Shown: piece by piece, positions 1 to 64,000 of the stretch
How positions within the stretch are numbered: the stretch's first letter is position 1
Layout of the letters: each line of letters begins with the position of its first letter
DNA from: Deuterostichococcus epilithicus
Lineage: Eukaryota > Chlorophyta > Trebouxiophyceae > Prasiolales > Stichococcaceae
Direction: 5' to 3'
DNA length: 64,000 bases
NCBI GenBank assembly: GCA_033439295.1
Contig: JAVTLE010000013.1
Coordinates: forward strand, 1,178,001 to 1,242,000
Position numbers and translations under genes: made by a program
Notes under the pieces: model-generated
What the model saw: the letters and a program-made list of their open reading frames with translations, nothing else
The model's database searches: none
Told to the model about the DNA's origin: nothing

Positions 1-152
1 GCACACCAGCTGTCACACATCCTTCGCTGCTGCCAGACGGTCAAACCAAACCGCCTGAATGACAGGGTTGCCTGCCGCGGCGTCCTAAACAGCAACCGTG
101 TGATTCGCTCTGCAACTGCAGGCACTGAGACTGCTGTCGTCCGATGTTTCAG
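1..152 (+). other. 3' part of an intron entering the window
   Basis: The first 152 bases hold no exon that continues the NRPS frame. They end in an AG acceptor at 151-152, and the following exon starts with the third base of a split codon. This is the same phase-2 intron that precedes the end of the C domain in all other modules. Its donor lies before the window. Confidence 0.75.
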
Positions 153-3100
153 GGAGCAGGGCATGGAGGGCGTGCTCAGCTACTCCACCGACCTGTTCGA
201 CACAGCCACCATGCAGCGGATGGCGCAGCACCTCAGCAACCTGCTAGCGGCTGTGACGACGCAGTCGGCGGCCCGCCTCAGCAGCCTCAGCATGATGGGC
301 CCCGAGGAGGAGCACACCGTACTGCACGCCTTCAACGACACCGCCGGCCCGCCGCCCACGCTGTGCGTCCACCAGTTCTTTGAGCAGCAGGCCGCCGGTA
401 CGCCGGCAGCCGACTGCCTGGTCGACGGCGCCAGCGGCGGCAGCATGACCTATGCAGAGGTCAACGCTCGCGCCAACCAGCTGGCCCGGCACCTCATCGC
501 CGCCGGCGTGGCGGCGGAGGTCCCGGTGGCGATCATGATGGACAAGAGCTTCGAGGTGTACATCGCCCTGGTTGCGGTGCTGAAGGCGGGCGGCTGCTAT
601 GTGCCCATCGACCACACGGCACCGGCGCAGCGCGTGTGCAGCATCCTGCAGCAGGCCGGCACCCGCCTGCTGATTGCGCAGCCGGCTGTGCAGCTGCCGA
701 ACCGCGAGCAGCTGCCGTTTGGGATTGACATCCTGATGGCGGACGAGCAGTGGCGGCGGTTCAGCAGCCAGCCGGACGGCAGCCTGGAGCCGCGCAGCCG
801 CCCCGCCAACCTGTACACCATTATGTTCACCTCCGGCTCCACCGGCACGCCCAAAGTGAGTGCTGTGTCTGCGGATCTCCCTCTGAACAACTGCCCATGC
901 AGCATCAACGTTCGAGTGGCCATCGTGGATCAGCACACCCAGCATGCTTTGGGCACGACGGTGTCCATCTCGTGTGATGAGACCTCCTGGCCTGTCTTGT
1001 CACCGTGCTGTTGCCTGTACCTGCGCAGGGCATCCCCGTCGAGCACGCAGGCAAGCACTTGCAGCGCCTTCTCTTCAGTCCAAGCCTTTGGTCACTGGCA
1101 CATCCTCACATCGCAGCTGCTGGTCGACTCTCAAGCTGCGGCATGTGTCCGACATGTTGCAGCTTTTGCAAACCGCAACACGAGTTGTGTTTGTATCAAG
1201 AGCCTCTGCCACGAATGCTGTGCTGAGTCCGCAGGCGTCTCCAATGTCATCTCGTACGAGACCAGCGTGTTGCAGTCAGCCGGCATGCAGCGCGGCGATC
1301 GGGTGCTGCAGTGGATGGCGGTCAACTTCGACCTGTCGGTGCTGGACTTCTGGTGCCCGCTGGCCATGGGCTGCGCCGTGGTGGTCGCGCCGGCGGAGGA
1401 GATGAAGAATGTGGAGCGGGTTGCGGCGCTGGTGCAGCAGCACCAGGTCGCCTCCGTCAGCATTGTGCCATCCATGTGCCAGGTGCGGTCTGGGACAATA
1501 CAGCAGGTGCTGCATTCATTCAGAAGGATATTCGTCTCTCAGTCATCAGAGCCTACCATCTTTTCGCATGTGTCTTGTCACCCGAGGCTGGGCTGAGGCA
1601 CATGCGCTTGTGCCTGATGCAGGCGCTGCTGGAGGTGTGCCGTGACATTGGCCTGATGACCAGCCTGCGACATGTCAACTATGGTGGTGAGGCGGTGCGG
1701 CCTGCAGCGGTGGCCGCGATGCGGGTCGCGGCGCCAAACGCTGAGCTGCACGATGCGTAAGTCTCTCCAGCAGCTTCTGCTGCTGTCGCTTTGCCATTCG
1801 ACCTGGCCAGCTGTCGACAAGCTTTCAAAATTTCTGCGACAGAGCCTCCTGCCAGGATGTATATGAAGTTGATTTGATCGAGGCTGTGACAGCGTGCTTC
1901 ATGCTGACATCTTTGCTTTTGGCAACGCAGGTACGGTCCCACCGAGGCCAGCGTCATCACCACATCCTTCCGCTGCAATGACTACGGCGATGCCGTGTCG
2001 GTGCCCATCGGCAGGTGAACATGTACTTGCTCGGATGTTGTGCTGGTGCAGACAACGGGCACCGCTGATGACAGCTTGCTGCTCATGTCAGTCGTTGCTG
2101 CATGGGAGTTCTGCAAAGCACTGCCGAGCAGCAGTGCGGTGTCGATTGGTGGGCTTCTCACCCCCTGCAGGCCGTTCACCAACATGCGCCATTATGTGCT
2201 GGACTCCATCACCCTCGCACCTGTGCCCATCGGCGTCCCTGGCGAGCTTTTCCTCAGCGGCCCCGGCGTCGCGCGTGGCTACTTGGGGCGGCCGGATCTG
2301 ACGGCAGCAGCATTCCTGCCCAACCCCTTCCGGCTGCCCGGCGACGGCGACGCTTACGCCCGCATGTACCGCACCGGCGACAACGTCATGTGGCTGCCCA
2401 GCGGCATCAACAGGTGTTTGGCTGATACAGGGGAGACGTTCTGCTGTTCTCTTGCAAAACTAGGCTGCAGAGCCGTCAATTGCAGCTAACAACACTTGTG
2501 CGGTTGCAGCAGTACCTCGGGTTCCTCAGTTACCTGGCGTCAGTAAGCCTTCTGAGTTCCAAGAGAAAGCAGCCAGCAGGTTTTCACGGCTGAGCTTCTG
2601 CTGGGTTCAAGTCGAACTCTGAGCCTTACCTGCTCAGCCGCGGTGCCCGCTGTACTGCAGGTTCTTCGGCCGCAAGGACGGTCAGGTGCAGCTCCGCGGT
2701 TTCCGCGTGGAGCTGGGCGAGATTGAGGCGGCGCTGTCGTCGGCGCCGGGGGTACAGAGCGCCGCGGTGGTGCTGCAGGATGCCGACACCCCCAATGCAG
2801 CACTCATTGCCTACGTGTCCCCTGAGGACGCTGACCAGGAGGACGTGCTGGAGGCCTGCCGCGCCAAGCTGCCGCGCTACATGGTGCCGGCTGCGCTTAT
2901 GAGAATGGAGGCTCTACCGCGTCTCGTCAACGGAAAGGCGAGTGACAAATGTAGGGGTTAGCCTTGCCGCGCCACGAGTCCAGCTCCAAAGCTGCCTTCG
3001 CCAAGGCGGTCACCCTGGTCGAGAAGATGGTCCAGGCCGCCTGGCGTCCCAACCCCTGCCGAGACTTGCACTGCCCTGAACCTGGCTTCGCCAACCCAGC

Positions 3101-3684
3101 GGATCCTCTCGCCGTAGGTCGACCGCCGCAGCCTGCCACGCTTTGAGTACGGCGCCTCAGCAGCAGCATACATTGGGCCCCGCACCGCCACAGAGGTGGC
3201 CGTCCAGGCGGCCTGGCACGCAGTGCTGCAGCGTGGAGAGGAGGACCCTGTGTCCATCGACGCCAACTTCTTCGAGGTGTTTGCTTTGAGTCTCGTAGTA
3301 GCTCGTGCCTGGAGGGGTACATCACAAAATGAAATGCACAGCTCGCAACCTGCTGCACCCTCACCAGCAAGACCTCGTTTGCCAGATGCAGCTGCGTCGC
3401 TCACCTTCTGTCTGCCGCAATCAGATTTGCGGTTCACTCCCACTGCCGCGCAGCTCGGAGGCAACTCCCTCATGGCGGGAGGCGTCACATCTCGCGTGCG
3501 CTCGGCCCTGGGCTTGCGGCGCAGCATCCCAGGCGCCTGGCTGTTCTCGCACCAGACGATCCGCGCACTGGCGGCCAAGGTGGACGCTGAGAGCAGCCAG
3601 TCGGCGGGCCCAGTACTGCCGCTGCGGCAAGTGGCGCACTCTGCCGCCGAGGCCGACCGCCGCTTCCCGCTGTCCTTCCAGCAG
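153..3684 (+). CDS. NRPS module 1 (C-domain end, A, T)
   Basis: Exons: 153-855, 1029-1050, 1235-1482, 1623-1756, 1931-2014, 2171-2413, 2661-2937, 3118-3276, 3454-3684. The start holds only the end of a C domain ([11 protein letters not shown]). The A domain runs from about 340 to 2937: [21 protein letters not shown] (A3, 826-846), FDLSVLDFW (A4), YGPTEASV (A5), MYRTGDN (A7), [13 protein letters not shown] (A8) and VNGK (A10). The specificity code by GrsA alignment is D-L-L-S-V-Y-A-V-I-K; the substrate is not assigned. The T domain (3118 to about 3590) has LGGNSL with the carrier serine at 3466-3468, and is split by an intron between NFFE and LGG. Oddities: a 22-base microexon (1029-1050) lies between A3 and A4, followed by a GC donor at 1051; a second GC donor is at 2938. 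The A domain is closest to module 12, and the two share an intron just before YGPTE. Confidence 0.9.
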
Positions 3685-6600
3685 GTGGGCGCCCTTCTTA
3701 AGTGTTTCAGCAGTGCATTTGGAGCTGTGAGCTACATCTTAGACCGGAAAGCTTTCTCTGACATAGAGCACCTTCACCTATCGTGTGTTTGAACGAGGTT
3801 TCGAGTCTTGATTCAGGTGCCCTGGGATAGTGCCTGTCAACGCCTTCAGTTCTGACTGTGCCCTAACTTCACCACAGGAGCAATTCTTCCAGCTCTGGCA
3901 GCGCGAGCCGGAGAACACAGCGTATCACACGTCGTGGGGACTGCACCTGGTGGGCCCGCTGGTGCTGCCGACGCTGCAGGCCGCGCTCGACATGCTGGTG
4001 CACCGGCACGAAGTGCGAACCGCTCCTTAGCCCGAGCATCACGATGTACAATGTGCATGACGCCAGCGCACGAGTCCTCGACAATTTTTCTACCAGCTCG
4101 AGCGATGCTGGCTGCACACCAGAAGGGGGTTCAGGCTGAGCAACACGAAAGAGTGTCTTTCGGCCCAGAGGGCGCAGCACCTGCCTTTGGGTCGAGAGCT
4201 GGGAGGCACCTTTGATTGGCGCTGTCTTTGTAACCAACAGGTGCTGCGCAGCCAGTTCGTCGCCAGCGATGAAACCGGCCCCTGCACGCGCCTGCTGACG
4301 GGCAAAGCTGCCAGCGCACAGCTGGAGGTGGCGCAGCTGCTGGCCGGAGGCGCTGGCATCAGCTTCAGTGACGGCGTCGCCACCATTGCAGCAAACTCGC
4401 CCTTGCAGCGGCAGTGGGCGGAGTTTGCCAACGCGCCTTTCGACCTATTCACCAGCCGCCTCCTGCGCGCCAAGGTGCGTGACTCAGCCAAGACACATGT
4501 CCTTGACGAAGGCAGTGGCAGTGTGCTTCACTTATCTTTGCCTCCGGCATGCGCACACAACGCACTCCCTACGTGGGTGCCATCACACACTTGGAACTGC
4601 GAGCTGAAGTGACACTCAGAAGTTCGAGTATGTGCCTCGTTCTTGCTGCTCTTCAGATGCCTTGACATCAGTTTGCTCCCTGCCCCCCTGCAGGTATGGG
4701 AGCTGGCCCAGGAGGAGCACGTGCTGCTGTTTGTGATCCACCACACCATGACAGATGGCTGGTCCATCCGGCTGTTCCAGCGGGACCTGGCGACAGCCTA
4801 CGCCGCCGCGGCTGGCAGCGCCGAGCCCGCCTGGGCGCCGCTGCCGGTCGCATACAGCGACTACGCCGTCTGGCAGCGGCAGCAGCTGTCAGGGCCGGCG
4901 CTGGAGGCGCAGCTGGCCTGGTGGAAGGCCAATCTGGACGGCGCGCCGCCTCTGCTGGACCTGCCGACTGACCGGCAGCGCCCAGATGAGACGTCCTACC
5001 GCGGCGCGGAGGTGCCGATGTTCGTCGACGCCGCGACCGGCGGGCGGCTGCGGGCGCTGGCGGCGGCGCACAGGACGACGCCTTTTGTCGTCGTGTTGAC
5101 GGCACTGCAGGTGCCAGCACGTTCTGCCTGAGCCTCTCGGCGACTGAGGGTCGATCGACAGGCTGCCAATCAGACTTGTATTGTAAGGGTTCTAGGTGTA
5201 GCTGCCTATTGCTACCCTTGAGATGAGAGCGTCGCTGCTCAATGTCTGACCAACACATGCGTCTCCTTTGACAGGTGCTGCTGCAGCGCATTACCCGCCA
5301 GGACGAGGTCGTCATTGGGACGCCATACGCCAACCGCGAGGAGCCAGACGTGATGGAGATGGTCGGATGCTTCATGAACGTGGTGCCTGTGCGGCTTGCG
5401 GCGTCCGGAGGCACCACCTTCGGCCAGCTGGTGGACGCCGCCGCCCAGGCAGCATCAGCGGCGTTCGAGCACGGCGCTGCGCCCTTCGCCATGATCGTGG
5501 ATGCGCTCAGCATCGCTCGCACCTCCTCCCACACACCTGTGCACCAGGCACGTCCTGCATGACGATTGCTGTTCGTTCTGCTGTCCATTGCAGCCATGTT
5601 GTGCAGACTAGTACAGACTTGTACGCAGGTTTTGTCTTGTGTCTTTCGCAGGATGTTCCTCCTCGCCTCTAATCTCGTGGCACGACCCCGCAGGTGATGC
5701 TCACGGTGGACGCGGAGACCGAGTCAGCGGCCCGCCAGCAGGGCGACTGGGCCGATCTCACGGCGCAGACGGCGGTCACCGACCAGGCAGACGCGGCGAT
5801 GACAGACCTGGTCCTGTCGCTGCGCAGCAAGTGCGACCTCCAGCCTCCTCCTCCTCCATCCTTGTTAGCCTGTTGCTCCAAAATTGATGTCATCACTTAG
5901 GTGCTCCTGCCTGGGGTGGTGTATTGAGCTGTGGGCTCTAACGATTACCGAGTGTCCAGTCAAAACCGACGAAGCTGCAGATAAACAAACCCTCTGAACT
6001 GCGCTGTTGCTGTGCAGGGGAGACACGCTGTCCGGCGAGCTGCTATATTCCACGGACCTGTTCGATGCCTCCACCGCCGCCCGCCTGGTGTCCAGCCTGT
6101 GCACCCTGCTAGCAGCGGCGGCAGCAAACCCCGACGCGCCGCTGGCGCAGCTGCCGCTGGCAGGCCCCGCGGAGCGGCAGCTGGTGCTGGAGGACTTCAA
6201 CGCCACCGACGAGCCGTGGCCGGCCGACAAGTGCATCCACCAGCTGTTCGAGCGTCATGCGGCGCGCCGCCCCGAGGCCGCCTGCCTGGTCACGCCGGGC
6301 GGCAAGGCGCTGAGGTATGCCGCCGTCAACGCCGCAGCCAATCAGCTGGCGCGCTGGCTGGCCGCCGCGGGCGTGGAGCCCGGCGCCGCCATCGGCCTGC
6401 GCATGTGCAAGTGCCCGCAGCTGTACATCGCGCTGCTGGCGGTGCTCAAGGCCGGCGGCGTGTACGTGCCGCTGGACCCGAGCCTGCCGCGCGAGCGCGC
6501 CTCCTTCATCCTGCAGCAAGCGGGCGTCAAGCTGCTGCTGACGTCGGAGGCCAATGCGGCAGGCTCTCGGCAGCTGCCCGGTGTGCGGGTGGAAGTCGTC

Positions 6601-9600
6601 GACGCCGCCGGCAAGCTGGCGGCGGACCAGCCCAAGACCAATCTGTCGCTGGCCATCAAGCCTGCATCCTCGGCTTACATCATCTTCACGTCCGGTTCTA
6701 CCGGCCAGCCCAAGGTGCCGCCCCTTCTCAGGCCTGAGCAATCTTCTCGGGATCTGTGATCGTGTCCTCTCTGCAAGCGCGACCAGGGCGCTAGACCAGC
6801 CTGAGACATGGGGACAACGGTCTGCTGCATCTGACATGATGTGCCTGGCCTCCAGGGCGTGGAAATCGCCCACGCCGGCGTGGTCAACCTGCTGCACTTC
6901 TACAGCGTGGCCACCGCGCGGCTGCCGCCGGGCTCCATGTTCCTGCAGAGCATGGCGGCGCACTTTGACGGCTCCATCATGGACGTCTGGCTGCCGCTGT
7001 CGCTGGGCTGCGGCATCGTCATCCCGGCGTCCGACGACGTCAAGGACCCCGACCGCATGCGGCAGCTGATCACGCAGCACAAAGTGGTGTTCCTCATGAT
7101 CGTGCCATCGCAGCTGCAGGTGCGAAGCCTGCAGTCTGTCCCGCAGGTTGATGCTGCAAGTCTGAACACTGTAAAGATCCTCCTCGGCAGAATAGCGGCA
7201 TGGTATCCGCGCCACTAGGCTGTGCAAAATTCCCCATCCGTGTCTCCGAGATCATTCATCTACGAGTTTATCCGCTGCAGGTCATCATGGACACTTGTCA
7301 GGATGCGGCGCAGCTGTCCAGCCTGCGCAACCTGGCCATTGGGGCCGAGGCGCTGAACCCTGCGACGCTCGCGTTTGCGCAGCGCCTGATGCCGCAGGCC
7401 GCCCTGTACAACTGCTTCGGGCCGACAGAGGTGAGCTCAAATGTTCAATCGCACACAGCTGTGTCGGTTGCCTTGTCTTTGTGGTGAAACCACAGGCAGA
7501 TCTGCCACCGCCTGGACGATGCGAGATCCCGCGACCATGTCGGCACAACCTGTTGACCCTAACTCGGCCGGCCCCTGCACAGGCGACCGTCATGGTGTCC
7601 ACCTTCGCCTGCCGCTCGTTCAAGGCGGATACTGCGGTGCCCACCGGCTCGCCCATCAACAACGTGCGGCTGTACGTTGTGGAACCGGAGACGCTGCAGC
7701 CACAGCCCATTGGCGTGCCCGGCGAGCTGTGCGCCAGCGGCATCTGCTTGGCCAAGGGCTACGTCGGGCGCCCGGACCTCACCGCGGCGGCCTTCCTGCC
7801 CAACCCCTTCGTGGCGCCCAGCGACGGCGCTGCCTTCAGCCGCATGTACCGCACCGGCGACCTGGCCGCCTGGACAGAGGACGGCACTGTCAGGTGCATT
7901 TTTGAGTGGGCAACAGGCTAGTCTAGTTTTCAAAAGTATGTCCCGATGCCTGGCTATCGTCCTCAGCAAGAACCTGCAGAAGGTGTTGACGTCAGACCTG
8001 CTCCTCTGCTGCCTTGGGGCGAGACGGTATTTTCTCAGCTCCCATGTTCCCTGTGCCTACAGGTACTTGGGCCGCATTGACAGCCAGGTCAAGCTGCGTG
8101 GTTTCCGCCTGGAGCTGGGCGAGGTCGAGGCGGTGCTGGCAGCGGTCGACGGCGTGCAGGATGCCGTCGTGGTGCTGCAGGTGTGACGTGCTTGCGGTCT
8201 AGTGCCGACGATAATCACACTTCGGCTCATTTGCGCTTGCAACACGGCCAGCACCAGCAACAAGTAGGCTGTCAGAGAATGATGCAGTCCGGCTTCAAGA
8301 GAGCACGACACCCTCAGCGATCTGCCTCCTGCCGACCGCAGGACGCCGGCACGGCGACAGCGGCGCTCATCGCGCATGTCACGCCGGCCACCGCGGATGA
8401 GGGGGCGCTGCTGGCGGCGGCGCGTGCCAAGCTGCCCTACTACATGGTGCCGGCAGCTGTCAGGCTCTTGGACGAGCTTCCGCGCCTCTCCAGCGGCAAG
8501 GTGCAATGGAAGCCTTCAAATCAAGATCTTGCCAGGGGGAAAGTGGCAAATCACACAAGAATCAAGAACTCTGCCGGTTTTGTTTGATTGCAGTCTTCTG
8601 AAACCCAATTGTGTCAATATGATCTGTCTGGCTGCCAAGCCTCACCTGCTGGAGCTGTCAAGTGCGCACTGCTTGATACAGCTGCTGATGTGGTGCTGTG
8701 GCTGCTGCTCAGGTGGCGCGGGGCCGCCTGCAGCGAGTGGATGCGGCAGCCGCCTCGACGGAGCAGCACGTCGCGCCGCGCAATGTGACGGAGGAGGCGG
8801 TGCATGCCGCCTGGTGCGACGTGCTGCAACAGGAGGAGCTCAGCGTGACAGCGAACTTCTTCGAGGTGTGGCTCTGCCCGTGTCCGCCGCCTGTGCCGGT
8901 GCCTGCCTCTATGCCCTGCTCGCGTATGAGATGCTGTCCCTCCTGTACTGTCGCAGTGTATTCAATCAGACCTGCCGCTCACGCTGACCTGGGACCTCGT
9001 ATCTGATTGCTACATGAATGAGACATCTCACACCAAGCCGCTCCTCCGTGGCGCAGCTGGGCGGCACCTCGCTGCAAGCCGGCGGCGTCATGTCCCGGCT
9101 GCGCACACTCTTCGACAGCAGCCGCGACATTCCCATTGCATGGCTGTTCCGGCACCCCACCATTGCGGAGCTCGCAGAGCGCATTGCCCGCGCGGACTCA
9201 GCTCCGCAGGATGACGGCCCGCGGCTGCCGCCGCTACCTACAGCCGGCGGCAGCGCGGCCAGCGAGACTGAGTCTCACCCCGTCTCCTTTCAGCAGGTAA
9301 TCAAATTGCTCTAGAGTGCTGCCATGCTGATATTCCGAACCCTCTTGCAGCGAAATCAATTCTCGGTTCTCTATGCTGCATGTCCTGTATTGGCGGGGCG
9401 GATGCTGACAAACTCTGTCATCTACCATCTACCTTCTGCAGGAGCAGTTCATCCAGCTGTGGCGTCAGAACCCACAGTCCAGTGCCTACAATTCAGGGTT
9501 TGGCCTGTATCTGAGCCCCCTAAATATGGACGCGCTGCAAGCGGCTGCGAGCCTCGTCCTGAGTCGTCAGCAGGTGTGCACACCTTCAGCAGCGCCGCTG

Positions 9601-12600
9601 CCTGCCGTCGCCAAACTCGAGGCAGTGCTGCATGGCATTCCTGTGTGCTGCTGATGGTCACTGGCGACGTTCGACGGAACTCAATCCCCTTCGTGTTGTG
9701 CTCAGGTGTTGAGAGCGCACTTTGTCGTCAGCAACCGGGACGGCGACCCAGTGCAGCGTTTCACGCCTCTGGACAGCCTCAAGCCACCGTTGGTGGCCTT
9801 CGAGGAGCTGCCCACCAATGGCGCTTACATTGTCAGGAGGCGCGACGGCGGCTGGCATGCAAAGCCGGGTGCGCCACAGGGCTGAGAGCCTGCTGGGTCG
9901 TATGCGGCATGATTGCGTGACGAATCGAACTCAGTCATCGTCATGCCGCCTTGCTGGCGAAGCACTGTCAGTTCGTTGACACAAACGAAGTTTTGACTGC
10001 AGGCTCGAGGCTGGATGTGCAGATGACCGGGTTCCGGGAACAGCCATTCAACATCTTCAAGGACCGCCTGTTCAGATTCAAGGTGAAGGTTGTTCGCCGC
10101 TGCTGTACACGATAGCCTGGTGCTGCAAATACACTGCAGATACATTGCGATCACCGTCATCAGACACATGCAGCCCCGCAGTCTCCTTGTTCGTGGAGCC
10201 GGTCATGGCACCCGGTGCTGCCGGCGCGCTAACCCCTGGCTGCTTCGTCAAACGCAGGTCTGGCAGGTGGGACAGCATGACTACGCCTTCGCCGGCACGC
10301 TGCACCACTCCGTCACAGACGGCCTGTCGGTCGGCATCCTGCAGCGCGAGCTGGCCACGGCGTACACCGCCGCGGTCGCGGGCTCCGCACCCGCCTGGGC
10401 GCCGCTGCCGGTGTCCTACGCCGCCTACGCCTGGCAGCGCCGGCAGCTGGCGGCCAGCGGCGGGCAGGACGCGCAGCTGGCCTTCTGGCGGGAGGCCCTN
10501 GCGGGCGCGCCGCCGCTGCTGGAACTGCCCACGATGNCGCGGCCGGAGGTCATGTCGGGCGCCGGCGGCTCGGCGCCGCTGCGGCTGGACGCAGAGGTGG
10601 CCGCGGCGCTGGCGCGCCTGGCCGCCGCGGAGCGCACCACCCTGTTCGTTGCCGTGACGGCTGCGGTGCAGGTGAGAGAGGCCATCAGCGTCTGTCGTGA
10701 ACTCATCTGCAGGATGACGGCTCAGGTCTCGCTCCCCTCCGCCTCGTCCTGCACAGGCTACCAGCACTGCTCAGTCCCCGCTCCAGCACTCCCAGCCGGT
10801 CCGAGGCTCCAGCGCCGGCTCGCTCACAGCCTGCGCCGCGACTGCAGGCGTTCCTGTCGCGGTACGCCGGCCAGGATGACGTGGTGGTGGGCACCGCCTA
10901 CGCCAACCGGCCGCAGGCGGAGCTGCAGGACCTGCAGGGCGCCTTCGTCAACACCTGCGCCATCCGCACCGACCTGTCGGACGCGCCCTCCTTCCGGCGG
11001 CTGCTGCGCCGCGTCGGCGGCAACGCCATGCGCGCGTTTGCGAACGCGACGGCGCCGTTCGCCCAGGTGGTGGACGCGGTCAAGCCGGTCCGCTCCAGCC
11101 GGTTCACGCCTATCTACCAGGTGATGTCCCCGGCGCCCGGAGGTCATGTGGCAGTCAGGACCATCAAACTTGCCTAGATGTCCAGGTCCAGCCTCTGCAA
11201 GTACTGGTGTCTGCCACTTTGCGGCATCGCTGCCCTCACGTGCGCCAGCCCTGCTGCAGACGCACACAAACAGGAGTGTGCCGGCTCCATCGTCAGCAGG
11301 CCGCGGGAATCCTGCTGCCAGGCTGCTGAAGGGCGCTGCCGTCGGCCGCGCAGGTCATGGTGGTGCTGGACGAGTCGTCAGCAGGCGGCCCGACCATGGA
11401 GGGGCTGCGGGTGGAGGAGCTGGGGCTGCGCCCCGCCGACGCCCTCACCGACCTCACCTTCGACCTGGGCCGTTCCCCGTGCGCTGCCGCCCCTTCTGCC
11501 CCATGCCCTTCTACCCGGTGTCTACGGCTGGGCAGGAATGCTCGTTCAGCCCTGCGCGTTCCTGCATCAGAGGCAGCATGCACATGGGCATGCGACTCGC
11601 TGGATTCTGATTGCTGCCTGCCGCCAGCCAAACATGTCCCGCTGCATCGCCGTGCCTCAGTCCGTTGAACGACATTCGATGATTCGACGGCTTTTTCTCG
11701 CATTGCTCACCCTCCTGCTGCTGCTGTGCTGCAGAGACGGCGGCCTAGAGGGCGTGCTGCAGTACGCCTCCGACCTGTTCACGCCCGAGGCCGCCGCCCG
11801 CATGGCGGTGCACTTCTGCACGCTGCTGGCGGCGGCTGCGGCGGACCCTGAGGTGCCAGTCGGCCGCCTGCCGATGCTGGCGCCCGAGGAGCAGCGGCTG
11901 GTGCTGCACGCCTTCAACGACACCGCCGGCCCCGTGTGCGACAAATGCGTGCACCAGGTGCGGCGGCCAGCTCGCTCGAGGCACCTGCAGCTGGCATGTC
12001 AGCGGCCACACTGTGAAGCTGTGTGGACCTAGCTGCAGGCCGAGGCTGCAGGGCCACGCTCTTCCTCATGCCTGCTTCAGCACATGCAAGGCTGATGACT
12101 TGAGGACCTCTGGATCACGGCCCAGGCTTGTTACGACGACTCTGCGTGCAGATGTTTGAAGAGCACGCCGAGCGGGGCCCGGATGCGCCCTGCCTGGTGT
12201 CCGCCGACGGCAGCGAGCTGACATACGGCGAAGTCAATGCGCGTGCCAACCAGCTGGCGCACCGGCTCGCGGCCGACGGCGTCGGGCCCGGCGCCGCCGT
12301 CGCCGTCATGATGGACAAGTGCTTCGAGGTGTACCTGGCGCTGCTGGCGGTGCTCAAGGCGGGCGCCGCCTATGTGCCGTTGGACCCCACCGCGCCGGCG
12401 GCCCGCGTGGCGGCCATCCTGCAGCAGGCCAACGCGGCGCTGCTCATCTCGCAGTCCGCCGTGTTGGATGCGCTGCCGGAGCCGCCGGCGGTGCAGACGC
12501 TGCTGCTCGACAGCGGCTGGCGGCCATTCCGGCGGCAGCCGACGACGAATCCGCCGGCGTGCTGCGACTCCACAACGTCAGCTTACATTATCTTCACCAG

Positions 12601-15600
12601 CGGCTCCACCGGCGTTCCGAAGGGCATCGCCATCCCACATGCAGCCGCAGCCAACACGCTGACGCACGAGGCCCGGCAGCGGCTCGCGGCCGGCGTGAAG
12701 CCTGGCGCAGACTTCCTACAGGTCCGCTTCGCTGCTCCTCAGATGTATGAGATATGCCTGCATTGGAACGCATGATGCAAGCGCAGCCTGTACATGCCGT
12801 TGTGACGCTGCCTGGCAGGTTGCAGCTTCGAGATCACACGCAGACCTAGAACAAGCAGCAGCTGTGCTTCGTCTGATCACACATTGCACGGTTCAATCGC
12901 AGTGGATGGCTCTCTTCTTCGACGGCAGCGTGCTGGACTTCTGGCTGCCCTTGACTATGGGCTGCGCCACAATCTTTGCGCCTGCTGAGGACATGAAGAG
13001 CCCCATCGCCGTCCGCGACCTCATGCAGCAGCACAGCATCGCATCGATCATGATGGTGCCGTCCATGTTCCAGGTGAGTTCCTGCGCGCGTCACCCTTTT
13101 GCATGGCGTCCTGATCGCAGCGGTACAGATTGCGGTACAGATTGCGAGGGTCGCTGGTCCGGCCAGCACCCCCGAGTCTGTGCATGATCACATATCAACG
13201 CATTCAAGTCATAAAACAAGGCTTCAAAGCTTCGTCCTTGACACCCTCGAAACGATATTTTGATATCAATGCTGCCTGTATGTTTTTTGCCCGCACTCTG
13301 CAACTCGCACAGCGCTTTACACTTCGTTAGACTCAGACACTCTGGGACTGAGCACATAATGGCAATTCTACCATCCAGGCGCGTGGCTTCAGTAACCTTT
13401 CGTGATCGCCAATGTGGGCTGTGCACGCGCATCTCCATCTCCAACAAGGATCGAAAGCACAATGATATCAGATCTGCCTCAAAGAATGGCTGACGTGTGA
13501 GCAACAATGTGTACAGGCTGTCCTGGACGAGTGCCAGGATGGCATGCCGCTGGCGGCGCTGCGGTATGCGAACCTCGGCGGTGAGGTGCTGCTGCCCAGC
13601 ACGCTGCTCGAGGCCCGGCGCAAAGCGCCCGGCTGCGAGTTCTACAACGCCTACGGCCCCACGGAGGCCAGCGTTGCCACCTGCTCCTTCCGCTGCGCAG
13701 ACTATAGTGGCCAGGGCCCGGTGCCACTTGGCAGGTGAGCCTGCTGCGGCATGCAGCAGCGACCGTGACAGCAGGGGACTGGCAAGATTGCACATCTTCC
13801 TGGCTCTGCAGCAGCTGCCGGCATGGCCTTCGACCAGTGGGAAGTCGGGGCTGGGGTGCTGCATCAGATCTCGACATTTGTGCACGCAGGCCTTTCACAA
13901 ACATGCGGCACTATGTGCTGGACCCGCGCTGCCTGGCGCCGCAGCCGCTTGGCGTGCCTGGCGAGCTGTGCGTCTCGGGTTACGGCCTGGCGCCCGGCTA
14001 CGTCGGCCGCCCGGATCTCACGGCGGCTGCCTTTGTGCCCAACCCCTTCCGGCTGCCGGGCGACGGCGAGCAGTACACCAGGATGTATCGCACTGGCGAC
14101 CTGGTCTCACTGCAGTCCGACGGCACCCTGAGGTGCGATGCAGCGATATGCCACGATGCGGAGCATAGCTGTGGATGTTCACTGAATCTTTGTGGGCAAC
14201 GCATGCAGAGTGCAGGCGTCAATGACATCACCCTGCTGCTGGGCACAAACCGTCCCTGCAACTCACGAGCAGGCCGCAGCAAGCGGTGAGCGCACTGCGC
14301 TTTCTGAACTCCGCAGGTACGTCGGCCGCGCCGACAGCCAGGTCAAGTTGCGCGGCTTCCGCCTGGAACTAGGCGAGATCGAGGCAGTGCTGGCGGCGGT
14401 TGACGGCGTGCGCGAAGCCGCGGTGGTGCTGCAGGATGCAAAGACGGAGTCTGCCGCGCTGGTGGCTCATGTGTCGCCCACGAGCGTGGACGTCGCTGCC
14501 GTCCTTGCCGCCGCCAGGGCAAAGCTGCCGGTCTACATGGTGCCGTCCGCAGTGGCCCTGTTGGACCACTTACCTCAGCTGGCGAATGGAAAGGTGAGCC
14601 GGCCTTGTTTTCCAGCCGCGCTTGTGGGCACCAAACGAAGCTGTGGCCGAGAATCGAGCCTTCTACAGTAACCTTCGAACTTGGCCAGCCGCGCCTCATT
14701 GGTCCTGCACAGCCACTCCTCATTGTCGAAACTGCAACAACTGACATCCAACCTTGTGTTTCGACGTGTTCCTGTAGGTCAACAGGGGGGCGCTACCGCG
14801 CTACGACTTCGATGGCGGTGACGCAGCCGATTCCTTTGTGGAGCCCAGCGGCCGGGTGGAGCGCGCCGTTCAGGGCGTCTGGAAGGCGGTGCTGCGCCTC
14901 AAGCAGCCTCCCAGCTGCTCTGCCAATTTCTTCGAGGTATGAGATGTGGTCCCTGCTGCTGTTCTTGATCGTGGGCGGGCCACGGCACAATTTGTCCCTG
15001 CTGCAGTGCAAACGCAGATTCTGTCCCAAGCATGGGCGTGCTGCTGCAGGTGCGGCTCGCATGCTAGCATCTCGTTTCAGAGGCTGTGGTCATGTCCAGC
15101 TTGTGTCGCATCCTGGCCTGCAACCGGACAGCTGAGTGAACACCTGTCGGCCGCAGATCGGCGGCACTTCCATGCGGGCGGCGGCATTGGCGTCGCGCCT
15201 CACCGCCGAGTTGGCCCTGGAGACTCCCGTCCCCATGCCGTGGGTCATGCAGTACCCCACCATCCGTGCGCTGGCCGCACGGCTGGCGGACATTGGCGCG
15301 GCAGGCGAGCCGGTGGACTCAAGTGCGCCGCTGCCGCCGCTGCCGCCGCTGGTGGCCAGCGTCAGCGGTTGGGGTGACAGCGACGGCATCAGCGTGCCGC
15401 TGTCCTTTCAGCAGGTGCGCCCATCCTTGCTGGTTACAGAAATGGCATCCATTGCAAGCCCAGATGTGCACCTGTTCTGCTGCACATTGGTGGCTTCTGA
15501 ATTGTCACCCTGCCCTGATTTAGAAGCTTGCCCGCCCAGCTGTCAGCTGTCATGCTTGCGCACATGCTTTTCGTGAAGGCAGCTTCTCCTCTGAAATTCT

Positions 15601-18600
15601 GGCCGCTCCCTCACGCTCAGTCATGCCCTGAATGCAGGAGCAATTCTTCCAGCTTTGGCAGCAGGCCCCGCAGTCCAGCGCCTACAATTCCGGGTTCACG
15701 GCGGTCGTAGACAGCGAGCTGGATGTTAGCGCCCTGCAGAATGCGGCACAGCTGCTCTTCGAGCGGCAGCAGGTACAATTCCTCAACCTTGCCTGCTGAA
15801 CCCATGGCAAGGACTTCCAGCGTCATGTTGGCAATCACGCAGGTTCCTGTTTGACAATTGCCTTTGGGTCTCCCATGCCTATTCCTGATACTGTTCGCAG
15901 TCGCTGCGCACGCGCTTCGTCATGGCCGCCGAGGCGCCCATGCAGCGCATCGCACCAGTCGGAAAGAGAGAGGACTGCCTCCGCATTGTGCGCGTCCCTG
16001 CAAGCCATGGGCGTCTGACACGCAACGATGACGGCTCCTACGCTCCTGAAGCCGGTGCGCTGCTTGTCATCGATGGGCAGCACACATCTCGTGTGATTCC
16101 ACAGCTAGCCCAGGAAGGAAGCGGCCCATTGCAATGCTGATGCACAGTCTGAATTGATTGCACCACATGTGCGGCCAGTCAGCAGTCAGAGCAGGGCAGG
16201 GCAGACATATGCAGGCATCTCCTGCGGTGCAGGGTCTGCTCTCGAGCGCCAGCTGGCGGAACGATTGGACGAGCCCTTTGACCTGCTGTCCGGCCCGCTG
16301 GTCCGCATGGAGGTGCGCCTTGCCAGCCGCATTGGTTCAGGCGTGGCCATGCAGTGCATGATTCCTACTTTGGAAACCAAACGGAACCTTGATATCCTTC
16401 TCCGGAAGCAAAGGCTTGATGTCTGAGGCAAATCAGGAGGCTGAGCAGCAGGCCCAATGGACTTGAACGAGGCATGCTCTCAAATTGCGGGCCGGGCTGA
16501 GGTGCACTTGTCAAGTGGCAGGTGTGGGTCGTCAGCCCGGACCAGCACATCCTCATGTGCAACATGCACCACTCGATCACGGACGGCTGGTCGGCGGCGC
16601 TGCTCAAGCGCGAGCTGGCGGCTGGGTACGCCGCCGCCGTCGCCGGCGGCCGGCCGGCGTGGCCGCCGCTGCCGGTGCAGTACCGCGATTTGGCGGTGTG
16701 GCAGCGGCAGCACCTGGGCGGCGAGGCGCTGGAGGGGCAGCTGGCCTGGTGGAAGCAGACGCTGGCTGGCGCGCTGCCGCTGCTGGAGCTGCCCTGGGCC
16801 CGCCCGCGGCCGGAGACGGCCACCCCGGCGGGCATTGCGGTGCCGTTAGACGTCGGCGCCGGCGTCGCGGATACGCTGCGGCGGCTGGCAGCGGCCGAGC
16901 GTACAACCTTCTTCGCTGTCGTCCTGGCTGCTGTTCAGGTGCGGCCCCTGCACTGCCTCAAGCGGCAGTGCACTTGATGGCAGCGGCCATGGACAGGACT
17001 GCCTTCCGTATGCTGCCAGCATGCAAAATCGCCACCTAGTAGCAGCCAGCAATGGCCACCATTTTGCATCTCTACTGCACTTCTGCCTGCAGCCTTGCAT
17101 CACCTACATTCTCAGCCTTGAACGCTTGTCCTGTCTGCAGGCCTTCCTGGCTCGCTACAGCGGCCAGGACGACATCGTGGTGGGCACGCCCTACGCCAAC
17201 AGGGCGCAGGGCGAGGTGCAGCACCTGGCGGGCTGCCTGGTCAACACCGTGGCGCTGCGCACCGACGCGGGCGGCGACCCCAGCTTCCAGCAGCTGCTGA
17301 GTCGTGCCAGCCAAACTACACTGCAAGCATTTGGCCACGCCGACGCGCCGTTCGCGAAGGTGGTCGATGTGCTGCGCTTGGACCGGTCCGCTGACCACAA
17401 CCCCGTGTACCAGGTGCGGAAAGCCTGCACATGTGGTCGGTTGAAGAACCAATCGGTTGCAGCAGGAACATGTGAAAACAGCAGGGAGTCATACTGCCTT
17501 TTTGCAAGCCTTTGCCATCTTGGCAGGAGCAGGGAGCAGGATCCGGTGTACAAATGCCTTGGAAGGATCTGTCGGATCGTCAATGTGAGCACTTTCGAAA
17601 TGGTGCCGTGCCACCTGCCGATGCGCAGCGCTTTGGTAAGTGCAGGTGCTACTCACCCTAGACGACGACCTGGGTGGCGTGGACCTAGGCGGCGACGCTG
17701 ACCAGTCGGGGACCACTTTGGAGTGGCGGCCGCTGATGGGCAGCACAGCGCCGGTCGTGCAGACAGACCTGGACATCCGCCTCAGCACCACCGGGTGAGC
17801 GTCTGGCATTACAGGAGCTCCCGGATTGGGCGACTCGGAGTTTCTGTCGCTAGTTGTCCAGGTGCAGGCAGGCTTGACGGTGGCACGAATGGCGCGGGTA
17901 TCACAACTTCACAGATGACTTTCACTGAACAGTCCTTGTTCTTACGCAGGACGGAGCTCGTTGGAGAGCTTGTGGTGGCGGCAGCCCTCCGCAGCACAGA
18001 GTCCGCAAGGCGCATGGCAATGCACTTTGCCAACCTGCTCGCAACCATCGCTGCGCAACCACAAGCAGCGCTCAGCACCATTAGCCTGATGGCTGCTGAG
18101 GAGCGGCAGCTGGTCCTGCACACCTTTAATGACACCGCCGCTCCGCTGCCGCCGCTGTGCGTGCACCAGCACTTCGAGCGGCAGGCGGCATCGGCGCCGG
18201 ACGCCGCCTGCCTCATCAGCGACGGCAGCAGTCTCAGCTTCGGCGAGGTGGATGCCTGCGCCAACCAGCTGGCACATGCCCTGGTCGCTGCCGGCGTGGG
18301 CGCCGATGTGGCTGTGGCGATCCTGATGGACAAGCGCCCAGAGCTGTACATCGGCATGCTGGCAGTGCTCAAGGCGGGCGGCTGCTATGTGCCCATCGAC
18401 CACACGCTGCCGGCGGCGCGCGCGGCCTTCATCCTGCAGCAGGCGGAGGCGAAGCTGCTGCTGACCGACTCCAGCCTGGCGGTGCTGCCGGAGCTGCCGG
18501 CCATTGACACGCTGCACCTGGACAAGGGCTGGGCGCAGTTTGAGGGGCAGCCTCGCAGCAGCCCGGCGGCCGGCTGCAGCCTGGCGGACGCCTGCTACAT

Positions 18601-21600
18601 CCTGTTCACTAGCGGCAGCACGGGCTCGCCAAAGGGTGTGAGGGTGCCGCACACCGGCGTCGTCAACGCTATGCTCAGCGGCAAGGTCAGAATTTTTCGG
18701 CCCATTCTCCCGCCTTGACGAAGAATTCGATCAAACCCGGCAAGAAGACATTCAACCCAGCGTTTGCCTGACAGCACCGTCATGGACAGCACAGCAAGAA
18801 GCCAGGAACGCATTTCTTGCGGAGTCCTCATCCACACGCATTTGTGCTGCAGGGCCTGGTGGAGGCGGCCGGCCTCGGCAGCGGCAGGCCGGTGTTCCTG
18901 CAGATGATGTCGGTCTTTGCCGACCTGTCGGTGCTGGACCTGTGGCTGCCGCTGGCCATGGGCTGCGCCACCGTCATCGCACCGGCGGAGCAGATGAAGG
19001 ATGTCGACGCTGTGCGCGGCCTCATCGCCCGCCACCACGTGGCGTGCATGACCACCGTGCCGTCCATGTTCCAGGTGTGGCGCAGTGCTGCTGAGAGCCT
19101 GCGAGCGATGTGTTCGATGCTGCCGGGTGCTATGCTTGTGATATCACCGCATGGCTCCAGGAGTACCATTCTGGATGCTGCCATAGCTGCCGCCGCTGCA
19201 GTGACTACTGCCGCTGCTGCCTCAAGTTATACCAGTACTATCTGCAGGCTCTGAACTCCACCGCTTGCGCCCTTGCAGGCCCTGATGGATGCGTGCTCTG
19301 GGCCTGGTGACCTGGCCAGCCTGCGCTACGCCAACCTGGGCGGCGAGGTCATCTACCCCACCACCCTGACACAGGCCCGCAGGCTGGCGCCTGCTGCGCA
19401 TCTGGCGAATGTCTACGGTCCCACTGAGGCCAGCGTGTTCAACTCCTCCTGGCCGTGCAACGAGCACGACGGCGTCAGCTATGTACCGCTGGGCAGGTGA
19501 CCAGGCGTCCCCTCCACTAGACGACGATCAGCACAACAGTTCCTATGCTCGCAGCGCTGACGTTGTTGCTTTCTGCACGGCTGGGTTGCTCGACTTGAGG
19601 CCATGCCTGACCTTCCTTTTCATCGGCGCAGGCCCATCAACAACACACGGCTCTACATCCTGGACCCGCGCTCCATGCAGCCCTGCCCGGTGGGTGTGCC
19701 CGGCGAGTGCTACATCAGCGGCGCCGGCCTGGCTCGTGGCTACGTCGGCCGCAACGACCTGACAGCCGAGCGCTTCGTGCCCAACCCCTTCAAGCTGCCC
19801 GACGACAACGACCACTACAGCCGCATGTACAAGACTGGTGAGGTTTCTGCCTTGCAGGAAAGATCGCATTGCATACGTGGTGGCTCCCTCGTTCAGCAAA
19901 CAAGACACGCTTGTGTGTCAGCCTGCCAAATGAGATGTGTTTTGCCCTGCTTGCGGTCGATGTCATCAGGCTCAGAACCTGCCGCATGTGAACACCTTGC
20001 GGATCTGCAGGCGATGTGCTGGCGTGGCTGCCAGACGGCACGCAGCGCTTCATGGGGCGGGTCGACACGCAGGTCAAGCTGCGCGGCTTCCGCATCGAGC
20101 TCGCAGGTCTGTTGCCCCTGGCCCTTGCTGTGGAAGGAGGTTGACCTCTGTCAGCGGCACAGCAGTGACTCTGCGATCGGACTCGCATGGCAGCTGTGTG
20201 ACACCTTACAGTGTACAGGCGCTCTGGTTTCCAACTTGCTGAGTCGCATTTGCCGGTGGCTCACGCAGAGGTGGAGGCTGTCATTGCTGCTGTCGAGGGC
20301 GTCGTCGACACAGCAGCGGTGCTGCAGGATGCTGACACCCCCAGCGCAGCCATCGTGACCTACGTCACGCCAGCCACCGTGTCGTCTGAGGCTGTGCTGG
20401 CGGCCTGCCGCGTGCGCCTGCCGCACTACATGGTGCCCTCGGCAATCGTGGCGATGGAAGTCATGCCTCGCCTCGCCAACTCGAAGGCAAGTGACTGCAT
20501 GAAAAAGTCCGATGCCGAGAGTATTTGGCCATGCAGGCCATGCGTTTTGAGCTTGGTCAAGCTTGATGGTTCTTACACCTGACCTGCTGCAGGTTGACCG
20601 CCGAAGCCTGCCTCGCCACAGCTTTGATTCCTCGGCCGAGTATGTGGCGCCAGCAAACGAAGTGGAGGAGGCGGTGCACGCCGCCTGGCAGACGGTGCTG
20701 CGCCGCACCGAGCCCATCTCTGTCCACGAGAACTTCTTCCAGCTGGGCGGCAACTCCTTGTCGACTGGTGCCGTCTGCTCCCGCGTCCGCGCCGCACTGA
20801 CACTGCAGCAGGACATCCCTGCCGCATGGCTGTTCACGCACCAGACCATCCGCCTGCTGGCGGAGAAGGTTTCTCGGGACGTGTTGTCCACCGCTGCCCC
20901 ACGCCAGGCGCCGCTGCTGCCTGTCATCAGCAGCAAGCTTGCCACAGCCGCAGCCGGCCTGGACGAGCCGACTGTCATCTCATTCCAGCAGGTGCGAAAG
21001 GAAGTAGTAAGAAGACGCCAGCAATCAGTCGAGATGGTCTGAAAGTAACTGACATGTGGCTGACTGACTGACAGACCCTATCTGGGCATCATTAGTCTGG
21101 GCTTCAGGTCGTCTGCAGAACGCCAGAGTCCGGCAGTTGTCATTGGAAGATGAAGTACAAGTTCAGCTCTCGAAGTGTTGCTGAGTCGACGTCTGCTCAT
21201 GTGCTTGCAGGAGCAATTCCTGCAGCTGTGGCAGCAGGACCCGAGCAGCGCAGCATACAACACGCCTTGGGGCGTGCACCTGTACGGCGACCTCAATATC
21301 GCCGCCCTGCGCGCCGCCGTGCGCCTGCTGGCGGAGCGCCACTTGGTGAGCGTTGTTGTCGTTTTGTCTAAAGCCTCGCACTGTCCACTTGCCTGACCAC
21401 AGAGGAGTTGCTAATCGTGAATGCACAGATCTGGCGGCGGTGATGCATTGCTGCTGGCTTGCAATGGCGTGCACGTGCAGCTTTAAAACATTGGCTCATT
21501 CCTATCGTGGGGCCGTGATTGCACAGGTGCTCCGCTCCCGATTTATGTCGGCTGCCGCCGGTAGACAGGGCGGTGCCCAGCAGGTCGTGCTGCCGTCAGA

Positions 21601-24600
21601 CGCCATCGTCCTGGAGGAGGCGGCAGTCGAGAGGAACGGAAAGCCGTTGCTGCAGCAGGACGCTGATGGCAACTTCGAGGTCACGCCCGGCACCCGCCTG
21701 CAGAAAGAGTGGCGGGAGGCCGCCACCGCGCCGTTCGACCTGTTCTCTGGCACGCTCGTGCGAGTGAAGGTGCACCCTCACAACTGGTCATACCAGACAT
21801 GCACAGGCCTGCTGCAAGGCTCCCTCTGCGTGACGCTGCAGTCTGTTCAACAATCCTATCACCAGAGCAGGGTGTTTGTGGCGCTGAAATGGTCACCAGG
21901 ACCAAAGTTCATCGAGAGTGTCCATATGCCCTTTGCCGCAGGTGTGGCAGCTGGCGCCGCGGGAGCATGTGCTGCTCATCGTGCAGCACCACTCGATCAC
22001 CGACGGTTGGTCGCTAGGCGTGCTCTCCAGTGACCTAGCGACAGCCTACAGCGCGGCGCTGTGCGCCGGCCAGCCGCAATGGCCGCCACTCAGCGTCGCC
22101 TATGTCGACTATGCCGCCTGGCAGCGGGCGCAGCTGGACGATGCTGCCCTCTCAGCGGAGCTGGCTTGGTGGAAGCAGACTCTGAATGGCGCGCCAGCGC
22201 TCTTGCAGCTGCCGGCAGATCGGCCGCGGCCCGACGCCATGTCCTTTGCTGGTGCTGAGCTCAAGTTCAGCCTGCCGGCAGCCGTGCGGCGGGGCCTGCA
22301 GGAGCTGGCCAGCAGCCAGCAGACCACGCTGTTCGTCGTGATGATGACAGCACTCCAGGCACGTCCAGCGACCTCGTGGCCGTGTGCTTCTTGCCTAGTT
22401 TTCTCCTGATCTTGGCTCTCTTGAGAGCTGCTGGGCTCTAGTCCGACATGATTGTGTCAACCGGCCTCTCTGCCTGATGTGCGATTGCCTGGAACACGAG
22501 TTGGGGCAGACCTCGCAAGTCCTCAACCGGGCTGCAGGTGCTCTTGAGCAAGTACAGCCAGTCGGAGGACATCGTAGTGGGCACGCCCTACGCCAACCGT
22601 GATGCGTCCGAGCTGCACGACCTGCTGGGGCCCTTCGTCAACGTGCTGGCGCTACGTTTGGACCTGTCAGGCGACCCCACCATCGGCGAGGCGCTGCGCC
22701 GTGCCAAGGCAATGGCCACACAGGCGTTTGTGCATGGCGGCGCGCCCTTTGCCAGGGTGGTGGACGCGCTGGGTCTCGCTCGCAGTGCGGCCTTTACGCC
22801 CATATACCAGGTGGGGGGTTTTGCTTGGGGGTTGGTCACTCTCTCAATCTTTCCTCGCCTGATCTTTTCAAACCTTGTCCAGCCGACCACCAGAGCCTGC
22901 AGGCGCCTGCACGACATGATCAGGCGGCCGCACTGCTCAAGCGAAGCATCAGTCCACCCAGCCTTTAGACCAGCTCCTGGCTGTTACACCTAACGATACG
23001 CCTCTCCGCCTGAACAGCCTTTGTGGGGCCTCAACAGGTCATGCTAGTGCTCGACAGCCCGGACCAGCCTGGTAACACAGAGTTGCCGGCATGGGGCGAC
23101 CTGCAGCCAGGCAGCATCCACGCTGACCGCGGCAGCGTGGTGCCCACCGACCTTGTGATTTCCTTCAACATCAGGTGCTGCCTCCATTCGCACATTTGAG
23201 ATTACCCATGGGTAATGCATGATGTTCGCAACGAGTGCGTGAAGATGGCAGTGGAGATTTCAAAGGCTCTTCAAGAGGGCTTCCTGTCACACACTGCATT
23301 GACACTGCATCCCTATGTCATCATCCGCCTCTTGGTGCCTTTGCTCAGCGTCAAGTCAACCTTGTGCTCAGGGACGACGGCGGCGAGGGCATGCTGAACT
23401 ACTCCAGCGACTTATTCGACGCCGCCACCATGGAGCGCATGGCGCAGCACTTCGGCAACCTGCTGGCGGCCGTCAGCGGGGCGGCAGACGCCAAGCTGTC
23501 GCAGCTGGACCTGCTCAGCCCGGCGGAGCGGCAGCTCACTCTGCACGCCTTCAATGACACGGAGGAGGCATACCCCTCGAATCGGGCAGTGCACCAGCTA
23601 TTTGAGCGGGCGGCAGCGCGCACGCCGGCGGCAGTCTGCCTGGCGGCAGGCGACGAGCGGCTGACGTATGCTGCCGTCAATGCTGCCGCCAACCAGCTGG
23701 CGCAGTGGCTGATCAGTAGGGGCGTGGCAGCCGGCACAGCTGTCGGCGTGTCGCTGCCCAAGTGCCCGCAGCTGTACATTGCGCTGCTGGCGGTGCTGAA
23801 GGCGGGCGGTGCCTATGTGCCGCTGGACCCCGAGCTGCCGGCGGAGCGCGCCACGTTCATGCTGCGGCAGACGGGCGTGCAGTTGCTGCTGGTGGCGGCC
23901 GCAGCTGGCACGGCGCAGCTGCCCGATGTCGAGGCCGTCATCGTGGACCAGGGCTGGCAGGAGTTTGCGGACCAGCCAGCGACCAACCCGCCGCCGCGGG
24001 CTGGGCCGGCAGACGTCGCCTACTGCCTCTTCACATCGGGCTCCACCGGCCAGCCCAAGGTGGCGGCTGTCCCACCTGAATCCTGCTCATTGTGCAGCGT
24101 GGCATTTCTGAGTCAGCTCGGGGGGACGGCATGGTTATGCTATCGCAATGGCAGACAATCTGCTGAGCTGGGGGTGACAGCAGTGTTCTGCTGTTGCTGT
24201 GGCAGACAATCCGCCCCTGATCATGCCGCTGCCTGCACCTGCGCAGGGCGTGGAAGTGTGCCACGGCGGCGTGGTCAACCTGCTGCACTTCTACCGCACC
24301 GCCACCACGTCGCTGGAGCCGGGCTCCATGTTCTTCCAGACCATGCCCTTCATCTTCGACGGCAGCGTCATGGACATCTGGCTGCCGCTGAGCATGGGCT
24401 GCGGCATTGTGGTGGCGCCAGCAGATGACATCAAGGACCCCGACATCGCGCGCCAGCTTATCGAGCAGCACCGCGTGGTGTTCCTCATGATCACGCCGTC
24501 CCAGTTCCAGGTGCGAGCCTGAGGCGGATGCTGCACATGCGCATGAGTACGCTGCACCTTCAGGCTTGGTCCCTGATGCTGGCGAGGTCTCAATGCAGCA

Positions 24601-27600
24601 TGCTGCCGCTTCATGAACCGTCATGGTGGCAGTCGTGCACTACCAGCTAACGACATGCTGCCACTGCAGGTCATCATGGACACGTGCCGGGATGCGACGC
24701 AGCTGTCCAGCCTGCGCAACCTGGCGCTGGGCGCGGAGGCGCTGAATCCCGCAACCCTGGCCAAGGCGCGGCGCATGGCCCCCAACGCCACCATCTACAA
24801 CTGCTGCGGCCCCACGGAGGCCAGCGTCATGGTCTCCACCTTCAACTGCGCCAACTACAGTGGCGCGGGCAGCGTGCCCATCGGCCGCCCCATCCACAAC
24901 ATGCGGCTGTACGTGCTGGACCCGCAGTCGCTGCAGCCGCTGCCCATCGGCGTGCCAGGCGAGCTGTTCGCCAGCGGCGTGGGCGTGGCGCGCGGCTATG
25001 CCGGGCAGCCGGAGCTGACGGCGGAGAAGTTCCTGCCCAACCCCTTCACACAGTCAGGCAACAGCGCGGCCTACAGCCGCATGTACCGCACCGGCGACGT
25101 GGTGGCCTGGATGCCCGATGGCAACCTGAGGTCCGACCTGTTCTCATTCGCTGTCTTTGGCGCTGTAAGGTCCGGGATCCCAGCAGCCATGGTCACCCTG
25201 ACTGCATTCATCTTCGGAGAGTGCAATCCAGCAAGTCCAGACTCGCAGTGATGTTGCTGCTCACCAGGCTTTTGGCTGAAACACGAATAATGGTTCACTC
25301 CTCGTTCTCATGTTGCACAGGTACGTCGGCCGCGCCGACACCCAGGTCAAGCTGCGCGGCTTCCGCCTGGAGCTGGGCGAGATCGAGGCGGTGCTGGCGG
25401 CCGTCGATGGCGTGCAGGATGCCGTTGCGGTGCTGCAGGATGCGCACTCGCCTGCCGCCGTGCTGGTGGCCTATGTCACGCCGGAGGCGGCGGACGAGGC
25501 GGCACTGCTGGCGGCGGCGCACGCCAAGCTGCCGCACTACATGGTGCCCTCGACATTCGTGAAGCTGGCGGAGCTGCCGAGGCTGGCCAGCTCCAAGATC
25601 AACCGCAAGGCGCTGCCGCGCAGCGAGGCAGCTGTCAGCGCTGAGGTCTTCGTGGCGCCGCGCAACCCGCTGGAGGAGGCGGTGCACGCCGCCTGGCAGG
25701 AGACGCTGCGCATCAGCGAGCCCATCAGCGTCTACGCCAACTTCTTCTCTGTAAGTGTTGACAACAAAGTGCTTGATTCTGAGATCATGCAATACTCCTG
25801 CACTGTGGCGTCTCGCACCCCTTTCGTCCCTTGCTCATTTCTTGTGACCTAGGAACTTGACGCCTGTCTTTGGCTGCCGCAGATGGGCGGCAACTCGCTG
25901 CAGGGGGGCGAGCTGTGCTCCCGCCTGCGGGCCGTGCTGCGCACCAACACGTCCATCCCCGTCGTGTGGGTGTTCCAGTGCCAGACCATCGAGGCGCTGG
26001 CGGCACGCCTGGCGGGCTCATCAGGCGCCCAGCGTGATGCGGAGGCGCCGCCGCTGCTGCCCACCGCCAGTCTTGACGCCAATGCTCTGGCGCCGCTCTC
26101 CTACCAGCAGGCAAGGAGACTGAACATGGATGCTTCTCGCCACAGTCGGGATGTGCACTTGCTTCACGGTGTGCAGGGTACTCTCAGCGGCGCTGGACAG
26201 CTGGCTGGAGCATTGCGTCGGTTACTGTCCAACAACCGCAAAGTGCACGGCCGAGTCTGTCCATCATCAGTTGTGCACCCATCGTGCACATGGTGCGTTT
26301 GTGCAGGAGCAATTCTTCCAGCTCTGGCAGAGGGCCCCAGAATCGTCCGCCTACAACTCCGGCTTCACAGCCTATCTGCAGGGCACTCTCAATGTGCCGG
26401 CACTCCGCACAGCTGTGGCAGCCCTGTTCGAGCGGCAGCAGGTGCGACAGCTCCGCTGCGCAAGCCTAGCATGTCTCGTTTTGAGCAACTTTGAAGGTTC
26501 CAAGATGTTGAGCAGAAGTGCACTTGGTGTCGTGATATGCAAGCCCCATACTGCCTCTGAGCATCAGGCGAAATCTCGCTCACACCTTCTTGGGCTCCCT
26601 GCTGCAGGCGCTGCGCACCCGGCTCCTGCAGACTGGCAGCGCGCCCGACAGCGTGATGCAGCGTGTCGCGCCATTCGACGCGCAGCAGGACGAGCTGCTT
26701 CGCACCTGCACCATCTCACCAGACTCTCACATGTCTGTGCACATATCTGGTGGCGCCTGCACCGTCTCAGAAGGTGAGGCTGTATATGTATAAGCATCCC
26801 CGTCCATCTAGGCTGTCCCATTCGATGCCCTTCCAATACAGTTGCAACGAAGTCGACAAACCCATGAAATGAGGGACCCCTTTCCACTCAGACTAACACC
26901 AACCTCGTGCTCACGACTGCACAGGCTCAATGCTGCACCAGCAGCTTGTGGCCTTTATGTCCAAGCCCTACGACCTGCTGTCCGAGCCGCTCACCCGCAT
27001 GGAGGTACGCTGACTGCATGTGCATGCCGCCAGGCCTGTCATCGTTGTCTTCGGACAAGCTGCAGTTCGCACTGCTGTTGTTGTTGCTCGATCATCTTGC
27101 ATGTGTCTGCAGGGCCTGTCAATCAGAGTCGTGGATCTTACAATCGACACTTCCGATGTGCCAGTGCAGTCTGATGTCACCAGGAGACTGAGGATCTCTC
27201 CTCCCGCAAGTGCAGGTGTGGGAGATCAACCCGCGGCAGCACATCCTGCTGGTCAGCATGCACCACGCCATCACAGACGGCTTCTCGGTCGACATCCTTC
27301 AGCGGGAGCTGACCGGCGCCTACGCTGCCGCGCTGCACGGCGCGGCGCCCGGCTGGGAGCCGCTGCCGGTGCAGCTCGCCGACTACGCATCCTGGCAGCG
27401 GCAGCACCTGGCCGGCACCGCCCTCGAAGCGGAGCTCAAGTGGTGGAAGCGAACGCTGGCGGGCGCGCCGCCGCTGCTGGAGCTGCCCACTGACAGGCGG
27501 CGGCCTGATGTGTTCTCCTACGCCGGCGCCGAGCTGCGGTTCAGCATGCCGGCGGCGGCGCGGTCCGGGCTGCAGCAACTGGCCGCGGCCAGTCAGACCA

Positions 27601-30600
27601 CCCCCTTCGTCATCGCCCTCACGGCCCTGCAGGTCCAGATAATTCACCTGCCGCGTGTACTGCAAGGCAACTGCGGCACGGTGCAGTCGTGCATCGTTTC
27701 CAAGATCGTCCAAGATCGAGTACCTTGGGCGCAAGCTGTTTGGGTTCTGAGACAGGACTGGACTGGACCTGCAACCGCAGGTGCTGCTCGGCAAGTACAG
27801 CCAGTCGGAGGACATTGTGGTGGGCACACCCTATGCCAACCGCGACCCAGCAGAGCTGCACGACCTGCTGGGCTGCTTCGTGAATGTGCTGGCGCTGCGG
27901 CTGGACCTGTCTGGCGACCCCAGCTTCGGCGCCCTGCTGCGACGCGCCAAGCTCGCGACCACGGAGGCGTTTGCCCACGGCGCCGCGCCCTTTTCCAAGG
28001 TCGTGGACAGCCTCGGCGTCGAGCGCAGCGCGGCATTCACCCCCATCTACCAGGCGAGGAGCCTTATCTGCAACTGCAGAACCCCTTCTTCTTGAGCTCC
28101 CACCTGCACACCGAGGCATCAGGAGTTTGTAAACCGTCCTTCACTCGGAAAAGCCTGGCACCTTCGTCTTGACCGGCATGCGCTGGAGCGCTCGAACTTC
28201 AGCAGAAAGGAACCAGTAGAACAGGAGCCTCCATTCCGCGTAATCACACCGCGCTACTGTGCTGTCGAGCAGGTCATGCTGGTGGTGAACGCCGCGAACG
28301 CGCGGGGCACATCGAGCAACGACCTGCATCTGGACAGCGTCATCAGCTACTCCAACACATCCGTGCTCACCGACCTGGTCGTGTCGCTGAATCTAAGGTG
28401 CATCCTCGGAGCGCCTCGCAAACTCTCCTGCGATGGGGATGGCTCGCCTGTCCTCCCCTAGCAAAGGGCAAGAAATGAGTTGTGCTCACTGCAGAGTCCG
28501 ACATTGCGATGCGTCACTATACCTGTCTGCCACAGATCTGTGTGCTTGCAACGCACACTGCTGTCAACACCGACCAACGGAATTGTGCGATCAAAGGGAC
28601 GAGGGCGTGGAGGGAGTGCTGAACTACTCCACCGACTTATACGATGCCGCCACCATGGAGCGCATGGCGCAGCACTTCGGCAACCTGCTGGCGGCCGTCA
28701 GCGGGGCGGCAGACGCCAGGTTGTCCCAGCTGGACCTGCTCAGCCCCGCGGAGCGGCAGCTCACGCTGCACACCTTCAACGACACGGAGGAGGCGTATCC
28801 CTCCAACCGGGCGGTGCACCAGCTGTTTGAGCGGGCGGCAGCGCGCACGCCGGCGGCAGTCTGCCTGGCGGCTGGCGACGAGCGGCTGACGTATGCTGCC
28901 GTCAATGCCGCCGCCAACCAGCTGGCGCACTGGCTGATCAGCAGGGGCGTGGCAGCTGGCACAGCTGTCGGCGTGTCGCTGCCCAAGTGCCCGCAGCTGT
29001 ACATCGCGCTGCTGGCAGTGCTGAAGGCCGGCGGCGCCTATGTGCCGCTGGACCCCGAGCTGCCGGCGGAGCGCGCCACGTTCATGCTGCGGCAGACAGG
29101 CGTGCAGTTGCTGCTGGTGGCGGCCGCAGCTGGCACAGCGCAGCTGCCCGATGTCGAGGCCGTCATCGTGGACCAGGGCTGGCAGGAGTTTGCGGACCAG
29201 CCAGTGACCAACCCGCTGCCACAGGCTAGGCCGGCAGACGTCGCCTACTGCCTCTTCACCTCCGGCTCCACCGGCCAGCCCAAGGTGGTTGCAGTCCCAC
29301 CTGCATGAGCTTATTGGGTACCTTGGGTTCATGAGTCAGCTTGGGGTGACAGCATCGTTCTGCTATTTTTCCGGCAGACAACTTGCTCGGCTTGAGGTGA
29401 CGGCACCGTTCTGCAGTTGTAATGGCACACAACTGGCCCCTAATCATGCTGCTGCCTGCACCTGCGCAGGGCGTGGAAGTGTGCCACGGCGGCGTGGTCA
29501 ACCTGCTGCACTTCTACCGCACCGCCACCGCGCCGCTGGAGCCGGGCTCCATGTTCTTCCAGACCATGCCCTTCATCTTCGACGGCAGCGTCATGGACAT
29601 CTGGCTGCCGCTGAGCATGGGCTGCGGCATCGTGGTGGCTCCGATGGACGACATCAAGGACCCCGACATCGCGCGCCAGCTGATCGAGCAGCACCGCGTG
29701 GTGTTCCTCATGATCACGCCGTCCCAGTTCCAGGTGCGAGCCTTCGCCTGAGGATGGTGCGCATGCATACGAGTACGCTGCACTTCAGGCTTGGTCACTG
29801 ATGCTGGCGAGGTCTCAATGCAGCATGCTGCCGCTTCATGAACCCTCATGGTGCCAGTCGTGCACTACCAACTAACGACATGCTGCCACTGCAGGTCATC
29901 ATGGACACGTGCCGGGATGCGACGCAGCTGTCCAGCCTGCGCAACCTGGCGCTGGGCGCGGAGGCGCTGAACCCTTCAATCCTGGCCAAGGCGCGGCGCA
30001 TGGCCCCCAACGCCATCATCTACAACTGCTGCGGCCCCACGGAGGCCAGCGTCATGGTCTCCACCTTCAACTGCGCCGACTACAGCGGCGCGGGCAGCGT
30101 GCCCATCGGCCGCCCCATCCACAACATGCGGCTGTACGTGCTGGACCCGCAGTCGCTGCAGCCGCTGCCCATCGGCGTGCCAGGCGAGCTGTTCGCCAGC
30201 GGCGTGGGCGTGGCGCGCGGCTATGCCGGGCAGCCGGAGCTGACGGCGGAGAAGTTCCTGCCCAACCCCTTCACGCAGCCAGGCGACAGCGCGGCCTACA
30301 GCCGCATGTACCGCACCGGCGACGTGGTGGCCTGGATGCCCGATGGCAACCTGAGGTCCGACCTGTTCTCATTCGCTGTCTTTGGCGCTGTAAGGTCCGG
30401 GATCCCAGCAGCCATGGTCACCCTGACTGCATTCAAGCCTGAGATTGCAACCCAGCAAGTCCAGACTCGCACTGATGTTGCTGCTCACCAGGCTTTTGGC
30501 TGAAACACGAATAATGGTTCACTCCTCGTTCTCATGTTGCACAGGTACGTCGGCCGCGCCGACACCCAGGTCAAGCTGCGCGGCTTCCGCCTGGAGCTGG

Positions 30601-33600
30601 GCGAGATCGAGGCGGTGCTGGCGGCCGTCGATGGCGTGCAGGATGCCGTTGCGGTGCTGCAGGATGCGCACTCGCCTGCCGCCGTGCTGGTGGCCTATGT
30701 CACGCCGGAGACGGCGGACGAGGCGGCGCTGCTGGCGGCGGCGCACGCCAAGCTGCCGCACTACATGGTGCCCTCGACATTCGTGAAGCTGGCGGAGATG
30801 CCGAGGCTGGCCAGCTCCAAGATCAACCGCAAGGCGCTGCCGCGCAGCGATGCAGCCGTCAGCGCTGAAGTCTTCGTGGCGCCGCGCAATCCGCTGGAGG
30901 AGGCGGTGCACGCCGCCTGGCAGGAGACGCTGCATGTCAGCGAGCCCATCAGCGTCCATGCCAATTTCTTCTCGGTGAGCTGCTGCCGACTTCCTGAGCA
31001 ACCTTGCTTAGTGGACTCTGGTCAGGCTCAAGGCGATACCCGGAAATGCACATGATCAGCATGCATTTTGGTTCCAGGCCTGCATCCTCGTGTCCGACTG
31101 CAAGAGTGGGCTTTGGCATTCTTGGGTCTTGTCTGCATGTCTGACATCCAGTTTGCGCATTGCAGATGGGCGGCAACTCGCTGCAGGCCGGTGCCCTGTG
31201 CGCCCGCCTGCGCGCCGCGCTGGGCTCGGAGCAGGCCATCCCCATCGTCTGGGTTCTGGAGTGCCAGACCATCGAGGCGCTGGCGGCGCGCCTGGCGGAC
31301 ACAGGCGCCATGGATGCGCTGTCAATGCTGCCGCCGTTGCGTGCCACTATCAGCACGAGCGGCGACGCCAGTGCTCAGGCTCCACTCTCCTTCCAGCAGG
31401 CATGCTTGCATAGTCGGCGATGGTAAAGCGCTGCTGCGCGCTTGATTCCTGCCTTGCCCCCAGTGGTCCACCACTGCCAAGCACATGTGCCTTGCTCCTG
31501 CAAGCAGCTCCGAGCTACCGGCCGCGACTGAGCACGTTGATGTGCTGTTCCAGGAGCAATTCTTCCAGCTGTGGGAGCGGGCTCCGGAGTCCAGTGCCTA
31601 CAACTCCGGCTTCAGCGCCTATCTGGGTTCTGGTCTGGACCTCGCGGCCCTGCAGAATGCAGTGCACATGCTCTTCGGGCGGCAGCAGGTACGGCAGCCT
31701 CCATAATGACACCGTCACGCTGTGACTGATGTGCATTCGATTTGGGCACCAGGCTGCTCGGCCCTATGCCGCAGCACTTCGCAGCAACACCGCTTGCACC
31801 CAAGGCGATGCAAGCAATGCATCTGGCTGCCCCGCAGGTGCTGCGGGTGCGATTTGTCCAGCCCCGAGCAGACGCTCAGGGGCCGACGCAGCGCCTGGCA
31901 CCGTTGGGCGGCCCGGAGACGTGCCTGAGCATTGTGCGCTTCGAGGCTGGCACCGCTGCGCAGCTCTCCATCACCCGCGACGGCTGCGAGCTTGACACGG
32001 GCGAGTCCATCGAGTTGTTGCTGCTGTCGAGGCCACCTCCCTCACCTGCATGCCATAGGCCTGCAGGGCTGCCACATCGGCATCAGAGTTTTTCCAATCC
32101 GCTCAGCTGCATGACTCGGGCAGCTGATGTGGCACAGGCTCCAGCGACTCACTTCTGCCGGCTTGTCCTCCAACAGTGGTTGCTATGGTGGTTGGTCTCT
32201 GCAGATTCGGCACTGCACCGGCGGCTGGTGGACTTCATGCGCGCGCCATTCGACCTGCTATCCGACCCCCTTGCGCGTTTCGAGGTCAGTGTCTGCCGCC
32301 AGCCTCTGCATGGATAGGCTCGTGTAGGGCACCTGCCTGCGAGGCCCAGCCCGTGGTCTTGCACAGCAGGGCTTTCTCCAGGGTTTGCATCTGGGCGGCA
32401 CCCCTTGCGCCTTGCATGACTGATCTTGACAGGGTCGCTGACTCCTAGAACTGTCGCAACAACAGGTGTGGGAGGTCAGCCCGGAGCACCACATCCTGCT
32501 GGCGAGCATGCACCACGCCATCACCGACGGCTGGTCGGCGTCCCTGCTGCAGCGCGAGCTGGCACAGGCGTACGCCGCCGCTGTCTCCGGCATGCAGCCA
32601 GACTGGGCGCCTCTTCCAGTGCAGGTCTGCTCTCACCTACAGCTTTGGCTGTCCACTCTGAGCGTCGACGACTGGCTGTGACGTGCTCGAACGAGCTGAG
32701 CCAGCCTGAGAGAAGGGTTGCGGGTATCCAAGACTGGGTGTCACGTCTGGTCAGTCCGAGCAGAATGGACCTGTGACAGCAGCGCTGGTGCCGTGCAGAT
32801 CACCGACTACGCCGCCTGGCAGCGGCAGCACCTGGGCGGCGAGGCGCTGGAGGCGCAGCTGGCCTGGTGGAAGCAGACCCTGGCTGGCGCGCCGCCGCTG
32901 CTGGAGCTGCCGTGGGACCGCCCGCGGCCCGATGTGGCCGGCCACGCCGGCATTGCTATGCCGCTGCGCATCGATGCCGCCCCGGCCGCCGCTCTGCGGG
33001 AGCTGGCGGCTGCGGAGCACACCAGCTTCTTCGTGGTGCTGCTGGCAGCCGTGAATGTTTTCCTGGCCCGCTACAGCGGGCAGGATGACATCGTTGTGGG
33101 CACGCCCTACGCCAACAGGGCACAAGAGGAGGTGCAGAACTTGGCCGGCTGCCTGGTCAACACCTGCGCCCTGCGCACCGACGTGGGCGGCGACCCCAGC
33201 TTCCGGCGGCTGCTGCGGCGCGTGAACCATGCGACAACACAGGCCTTCGGTCGCGCTGATGCGCCGTTCGCCAAGGTGGTCGATGCGCTGTGCCTGGACC
33301 GGTCCGCCAGCCACAACCCCGTTTATCAGGCGAGACTCCACCTACATGATATGACGACGAGTTGCAATGCCCTTTTGCAAGCTGCATCGACTCTGCTCCA
33401 GACTGGATCGATGCGAAGCAGGTTGCAGAGGCAATGAAGGACGAGGCCGGCAGTGCGCATGTTGCCGTCCTGGTGGCGACCCAGCTTTACAAGGCAGGGT
33501 TCAGCGACCTTGTGTGAGGCGCTGTGTGCTTCCTTAGGTGCTGCTGACCCTGGATGACGAAGGCGATTTTGCCGCCGCCGCGCCTGCCGATGGCCTGCAG

Positions 33601-36600
33601 TGGCGACCTGTGCTCGGCAGCTCTGACAGCGTCGTCCAGACCGACCTCGACTTCCGCCTGGGGTCCAACAGGTGCAGAGCTGTCCCATGTCTCGGACCGC
33701 AAGTTCTGCAGTGCAAAAGTGGGACCGAGAGGCCGGGTTGATGATTGAGGTTTGTTCTGGAGCGTTCTTCCAAATGAGCTTTCCATTGCATCATGGACTG
33801 CTTTACAGGGAGGATGGTCTCGGCGGCCAGCTCGTCTTCTCGGCTGGCCTGTGCACCCCGGCCACCGCAGAGCGCATGGCAATGCACTTTGCCAACCTGC
33901 TCGCGACCATCGCTGCGCAACCACAAGCAGCGCTCAGCACCATTAGCCTGATGGCTGCTGAGGAGCGGCAGCTGGTGCTGCACACCTTTAACGACACCGC
34001 CGCTCCGCTGCCGCCGCTGTGCGTGCACCAGCACTTCGAGCGGCAGGCGGCATCGGCGCCAGAGGCCGCCTGCCTCATCAGCGACGGCAGCAGTCTCAGC
34101 TTCGGCGAGGTGGATGCCTGCGCCAACCAGCTGGCACATGCCCTGGTCGCCGCCGGCGTGGGCGCCGATGTAGCTGTGGCGGTCCTGATGGACAAGCGCC
34201 CAGAGCTGTACATCGGCATGCTGGCAGTGCTCAAGGCGGGCGGCTGCTATGTGCCCATCGACCACACGCTGCCGGCGGCGCGCGCGGCCTTCATCCTGCA
34301 GCAGGCGGAGGCGAAGCTGCTGCTGACCGACTCCAGCCTGGCGGTGCTGCCGGAGCTGCCGGCCATTGACACGCTGCACCTGGACAAGGGCTGGGCGCAG
34401 TTTGAGGGGCAGCCTCGCAGCAGCCCGGCGGCCGGCTGCAGCCTGGCGAACGCCTGCTACATCCTGTTCACTAGCGGCAGCACGGGCTCGCCAAAGGGTG
34501 TGAGGGTGCCGCACACCGGCGTCGTCAACGCTATGCTCAGCGGCAAGGTCAGACTTGCCGGCCCGTTCTCCCGCCTCAACCAAACAGCCAGTCAGACAGA
34601 CAACATGACGTGCAACACAGCGACAACTGGCAGCACCGTCATGGACAGCACAGCAAGAAGCCAGGAACGCATTTCTTGCGGAATCCTCATCCACACGCAT
34701 TTGTGCTGCAGGGCCTGGTGGAGGCGGCCGGCTTCGGCAGCGGCAGGCCGGTGTTCCTGCAGATGATGTCGGTCTTTGCCGACCTGTCGGTGCTGGACCT
34801 GTGGCTGCCGCTGGCCATGGGCTGCGCCACCGTCATCGCACCGGCGGAGCAGATGAAGGATGTCGACGCTGTGCGCGGCCTCATCGCCCGCCACCACGTG
34901 GCGTGCATGACCACCGTGCCGTCCATGTTCCAGGTGTGGCGCAGTGCTGCTGCGAGCCTGTGAATCTCGTGTTCGATGCTGCCGGGTGCTATGCTTGTGA
35001 CATCATGACATGGCTCTGGGAGGTATTGTTCTGAATGCTGCCGTAGCTGCCGCTGCTGCCACAGGTTATGCCGGTTCAGCAATTCTGCATGCTCTCAAGT
35101 GCCCCACTCGCACCCTTGCAGGCCCTGATGGACGCGTGCTCTGGGCCTGGCGACCTGGCCAGCCTGCGCTACGCCAACCTGGGCGGCGAGGTCATCTACC
35201 CCACCACCCTGACACAGGCCCGCAGGCTGGCGCCTGCTGCACATCTGGCGAACGTATACGGCCCCACAGAGGCCAGCGTGTTCAACTCCTCCTGGCCGTG
35301 CAACGAGCACGACGGCGTCAGCTACGTGCCGCTGGGCAGGTGACCAGGCGTCCCCTCCACTAGACGACGATCAGCACAACAGTTGCTAGGCTCGCAGCGC
35401 TGACATCCTTGCTTTCTGCTCGACCAGGTTGCTCGACTTGAGGCCATGCCTGACCTTCCTTTTCTTCGGCGCAGGCCCATCAACAACATACGGCTCTACA
35501 TCCTGGACCCGCGCTCCATGCAGCCCTGCCCGGTGGGTGTGCCCGGCGAGTGCTACATCAGCGGCGCCGGCCTGGCTCGCGGCTACGTCGGCCGCAACGA
35601 CCTGACAGCCGAGCGCTTCGTGCCCAACCCCTTCAAGCTGCCCGACGACAACGATCACTACAGCCGCATGTACAAGACTGGTGAGGTTTCTGCCTTGCAG
35701 GAAAGATCGCCTTGCATGCGTGGCGGCTCCCTCGTTCAGCAAACAAGACATGCTTGTGTGTCAGCCTGCCACATGGGATGTGTTATGCCCTGCATGCGGT
35801 CGGTGTCATCCGTTTTAAGCTCAGACCCTGCAGCATGGGGACAATTTGCGGACCCTGGCAGAGCATGACGCTTCAAACGTTACCAGTCCTAAGTCAACGA
35901 TGCGAACTGCTTCGCTTTCCCGCAGGCGATGTGCTGGCGTGGCTGCCAGACGGCACCCAGCGCTTCATGGGGCGAGTCGACACGCAAGTCAAGCTGCGCG
36001 GCTTCCGCATCGAGCTCGCAGGTCTGTTGCCGCTGGCCTTTGCTCTGCAAGGAAGTTTCCCTCTGTCAGCAGCAGTGACTGTGCAATCGGACTCGCATGA
36101 CAAATGTGTGACAGCTCTCAGTCTGCTTTGGCCGTCGACCTTGCTGAGTTGCTGATGATGGTGGCTCACGCAGAGGTGGAGGCTGTCATTGCTGCTGTCG
36201 AGGGCATCGTCGACACAGCAGCGGTGCTGCAGGATGCTGACACCCCCACCGCAGCCATCGTGGCTTACGTCACGCCAGCCACCGTGTCGTCTGAGGCTGT
36301 GCTGGCGGCCTGCCGCGTGCGCCTGCCGCACTACATGGTGCCCGCGGCAGTGGTAGCCATTGGTGTGATGCCTCGCCTGGCCAACTCGAAGGCAAGTGGT
36401 TGTTCTCTCCAAACACGATGCTGAGCCTAACTGGCCAAATGGACCATGCAGGTCCATTTTCGTTGGCCATGCGAGATCTGTGATCTGTTGGACTTGGTCA
36501 ATGCTTGAGGGTTCTTGCGCCTGACCTTCTGCAGGTGGACCGCCGCAGCCTGCCGCGCCACAGCTTCGAGTCCACTGCTGAGTATGTGGCGCCAGCAAAC

Positions 36601-39600
36601 GATGTGGAGGAGGTCATCCAGGCAACCTGGATGTCGGTGCTGCCGCACGTGGACACACCAATCTCAGTGCATGCAAACTTCTTCCAGGTGAACCACATCT
36701 GCAGCAGATTTGCTGAACACATCCGCCTCCACATGTGTCTGTTTTGGCAGCCATGGACGCGTCTTGCAGCATCAGCCCTGGTGGCCATGCCCAGGCCTTT
36801 TTCCGTGATATGGCTTGACTGCCAGCTGCGAAATGCTCACATGCCTCCATTTGGGCACAGCGTGCAGCGCCGACATCCAGGAATATTCGTGCTTGCAGCT
36901 GGGTGGCAACTCGCTGGCGGCCGGCGCAGTCTGCTCCCGTGTGCGCGCCGCGCTGCAGCTGGAGCAGCCTATCCCAGTCACCTGGCTCATGCAGCACCAG
37001 ACCATTAAGGCTCTGGCGGAGCGCCTGACCGACAAGGGCGCATTCCAGCAGCTGCCGCAGGCACAGCCGCTGCTGCCGACTGTCAGCCTGCGCACCAACA
37101 GCAGCAACGCCACCACACCGTTGTCGTTCCAGCAGGCAAGCCCAGCCGAGACGGCCACACCAGATGCATAGTCTTGCTGTCTAGGCAGAGCGTGATGGCT
37201 GTTGAAAGCCTGGTTTGTGTCTAACCTCCTGCTGCTGCTGATGCTGCTTTCCTCAGGAGCAATTCTTCCAGCTCTGGCAGCGGGAGCCAGGGTCGCTGGC
37301 GTACAATTCTGGCTTCGTGACGGTGCTGCACGGCGCCATCGATCTTGAGGCTCTGCAGACAGCTGCCCGCCTGCTGCTGGAACGTCAGCAGGTACATAGC
37401 AGTGAAAGAAAGCACGTCTTTGTATGATGCAAGCGGCTGCAGCGGTCGCAGCCATACTTGGCCATCTCCTGCATTTTGCTCGGATGTCCTGAGCGCTAGG
37501 CCAACAGTTGGCTGTACGGTGCAGACGCTGCGCACCTCCTTCGTGCTGGAGGAGGGGGTGCCGAAGCAGCGCATCATGCCGACAGAGAGCTGCATCGAGT
37601 GCCTCCGCGTCTGCCGCGATGTGGCCGGTGACGGCCAGCTGCTGCTGAATGCGGACGGGTCCTACAGCGTGGCTGAAGGTGTGCCTTTGAAATCTTCGGT
37701 TTGAGGAAAAACTGATCGAAAGTCCATCGAGCATTGCGCATTGTGAGCATCACGCAACATTGGAGACCCATGCAGATCAGCTATCAGCTCTGACATGCAA
37801 ATATCGTGGTGCAGGCACCGCCTTCGAGAGGCGCCTTTCAGGCTTCATGACCCAGCCTTTCGACCTGCTGTCGGCGTCCCCCCACCGCTTGGAGGTATGC
37901 CGACCTACATTTCTGGACTGGAACTACAAGCTGCGATCTGTCTGGGTGGTGGCCTTTGCGATACCCAGCGGAATGGAAAAGGCAAGGTCGTCCAACTGCA
38001 CACCACTGCTCATGCAGGTGTGGGTCGTCAGCCTGGAGGAGCACATCCTGCTGGGCAGCCTGCACCACGCGTTCACGGACGGCTGGTCGACGGCGCTGCT
38101 ACAGCGCGAGCTGGCAGCGGCGTACGCAGCGGCTCTGGCCGGCACGCAGCCGGCCTGGGAGCCGCTGCCGGTCCAGATCACCGACTACGCCGCCTGGCAG
38201 CGCCAGCACCTGGCCGGCGAAGCGCTGGAGGCGCAGCTGGCCTGGTGGAAGCAGGCCCTGGCTGGCGCGCCGCCGCTGATGGAGCTGCCGTGGGACCGCC
38301 CGCGGCCCGAGGCGGCAGTCCACGCNGGCGTGGCAGCCCCGCTGCGGCTGTGCGCCACCGCGACGGGAAGGCTGCGGGACCTGGCCGCTGCTGAGAGCAC
38401 CACCTTCTTCGTCGTGGTGCTGGCTGCTGTCCAGGTCTGTCCCTGACTCGAGCGCTGCCAGAGCTTCGCATCTTGATGACCTGCGTCTTGTGTTCCTGCA
38501 AGACTGTGCTGATGCTCATGAATGGGTCGAAAGTGCTGCAGGCTCTGCTGGCTCGCTACAGCGGCCAGGACGACATCGTGGTTGGCACGCCGTACGCCAA
38601 CAGGGCGCAGGGCGAGGTGCAGCACCTGGCGGGCTGCCTGGTCAACACCGTGGCGCTGCGCACCGACGCGGGTGGCGACCCCAGCTTCCAGCAGCTGCTG
38701 CGCCGCTCCATCAAAACCACCATGCGGGCCTTCGAGCACGCCGATGCGCCTTTTGCCAAGGTGGTCGATGCGCTGCGCCTGGACCGCTCAGCCAGCCACA
38801 ACCCCGTGTATCAGGTGCGAAAATTGTAACATATGAGTAAGCTCCGCTTGCGGATTTCAGCAGTCATCCTGTTGCCCAGTCAGGTGCGACTCATGCTCCA
38901 TTGGTGGGCTAGTGCGCAATGCACACTGATGGCCACCGCATGATCAGGCCCGAAAGCGTCAAGGATCCACGTGGCCGACTTTGCCCCTCTAAACCTGTCA
39001 CCCTGCAGGTGCTCTTGACCCTGGATGACGAAGTTGGATTCGGGGCTGCTGCCGCAACTGAGGGGCTGGCATGGCGGCCGCTGGCTGGCGGGTCAGACAG
39101 CGTCGTGCAGACAGACCTGGACATCCGCCTCAATACGAGCAGGTCAGCCACATCGGCTCCAGTGGAACTGTGTAGAATCTTGTGTAAGGTGGCTGCACCT
39201 GCTGTGCGTCTGGCACGACCAAGGGGCAAGGCAAGCTACATTTTGCGCAAAAGGGGTTCGGTATGTCATCCAGTCCTGATGTGCTAGGCTGCTGCCGCAG
39301 GGAGGACGGCCTCGGCGGCCAGCTCGTCACCTCGGCTGGCCTGTGCACCCCGGCCACAACAGAGCGCATTGCGCAGCACTTAAGCAACCTGCTAGCAGCA
39401 GTGGCAGCACAGCCGGCCGCCAAGCTCAGCCAGCTGGAGCTGATGGCCGCTGAGGAGCGGCAGCTGGTGCTGCACTCCTTCAACGACACCGCCGCGCCGC
39501 TGCCGCCGCTGTGCGTGCACCAGCACTTCGAACGGCAGGCGGCAGCGGCGCCGGACGCCGCCTGCCTCATCAGCGATGGCAGCAGTCTCAGCTTCGGCGA

Positions 39601-42600
39601 GGTGGATGCCTGCGCCAACCAACTGGCACATGCCCTGGTCGCCGCCGGCGTGGGCGCCGATGTGGCTGTGGCGGTCCTGATGGACAAGCGCCCAGAGCTG
39701 TACATCGGCATGCTGGCAGTGCTCAAGGCGGGCGGCTGCTATGTGCCCATCGACCACACGCTGCCGGCGGTGCGCGCGGCCTTCATCCTGCAGCAGGCGG
39801 AGGCGAAGCTGCTGCTGACCGACTCCAGCCTGGCGGTGCTGCCGGAGCTGCCGGCCATTGACACGCTGCACCTGGACAAGGGCTGGGCGCAGTTTGAGGG
39901 GCAGCCTCGCAGCAGCCCGGCGGCCGGCTGCAGCCTGGCGAACGCCTGCTACATCCTGTTCACTAGCGGCAGCACGGGCTCGCCAAAGGGTGTGAGGGTG
40001 CCGCACACCGGCGTCGTCAACGCCATGCTCAGCGGCAAGGTCAGACTTGCCGGCCCGTTCTCCTGCCTCAACCAAACAGCCAGTCAGACAGACAACATGA
40101 CGTGCAACACAGCGACAACTGGCAGCACCGTCATGGACAGCACAGCAAGAAGCCAGGAACGCATTTCTTGCGGAGTCCTCATCCACACGCATTTGTGCTG
40201 CAGGGCCTGGTGGAGGCGGCCGGCCTCGGCAGCGGCAGGCCGGTGTTCCTGCAGATGATGTCGGTCTTTGCCGACCTGTCGGTGCTGGACCTGTGGCTGC
40301 CGCTGGCCATGGGCTGCGCCACCGTCATCGCACCGGCGGAGCAGATGAAGGATGTCGACGCTGTGCGCGGCCTCATCGCCCGCCACCACGTGGCGTGCAT
40401 GACCACCGTGCCGTCCATGTTCCAGGTGTGGCGCAGTGCTGCTGCGAGCCTGTGAATCTCGTGTTCGATGCTGCCGGGTGCTATGCTTGTGACATCATGA
40501 CATGGCTCTGGGAGGTATTGTTCTGAATGCTGCCGTAGCTGCCGCTGCTGCCACAGGTTATGCCGGTTCAGCAATTCTGCATGCTCTCAAGTGCCCCACT
40601 CGCACCCTTGCAGGCCCTGATGGACGCGTGCTCTGGGCCTGGCGACCTGGCCAGCCTGCGCTACGCCAACCTGGGCGGCGAGGTCATCTACCCCACCACC
40701 CTGACACAGGCCCGCAGGCTGGCGCCTGCTGCACATCTGGCGAATGTGTACGGCCCCACAGAGGCCAGCGTGTTCAACTCCTCCTGGTCGTGCAACGAGC
40801 ACGACGGCGTCAGCTACGTGCCGCTGGGCAGGTGACCAGGCGTCCCCTCCACTAGACGAAGATCAGCACAACAGTTGCTATGCTCGCAGCGCTGACATTG
40901 TTGCTTTCTGCTCGGCTAGGTTGCTTGACCTTAGGCCATGCCTGACCTTCCTTTTCTTCGGCGCAGGCCCATCAACAACACACGGCTCTACATCCTGGAC
41001 CCGCGCTCCATGCAGCCCTGCCCGGTGGGTGTGCCCGGCGAATGCTACGTCAGCGGCGCCGGCCTGGCTCGCGGCTACGTCGGCCGCAACGACCTGACAG
41101 CCGAGCGCTTCGTGCCCAACCCCTTCAAGCTGCCCGACGACAACGACCACTACAGCCGCATGTACAAGACTGGTGAGGTTTCTGCCTTGCAGGAAAGATC
41201 GCCTTGCATGCGTGGCGGCTCCCTCGTTCAGCAAACAAGACATGCTCGTGTGTCAGCCTGCCACATGGGATGTGTTATGCCCTGCTTGCGGTCGATGTCA
41301 TCCGTCGCAAGCTCGAATGCTGCAGCAACTGGACACCTTCCGAGCCCGCAGGCGATGTGCTGGCATGGCTGCCAGACGGCACCCAGCGCTTCATGGGGCG
41401 GGTCGACACGCAGGTCAAGCTGCGCGGCTTCCGCATCGAGCTCGCAGGTCTGTGCCTCTGGCCTTCGCCTTGGAAGGAAGTTAGCGTCTGTCAGCGGCAC
41501 AGCAGTGACTGTGCAATCGGACTAGCATGACAGATATTGTCACAGCTGTCAGTGTACAGTCGGCTTTGGCCCTCAACCTTGCTGACTCGCATATGCCGGT
41601 GGCTCACGCAGAGGTGGAGGCTGTCATTGCTGCCGTCGACGCCGTCATCGACACAGCAGCGGTGCTGCAGGATGCTGACACCCCCACCGCAGCCATCGTG
41701 GCTTATGTCACGCCAGCCACCGTGTCGTCTGAGGCTGTGCTGGCGGCCTGCCGCGTGCGCCTGCCGCACTACATGGTGCCCTCGGCAATCGTGGCTGTTG
41801 AAGTAATGCCCCGCCTCGCCAACTCGAAGGCAAGTGACCATTCAGTCACTTGAAGCTGCTGAAGTTGCAGGTACTGACGCGTTTTTGCAAAACTGTGCAA
41901 GATGGTGAGTGCATAACTGTCGGCCATGCAGGTGCGTTTTTGTTGGCCGTGCAGGATCTTCGAACTTGTGGACTCGTGGTGATCCTTACACCTGACCTGA
42001 TGCAGGTGGACCGCCGAAGCTTGCCGCGCCACAGCTTTGATTCCACTGCCGAGTATGTGGCGCCAGCAAACGAAGTGGAGAAGGCGGTGCACGCTGCCTG
42101 GCAGGCGGTGCTGCGCCGCACCGAGCCCATCTCTGTCCACGAGAACTTCTTCCAGCTGGGCGGCAACTCCTTGTCAACTGGTGCCGTCTGCTCCCGCGTC
42201 CGCGCCGCGCTGACACTGCAGCAGGACATCCCTGCCGCATGGCTGTTCACGCACCAGACCATCCGCCAGCTAGCGGAGAAGGTTTCTCGGGACGCGTTGT
42301 CTACCGCTGCCCCACGCCAGGCGCCGCTGCTGCCTGTCATCAGCAGCAAGCTTGCCACAACCGCAGCCGGCCTGGACGAGCCGACTGTCATTTCGTTCCA
42401 GCAGGTGCGAAAGGAAGTCGCAGGAAGACGTCAGCGATCAGTTGCGATGGGTCTGACTGACAATGAACTGACTGACGTGTGGCTGACTGACTGCCTGACT
42501 GACCCAATTATGATAGGCATCACTCGTCTGGGCTTCGGATCGTCTCCGAAAGGTCAGAGTCCAGCGGTTCTCTTTACACAATGAGCTCACTTGAGCTCTC

Positions 42601-45600
42601 GAAGTGTTGCTGAGTCGACGTCTGCTCGTGTGTTCGTAGGAGCAATTCCTGCAGCTGTGGCAGCAGGACCCTAGCAGCGCAGCATACAACACGCCCTGGG
42701 GCGTGCGCCTGCGCGGCGACCTCGACATCGCTGCCCTGCGCGCCGCCGTGCGCCTGCTGGCGGAGCGCCACCTGGTGAGCATTGTTCGATCCTCTGCCCG
42801 CAGTGGTTCCACTTTCAACCGCTTCTGTCTCTGCCACCCTTCCGGCACAAGACCGATGGCAACCCCAGCATCAACCTTGTGTGGTTACCAGAGCATATGG
42901 ATGGCGCAGTGGTGTGTAAATGTGCTTAAAGCTTCACCTGAAACCTATAGCTGAAGATCCTGGTGCGTCCTGCGCAGGTGCTGCGGACACGCTTCAAGGC
43001 AACATCAGACGGCACGCGGCAGGTCATCCTGCCGGCCGCGGCCGTCAGCCTGCAGATCATCGGCATGGACGTCCCCGGCGGCCCGACTTCTAGCGACTCT
43101 GAGGAGCTGGCCGCAGCTTGGAGTGCGGCTTCTGCCGCCCCCTTCAACCTCTTCGAGGAGACTTTGGTTCGCATTCGGGTGAGCAGCACATGGTGATGGC
43201 ACATCTCAAGCAGACCCCTTCCGTCATTGCCTGTTTCTCCAGCGTTCACGATTTCAAGCGCACTGGGTCGTGGTCGTCCCAGCACAAGCGCTGCTTCGGT
43301 TGTCCTGCCGCAGTTATGGCGGCTAGTGCAGCGGGAGCACGCGCTGCTCATCGTGCAGCACCACTCGATCACCGACGGCTGGTCGCTGGGCGTGCTGACG
43401 CGCGACCTGGCGGCAGCCTACAACGCGGCGCTGCACAGCATCGAGCCGCAGTGGCAGCCGCTCAGCATCGCTTACATGGACTATGCCGCCTGGCAGCGGG
43501 CGCAGCTGGACGATGCCGCCCTCGCTGCCGAGCTGGCCTGGTGGCGGCAGAACCTCCAGGGGGCGCCGGCGCTGCTGGAGTTGCCAGCAGACCGGCCGCG
43601 GCCCGGCGCCATGTCATTCTTGGGCGCTCAGCTCAAGTTCAGCCTGCCGGCCGCAGTCGGACATGCCCTGCGGAAGCAGGCTCTGGCTCAGCAGACCACA
43701 ATATTCGTCGTGGCACTCGCAGCGCTGCAGGTGCACATCTACTCTCCCAAGCTTCAAAGCTCCAAAGCCTTCACGATCTCCAGAAGATTTGGAGATGCTG
43801 CACGAGTCAGTCAAGGCGCCACAAGACAGGGCGCTGCTGAAGCCACAGACTCGTGTCGCCGGTGGCATTGCAGGTGTTGCTGAGCAAGTACAGCGGGCAG
43901 GACGACATTGTGGTGGGCACGCCCTACGCCAGCCGCGACATGTCCGAGCTCCACAACCTGCTGGGCCCCTTCGTGAATGTGCTGGCGCTGCGGCTGGACC
44001 TGTCGGGCGACCCCACCTTTGGCGAGGCTGTGCGCCGCGCAAAGGCGGCGGCCACACAGGCATTCGTGCACGGCGCGGCGCCATTCGCCAAGGTGGTGGA
44101 AGCCCTCAGCGTCGTGCGCAGCGCCGCCTTCACCCCGATTCACCAGGTCAGGATCCTAATCGAAATGTCTTCGCACAGTAATGTTGCTGTTGTCCTCTTT
44201 TGTAACGGACCTTCGCTCACAGTTGGCATGCTCGTGAACCTCTGATCAACAGGAACGGCAAGCCCTGCTGAACGGAAAGCGAGGTCCCTGCTGAAACGAA
44301 TGGCTGTGTTCCTGGCTGTTGCCTGAAACCTCCTCAACTCACGGGCATCTTCAACAAGCACCATCTTGAGGAATCTGTGGCGAGTGCAGGTCATGCTGGT
44401 GCTCGACAGCCCGGACCAACCTGGCAACATGCAGCTGCCGGCGTGGGACGGGCTGCAGGTGGACAGCATGGCCGCTGACCGCGGCAACGTGGTGCCCACC
44501 GACCTTGTCGTCTCCATCACCCTCAGGTCAGCAGTGCCACATCATGCCTGGACATTGACAGAGACTGAGCCGATGATCTGCGCTGATGGTCAATGTTGGT
44601 TTGGATCAGTTCGTCGTTCAAAGGCAGTCTAACAACACGTCCGTTCCGTGATTGCGAGCTGAAGGCTGCACATGCTTCCAGGAATGACGGCGTGGCGGGC
44701 GTGCTGAATTACTCCACCGACTTATTCGACGCCGCCACCATGGAGCGCATGGCGCAGCACTTCGGCAACCTGCTGAAGGCCGTCAGTGGGGCGGCAGACG
44801 CCGAGTTGACCCAACTGGACCTGCTCAGCCCGGCGGAGCGGCAGCTCACGCTGCACACCTTCAACGACACGGAGGAGGCATATCCCTCCAACTGGGCGGT
44901 GCACCAGCTGTTCGAGCGGGCGGCAGCGCGCACGCCGGCGGCAGTCTGCCTGGCGGCCAGCAACGAGCGGCTGACGTATGCCGCCGCCAATGCCGCCGCC
45001 AACCAGCTGGCGCACTGGCTGATCAGTAGGGGCGTGGCAGCCGGCACAGCCGTCGGCGTGTCGCTGCCCAAGTGCCTGCAGCTGTACATCGCGCTGCTGG
45101 CGGTGCTAAAGGCCGGCGGCGCCTATGTGCCGGTGGACCCCGAGCTGCCGGCGGAGCGCGCCACGTTCATGCTGCGACAGACGGGCGTGCGACTACTGCT
45201 GGTGGCGGCTGCGGCCGGCACGGCACAGCTGCCCGATGTCGAGGCCGTCATCGTGGACCAGGGCTGGCAGCAGTTTGCGGACCAGCCAGCGACCAACCCG
45301 TTGCCGCGGGCTGGGCCAGCAGATGTCGCCTACTGCCTCTTCACATCGGGCTCCACCGGCCAGCCCAAGGTGGCGGCTGTCCCACCTGAATCCTGCTCAT
45401 TGTGCAGCGTGGGATCTCTGAGTTAGCTCGGGGGGACGGCATGGTTATGCTATCGCAATGGCAGACAATCTGCTGAGCTGGAGGTGACAGCATTGTTCTG
45501 CTGTTCCTGTGGCGGACAATCCGCCCCTGATCATGCTGCTGCCTGCACCTGCGCAGGGCGTGGAAGTGTGCCACGGCGGCGTGGTCAACCTGCTGCACTT

Positions 45601-48600
45601 CTACCGCACCGCCACCGCGCCGCTGGAGCCGGGCTCCATGTTCTTCCAGACCATGCCCTTCATCTTTGACGGCAGCGTCATGGACATCTGGCTGCCGCTG
45701 AGCATGGGCTGCGGCATCGTGGTGGCGCCGGCGGACGACATCAAGGATCCCGACATCGCGCGCCAGCTGATCGAGCAGCATCGCGTGGTGTTCCTCATGA
45801 TCACGCCGTCCCAGTTCCAGGTGCGACCCTTCGCCTGAGGATGGTGCGCATGCATACGAGTACGCTGCACTTCAGGCTTGGTCACTGATGCTGGTAAGGT
45901 CCCAATGCAGCATGCTGCCGCTTCATGAACCCTCATGGTGCCAGTCCTGCACTACCAACTAACTGCATGCTGCCACTGCAGGTCATCATGGACACGTGCC
46001 GGGATGCGGCGCAGCTGTCCAGCCTGCGCAACCTGGCGCTGGGCGCGGAGGCGCTGAATCCTGCAATTTTGGCCAAGGCGCGGCGCATGGCCCCCAACGC
46101 CACCATCTACAACTGCTGCGGCCCCACGGAGGCCAGCGTCATGGTCTCCACCTTCAACTGCGCCGACTACAGCGGCGCGGGCAGCGTGCCCATCGGCCGC
46201 CCCATCCACAACATGCGGCTGTACGTGCTGGACCCGCAGTCGCTGCAGCCGCTGCCCATCGGCGTGCCAGGCGAGCTGTTTGCCAGCGGCGTGGGCGTGG
46301 CGCGCGGCTATGCCGGGCAGCCGGAGCTGACGGCAGAGAAGTTCCTGCCCAACCCCTTCACGCAGCCGGGCGACAGCGCGGCCTACAGCCGCATGTACCG
46401 CACCGGCGATGTGGTGGCCTGGATGGCCGATGGCAACCTGAGGTCCGACCTGTTCTCATTCGCTGTCTTTGGCGCTGCAATGTCCGGGATACCAGCAGCC
46501 ATGGTCACCCTGACTGCATTCATCTTCGGAGAGTGCAATCCAGCAAGTCCAGACTCGCAGTAATATTGCTGCTCACCAGGCTTTTGGCTGAAACACGAAT
46601 AATGGTTGATCCCTCGTTATCATGTTGCACAGGTACGTCGGCCGCGCCGACAGCCAGGTCAAGCTGCGCGGCTTCCGCCTGGAGCTGGGCGAGATCGAGG
46701 CGGTGCTGGCGGCCGTCGACGGCGTGCAGGATGCCATCGCGGTGCTGCAGGACGCGCACACGCCGGCCGCTGTGCTGGTGGCTTATGTCACGCCGGAGAC
46801 GGCGGACGAGGCGGCGCTGCTGGCGGCGGCGCACGCCAAGCTGCCGCACTACATGGTGCCCTCGACATTCGTGAAGCTGGCAGAGATGCCAAGGCTGGCC
46901 AGCAGCAAAATCAACCGCAAGGCGCTGCCGCGCAGCGATGCAGCCATCGGCACTGAGGTCTTCGTGGCGCCGCGCAACCGGCTGGAGGAGGCGGTGCACT
47001 CCGCATGGCAGGAGACGCTGCACATCAGCGAGCCCATCAGCGTCTATGCCAACTTCTTCTCGGTGAGCTTCTGCCATCGAGCTGCATCTGATCGTGGAAC
47101 TGCATCTGATCATTGAGCTGGACCTGATCATAAACCGACGACCTTGAGTCCGTGCTCGAAACCCACAATCTCCCTCTCTTATATGGGTGCAGTCAATCTG
47201 CAAATCCACAAGGGTTGACAGTAGACTCCTCTCCGACAGCAACGGTTTTGCTATATGCCTGTGCAGATGGGCGGCAACTCGCTGCAGGCCGGCGCCCTGT
47301 GCTCCCGCCTGCGGGCCGCGCTGCGCACCAGCAAGTCCATCCCCGTCGTGTGGGTGTTCCAGTGCCAGACCATCGAGGCGCTCGCAGTGCGCCTCGCAGA
47401 GACCACCGGTGCTGGCACAGACATGCCGCCGCTGCAGGCAACAGTCAGCCTTGACGGTGATGCAGCGTCAGCGCCGCTGTCCTTCCAGCAGGTAAAATCC
47501 TCCTCAGCATTCTCGTCAGCCCACGTCTGCATTGCCGAAAAGATCTCCAGGGCTTCGTCTGCGCAGCCGGTGCTGCAGTGCTGCAAACACATGCGCCTCA
47601 CACACCGTTTTACTCGTGTTCTTCAGGAGCAATTCTTCCAGCTGTGGCAGAGGGCACCTGATTCGAGTGCCTACAATTCCGGCTTCAGCTCTTTCCTGCG
47701 GGGGCCACTGGATGTTGCTGCTCTGCACGCCGCAGCCCGCATGCTGTTTGAGCGTCAGCAGGTGAGACTCCAGAGAATCCATCTCGTGCCAATCGCGATC
47801 GTGATTGCGGCTTGTGGACTGGACATCGACAGCTTGCATCGGGGAACAGCGTCTTTAAGTCTGACATCGACAGCTCGCATCAGTAACAGTTGTTTGAAGT
47901 TCGAGGGCTCGTGAGGCGGCTGGCTGCCGAGCGAATCGTGGCTGCACCTGCAGGCACTGCGCACGCGGCTGGTCAAGGTCGGTGAGGCGGCAGACGCTGT
48001 CGAGCAGCGCATTGCTGCCCTGGAGGAGACCGAACTCCTGCAGGTCCGCAGCATCGCCGCGGGCTCCGGCGAGTTCGTCAAGGCGACGGCAGGGCGCTGC
48101 GAACTCGTCGAAGGTGAGCTGTTTCTTGTGCCACGACAGGCCCTTGGGTGTTGCACTTCCGATCCAACACCCTTGCACGTCGGATCAGGGTGAAGCATCA
48201 GAGGTGCCGCATCTCCTGATGACTGCTCACGATGCACACTTGCAAGCGAGATGCCTGCTGCAAAGGCCTTTGTCACAACCGCCCTGCGCCGTTCTTGCAG
48301 GCTCCCCGCTGCACAAGCAGCTTACTGCCTTCATGGCCAAGCCATACGACCTGCTGGCTGACCCACTCGCCCGCATGGAGGTGAGCCTGACCGCCGTCAT
48401 GTGCGTTGCCTGTCGTTGCCTGATGAGCGCTCCCTGCATCCCATGGCAACTCCCCCTTGCGCAGATGCAGGTGCAGTTGCAGTTGCAGCTTGCAATGCCG
48501 TGCCGACGAAGCTGACATCAGGCTCGCACTGCGCTCGGGCCGCAGGTGTGGGTCATCAACCCGGAGCAGCACATCCTGCTGGTCAGCATGCACCACATCA

Positions 48601-51600
48601 TCACCGACGGCTGGTCTGTGGAGGTGCTGATGGGCGAGCTGGCCGCAGCATATGCCGCCGCCCGCGCTGGCAGCGATCCTGCCTGGGACCCACTCCCAGT
48701 GCAGGTCACCGACTATGCCGCCTGGCAGCGGACGCACACGCGGCTGGAGGCGGAGCTGGCCTGGTGGAAGGCCCACCTGGACGGCGCGCCGCCGCTGCTG
48801 GAGCTGCCACTGGACAGGCCGCGCCCCGACGTGTTCTCCTATGCCGGCGCTGACCTGCGGGTGTTGCTGCCGGCAACGTTGCGGCGTGGGCTGCAGGAGC
48901 TGGCCGCCGCGCACCGCATCACGCCCTTCGTGGTGGCCCTGACCGCCCTGCAGGTGCGCTTGCTTGCACTGCTGCTGGTCGGGATGGTCGTTCAAACCTG
49001 AGACCTGCCGCTGCAGCTCAAGCCAGCAGGTGCATGGGCGAGCTGTTCCATGCCTCGGACAGGTCGCTCGGCACACCATGTGCAAATGCAGACCCTCCCA
49101 TGCACGCGATGCTCTGCGCCGCAGGTGCTGCTCGGGAAGTACAGCCAGTCGGAGGACGTGGTGGTGGGCACGCCCTACGCCAACCGCGACCTGCCGGAGG
49201 TGGAGGGCCTGCTGGGCTGCTTCGTCAACGTGCTGGCGCTGCGGGTTGACCTGTCCGGCGACCCCAGCTTCGAGACGGCGCTGCAGCGCGCCAGGGAGGC
49301 GACGACCCAGGCCTTCGCCCACAGCGCGGCGCCCTTCGCCCGAGTGGTGGAAGCCCTGGGCGGCGTGCGCAGCGCTGCGTTCACGCCGGTTTATCAGGTA
49401 AGGGACTTCAACAAGGATTCCGTCCTTCTGCTCTCACCGTTGGGCTGCAGATGCCAACCGCACGCCTTGCGCGTGACTCAACGAGCGAGCTTTGCAACTG
49501 CCTGGAGAGGAGCGCCCGGCAGCGGGATGACAGGGACCTCTGGGGCGAGGTTGACTGTGAACCAGATGTGGCCAAATGCCATACCTCTACCGTCCCTGCG
49601 TGCAGGTCATGCTGGTCGTCAACACCGCGGGTGCCGCTGGCGGCGTGTCCCAGTCGGGCATGCAGCTCAGCAATGTTATCGGCTACCGCAACACATCCGC
49701 GCTGACAGACCTCGTCGTGTCGCTCAACCTCAGGTGCAGGCCACATACTGGCTCGTTGCATCTTTCCTTCCAGGATTGTAAACCAGAGTGAAAGTGCTGG
49801 ACTGGCTGAGACTGGTGGTATGGAAGCACGGCTGGCATATTGCATCCACATGACATTCCTGCTGTCGATCTCGCAGGGAGGATGGCGCGGACCTGGTCCT
49901 GAACTACTCCATCGACCTTTTCGACGCCGCTACCATGGAGCGCATGGCGCAGCACTTCGGCAACCTGCTGGCAGCATCAATTGCCACACCAGCCGCCACG
50001 CTGTCACGACTGGACGTCCTGAGCCAGGAGGAGCGGCAGCTCACGCTTCACGACTTCAACAGGACAGCCGAGCAGTACCCCGCCAACATAGCGGTGCACC
50101 AGCTCTTCGAAGCGGCGACGGCCCGGGCCCCGGATGCCATCTGCCTTGCCGCAGGCGGCAGCCGGCTCACCTATGCCACCGTCAACACTGCTGCCAACAA
50201 GCTGGCGCACTGGCTGATCAGCAGGGGCGTGGCAGCCGGCACAGCCGTCGGCGTGTCGCTGCCCAAGTGCCCGCAGCTGTACATCGCGCTGCTGGCGGTG
50301 CTGAAGGCCGGCGGCGCCTATGTGCCGCTGGACCCCGGCCTGCCGGCGGAGCGCGCCGCCTTCATGCTGCGGCAGACAGGCGTGCGGCTGGTGCTGGCGG
50401 CTGCTGCGGCTGGCACGGCGCAGCTGCCCAATGTCGAGGCCGTCATCGTGGACCAGGGCTGGCAGCAGTTTGCGGACCAGCCAGCGACCAACCCGCTGCC
50501 GCGGGCAGGGCCGGCAGACGTCGCCTACTGCCTCTTCACATCGGGCTCCACCGGCCAGCCCAAGGTGGTTGCAGTCCCACCTGCATGAGCTCATTGGGTA
50601 CCTTGGGTTCATGAGTCAGCTTGGGGTGACAGCATCGTTCTGCTATTTTTCCGGCAGACAACTTGCTCGGCTTGAGGTGACGGCACCGTTCTGCAGTTGT
50701 AATGGCACACAACTGGCCCCTGATCATGCTGCTGTCTGCACCTGCGCAGGGCGTGGAAGTGTGCCACGGCGGCGTGGTCAACCTGCTGCACTTCTACCGA
50801 ACCGCAACCGCGCCGCTGGAGCCGGGCTCCATGTTCTTCCAGACCATGCCCTTCATCTTTGACGGCAGCGTCATGGACATCTGGCTGCCGCTGAGCATGG
50901 GCTGCGGCATCGTGGTGGCTCCGACGGACGACATCAAGGACCCCGACATCGCGCGCCAGCTGATCGAGCAGCACCGCGTGGTGTTCCTCATGATCACGCC
51001 GTCCCAGTTCCAGGTGCGACCCTTCGCCTGAGGATGGTGCGCATGCATACGAGTACGCTGCACTTCAGGCTTGGTCACTGATGCTGGCGAGGTCTCAATG
51101 CAGCATGCTGCCGCTTCATGAACCCTCATGGTGCCAGTCGTGCACTACCAACTAACGACATGCTGCCACTGCAGGTCATCATGGACACGTGCCGGGATGC
51201 GACGCAGCTGTCCAGCCTGCGCAACCTGGCGCTGGGCGCGGAGGCGCTGAATCCCGCAACCCTGGCCAAGGCGCGGCGCATGGCCCCCAACGCCACCATC
51301 TACAACTGCTGCGGCCCCACGGAGGCCAGCGTCATGGTCTCCACCTTCAACTGCGCCGACTACAGCGGCGCGGGCAGCGTGCCCATCGGCCGCCCCATCC
51401 ACAACATGCGGCTGTACGTGCTGGACCCGCAGTCGCTGCAGCCGCTGCCCATCGGCGTGCCAGGCGAGCTGTTTGCCAGCGGCGTGGGCGTGGCGCGCGG
51501 CTATGCCGGGCAGCCGGAGCTGACGGCAGAGAAGTTCCTGCCCAACCCCTTCACGCAGCCGGGCGACAGCGCGGCCTACAGCCGCATGTACCGCACCGGC

Positions 51601-54600
51601 GATGAGGTGGCCTGGATGGCCGATGGCAACCTCAGGTCCGACCTGTTTTCATTTGCTGTCTTTGGCGCTGCAAGGTCCGGGATCCCAGCAGCCATGGTCC
51701 CCCTGAATGCATTCATCTCGGTGATTGAAATCCAAATCCCAGACTCACTGTGATATTGCTGCTCACCAGGCTTCGTGGTAAAACACGAATAGTGGTTGAT
51801 CCCTCGTTCTCATGTTGCGCAGGTACGTCGGCCGCGCCGACAGCCAGGTCAAGCTGCGCGGCTTCCGCCTGGAGCTGGGCGAGATCGAGGCGGTGCTGGC
51901 GGCCGTCCACGGTGTGCAGGATGCTGTCGCAGTGCTGCAGGACGCGCACACGCCGGCCGCCGCGCTGGTGGCCTATGTCACGCCAGAGGCGGCGGACGAG
52001 GCGGCGCTGCTGGCAGCGGCGCACGCCAAGCTGCCGCACTACATGGTGCCCTCGACAATCGTGAAGCTGGCGGAGCTGCCGAGGCTGGCCAGCAGCAAAA
52101 TCAACCGCAAGGCTCTGCCGCGCAGCGATGCTGCCTCTGACCACACCGTGTTGGTGGCGCCGCGCAACCGGCTGGAGGCAGTCGTGCACGCCGCCTGGCA
52201 AGAGACGCTGAACATCAGCGAGCCCATCAGCGTCTACGCCAACTTCTTTGCCGTGAGTCCTCTGCAGGCACCTGCTGCAGTTGTCTGCAAGTCGACTGAT
52301 AGGTATAGGGTTTAATTATTAGGGGACCGAATTTGCGACCGTTGCCCTGCAGATGGGCGGCAACTCACTGCAGGCCGGTGCGCTATGCTCCCGCCTGCGC
52401 ACAGCACTGGGCACAGAGTCAGCCATCCCCATCGTTTGGGTGCTCGAGTGCCAGACCATCGAGGCTCTCGCGGCACGCCTGGCAGACTCTGGCTCCATGG
52501 CAGGCCTGGCGGTGCTGCCGCCGCTGCTGCCCACCATCAGCGCGTGCGGCGACGGCAACATCGAGGCTCCTCTCTCCTTCCAGCAGGCAAGCACTTAAGA
52601 CCTTGCGCCTTGCGCATCCTACCGCGTTCAGACTCGTTCAGGAACATGCTTCGAGACAAGCACCAGGCGTTTAACTTTAAGGGCACTGGCAACAACGCTG
52701 TTGCTGATGTGCAGGAGCAATTCTTCCAGCTTTGGCAGCGGGCCCCAGACTCGGGGGCGTACAATTCTGGGTTCTCCGCCTTCTTGCGCGGCCCCTTGGA
52801 CGTGGCTGCCCTGCAGGCTGCTGTCCGCATGGTGTTCGAGCGCCAGCAGGTGGGATCCGCAAGGCAGCCATGGCGCTCCTTTTAAATTGATCTGAATTAT
52901 TTGCACGAGGATGTGCGTGTTGCCCCGGCGCTGATGCATGTGTTCAATCTGCGCCATAGCCTATTGCCGTTGCGGCCCCGCAGATGGGAGCGATGCCATT
53001 TCCTGACAACTTCCATTGTATCGCTGCAGGCGCTGCGCACCAGATTCGTCAGGACCGAGGCGTCCGTCGTGCAACAGGTGGTGCCGCTGAAGGCTGAAGC
53101 TGAGGTCCTGCGCATCAGCAGCATCGACGCTGGCGCCGGCGATGATGTTGTATTCTCCAGCGGGCGCTGTGAGGTCACAGAAGGTGGGGGCAGCTGGCAG
53201 GCTTGCCTCGTCCTGGCTTGCGTCATCTGGAAGTAGAACCAGTCCAGTAGAGATGCTAGATTGCTCTCAATGTGGCATGACGCCCCTCATGCTGTACCAC
53301 TGTCGTTGCAGCCTTGCGACCTGCCTCATGTGCAGGGTCGTCCTTGCACAAGCAGCTGGCGGCATTCATGTCCAAGCCCTACGACCTGCTGTCCGAGTCC
53401 CTCACCCGCATGGAGGTGAGCGGCTGCCTGATTTTCAGTGCCGGCAACAGAGCTGCTTGCAGTTGGCATATCACCTGCAGTGGAGCTGTGTCCAACAGCT
53501 GCTGCTCCTGATGCCCGAACGGGGCTGCGAGCAGACTTGCATCGGGCCTGCAGGTGTGGAAGATCGATGCGAAGCAGCACATCCTGCTGGCGAGCATGCA
53601 CCATGCCATCACCGATGGCTGGTCGGCAGCGGTGCTGCAGAGCGACCTGGCCGCGGCGTACGCCGCCGTCCGCAGCAATGGCGAACCGGATTGGGACCCG
53701 CTGCCTGTGCAGGTGAGTCTTACTACGATTCCTAACGCTGCATCAGTCATGCAGCCACGATTGTCTTGGACCACGCTGCAGGCCTGCCAGCAAGCCGGCA
53801 GTGTCCGAGTGCCACGACCAGATTGAATGGGGATGCACCGGACCCAGTGCACAGGGCTGGAGTGCGTCGCACTAAGCTTTGAAGCACTTTCGCACTTTCT
53901 GCTCCGCGCAAGGAGCGCATGTGTCGGCTCGATGTGGATGGTTGCCGCTTCACCTACATCCGTTTTTTTTCATTGTGCAGCTGGTGGACCATGCTGCGTG
54001 GCAGCGGCAGCACCTGGGCGGCGAGGCGCTGGAGGCGCAGCTGGCCTGGTGGAAGCAGAACCTGGCTGGTGCGCCGCCGCTGCTGGAGCTGCCCTGGGAC
54101 CGGCCGCGGCCTGACGCCATGTCCTTTGCCGGTGCGGAGCACCACTTCAGCATGCCGGCGGAGACGCGGGACGGCCTCGCAGAGCTGGCCGTCAACAGCC
54201 AGACCACGCCGTTCGTGGTGGCGCTGGCGGGCCTGCAGGTGCTCTCCTGACCCCCTGCTGCCAGCTGCCCTTCTGTGCCTTGCACTCTGTGCGGCAAGCT
54301 CGTGTCCGTGCCTCATCCTCCATTCGGGCGTCTCAGCAAGGGCAGCCGCGTCCTCTGGCGCCCTTGGTGATCAGTGCGGCTGTGCCTGCTCCGCCTGGTT
54401 TGGCATGGCAACCGCACGTCCTGGCATACATCTGTCAATGCTGAGCTCTCATTGTGCCCGATCTTCGACGGCACTCGGTGATGCTGTGCCATGGCTACCC
54501 GGCTGTTTCCGCAGGTGCTGCTGAGCAAGTATAGCGGTGCTGATGACGTGGTGATCGGCACGCCGTACGCCAACCGTGACCTGCCGGAGGTGGACGCCCT

Positions 54601-57600
54601 CATGGGCTGCTTCGTGAACACCCTGGCGCTGCGGGGCGACCTGTCGGGCGACCCCAGCTTCGGAGAGCTGCTGCGGCGCTGCAAGGCGGCCACGACGCGC
54701 GCCTTCGAGCACGGCGCGGTGCCATTTGCCCGGGTGGTGGAGACGGCGGTAACCACGCGCAGCGCTGCGTTCACGCCCATCTACCAGGTGAGAATTGCCT
54801 TGCGTTGCGCCAACTCGCGGGTACATCAGCGCAGGCCGGCCCAAACCGCAGGGGAGTTTGCTGCCTGCGGATAGGATTGTATCCACAGAGATGGCGTTTC
54901 AGGAAGTGCGGCTTCCTTGGATGCTGCAAGTAGCGGTATGTGAAGTGTGAACATTGCAGTCACAAGAGCCATCTCTTCCGTGTGATAAGGTGCATTTCTC
55001 CGCCTGACCACAGGTCATGCTGCTGGTGAATGCCGAGGACGGTGGCGCGGCCAGCGCCGCCAACTCAGCAGACACGCTGCAGCTGAACGACATGATCAGC
55101 TACCGCAACTCCACGGCGCAGACCGACCTCGTCCTGTCCCTCGCCATCAGGTGCGAGTCGCTGAGAAACACTGAGCCTTATGCCTTGCGCATCCTATGCA
55201 GGGTGTGCATAGGTCATAGTTACACGCAGTGACAGTCACTGATGGGACCTCTGATTCTCTGGTGCAGCTGTGCAGATGTGGTTTCCAACATGATCACTGT
55301 GCTTCAGAGGCTTGGGTGCATGAAATTTTCATCTCTCTTCCTGCAGGGACGAGGGCATCGAGGGCGTGCTGAACTACGCCACTGACCTGTTCGATGCCGC
55401 CACCGTGGAGCGCATGGCGGCGCACCTGAGCACGCTGCTGGCGGCTGTCGTGGCCGCGCCCGACGCCCCGCTATGGAAGTTGGACCTGATGACGCCCGCG
55501 GAGCGGCAGCTGACGCTGCAGATTTTCAACGACACGGAGGAGCCGTACCCCTCCGACAAGGCAGTGCACCAGCTGTTCGAGCGGGTGGCGGCGCGCATGC
55601 CTGCCTCGCCATGTATGGTCACCACTGGCGGCGAGCGTCTGACCTACGCCGCCGTCAATGCCGCCGCCAACAAGCTGGCGCACTGGCTGATCGGCAAGGG
55701 TGTCACTGCGGACGTGCCCGTGGCGGTCTCGCTGCACAAGTGCCCACAGCTGTACATCTCGCTGCTGGCGGTGCTGAAGGCCGGCGGCGCCTATGTGCCG
55801 CTGGACCCCGGCCTGCCGGCGGAGCGCGCCGCCTTCATCCTGCGGCAGACGGGCGCGCGGCTGCTGCTCACATCTGCAGCCGGCGAGTTGGCGTCGCAGC
55901 TGGAGACCGAAGCTGTCATCGTGAACCAGGGCTGGCAGCAGTTTGCGGACCAGCCGGGAGCCAACCCGGCGGCGCGCTCTGGACCTGCAGACCTTGCACA
56001 CATCACCTTCACCAGCGGCTCGACGGGCGTTCCCAAGGTACAACACCTGCGAATGATTCCCCTCGGTCTTCCTTAGCCTCCCGTGTAGGATGTCCACATC
56101 GGCTAGGGCACAGGGCTTAACGTTGCACGTTGCACTTGCACAACTACGGAAGCAGGGGGCTGGCGGCTGACACAAGTCTCGACGAGCCGTTTGCCTTCCC
56201 TCTGCTCCACAGGGCGTCGAAGTCATGCACGGCGGCCTCGTTAACGTGCTGCACTACTACGGCGCGGCGCTGGCGCTGGAGCCGGGCGCCATGACCCTTG
56301 CCAACCTCAACTTCTACTTCGATGCCAGCGCGCTGGACATCTGGCTGCCGCTCAGCCGCGGCTGCAGCATGGTCATCATGCCCAGCGAGGAGGGGAAGGA
56401 CCCCGCCCGCCTGTGCGAGGTCATCTCCGAGTACGGCATCGTTGGCTTCGCCTCCGTGCCGTCGCAGATGCAGGTGTGCAAGCGCACCCGTCCGCAGACC
56501 ACACACCTGCAGCAGCTGGCTCGCCTGGGGATCAGCGCATGAGGCCAACTTGTTTGCCGCCCCCGAAAGCGCGTGCTCCCCAGGCCTGTCACAGCGCGGG
56601 GCCTGCGCCCCTTGCCAGGATGCGAGCCTCTGAGCTTGGTGCCCACTCTCCACCAGGGCGCATCAGGCCACGCTGGCGCTCCGGTGCTGAACATCTGCGG
56701 CTGAATCCTGAATGACATGCCTTTTCCGCCTGCAGGTCCTGCTGGACACAGCGCGCGGGTCGCAGCTGTCCAGCATGAGGGCCATGACCACCGGCGGCGA
56801 GGTCCTCAACCCTACGACGCTGGCCCAAGCGCGGCGCATTATGCCGGAGGCCCGCCTGTTCAATGTGTATGGCCCCACTGAGGCGACGGTGCTCGTCAGC
56901 GCCTTCCCCTTCACGCGCTACAGCGGCAGCGGCAGCGTGCCCATTGGCAGGTGAGACACGGATGCAGCAGGCGCAACACATCCTGGCAGCAAGCTCACAG
57001 AGGTGCATCCTGCTGCCTGACTGTCCTGCAGGGTTGATAATGGAGCACAGTAGCGGAGGATGCGTGTGTCTCATGATGCACGGCTCTGCTGGGAAATTCC
57101 TCAGAGAGCGGCGCCGTCATTGCCGAGCACACCATTGCCGGCTGGCCGCAGGCCGATCCAGAATGTGCGCATGTACGTGCTGGAGCCGCGGTCGCTGCAG
57201 CCGCAGCCGGTCGGCCTGCCGGGCGAGCTGTTCATCAGCGGCGTGTGCCTGGCGCGCGGCTACTCTGGCAGCCCAGAGATGACGGCAGAAAAGTTCCTGC
57301 CCAACCCCTTCCGACAGCCGACAGACAGCGCCGACTACAGCCGCATGTACCGCACCGGCGACATCGTGGCCTGGCTGCCCGATGGCAACATCAGGTGCGG
57401 CGCTGACCTGCTGCAGCACAGCGTCTGGAGGGCGGCGGCCGAAGGACCACGTGTATTGATCCCGGGCACAAGGACAGATGTGTGCGTTGCAGAGCCTGGT
57501 GTCTGGCGCAGGTGGAGCTCGTGGGGCTTCACCTGTCGGATGTCGGAATCCGACATAATGACACCACCTCATGTCGTCGGCCTCATGTTGCGCAGGTTCG

Positions 57601-60600
57601 TGGGCCGCGCAGACGGCCAGGTCAAGCTGCGCGGCTTCCGCCTGGAGCTGGGCGAGATCGAGGCGGTGCTGGCGGCCGTCGACGGCGTCAACGAGGCGGT
57701 TGTTGAGGTGCAGGACCGCAACAGCCCGGCGGCCATGCTGGTGGCCTACGTCACACCGGAGGCGGCGGACGAGGCGGCGCTGCTGGCGGCGACGCACGCC
57801 AAGCTGCCGCACTACATGGTGCCCTCGGCGTTCGTCAAGCTGGCGGAGCTGCCGCTGCTTCCCAGCGGCAAGGTGGCGCGCCGGCTGCTGCCACGCAGCG
57901 AGGCAGCCGCCGGCTCGGCAACGTACGTCGCGCCGCGCAATCCGCTGGAGGAGGCGGTGCACGCCGCCTGGCAGGAGACACTGCACATCAGCGAGCCCAT
58001 CGGCGTCTATGCCAACTTCTTCGAGCTGGGCGGCAACTCGCTGCAGGCCGGCGCGCTGTGCTCCCGCCTGCGCGATGCGCTGGGCTCGGAGCAGGCCATT
58101 CCCATCGTCTGGGTGCTGGAGTGCCAGACCATCGAGGCGCTCGCTGCGCGCCTGGCAGACACAGGCGCCGTGGAGGCGCTTTCAGTGCTGCCGCCGCTGC
58201 GGGCCACCGTCAGCCTGCAGAACGAGCACACCCGCCCGGACGTGCCCCTGTCCTTCGAGCAGGTCTGTTTCGCCTTGTGCTTCCGATGGTCCAAGATGAC
58301 ACATGCCCACACTGGTGTCTCGGCGCAGCAGCCACGTGCGAATGAGCTCCCTTGCCATGCCACATTGCCATTGCCATCCACACATGCATGCATGCCTGCA
58401 GTCCACGTAAGTTCACGCTGCTGACACCTGTGCTCTGGACTCGACGTTGCAGGAGCAGTTCTTCCAGCTCTGGGAGCTGGCAATGGGGTCAAGCGTCTAC
58501 AACTCCGGCTTCAGCGCCTTTTTGGACGGCGACCTGGACCTCAGAGTGCTGCAGTCCGCCGTCAGGATGCTGTTCCAGCGGCAACAGGTCAGCATCTTCT
58601 GGCTCTCATCTGCTTGTGTTCGGCTGCGCGCCCGCATTGGATGCACTACCATTCGCGAGGGTCTCATGCAGGCAATGCGGCGGTTTCTGCAGAGCAGCAC
58701 GCCGCTGAGCCGCCACACCGAGCAGGACGAGGGCAGGAGGGTTTGCGGGCAACACAGCCGAGGTGCCAGCGTTCTGCAGCGCGCCTGCAAGCCCTGGCCT
58801 GCGTTGCACAGGTGCTGCGGGCGCGCTTCTCCAAGGGCGGCGCCGGCATGCCCGGCCCCCAGCAGCGCACCGTGCCGCTGGAGGGCGCGGATGCCTACCT
58901 GGGCGTCGTCCGCCTCGACAGCAGTGCCAGCGAGCAGATCGACACCTCGCAGGGTGCCTGCTACATTGCGCCGGGTGCGAACAGAGCAGCCGGCCGACTT
59001 TGTCTTGCAGTCTTGCCCGATGCTGCAGCCTTGCCCTGATGTCGCTGCCTTGCCCGGATGTTGCAGTCTCGCCCGAAAGGGGGCCGGGGATCGGGCAGCA
59101 TGCAGTTGGAATGTGCTTGAGGTACTGATCACAGCTGGTGCCCCCCTGCAGGCTCGCTGCTGCATCAGCAGGTGGCGGAGTTCATGGGCAAGCCCTTCAA
59201 CCTGCTGTCAGAGCCGCTCGCCCGCATGGAGGTGAGGCTCTGCGCCTCCCGAATTCATGCAGTGATCAGCCTCGCTGTTTGTTGGCCAGGGTTTCGATGC
59301 AAACTTAGGCAGATGCCTGCCGTGCTGTGCTGCACCACTGCTGGTGCAGGGCATGGTCAGGAGCCCTGAATGGCCTCGGCTCGATGAAGTATCACATGGG
59401 ACTTGACAGCCGCCCATGCTGATTGGCCGCACAGGTGTGGGTGGTGGACCAGCGGCGCCACATCCTGCTGGCCAGCATGCACCACACCATCACCGACGGC
59501 TGGTCGGCGGCGCTGCTGCAGCGGGAGCTGGCGGTTGCCTTTGCGGCGGCGCTGGCCGGCGCCGAGCCGGTCTGGGCGCCGCTGCCGGTCCAGGTCGTGG
59601 ACTACGCCGCCTGGCAGCGGCAGCACGTCGCCGGCGCTGTGCTCAACGGGCACCTGGAGTGGTGGCAGCAGAACCTGGCCGGCGCGCCGCCGCTGCTGGA
59701 GCTGCCCTGGGACCGCCGGCGGCCGGATGTTGCCGGCCACGCCGGCGCCGCCGTGCCAGTGGAGGTGTCGGCGGAGGTGGCGGCCCGGTTGCGGGAGCTG
59801 GCCGCCGCGGAGCACACCACCCTGTTCAACATCCTGCTGGCAGCCATCCAGGTGTGCCCCATTCGCATTGTTCCTGCCCAGTCCAACACACGTACCAGCG
59901 TTCTCGGATCTCATCCTGAAGGAGCTCCTATCAGAAATTGCCTTGCGGCCTGCTGGTAGCAGCATTCTACATATGCACAGTTCTGCGCATGGAGCACACC
60001 ATCCATGTATGCCTATCCTCGTCCGGCCTTGCTAAATTTGAGAAACTTTCCACCCGGGCTGCAGGTGCTGCTGGCACGGTACTCAAACCAGAACGATGTC
60101 GTGGTGGGCACGCCCTATGCCAACCGCAGCCAGACGGAGCTGCAGCAGCTGGCGGGCTGCTTTGTCAACACCGTGGCGCTGCGAACCGTCATCGAGGGCG
60201 ACCCCAGCTTCCGGAAGCTGCTGAAGGGCGTCAGCAAGGCCACCATGCAGGCATTCTCTCACGCCGACGCGCCGTTCGCCAAGGTCGTGGCCGCGGCCAA
60301 ACAGCCGCGATCAGCTTCGTTCACTCCCATCTACCAGGCAAGATCTCGAGTTGAATGCCAGATCAAGACTGTTTGTGACTACAGTGCTTGCAGCTTGGTG
60401 GTGATCCTGATGTATGCATCATGTGCCATACACCAGCCATGTAAGCTTGCTCAGAGCCACCAGCACATATTTGCCAGCCGAGCTGCTCAAACTAACTTTC
60501 CAGCAGGCGCCCAGGCTTCTAAACAACGCTGTACCAGTTTTCGATATTTTTTATGTGCTTACCATGCTGAGTGCTGGGCTTTGCGTTGCGCCAGGTGCTG

Positions 60601-63600
60601 CTGTTCCTGGAAGGCGAGTCTGACTTTGGGGAAGCGGCTGCATCCGACGCTGCATACGATGGCCCGGCCTGGCGCCAGCTGAGCATGGGCGAGCCCGTTG
60701 TGACCACGCCGACCGACCTGGACTTCCGGCTGCGCACCAGCAAGTGCGATGCTTCGCCTGACCCTCCCTCCTGGCCGCATTCTTGGCTAATTGTGCCTGA
60801 CTCATTGTACCAGCTGCAACCTGAGAATGAGACTACTTGAGAATGATGCCCTGTCTTTCGGATGCTGCTGTCAAGCGGGCCGCCAGGTCCGCTGATGCGC
60901 CAGATGATCTCAGCCAGATGCAGGCCTGATGTCAAGCAAGGTTGTCATTGCAAATTTCCGACACGCTTCCGACAGGGCATCGGGTGTCGTGGGGCACCTG
61001 GTCATCGCCACGGACCTGTTCGATCTGGGCACGGGTCGCCGCATGGCGCGACACTTTGCCAACCTGCTGGCCGCCGTGGCGGCGCGCCCCGCCTGCCAGC
61101 TCAGCGCCATCAGCTTGATGGGGCCTGCGGAGGAGCGCACCGTGCTGCGTACCTTCAACGACACTGCCGGGCCGCCGCTGCTGACGTGCGTGCACCAGTT
61201 CTTCGAGCGGCAGGCGGCTGCGACGCCGGATGCCGCCTGCCTCATCGGCGCTGCCGCCGGCGAGGTGCTGACATACCACGAGGTCAACGCGCGCGCCAAC
61301 CAGCTGGCACGCCACCTCGCCGCAAACAGCGGCGTCGCAGCGGAGGTGCCGGTGGCGGTCATGATGGACAAGAGCTTCGAGGTGTACATTGCCCTTATCG
61401 CCATCCTCAAGGCCGGCGGCTGCTATGTGCCGATCGACCCTACCATGCCAGCCGCGCGGCTCTGCTCCGTCGTCGAACAGGCCGGCGCCAAGCTGCTGAT
61501 CGCGCAGCCGGCGGTCGAGAGCATCCGGCAGCAGCTGCCGGGCGGGCTGGAGGTGCTGGTCGCCGATCGCGGCTGGCAACGCTTCAGCAACCGGGCGGCC
61601 GGAAACATGGAGGGCTCGCGCCGGGGCCGCGTCCGGGGGCTGGTCTACCTCATGTTCACCAGCGGGTCGACCGGCACCCCGAAGGGCATCGCAGTGGAGC
61701 ACGCCGGTGCACTCTCAGCAGCCATGCATGTGGCGCTGCTGAAAGCCTGGCGCGTGCATGCTGTTCCATGTTGTCGCGAGAAGATTTGCGATCAAGTCCT
61801 TTCATAAAGAACAGCTCTCTTATTGAGTTGATCATTCAAGTCATCCATTCGCTTGCCAAAGCACCAACAGCAGTGGGTCGCATGTTGTTGACGAGTTGTT
61901 TACCTGGCTGATGCATGTCATGCTGAACCATGTGGCTTCGACCCGATCTGCGCAGGCGTTTCCAACGTCATCGCCTACGAGACCAGCGTGTTGCGGGCGG
62001 CGGGCGTGCAGCCAAGCGACCGCTTCCTGCAGTGGATGGCGGTCAACTTCGACCTGTCGGTGCTGGACTTCTGGTGCCCGCTGGCCATGGGCTGCGCCGT
62101 GGTGGTCGCGCCGGCGGAGGAGATGAAGAGCGTCGAGCGGGTAGCAGCGCTGGTGCAGCAGCACGACATCGCCTCTGTCAGCATTGTGCCGTCCATGTGC
62201 CAGGTGTGCTGTTGTACACACCCCAGGCCCAGGTCGTCCACGGGATCACGAAGCGAGCACTTCCAGTGCAGTCTCTGGGTTCCAGCGTCCCTCAGTGCCT
62301 CGACAGGCCAGCTTGTGTTGACAGTGTTGGCAGCCTCCCCTTTCGTGCGTGATCGTGTCCTTTCCTCTTCCCTTCCTTTCCCTTTACATCATAATTCTTC
62401 ACACGCAGGCGCTGCTGGACGCCTGCGGCGGGCGCGGCCTGCTGACCAGCCTGAAGCACGTCAACTTCGGTGGCGAGGCGGTGCGGCCGGCGGCGGTGGC
62501 CGCCATGGTGGCGGCGGCGCCGAATGCTGAGCTGCACGACGCGTGCGCTTCCCAGCCGTTCTTTCTGCTTCTGTCTGTGGTTCTCACAGGCTTGCTGTTC
62601 AACACCTGCAGCATCTGCAGCATGCTCAACCTGACTGATCAGTCTTAAGTCCCGGGAGCCTGGCCAGCAGCTGGGCTGAACTGATGGATCCTGGTGTCCA
62701 GGTATGGCCCCACGGAGGCCAGCGTCATCACCACCTCCTTCCTGTGCAACGACTACGGCAACGCCGTGTCGGTGCCCATCGGCAGGTACGCACATGCAGG
62801 ATCTCGGCCAGCGTGCGCCGCATACGCTGGAAGCTTCTGTACCATGGTGCTGGTCATCACCCACATGCGCCACTTGATGAATCTGCCCCAGGATGATCGC
62901 ACCTGCCCTGCTCATGCTTCTCTGACTTTCGACATCCTTGATCACTGCAGGCCGTTCACCAACATGCGCCACTATGTGCTGGACTCCATCACCCTCGCAC
63001 CTGTGCCGATCGGCGTCCCCGGCGAGCTGTTCATCAGCGGCCCCGGTGTCGCGCGCGGCTACATCGGCCGCCCAGAGCTCACCGCGGCGGCCTTCCTGCC
63101 CAACCCATTCCGGCTGCCTGGCGACAGCGACTTCTACGCCCGCATGTACCGCACCGGCGACAACGTCATGTGGCAGCCCAGCGGCATCCAGCGGTGGGTC
63201 CCCATTCTGGCGGCATGCTGCTGAGGCGGTCACCTGCCTGGCGCAAACTGCATTGCCGATCCAGGTGGACGACCTCGTCCTCCTCATGCATACGATTGAG
63301 TCCATAAGTTGCTTGATGCAAGCTTTCGGTATGTTCCACAGGTTCTTCGGCCGTAAGGACGGTCAGGTGCAGCTGCGTGGCTTCCGCGTGGAGCTGGGCG
63401 AGATCGAGGCAATCCTGTCAGCGGCACCAGGCGTGCAGAGCGCCGCGGTCGTGCTGCAAGATGCCGACACTCCCAGCGCCGCGCTGATCGCCTACGTGTC
63501 CCCTGAGGACGCTGACCAGGAGGCCGTACTGGAGGCCTGCCGTGCCAAGCTGCCGCGCTACATGGTCCCGGCTGCGATTTCAATCATGGAGGCGCTACCG

Positions 63601-63952
63601 CGTCTTGGCAACGGAAAAGTGAGTGGAAAAGATGTTCTGCTGTGGATGCTGTGGGGCTTCATTGAATTTTGCAGTGCGACAGGTCGACCGAAACAGCCTG
63701 GCGCACCAAGACAGAGTGTCCTCTCGCACCTACTGGCACTTTGCCCGAAACCCGGCCGAGCCTTGCACTGCCTGTCCTGGACAGAGCTCCAACACCCCAG
63801 CGGATCCTCTCGATGCAGGTCGACCGCCGCAGCCTGCCACGCTTCGAGTTCAGCTCTTCGGCTACCTTCGTGGACGCTTCTTCACCGGTCGAGAAAGTGT
63901 TGCAGTCCGCCTGGCGGCAGGTGCTGGTGCTGCCTGAGGAGCAGCCACTCGG
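153..63952 (+). CDS. Giant multimodular non-ribosomal peptide synthetase, internal part (at least 12 modules, 143 exons)
   Basis: One reading frame runs through 143 exons with no stop and would give about 12,650 residues; both gene ends lie outside the window. The order is (C-end)-A-T, then ten C-A-T modules, then C-A-T(start). Complete modules are 1,077 to 1,102 residues long, normal for a C-A-T module. Exon joins were chosen by GT/GC donor, AG acceptor, frame, and identity of the joined protein to sister modules; exon lengths sum to multiples of three in every complete module, which supports the model. No gap between modules is long enough for an intergenic region, and the intron between modules always splits the first C-domain motif, so modules cannot be separate genes. 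The enzyme should act in the cytosol as an assembly line; loading and release domains must lie outside. A phosphopantetheinyl transferase would be needed elsewhere in the genome. Whether all exons enter one mRNA is unproven. Confidence 0.9.
1029..1050 (+). other. 22-base microexon in the module 1 A domain
   Basis: It encodes GIPVEHA plus the first base of the next codon. Module 12 has the matching residues GIAVEHA fused without an intron to TGTPK, which shows they belong in the protein. Skipping the microexon would join a phase-0 end (855) to a phase-1 start (1235) and break the frame. It is followed by a GC donor (gcaagc). Confidence 0.8.
3878..9296 (+). CDS. NRPS module 2 (C-A-T)
   Basis: Exons: 3878-4012, 4241-4474, 4694-5110, 5275-5547, 5694-5830, 6018-6714, 6856-7119, 7281-7430, 7583-7893, 8063-8180, 8342-8500, 8713-8865, 9057-9296 (1,096 residues). 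C domain, about 3878-6190: EQFFQLWQ, catalytic HHTMTDG (4739-4759), [18 protein letters not shown] domain, about 6197-8500: [10 protein letters not shown] (6685-6705), [37 protein letters not shown]; code D-G-M-M-L-I-C-V-M-K, one position (I for L) from modules 5, 6, 9 and 10. T domain, 8713 to about 9200: LGGTSL, serine at 9069-9071. Like modules 5 and 9, it lacks the intron found elsewhere in the first half of the C domain. It has two introns seen in no other module: after GPTE (7431-7582) and after VVVLQ (8181-8341). The C domain ends in an exon followed by a GC donor at 5548. Confidence 0.9.
9442..15414 (+). CDS. NRPS module 3 (C-A-T)
   Basis: Exons: 9442-9573, 9706-9868, 10003-10082, 10258-10671, 10848-11120, 11354-11478, 11735-11957, 12152-12721, 12903-13073, 13517-13734, 13890-14132, 14317-14593, 14778-14936, 15157-15414 (1,102 residues). 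C domain, about 9442-11905: [16 protein letters not shown] (10303-10323), VVGTAYANR. It is the most divergent C domain: YxDYAxW reads as YAAYAW (Asp absent, one residue shorter), and the DRxRP stretch is altered near two N bases (10500, 10537). The Leu codon at 10498-10500 is unaffected by its N; the codon at 10537 is undetermined. A domain, about 11911-14593: [10 protein letters not shown] (12593-12613), [28 protein letters not shown]; code D-G-L-M-A-L-A-V-A-K. T domain, 14778 to about 15300: IGGTSM, serine at 15169-15171. Unique introns lie after CVHQ (11958-12151) and before WMALFFDGS (12722-12902). Confidence 0.87.
13074..13516 (+). other. Longest intron of the window (443 bases), module 3 A domain
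   Basis: This is the only non-coding stretch over 300 bases. It opens with gtgagt and closes with gtacag, at the position after VPSMFQ where every module has an intron. It is clearly AT-richer than the exons. It carries an exact tandem duplication of cggtacagattg at about 13120-13143. I see no coding exon, RNA gene or recognisable transposon in it. Its length, more than twice the usual here, may reflect a decayed insertion, but nothing proves that. Confidence 0.7.
15638..20991 (+). CDS. NRPS module 4 (C-A-T)
   Basis: Exons: 15638-15772, 15901-16054, 16233-16312, 16522-16938, 17141-17413, 17646-17794, 17950-18685, 18853-19074, 19279-19496, 19632-19837, 20011-20106, 20269-20486, 20593-20991 (1,101 residues). 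C domain, about 15638-18120: [16 protein letters not shown] (16567-16587), [10 protein letters not shown] domain, about 18124-20486: [10 protein letters not shown] (18605-18625), [40 protein letters not shown]; code D-L-L-T-A-L-V-V-F-K, shared with modules 7 and 8. The A8 motif reads LAE where LGE is usual, and an intron (20107-20268) cuts through it. T domain, 20593 to about 20880: LGGNSL, serine at 20755-20757, in one exon with no NFFQ/LGG intron, as in module 8. GC donor at 20487. The post-C linker has a Gly/Asp-rich stretch (about 17660-17705) that modules 7 and 8 lack. Confidence 0.91.
21046..21073 (+). repeat. Short imperfect GACT repeat in the module 4/5 intron
   Basis: Runs of ctgactgactgac with interruptions. 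The partner intron (42405-42639) has a longer version at about 42451-42503. It is a simple repeat expanded differently in the two block copies. Confidence 0.6.
21211..26110 (+). CDS. NRPS module 5 (C-A-T)
   Basis: Exons: 21211-21345, 21527-21769, 21942-22358, 22538-22810, 23038-23174, 23372-24059, 24247-24510, 24670-25130, 25321-25750, 25883-26110 (1,092 residues). With ten exons it is one of the least interrupted modules. C domain, about 21211-23545: [16 protein letters not shown] (21987-22007), [28 protein letters not shown] domain, about 23548-25605: [10 protein letters not shown] (24030-24050), [40 protein letters not shown]; code D-G-M-M-L-L-C-V-M-K. The T domain follows in the same exon: NFFS, intron, MGGNSL with serine at 25895-25897. 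The C domain matches module 9 best, including the lack of the first-half intron. GC donors lie at 22359 and 26111. The exon encoding PIGRPIHN is continuous here, where modules 1, 3, 4, 7, 8, 11 and 12 have an intron. Confidence 0.91.
24060..24246 (+). repeat. Intron with two diverged units of about 50 bases (module 5)
   Basis: The intron before A4 holds two tandem diverged units, each with a run like ggcagacaatc and a ggtgacagca or ggacggca stretch. The equivalent intron of module 9 (45370-45556) is nearly identical. Modules 6 (29285-29469) and 10 (50565-50749) carry a related pair of units with their own changes (cggcagacaactt, ggcacacaact). Confidence 0.5.
26307..31399 (+). CDS. NRPS module 6 (C-A-T)
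   Basis: Exons: 26307-26441, 26608-26773, 26925-27004, 27216-27632, 27781-28053, 28273-28397, 28597-29284, 29470-29733, 29895-30355, 30545-30974, 31166-31399 (1,091 residues). C domain, about 26307-28770: [16 protein letters not shown] (27261-27281) followed by Phe instead of the usual Trp, [15 protein letters not shown] domain, about 28773-30833: [10 protein letters not shown] (29255-29275), [19 protein letters not shown]; code D-G-M-M-L-L-C-V-M-K, same as modules 5, 9 and 10. T domain, about 30834-31310: MGGNSL, serine at 31178-31180. The C domain keeps the extra first-half intron (26774-26924) that module 5 lacks, so adjacent modules with the same A type carry different C lineages. The acceptor at 28595-28596 (gcgatcaaag) has no pyrimidine tract and is the weakest join in this module. 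GC donors lie at 28054 and 31400. Confidence 0.9.
31554..37135 (+). CDS. NRPS module 7 (C-A-T), with one lost and one extra intron
   Basis: Exons: 31554-31688, 31838-32000, 32205-32284, 32466-32624, 32799-33329, 33538-33671, 33809-34547, 34712-34933, 35122-35339, 35475-35680, 35926-36021, 36174-36391, 36535-36687, 36899-37135 (1,097 residues). C domain, about 31554-33980: [16 protein letters not shown] (32511-32531), [18 protein letters not shown] domain, about 33985-36391: [10 protein letters not shown] (34467-34487), [25 protein letters not shown]; code D-L-L-T-A-L-V-V-F-K. T domain, 36535 to about 37040: LGGNSL, serine at 36911-36913, split by an intron that modules 4 and 8 lack. The intron between the two C-domain halves, present in all ten other modules where this site is visible, is missing: exon 32799-33329 (531) equals 258 + 273. 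A new intron (32625-32798) precedes ITDYAAW. GC donors: 32001, 33330, 36392, 37136, the most of any module. Confidence 0.9.
33330..33537 (+). other. Intron with a protein-like open stretch (possible captured terminal exon)
   Basis: The intron separates HNPVYQ from VLLTLDD in module 7 and uses a GC donor (gcgaga) and a ccttag acceptor. Inside it, from about 33350 to a TGA at 33515-33517, an open frame of 55 codons encodes a plausible soluble C-terminal segment (ending in [11 protein letters not shown]). The equivalent introns of modules 4 and 8 show nothing like it. It may be chance, or a fragment of another gene's last exon captured by the intron. If spliced in, it would end the synthetase early. 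I do not recognise the family. Confidence 0.35.
33875..35720 (+). repeat. A-domain tract of module 7, near-identical to modules 4 and 8
   Basis: Exons and introns here match module 8 (about 39500-41210) almost base for base. The intron lengths 164, 188 and 135 are the same in both. The first part (about 33875-33985) instead matches module 4 (about 18012-18125), where module 8 differs. The copy is therefore a mosaic. Confidence 0.75.
37257..42404 (+). CDS. NRPS module 8 (C-A-T)
   Basis: Exons: 37257-37391, 37525-37678, 37815-37894, 38018-38434, 38542-38814, 39009-39142, 39301-40039, 40204-40425, 40614-40831, 40967-41172, 41352-41447, 41612-41829, 42006-42404 (1,097 residues). C domain, about 37257-39475: [16 protein letters not shown] (38063-38083), [17 protein letters not shown]. 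An N at 38326 is the third base of an Ala codon and is harmless. A domain, about 39478-41829: [10 protein letters not shown] (39959-39979), [31 protein letters not shown]; code D-L-L-T-A-L-V-V-F-K. T domain, 42006 to about 42290: LGGNSL, serine at 42168-42170, uninterrupted as in module 4. Exon structure is identical to module 4. From about 34000/39500 through 35680/41172 it is nearly identical to module 7, introns included (164, 188 and 135 bases in both). GC donor at 41830. Confidence 0.91.
42451..42503 (+). repeat. Imperfect GACT repeat in the module 8/9 intron
   Basis: Several ctgactga units separated by short spacers. It is homologous to the shorter run at 21046-21073. Confidence 0.6.
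42640..47491 (+). CDS. NRPS module 9 (C-A-T)
   Basis: Exons: 42640-42774, 42978-43178, 43314-43730, 43874-44146, 44390-44526, 44682-45369, 45557-45820, 45982-46442, 46633-47062, 47267-47491 (1,077 residues, the shortest; exon 2 is 201 bases against 243 in module 5). C domain, about 42640-44855: [16 protein letters not shown] (43359-43379), [17 protein letters not shown] where Ser replaces the usual Asn. A domain, about 44858-46915: [10 protein letters not shown] (45340-45360), [19 protein letters not shown]; code D-G-M-M-L-L-C-V-M-K. T domain, about 46916-47400: MGGNSL, serine at 47279-47281. Exon count, missing introns and the intron before A4 (45370-45556, same 187-base length and near-identical to 24060-24246) pair it with module 5. 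All introns use GT donors. It follows module 8 as module 5 follows module 4. Confidence 0.91.
47081..47136 (+). repeat. Three tandem units of about 18 bases in the T-domain intron of module 9
   Basis: Units resemble ctgcatctgatcrtgga, each diverged by a few bases. They lie just inside the intron between NFFS and MGGNSL. No coding value. Confidence 0.5.
47627..52586 (+). CDS. NRPS module 10 (C-A-T)
   Basis: Exons: 47627-47761, 47954-48113, 48301-48380, 48546-48953, 49125-49397, 49606-49733, 49877-50564, 50750-51013, 51175-51635, 51823-52252, 52353-52586 (1,087 residues). C domain, about 47627-50050: [16 protein letters not shown] (48591-48611), [17 protein letters not shown]; exon 48546-48953 is three codons shorter than its sisters. 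A domain, about 50053-52105: [10 protein letters not shown] (50535-50555), [25 protein letters not shown]; code D-G-M-M-L-L-C-V-M-K. T domain, about 52106-52500: NFFA then MGGNSL, serine at 52365-52367. Exon structure equals module 6. The intron before A4 (50565-50749) has the same 185-base length as module 6's (29285-29469) and is near-identical to it. GC donor at 52587. Confidence 0.91.
52715..58262 (+). CDS. NRPS module 11 (C-A-T)
   Basis: Exons: 52715-52849, 53030-53183, 53336-53415, 53554-53712, 53981-54238, 54515-54787, 55014-55150, 55347-56037, 56213-56473, 56736-56950, 57152-57394, 57596-58262 (1,091 residues). C domain, about 52715-55520: [16 protein letters not shown] (53599-53619), LVDHAAWQ where His replaces Tyr, VIGTPYANR. 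It has an extra intron (53713-53980) at the same codon boundary as module 7. A domain, about 55523-57860: [10 protein letters not shown] (56008-56028), [41 protein letters not shown]; unique code D-A-L-A-M-T-V-V-L-K. T domain, about 57861-58170: LGGNSL, serine at 58038-58040. The last exon (667 bases) carries A8, A10 and the whole T domain without interruption, the most intron-poor end of any module. All donors are GT. Confidence 0.91.
58453..63952 (+). CDS. NRPS module 12 (C-A-T start; cut by the window edge)
   Basis: Exons: 58453-58587, 58812-58974, 59152-59231, 59435-59851, 60065-60337, 60595-60743, 60976-61706, 61956-62203, 62409-62542, 62702-62785, 62951-63193, 63342-63618, 63819-63952. 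C domain, about 58453-61150: [16 protein letters not shown] (59480-59500), [18 protein letters not shown] domain, about 61153-63618: [10 protein letters not shown] (61655-61675), [41 protein letters not shown]; code D-L-L-S-V-F-A-V-I-K, differing from module 1 only at position 301 (Phe for Tyr). The T domain begins at 63819 ([11 protein letters not shown]) and the exon seems to stop at 63952 with gtgaga, before the NFFE and serine motifs; an intron at that point is seen in no other module, so this last join is less certain. GC donor at 60338. The A domain runs straight from TGTPK into GIAVEHA, with no microexon. Confidence 0.87.
59011..59076 (+). repeat. Minisatellite of about 21-base units in a module 12 intron
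   Basis: About three imperfect copies of ttgcccgatgctgcagcc lie in the intron 58975-59151. Internal ctgcag and cag motifs resemble the acceptors used in this gene. They could act as decoy acceptors, but none would keep the frame and protein homology. Confidence 0.5.
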
Positions 63953-64000
63953 GTGAGAGCACGATTCTTGGGTGCACTCATGTTTGAGAGCTCCAGTTGC
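63953..64000 (+). other. 5' part of an intron leaving the window
   Basis: After the partial T-domain exon the sequence opens with gtgaga and shows no continuation of the T-domain protein. Its end lies beyond the window. The call depends on the exon end at 63952. Confidence 0.55.

Follow-up and report, generated by a model that had tools for sequence, protein, structure and literature searches.

Fungal peptaibol synthetases are very long single-gene eukaryotic NRPSs with 18 to 20 modules and long hydrophobic peptides as products; they are intron-poor and have a PKS-type start. Kolossin-type NRPSs are bacterial and intron-free. The linear gramicidin synthetase genes are also without introns, and several Lgr modules contain epimerases. 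The largest known NRPS, according to a review, is of the kolossin type and has 15 modules, 46 domains, and a mass of 1.8 MDa (PMC6262359). The original prediction for the DNA described here, that very large NRPSs are known in bacteria and fungi, is right.

The trans-AT type I PKS of green algae (C. reinhardtii PKS1 and its homologues) is encoded by a single giant gene with 10 to 11 modules and occurs in many chlorophytes (PMC7073580). Algal PKSs are described as having grown by module duplication (excerpts of PMC4661987). NRPSs are described as rare in algae in the available sections of two surveys (PMC4661987, PMC7073580). In 2015, NRPSs were reported for 7 of 32 algae, the largest being a 490 kDa, 10-domain protein of Bigelowiella, and Chlorella variabilis and Coccomyxa were credited with one C domain each (excerpts of PMC4661987). 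A 2020 survey of 22 chlorophytes describes, in its part on green algae, one PKS megasynthase, labeled NRPS-like by the software, and no other NRPS (PMC7073580). In 2024, a survey covering 212 algal genomes counted 12 clustered NRPS candidates that are long (at least 10 domains), every one of them an NRPS-PKS hybrid. The same survey gives 85 domains over 124 kb for the hybrid SymGor_s2_6, lists multi-module NRPSs in Mesostigma and in a Haematococcus assembly, and states that LCL-type C domains dominate in algal NRPSs (PMC10794256). NRPS or NRPS-like clusters, of unstated size in the portion available, are present in most of the Trebouxia strains studied (PMC11523091).

The window analyzed here is one continuous stretch of DNA, 64 kb in length. 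It contains, with a probability of roughly 85%, the middle of one nuclear gene that encodes a multimodular, non-iterative NRPS, with internally duplicated modules, copied A stretches, and an ordered product of L residues, and that belongs most likely to a Chlorella-like green alga. The coordinates of its features are given in Table 1. No larger pure algal NRPS was found in the passages cited here from the open-licence literature, and the gene, as read from its sequence, falls outside the descriptions of algal NRPSs given there. The kind of enzyme is known, and its place and gene architecture are unusual; what is new is the probable host group and the architecture, not the chemistry.

Like a kolossin-type NRPS, the predicted enzyme is a single polypeptide, and its module number is comparable. 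It differs in being eukaryotic, as judged by its introns, and in being incomplete at both ends; the kolossin product is a D-/L-pentadecapeptide according to a cited title, whereas the present product is predicted to be all-L. Its predicted great length and single eukaryotic gene are shared with the fungal peptaibol synthetases. The order of C, A, and PCP domains is the same as in bacterial NRPSs of the LgrA type. The green algal trans-AT PKS has PKS modules behind one A domain, whereas only C, A, and PCP domains are present here in the 3 of 12 modules scanned.

Table 1. Position of the NRPS gene, its modules, junction exons, and copied tracts in the window.
Feature	Position	Strand	Basis and remarks
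Internal part of one NRPS gene	153..63952	+	Splice model and curation; 143 exons, 142 introns, ~1.35 MDa, both ends open
Module 1 (cut): last ~55 residues of C, A1, PCP1	154..3666	+	Splice model, Pfam
Module 2: C2-A2-PCP2	3667..9278	+	Splice model, Pfam
Module 3: C3-A3-PCP3	9279..15396	+	Splice model
Module 4: C4-A4-PCP4	15397..20973	+	Splice model, Pfam
Module 5: C5-A5-PCP5	20974..26092	+	Splice model
Module 6: C6-A6-PCP6	26093..31381	+	Splice model
Module 7: C7-A7-PCP7	31382..37117	+	Splice model
Module 8: C8-A8-PCP8	37118..42386	+	Splice model
Module 9: C9-A9-PCP9	42387..47473	+	Splice model
Module 10: C10-A10-PCP10	47474..52568	+	Splice model
Module 11: C11-A11-PCP11	52569..58244	+	Splice model, Pfam
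Module 12 (cut): C12-A12 and PCP12 start, ahead of its Ser motif	58245..63952	+	Splice model, Pfam
Junction exons 1-6	3454-3684, 9057-9296, 15157-15414, 20593-20991, 25883-26110, 31166-31399	+	Splice model
Junction exons 7-11	36899-37135, 42006-42404, 47267-47491, 52353-52586, 57596-58262	+	Splice model
A cassette, module 5	23369..25755	+	Self-BLAST, exon and intron identity
A cassettes, modules 6, 9, 10	28595-30979, 44679-47067, 49875-52257	+	Self-BLAST
A cassette, module 4	18003..20495	+	Self-BLAST, exon and intron identity
A cassettes, modules 7, 8	33806-35852, 39298-41838	+	Self-BLAST
Second tract: A4 end, PCP4, C5 start	20564..21357	+	88.8% to 41977-42786 (A8 end, PCP8, C9 start)

The gene model was built with a semi-Markov splice model (codon use, donor and acceptor weights), followed by between-module homology and then by hand curation. 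The raw model has 146 exons. Three short exons (3006-3029, 56595-56683, and 58693-58740) were removed, and five exons whose raw ends ran into introns were trimmed, because the paralogous modules have an intron at those places; one of the five was shifted a further 3 nt. Two other models were discarded. The first, built without homology, predicted 159 exons, including some of zero length, and missed one A1 exon. The second was misled by introns common to near-identical modules and took some of them as coding.

The curated model contains 12,653 codons without an in-frame stop. A single frame of 143 exons and about 12,650 residues had been predicted, and the independent model reproduces it. The mass of the visible part, calculated from the 12,654-residue model one edit before the final one, is 1353 kDa. 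Bases 1-152 of the window, which precede an acceptor site, are treated as intron; a donor site stands ahead of the final 48 bases. By this anatomy, the gene is cut at both window ends and the enzyme is predicted to be larger than 1.35 MDa, as was expected from the start: the gene runs off both ends.

At each of the 11 PCP-to-C junctions, a single exon spans the stretch from the carrier Ser to where the next C domain begins (SFQQ or a similar sequence). These intact junctions, together with the maximum intron length of 443 bp, make a gene boundary between modules within 153-63952 very unlikely on the sequence, and the claim that there is no gene break holds. The arrangement seen in many bacterial clusters, where several neighboring NRPS genes each have their own promoter and stop, would find a partial parallel in the green algal PKS megasynthase, which is divided over polypeptides in some species (PMC7073580), and a genomic model alone is no proof of one transcript. 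Such an arrangement is nevertheless highly improbable against 12,653 codons without a stop, unbroken exons at every junction, and introns of 443 bp or less. The preferred reading is a single gene that is probably spliced into one mRNA.

The 142 introns consist of 127 GT-AG and 15 GC-AG introns. Their lengths, taken one edit before the final model (one donor has since moved 3 nt), have a mean of 182, a median of 179.5, and a range of 100-443 bp. The introns with GC donors start at positions 1051, 2938, 5548, 20487, 22359, 26111, 28054, 31400, 32001, 33330, 36392, 37136, 41830, 52587, and 60338. Their consensus is otherwise strong, with CAG or AAG ahead of the GC in 14 of the 15, and several are found at homologous places in different modules. 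Module 1 contains a microexon of 22 nt (1029-1050), and both introns that border it occur singly in other modules (PK|G; HA|GVSN). An extra intron past PLPVQ is common to modules 7 and 11 (32625-32798 and 53713-53980). The (A/G)[LVI]Q intron is missing from module 7 and is present in the other 10 of the 11 complete C domains. These differences are intron gains or losses between modules.

Twelve A domains are present in the curated protein, together with 11 complete C domains and 11 complete PCPs. A twelfth C domain is represented by its end and a twelfth PCP by its start, for a total of 36 domains with the cut ones counted. The A3 (FTSGSTG), A5 (GPTE), and A7 (Y[RK]TGD) motifs and the A10 Lys are each found 12 times, once in every A domain, which bears out the twelve A domains first counted. 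The count of eleven C domains is correct for complete copies and needs a small addition: from position 153 the window also contains the C-terminal ~55 residues of another C domain (Pfam score of 26.0 bits, below the cut-off of 30.6) and the start of a twelfth PCP. The C3 motif HHxxxDG is present in all 11 complete C domains in the form HHxxTDG. The phosphopantetheine-serine motif GG[NT]S[LM] is present in all 11 complete PCPs, the twelfth PCP being cut by the window end. In the raw six-frame translation, five of these motifs give 55 matches on the + strand, distributed over all three frames, and none on the - strand; each single + frame has 328-372 stops.

Whole modules M2, M4, and M11, of the 12, were scanned with Pfam. 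All three contain Condensation (PF00668), AMP-binding (PF00501), AMP-binding_C (PF13193), and PP-binding (PF00550), and all three match the amino-acid adenylation model TIGR01733 (M2, 405.5 bits against a cut-off of 317.4). Only C, A, and PCP families were found in these three modules, with no ketosynthase or other PKS-type domain. Nine of ten single-exon pieces gave the matching domain in Pfam, and one (3118-3276) did not. The order C-A-PCP is repeated along the one predicted chain. The ten modules that are whole at both ends have 1077-1102 residues each, which leaves no room for an epimerase, methyltransferase, thioesterase, or other extra domain. No epimerase, methyltransferase, or release domain was found within the window.

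Three isolated N bases are present at positions 10500, 10537, and 38326. All are exonic, two of them within one exon, and they may be allelic or unresolved consensus positions. These bases, along with near-identical tracts of 2.0-2.7 kb that are open to mis-joining, are what would be expected if the locus were an assembly chimaera of repeated modules or a decaying or silent relic. A relic is hard to reconcile with the absence of stops and with the intact state of every catalytic motif searched for, and the repeated copies differ by 4-14% at the DNA level and have their own flanking introns, and therefore represent distinct loci. A relic or chimaera is considered highly improbable. On its sequence the gene has intact catalytic motifs throughout, and the enzyme is presumably active.

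The predicted assembly line would operate in the usual order. In each module, the A domain would activate one amino acid as an adenylate and load it onto the phosphopantetheinylated PCP, and the C domain would condense it with the upstream chain. The visible part would thus extend a growing chain by 12 residues in order, with initiation upstream and release downstream of the window and a product presumably colinear with the modules. Ten residues of each A domain, at what are probably the classic pocket positions, were read by eye. They are DLLINGAVIK in A1 and A12, DGMIAGCVMK in A2, A5, A6, A9, and A10, DGLMNGAVAK in A3, DLLTNGVVFK in A4, A7, and A8, and DALSTGVVLK in A11. Judged by these pocket residues, the enzyme probably uses some five building blocks, arranged as a-b-c-d-b-b-d-d-b-b-e-a. 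All pockets retain the Asp and Lys that would be expected if the substrates are alpha-amino acids. They are otherwise without a charged residue, which suggests that the A-domain substrates are neutral or hydrophobic. The dual C/E motif HH[ILVMA]x4GD was not found in the window; with no epimerase domain either, all product residues would be expected to be L. The product might, as a guess, be a membrane-active peptide or one related to the cell wall.

The relationship among modules was examined with trees that included only A hits of at least 430 and C hits of at least 380 residues. The 12 A domains form one clade (support 100/100) relative to 28 bacterial A domains from 14 loci, and the 11 C domains form one clade (100/100) relative to 20 bacterial C domains from 10 of the 14 loci. 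The bacterial sample is small, with near-copies and long branches, and the trees are without fungal or other algal NRPS rows. The best identity between window domains and the sampled bacterial domains is 35-44%. Relative to the sampled bacteria only, the single A clade and single C clade indicate that the modules share a common origin by duplication inside the gene. Within the C tree, C4 pairs with C8 (98/97), C5 with C9 (100/99), and C6 with C10 (82/49, weak), and C7 stands beside C4/C8. These pairs suggest that a three-module block may have been duplicated once.

The best relative of known structure for the three-module profile is LgrA, the linear gramicidin synthetase, at up to 990 bits, and the fungal PsoA reaches 383. 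A scan of a contig collection yielded 7 relatives, all of them bacterial, with 31-40% identity; algal contigs were absent from its result. Two scans of viral contigs gave no relative; one of them had no pattern match and the other 167, none of which was confirmed. A phage search with one cassette returned a single 63-base match at 81%. A plasmid search with module 11 returned 2718 records, with the best place in each below 60% identity, and one with an A fragment of module 4 gave 1 of 1828 records at 60-80%.

The A domains can be far more alike than the C domains of the same modules. A4, A7, and A8 are mutually 97% identical, with 66-68% for their C domains, and A5, A6, A9, and A10 are mutually 92-97% identical, with 53-73% for their C domains. 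In a self-BLAST restricted to matches of at least 300 bases and 85%, the A regions are covered by DNA tracts of 2.0-2.7 kb with 86-96% identity, introns included. The cassettes of modules 5, 6, and 9 are 93-94% identical to one another, and that of module 10 is 86-91% identical to those; modules 4, 7, and 8 share 91-96%. Both sets of values include the introns.

Introns were compared segment by segment for 7 of the 9 within-group pairs (6/10 and 9/10 were left out). Those within the tracts are 63-100% identical, with 25 of 27 at 75% or above, compared with 47-60% for shuffled controls. Those flanking the tracts range from 1 point below to 11 points above their own shuffled controls. At fourfold sites, the 9 pairs taken together are 71-100% identical within the A core (alignment columns 540-900) and 25-83% identical within the C domain (columns 0-420), and this contrast argues that selection at the protein level is not the cause of the likeness between A domains. 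On this evidence, stretches with whole A domains have been copied between modules, and gene conversion or unequal exchange centred on the A domains is probably the best account of the tracts. The second tract shows that the junctions of modules 4/5 and 8/9 were copied as well. The gene would have grown by duplicating its own modules, with whole-A stretches copied between modules afterwards.

The borders of the tracts vary. The tract of modules 5, 6, and 9 begins at the intron ahead of the exon with the C end and the C-A linker, and ends at the intron ahead of the carrier-serine exon. Near-identity in module 10 starts about 100 residues later than in these three. Modules 4, 7, and 8 have a soft left border, and the 4/8 pair continues in a second tract (88.8%) that passes through the PCP and reaches the beginning of the following C domain. 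One idea tried and not kept was that every copied tract ends exactly at a splice junction. It is true on both sides, within ~13 nt, in modules 5, 6, and 9, and is weakened by module 10, by modules 4/7/8, and by the second 4/8 tract.

A domains or their cores are also the recombining unit in bacterial NRPS evolution, as stated in the accessible parts of two studies (PMC8097286, PMC7486941). The first of these finds that bacteria tend to retain their native C-A linker and A subdomain (PMC8097286), and the second that exchange of the linker plus the A domain has been found permissive by engineers (PMC7486941). Bacterial A-domain substitution diversifies products, whereas copies within this one gene have been made alike. 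Bacterial exchange also tends to leave the native linker and A subdomain in place, whereas the tract of modules 5/6/9 includes both, from intron to intron.

The spliceosomal-type introns rule out a bacterial host. GC content is 62-66% over the window (4-kb steps), 68.5% in exons, 56.3% in introns, and 87% at third codon positions (GC3), and the Leu codons CTG and CTC occur in a ratio of 1107:195 in the curated model. Mean intron length, in the excerpts available, is 179 bp for Auxenochlorella, 206 bp for Chlorella vulgaris, and 272 bp for Chlamydomonas (PMC12636532), and codon use in C. vulgaris is said to be like that of Chlamydomonas (PMC6972661). Intron number and size, CTG-rich codons, and GC content are compatible with Chlorella-like green algae and are not exclusive to them. 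No tRNA gene or Rfam family was found in the 64-kb window, and no marker gene for the taxon.

The same giant NRPS could belong to another GC-rich, intron-bearing eukaryote, such as a haptophyte, pelagophyte, or dinoflagellate. Members of all three groups, among them one pelagophyte, are reported to carry NRPS or NRPS-PKS genes (PMC7073580, PMC10366177, PMC10794256). The frequent GC-AG introns (15 of 142) could also point in this direction. The dominance of CTG in codon use and an intron size near that of Auxenochlorella and Chlorella speak against it. Haptophytes use CTC more. A host of this kind is considered unlikely, at perhaps one chance in a handful, and a green alga is the likely host on the circumstantial evidence of composition, codon use, and intron size. 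The original claim of a giant NRPS in a green alga is partly supported: a continuous, intron-dense gene with at least 12 modules is upheld, and the alga has indirect support from exon GC, CTG:CTC ratio, and introns.

These observations allow a wider proposal, tentative and somewhat short of even odds. A green alga would have an NRPS gene of more than 64 kb for a long, repetitive, all-L peptide made from about five building blocks. Introns would act as natural crossover points, and A cassettes, composed of the C-A linker, A core, and A subdomain, would be exchanged and kept alike by gene conversion. Specificity would then evolve as a set while the C domains drift. If true, a pure NRPS of megadalton size in what is probably a green alga would imply that a eukaryotic alga makes long peptides of an unknown class. 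The copied A cassettes with their conserved internal introns would be a natural record of tolerated domain borders. NRPS engineers probe such borders by trial, and this same gene may offer them exact A and C pairs to test.
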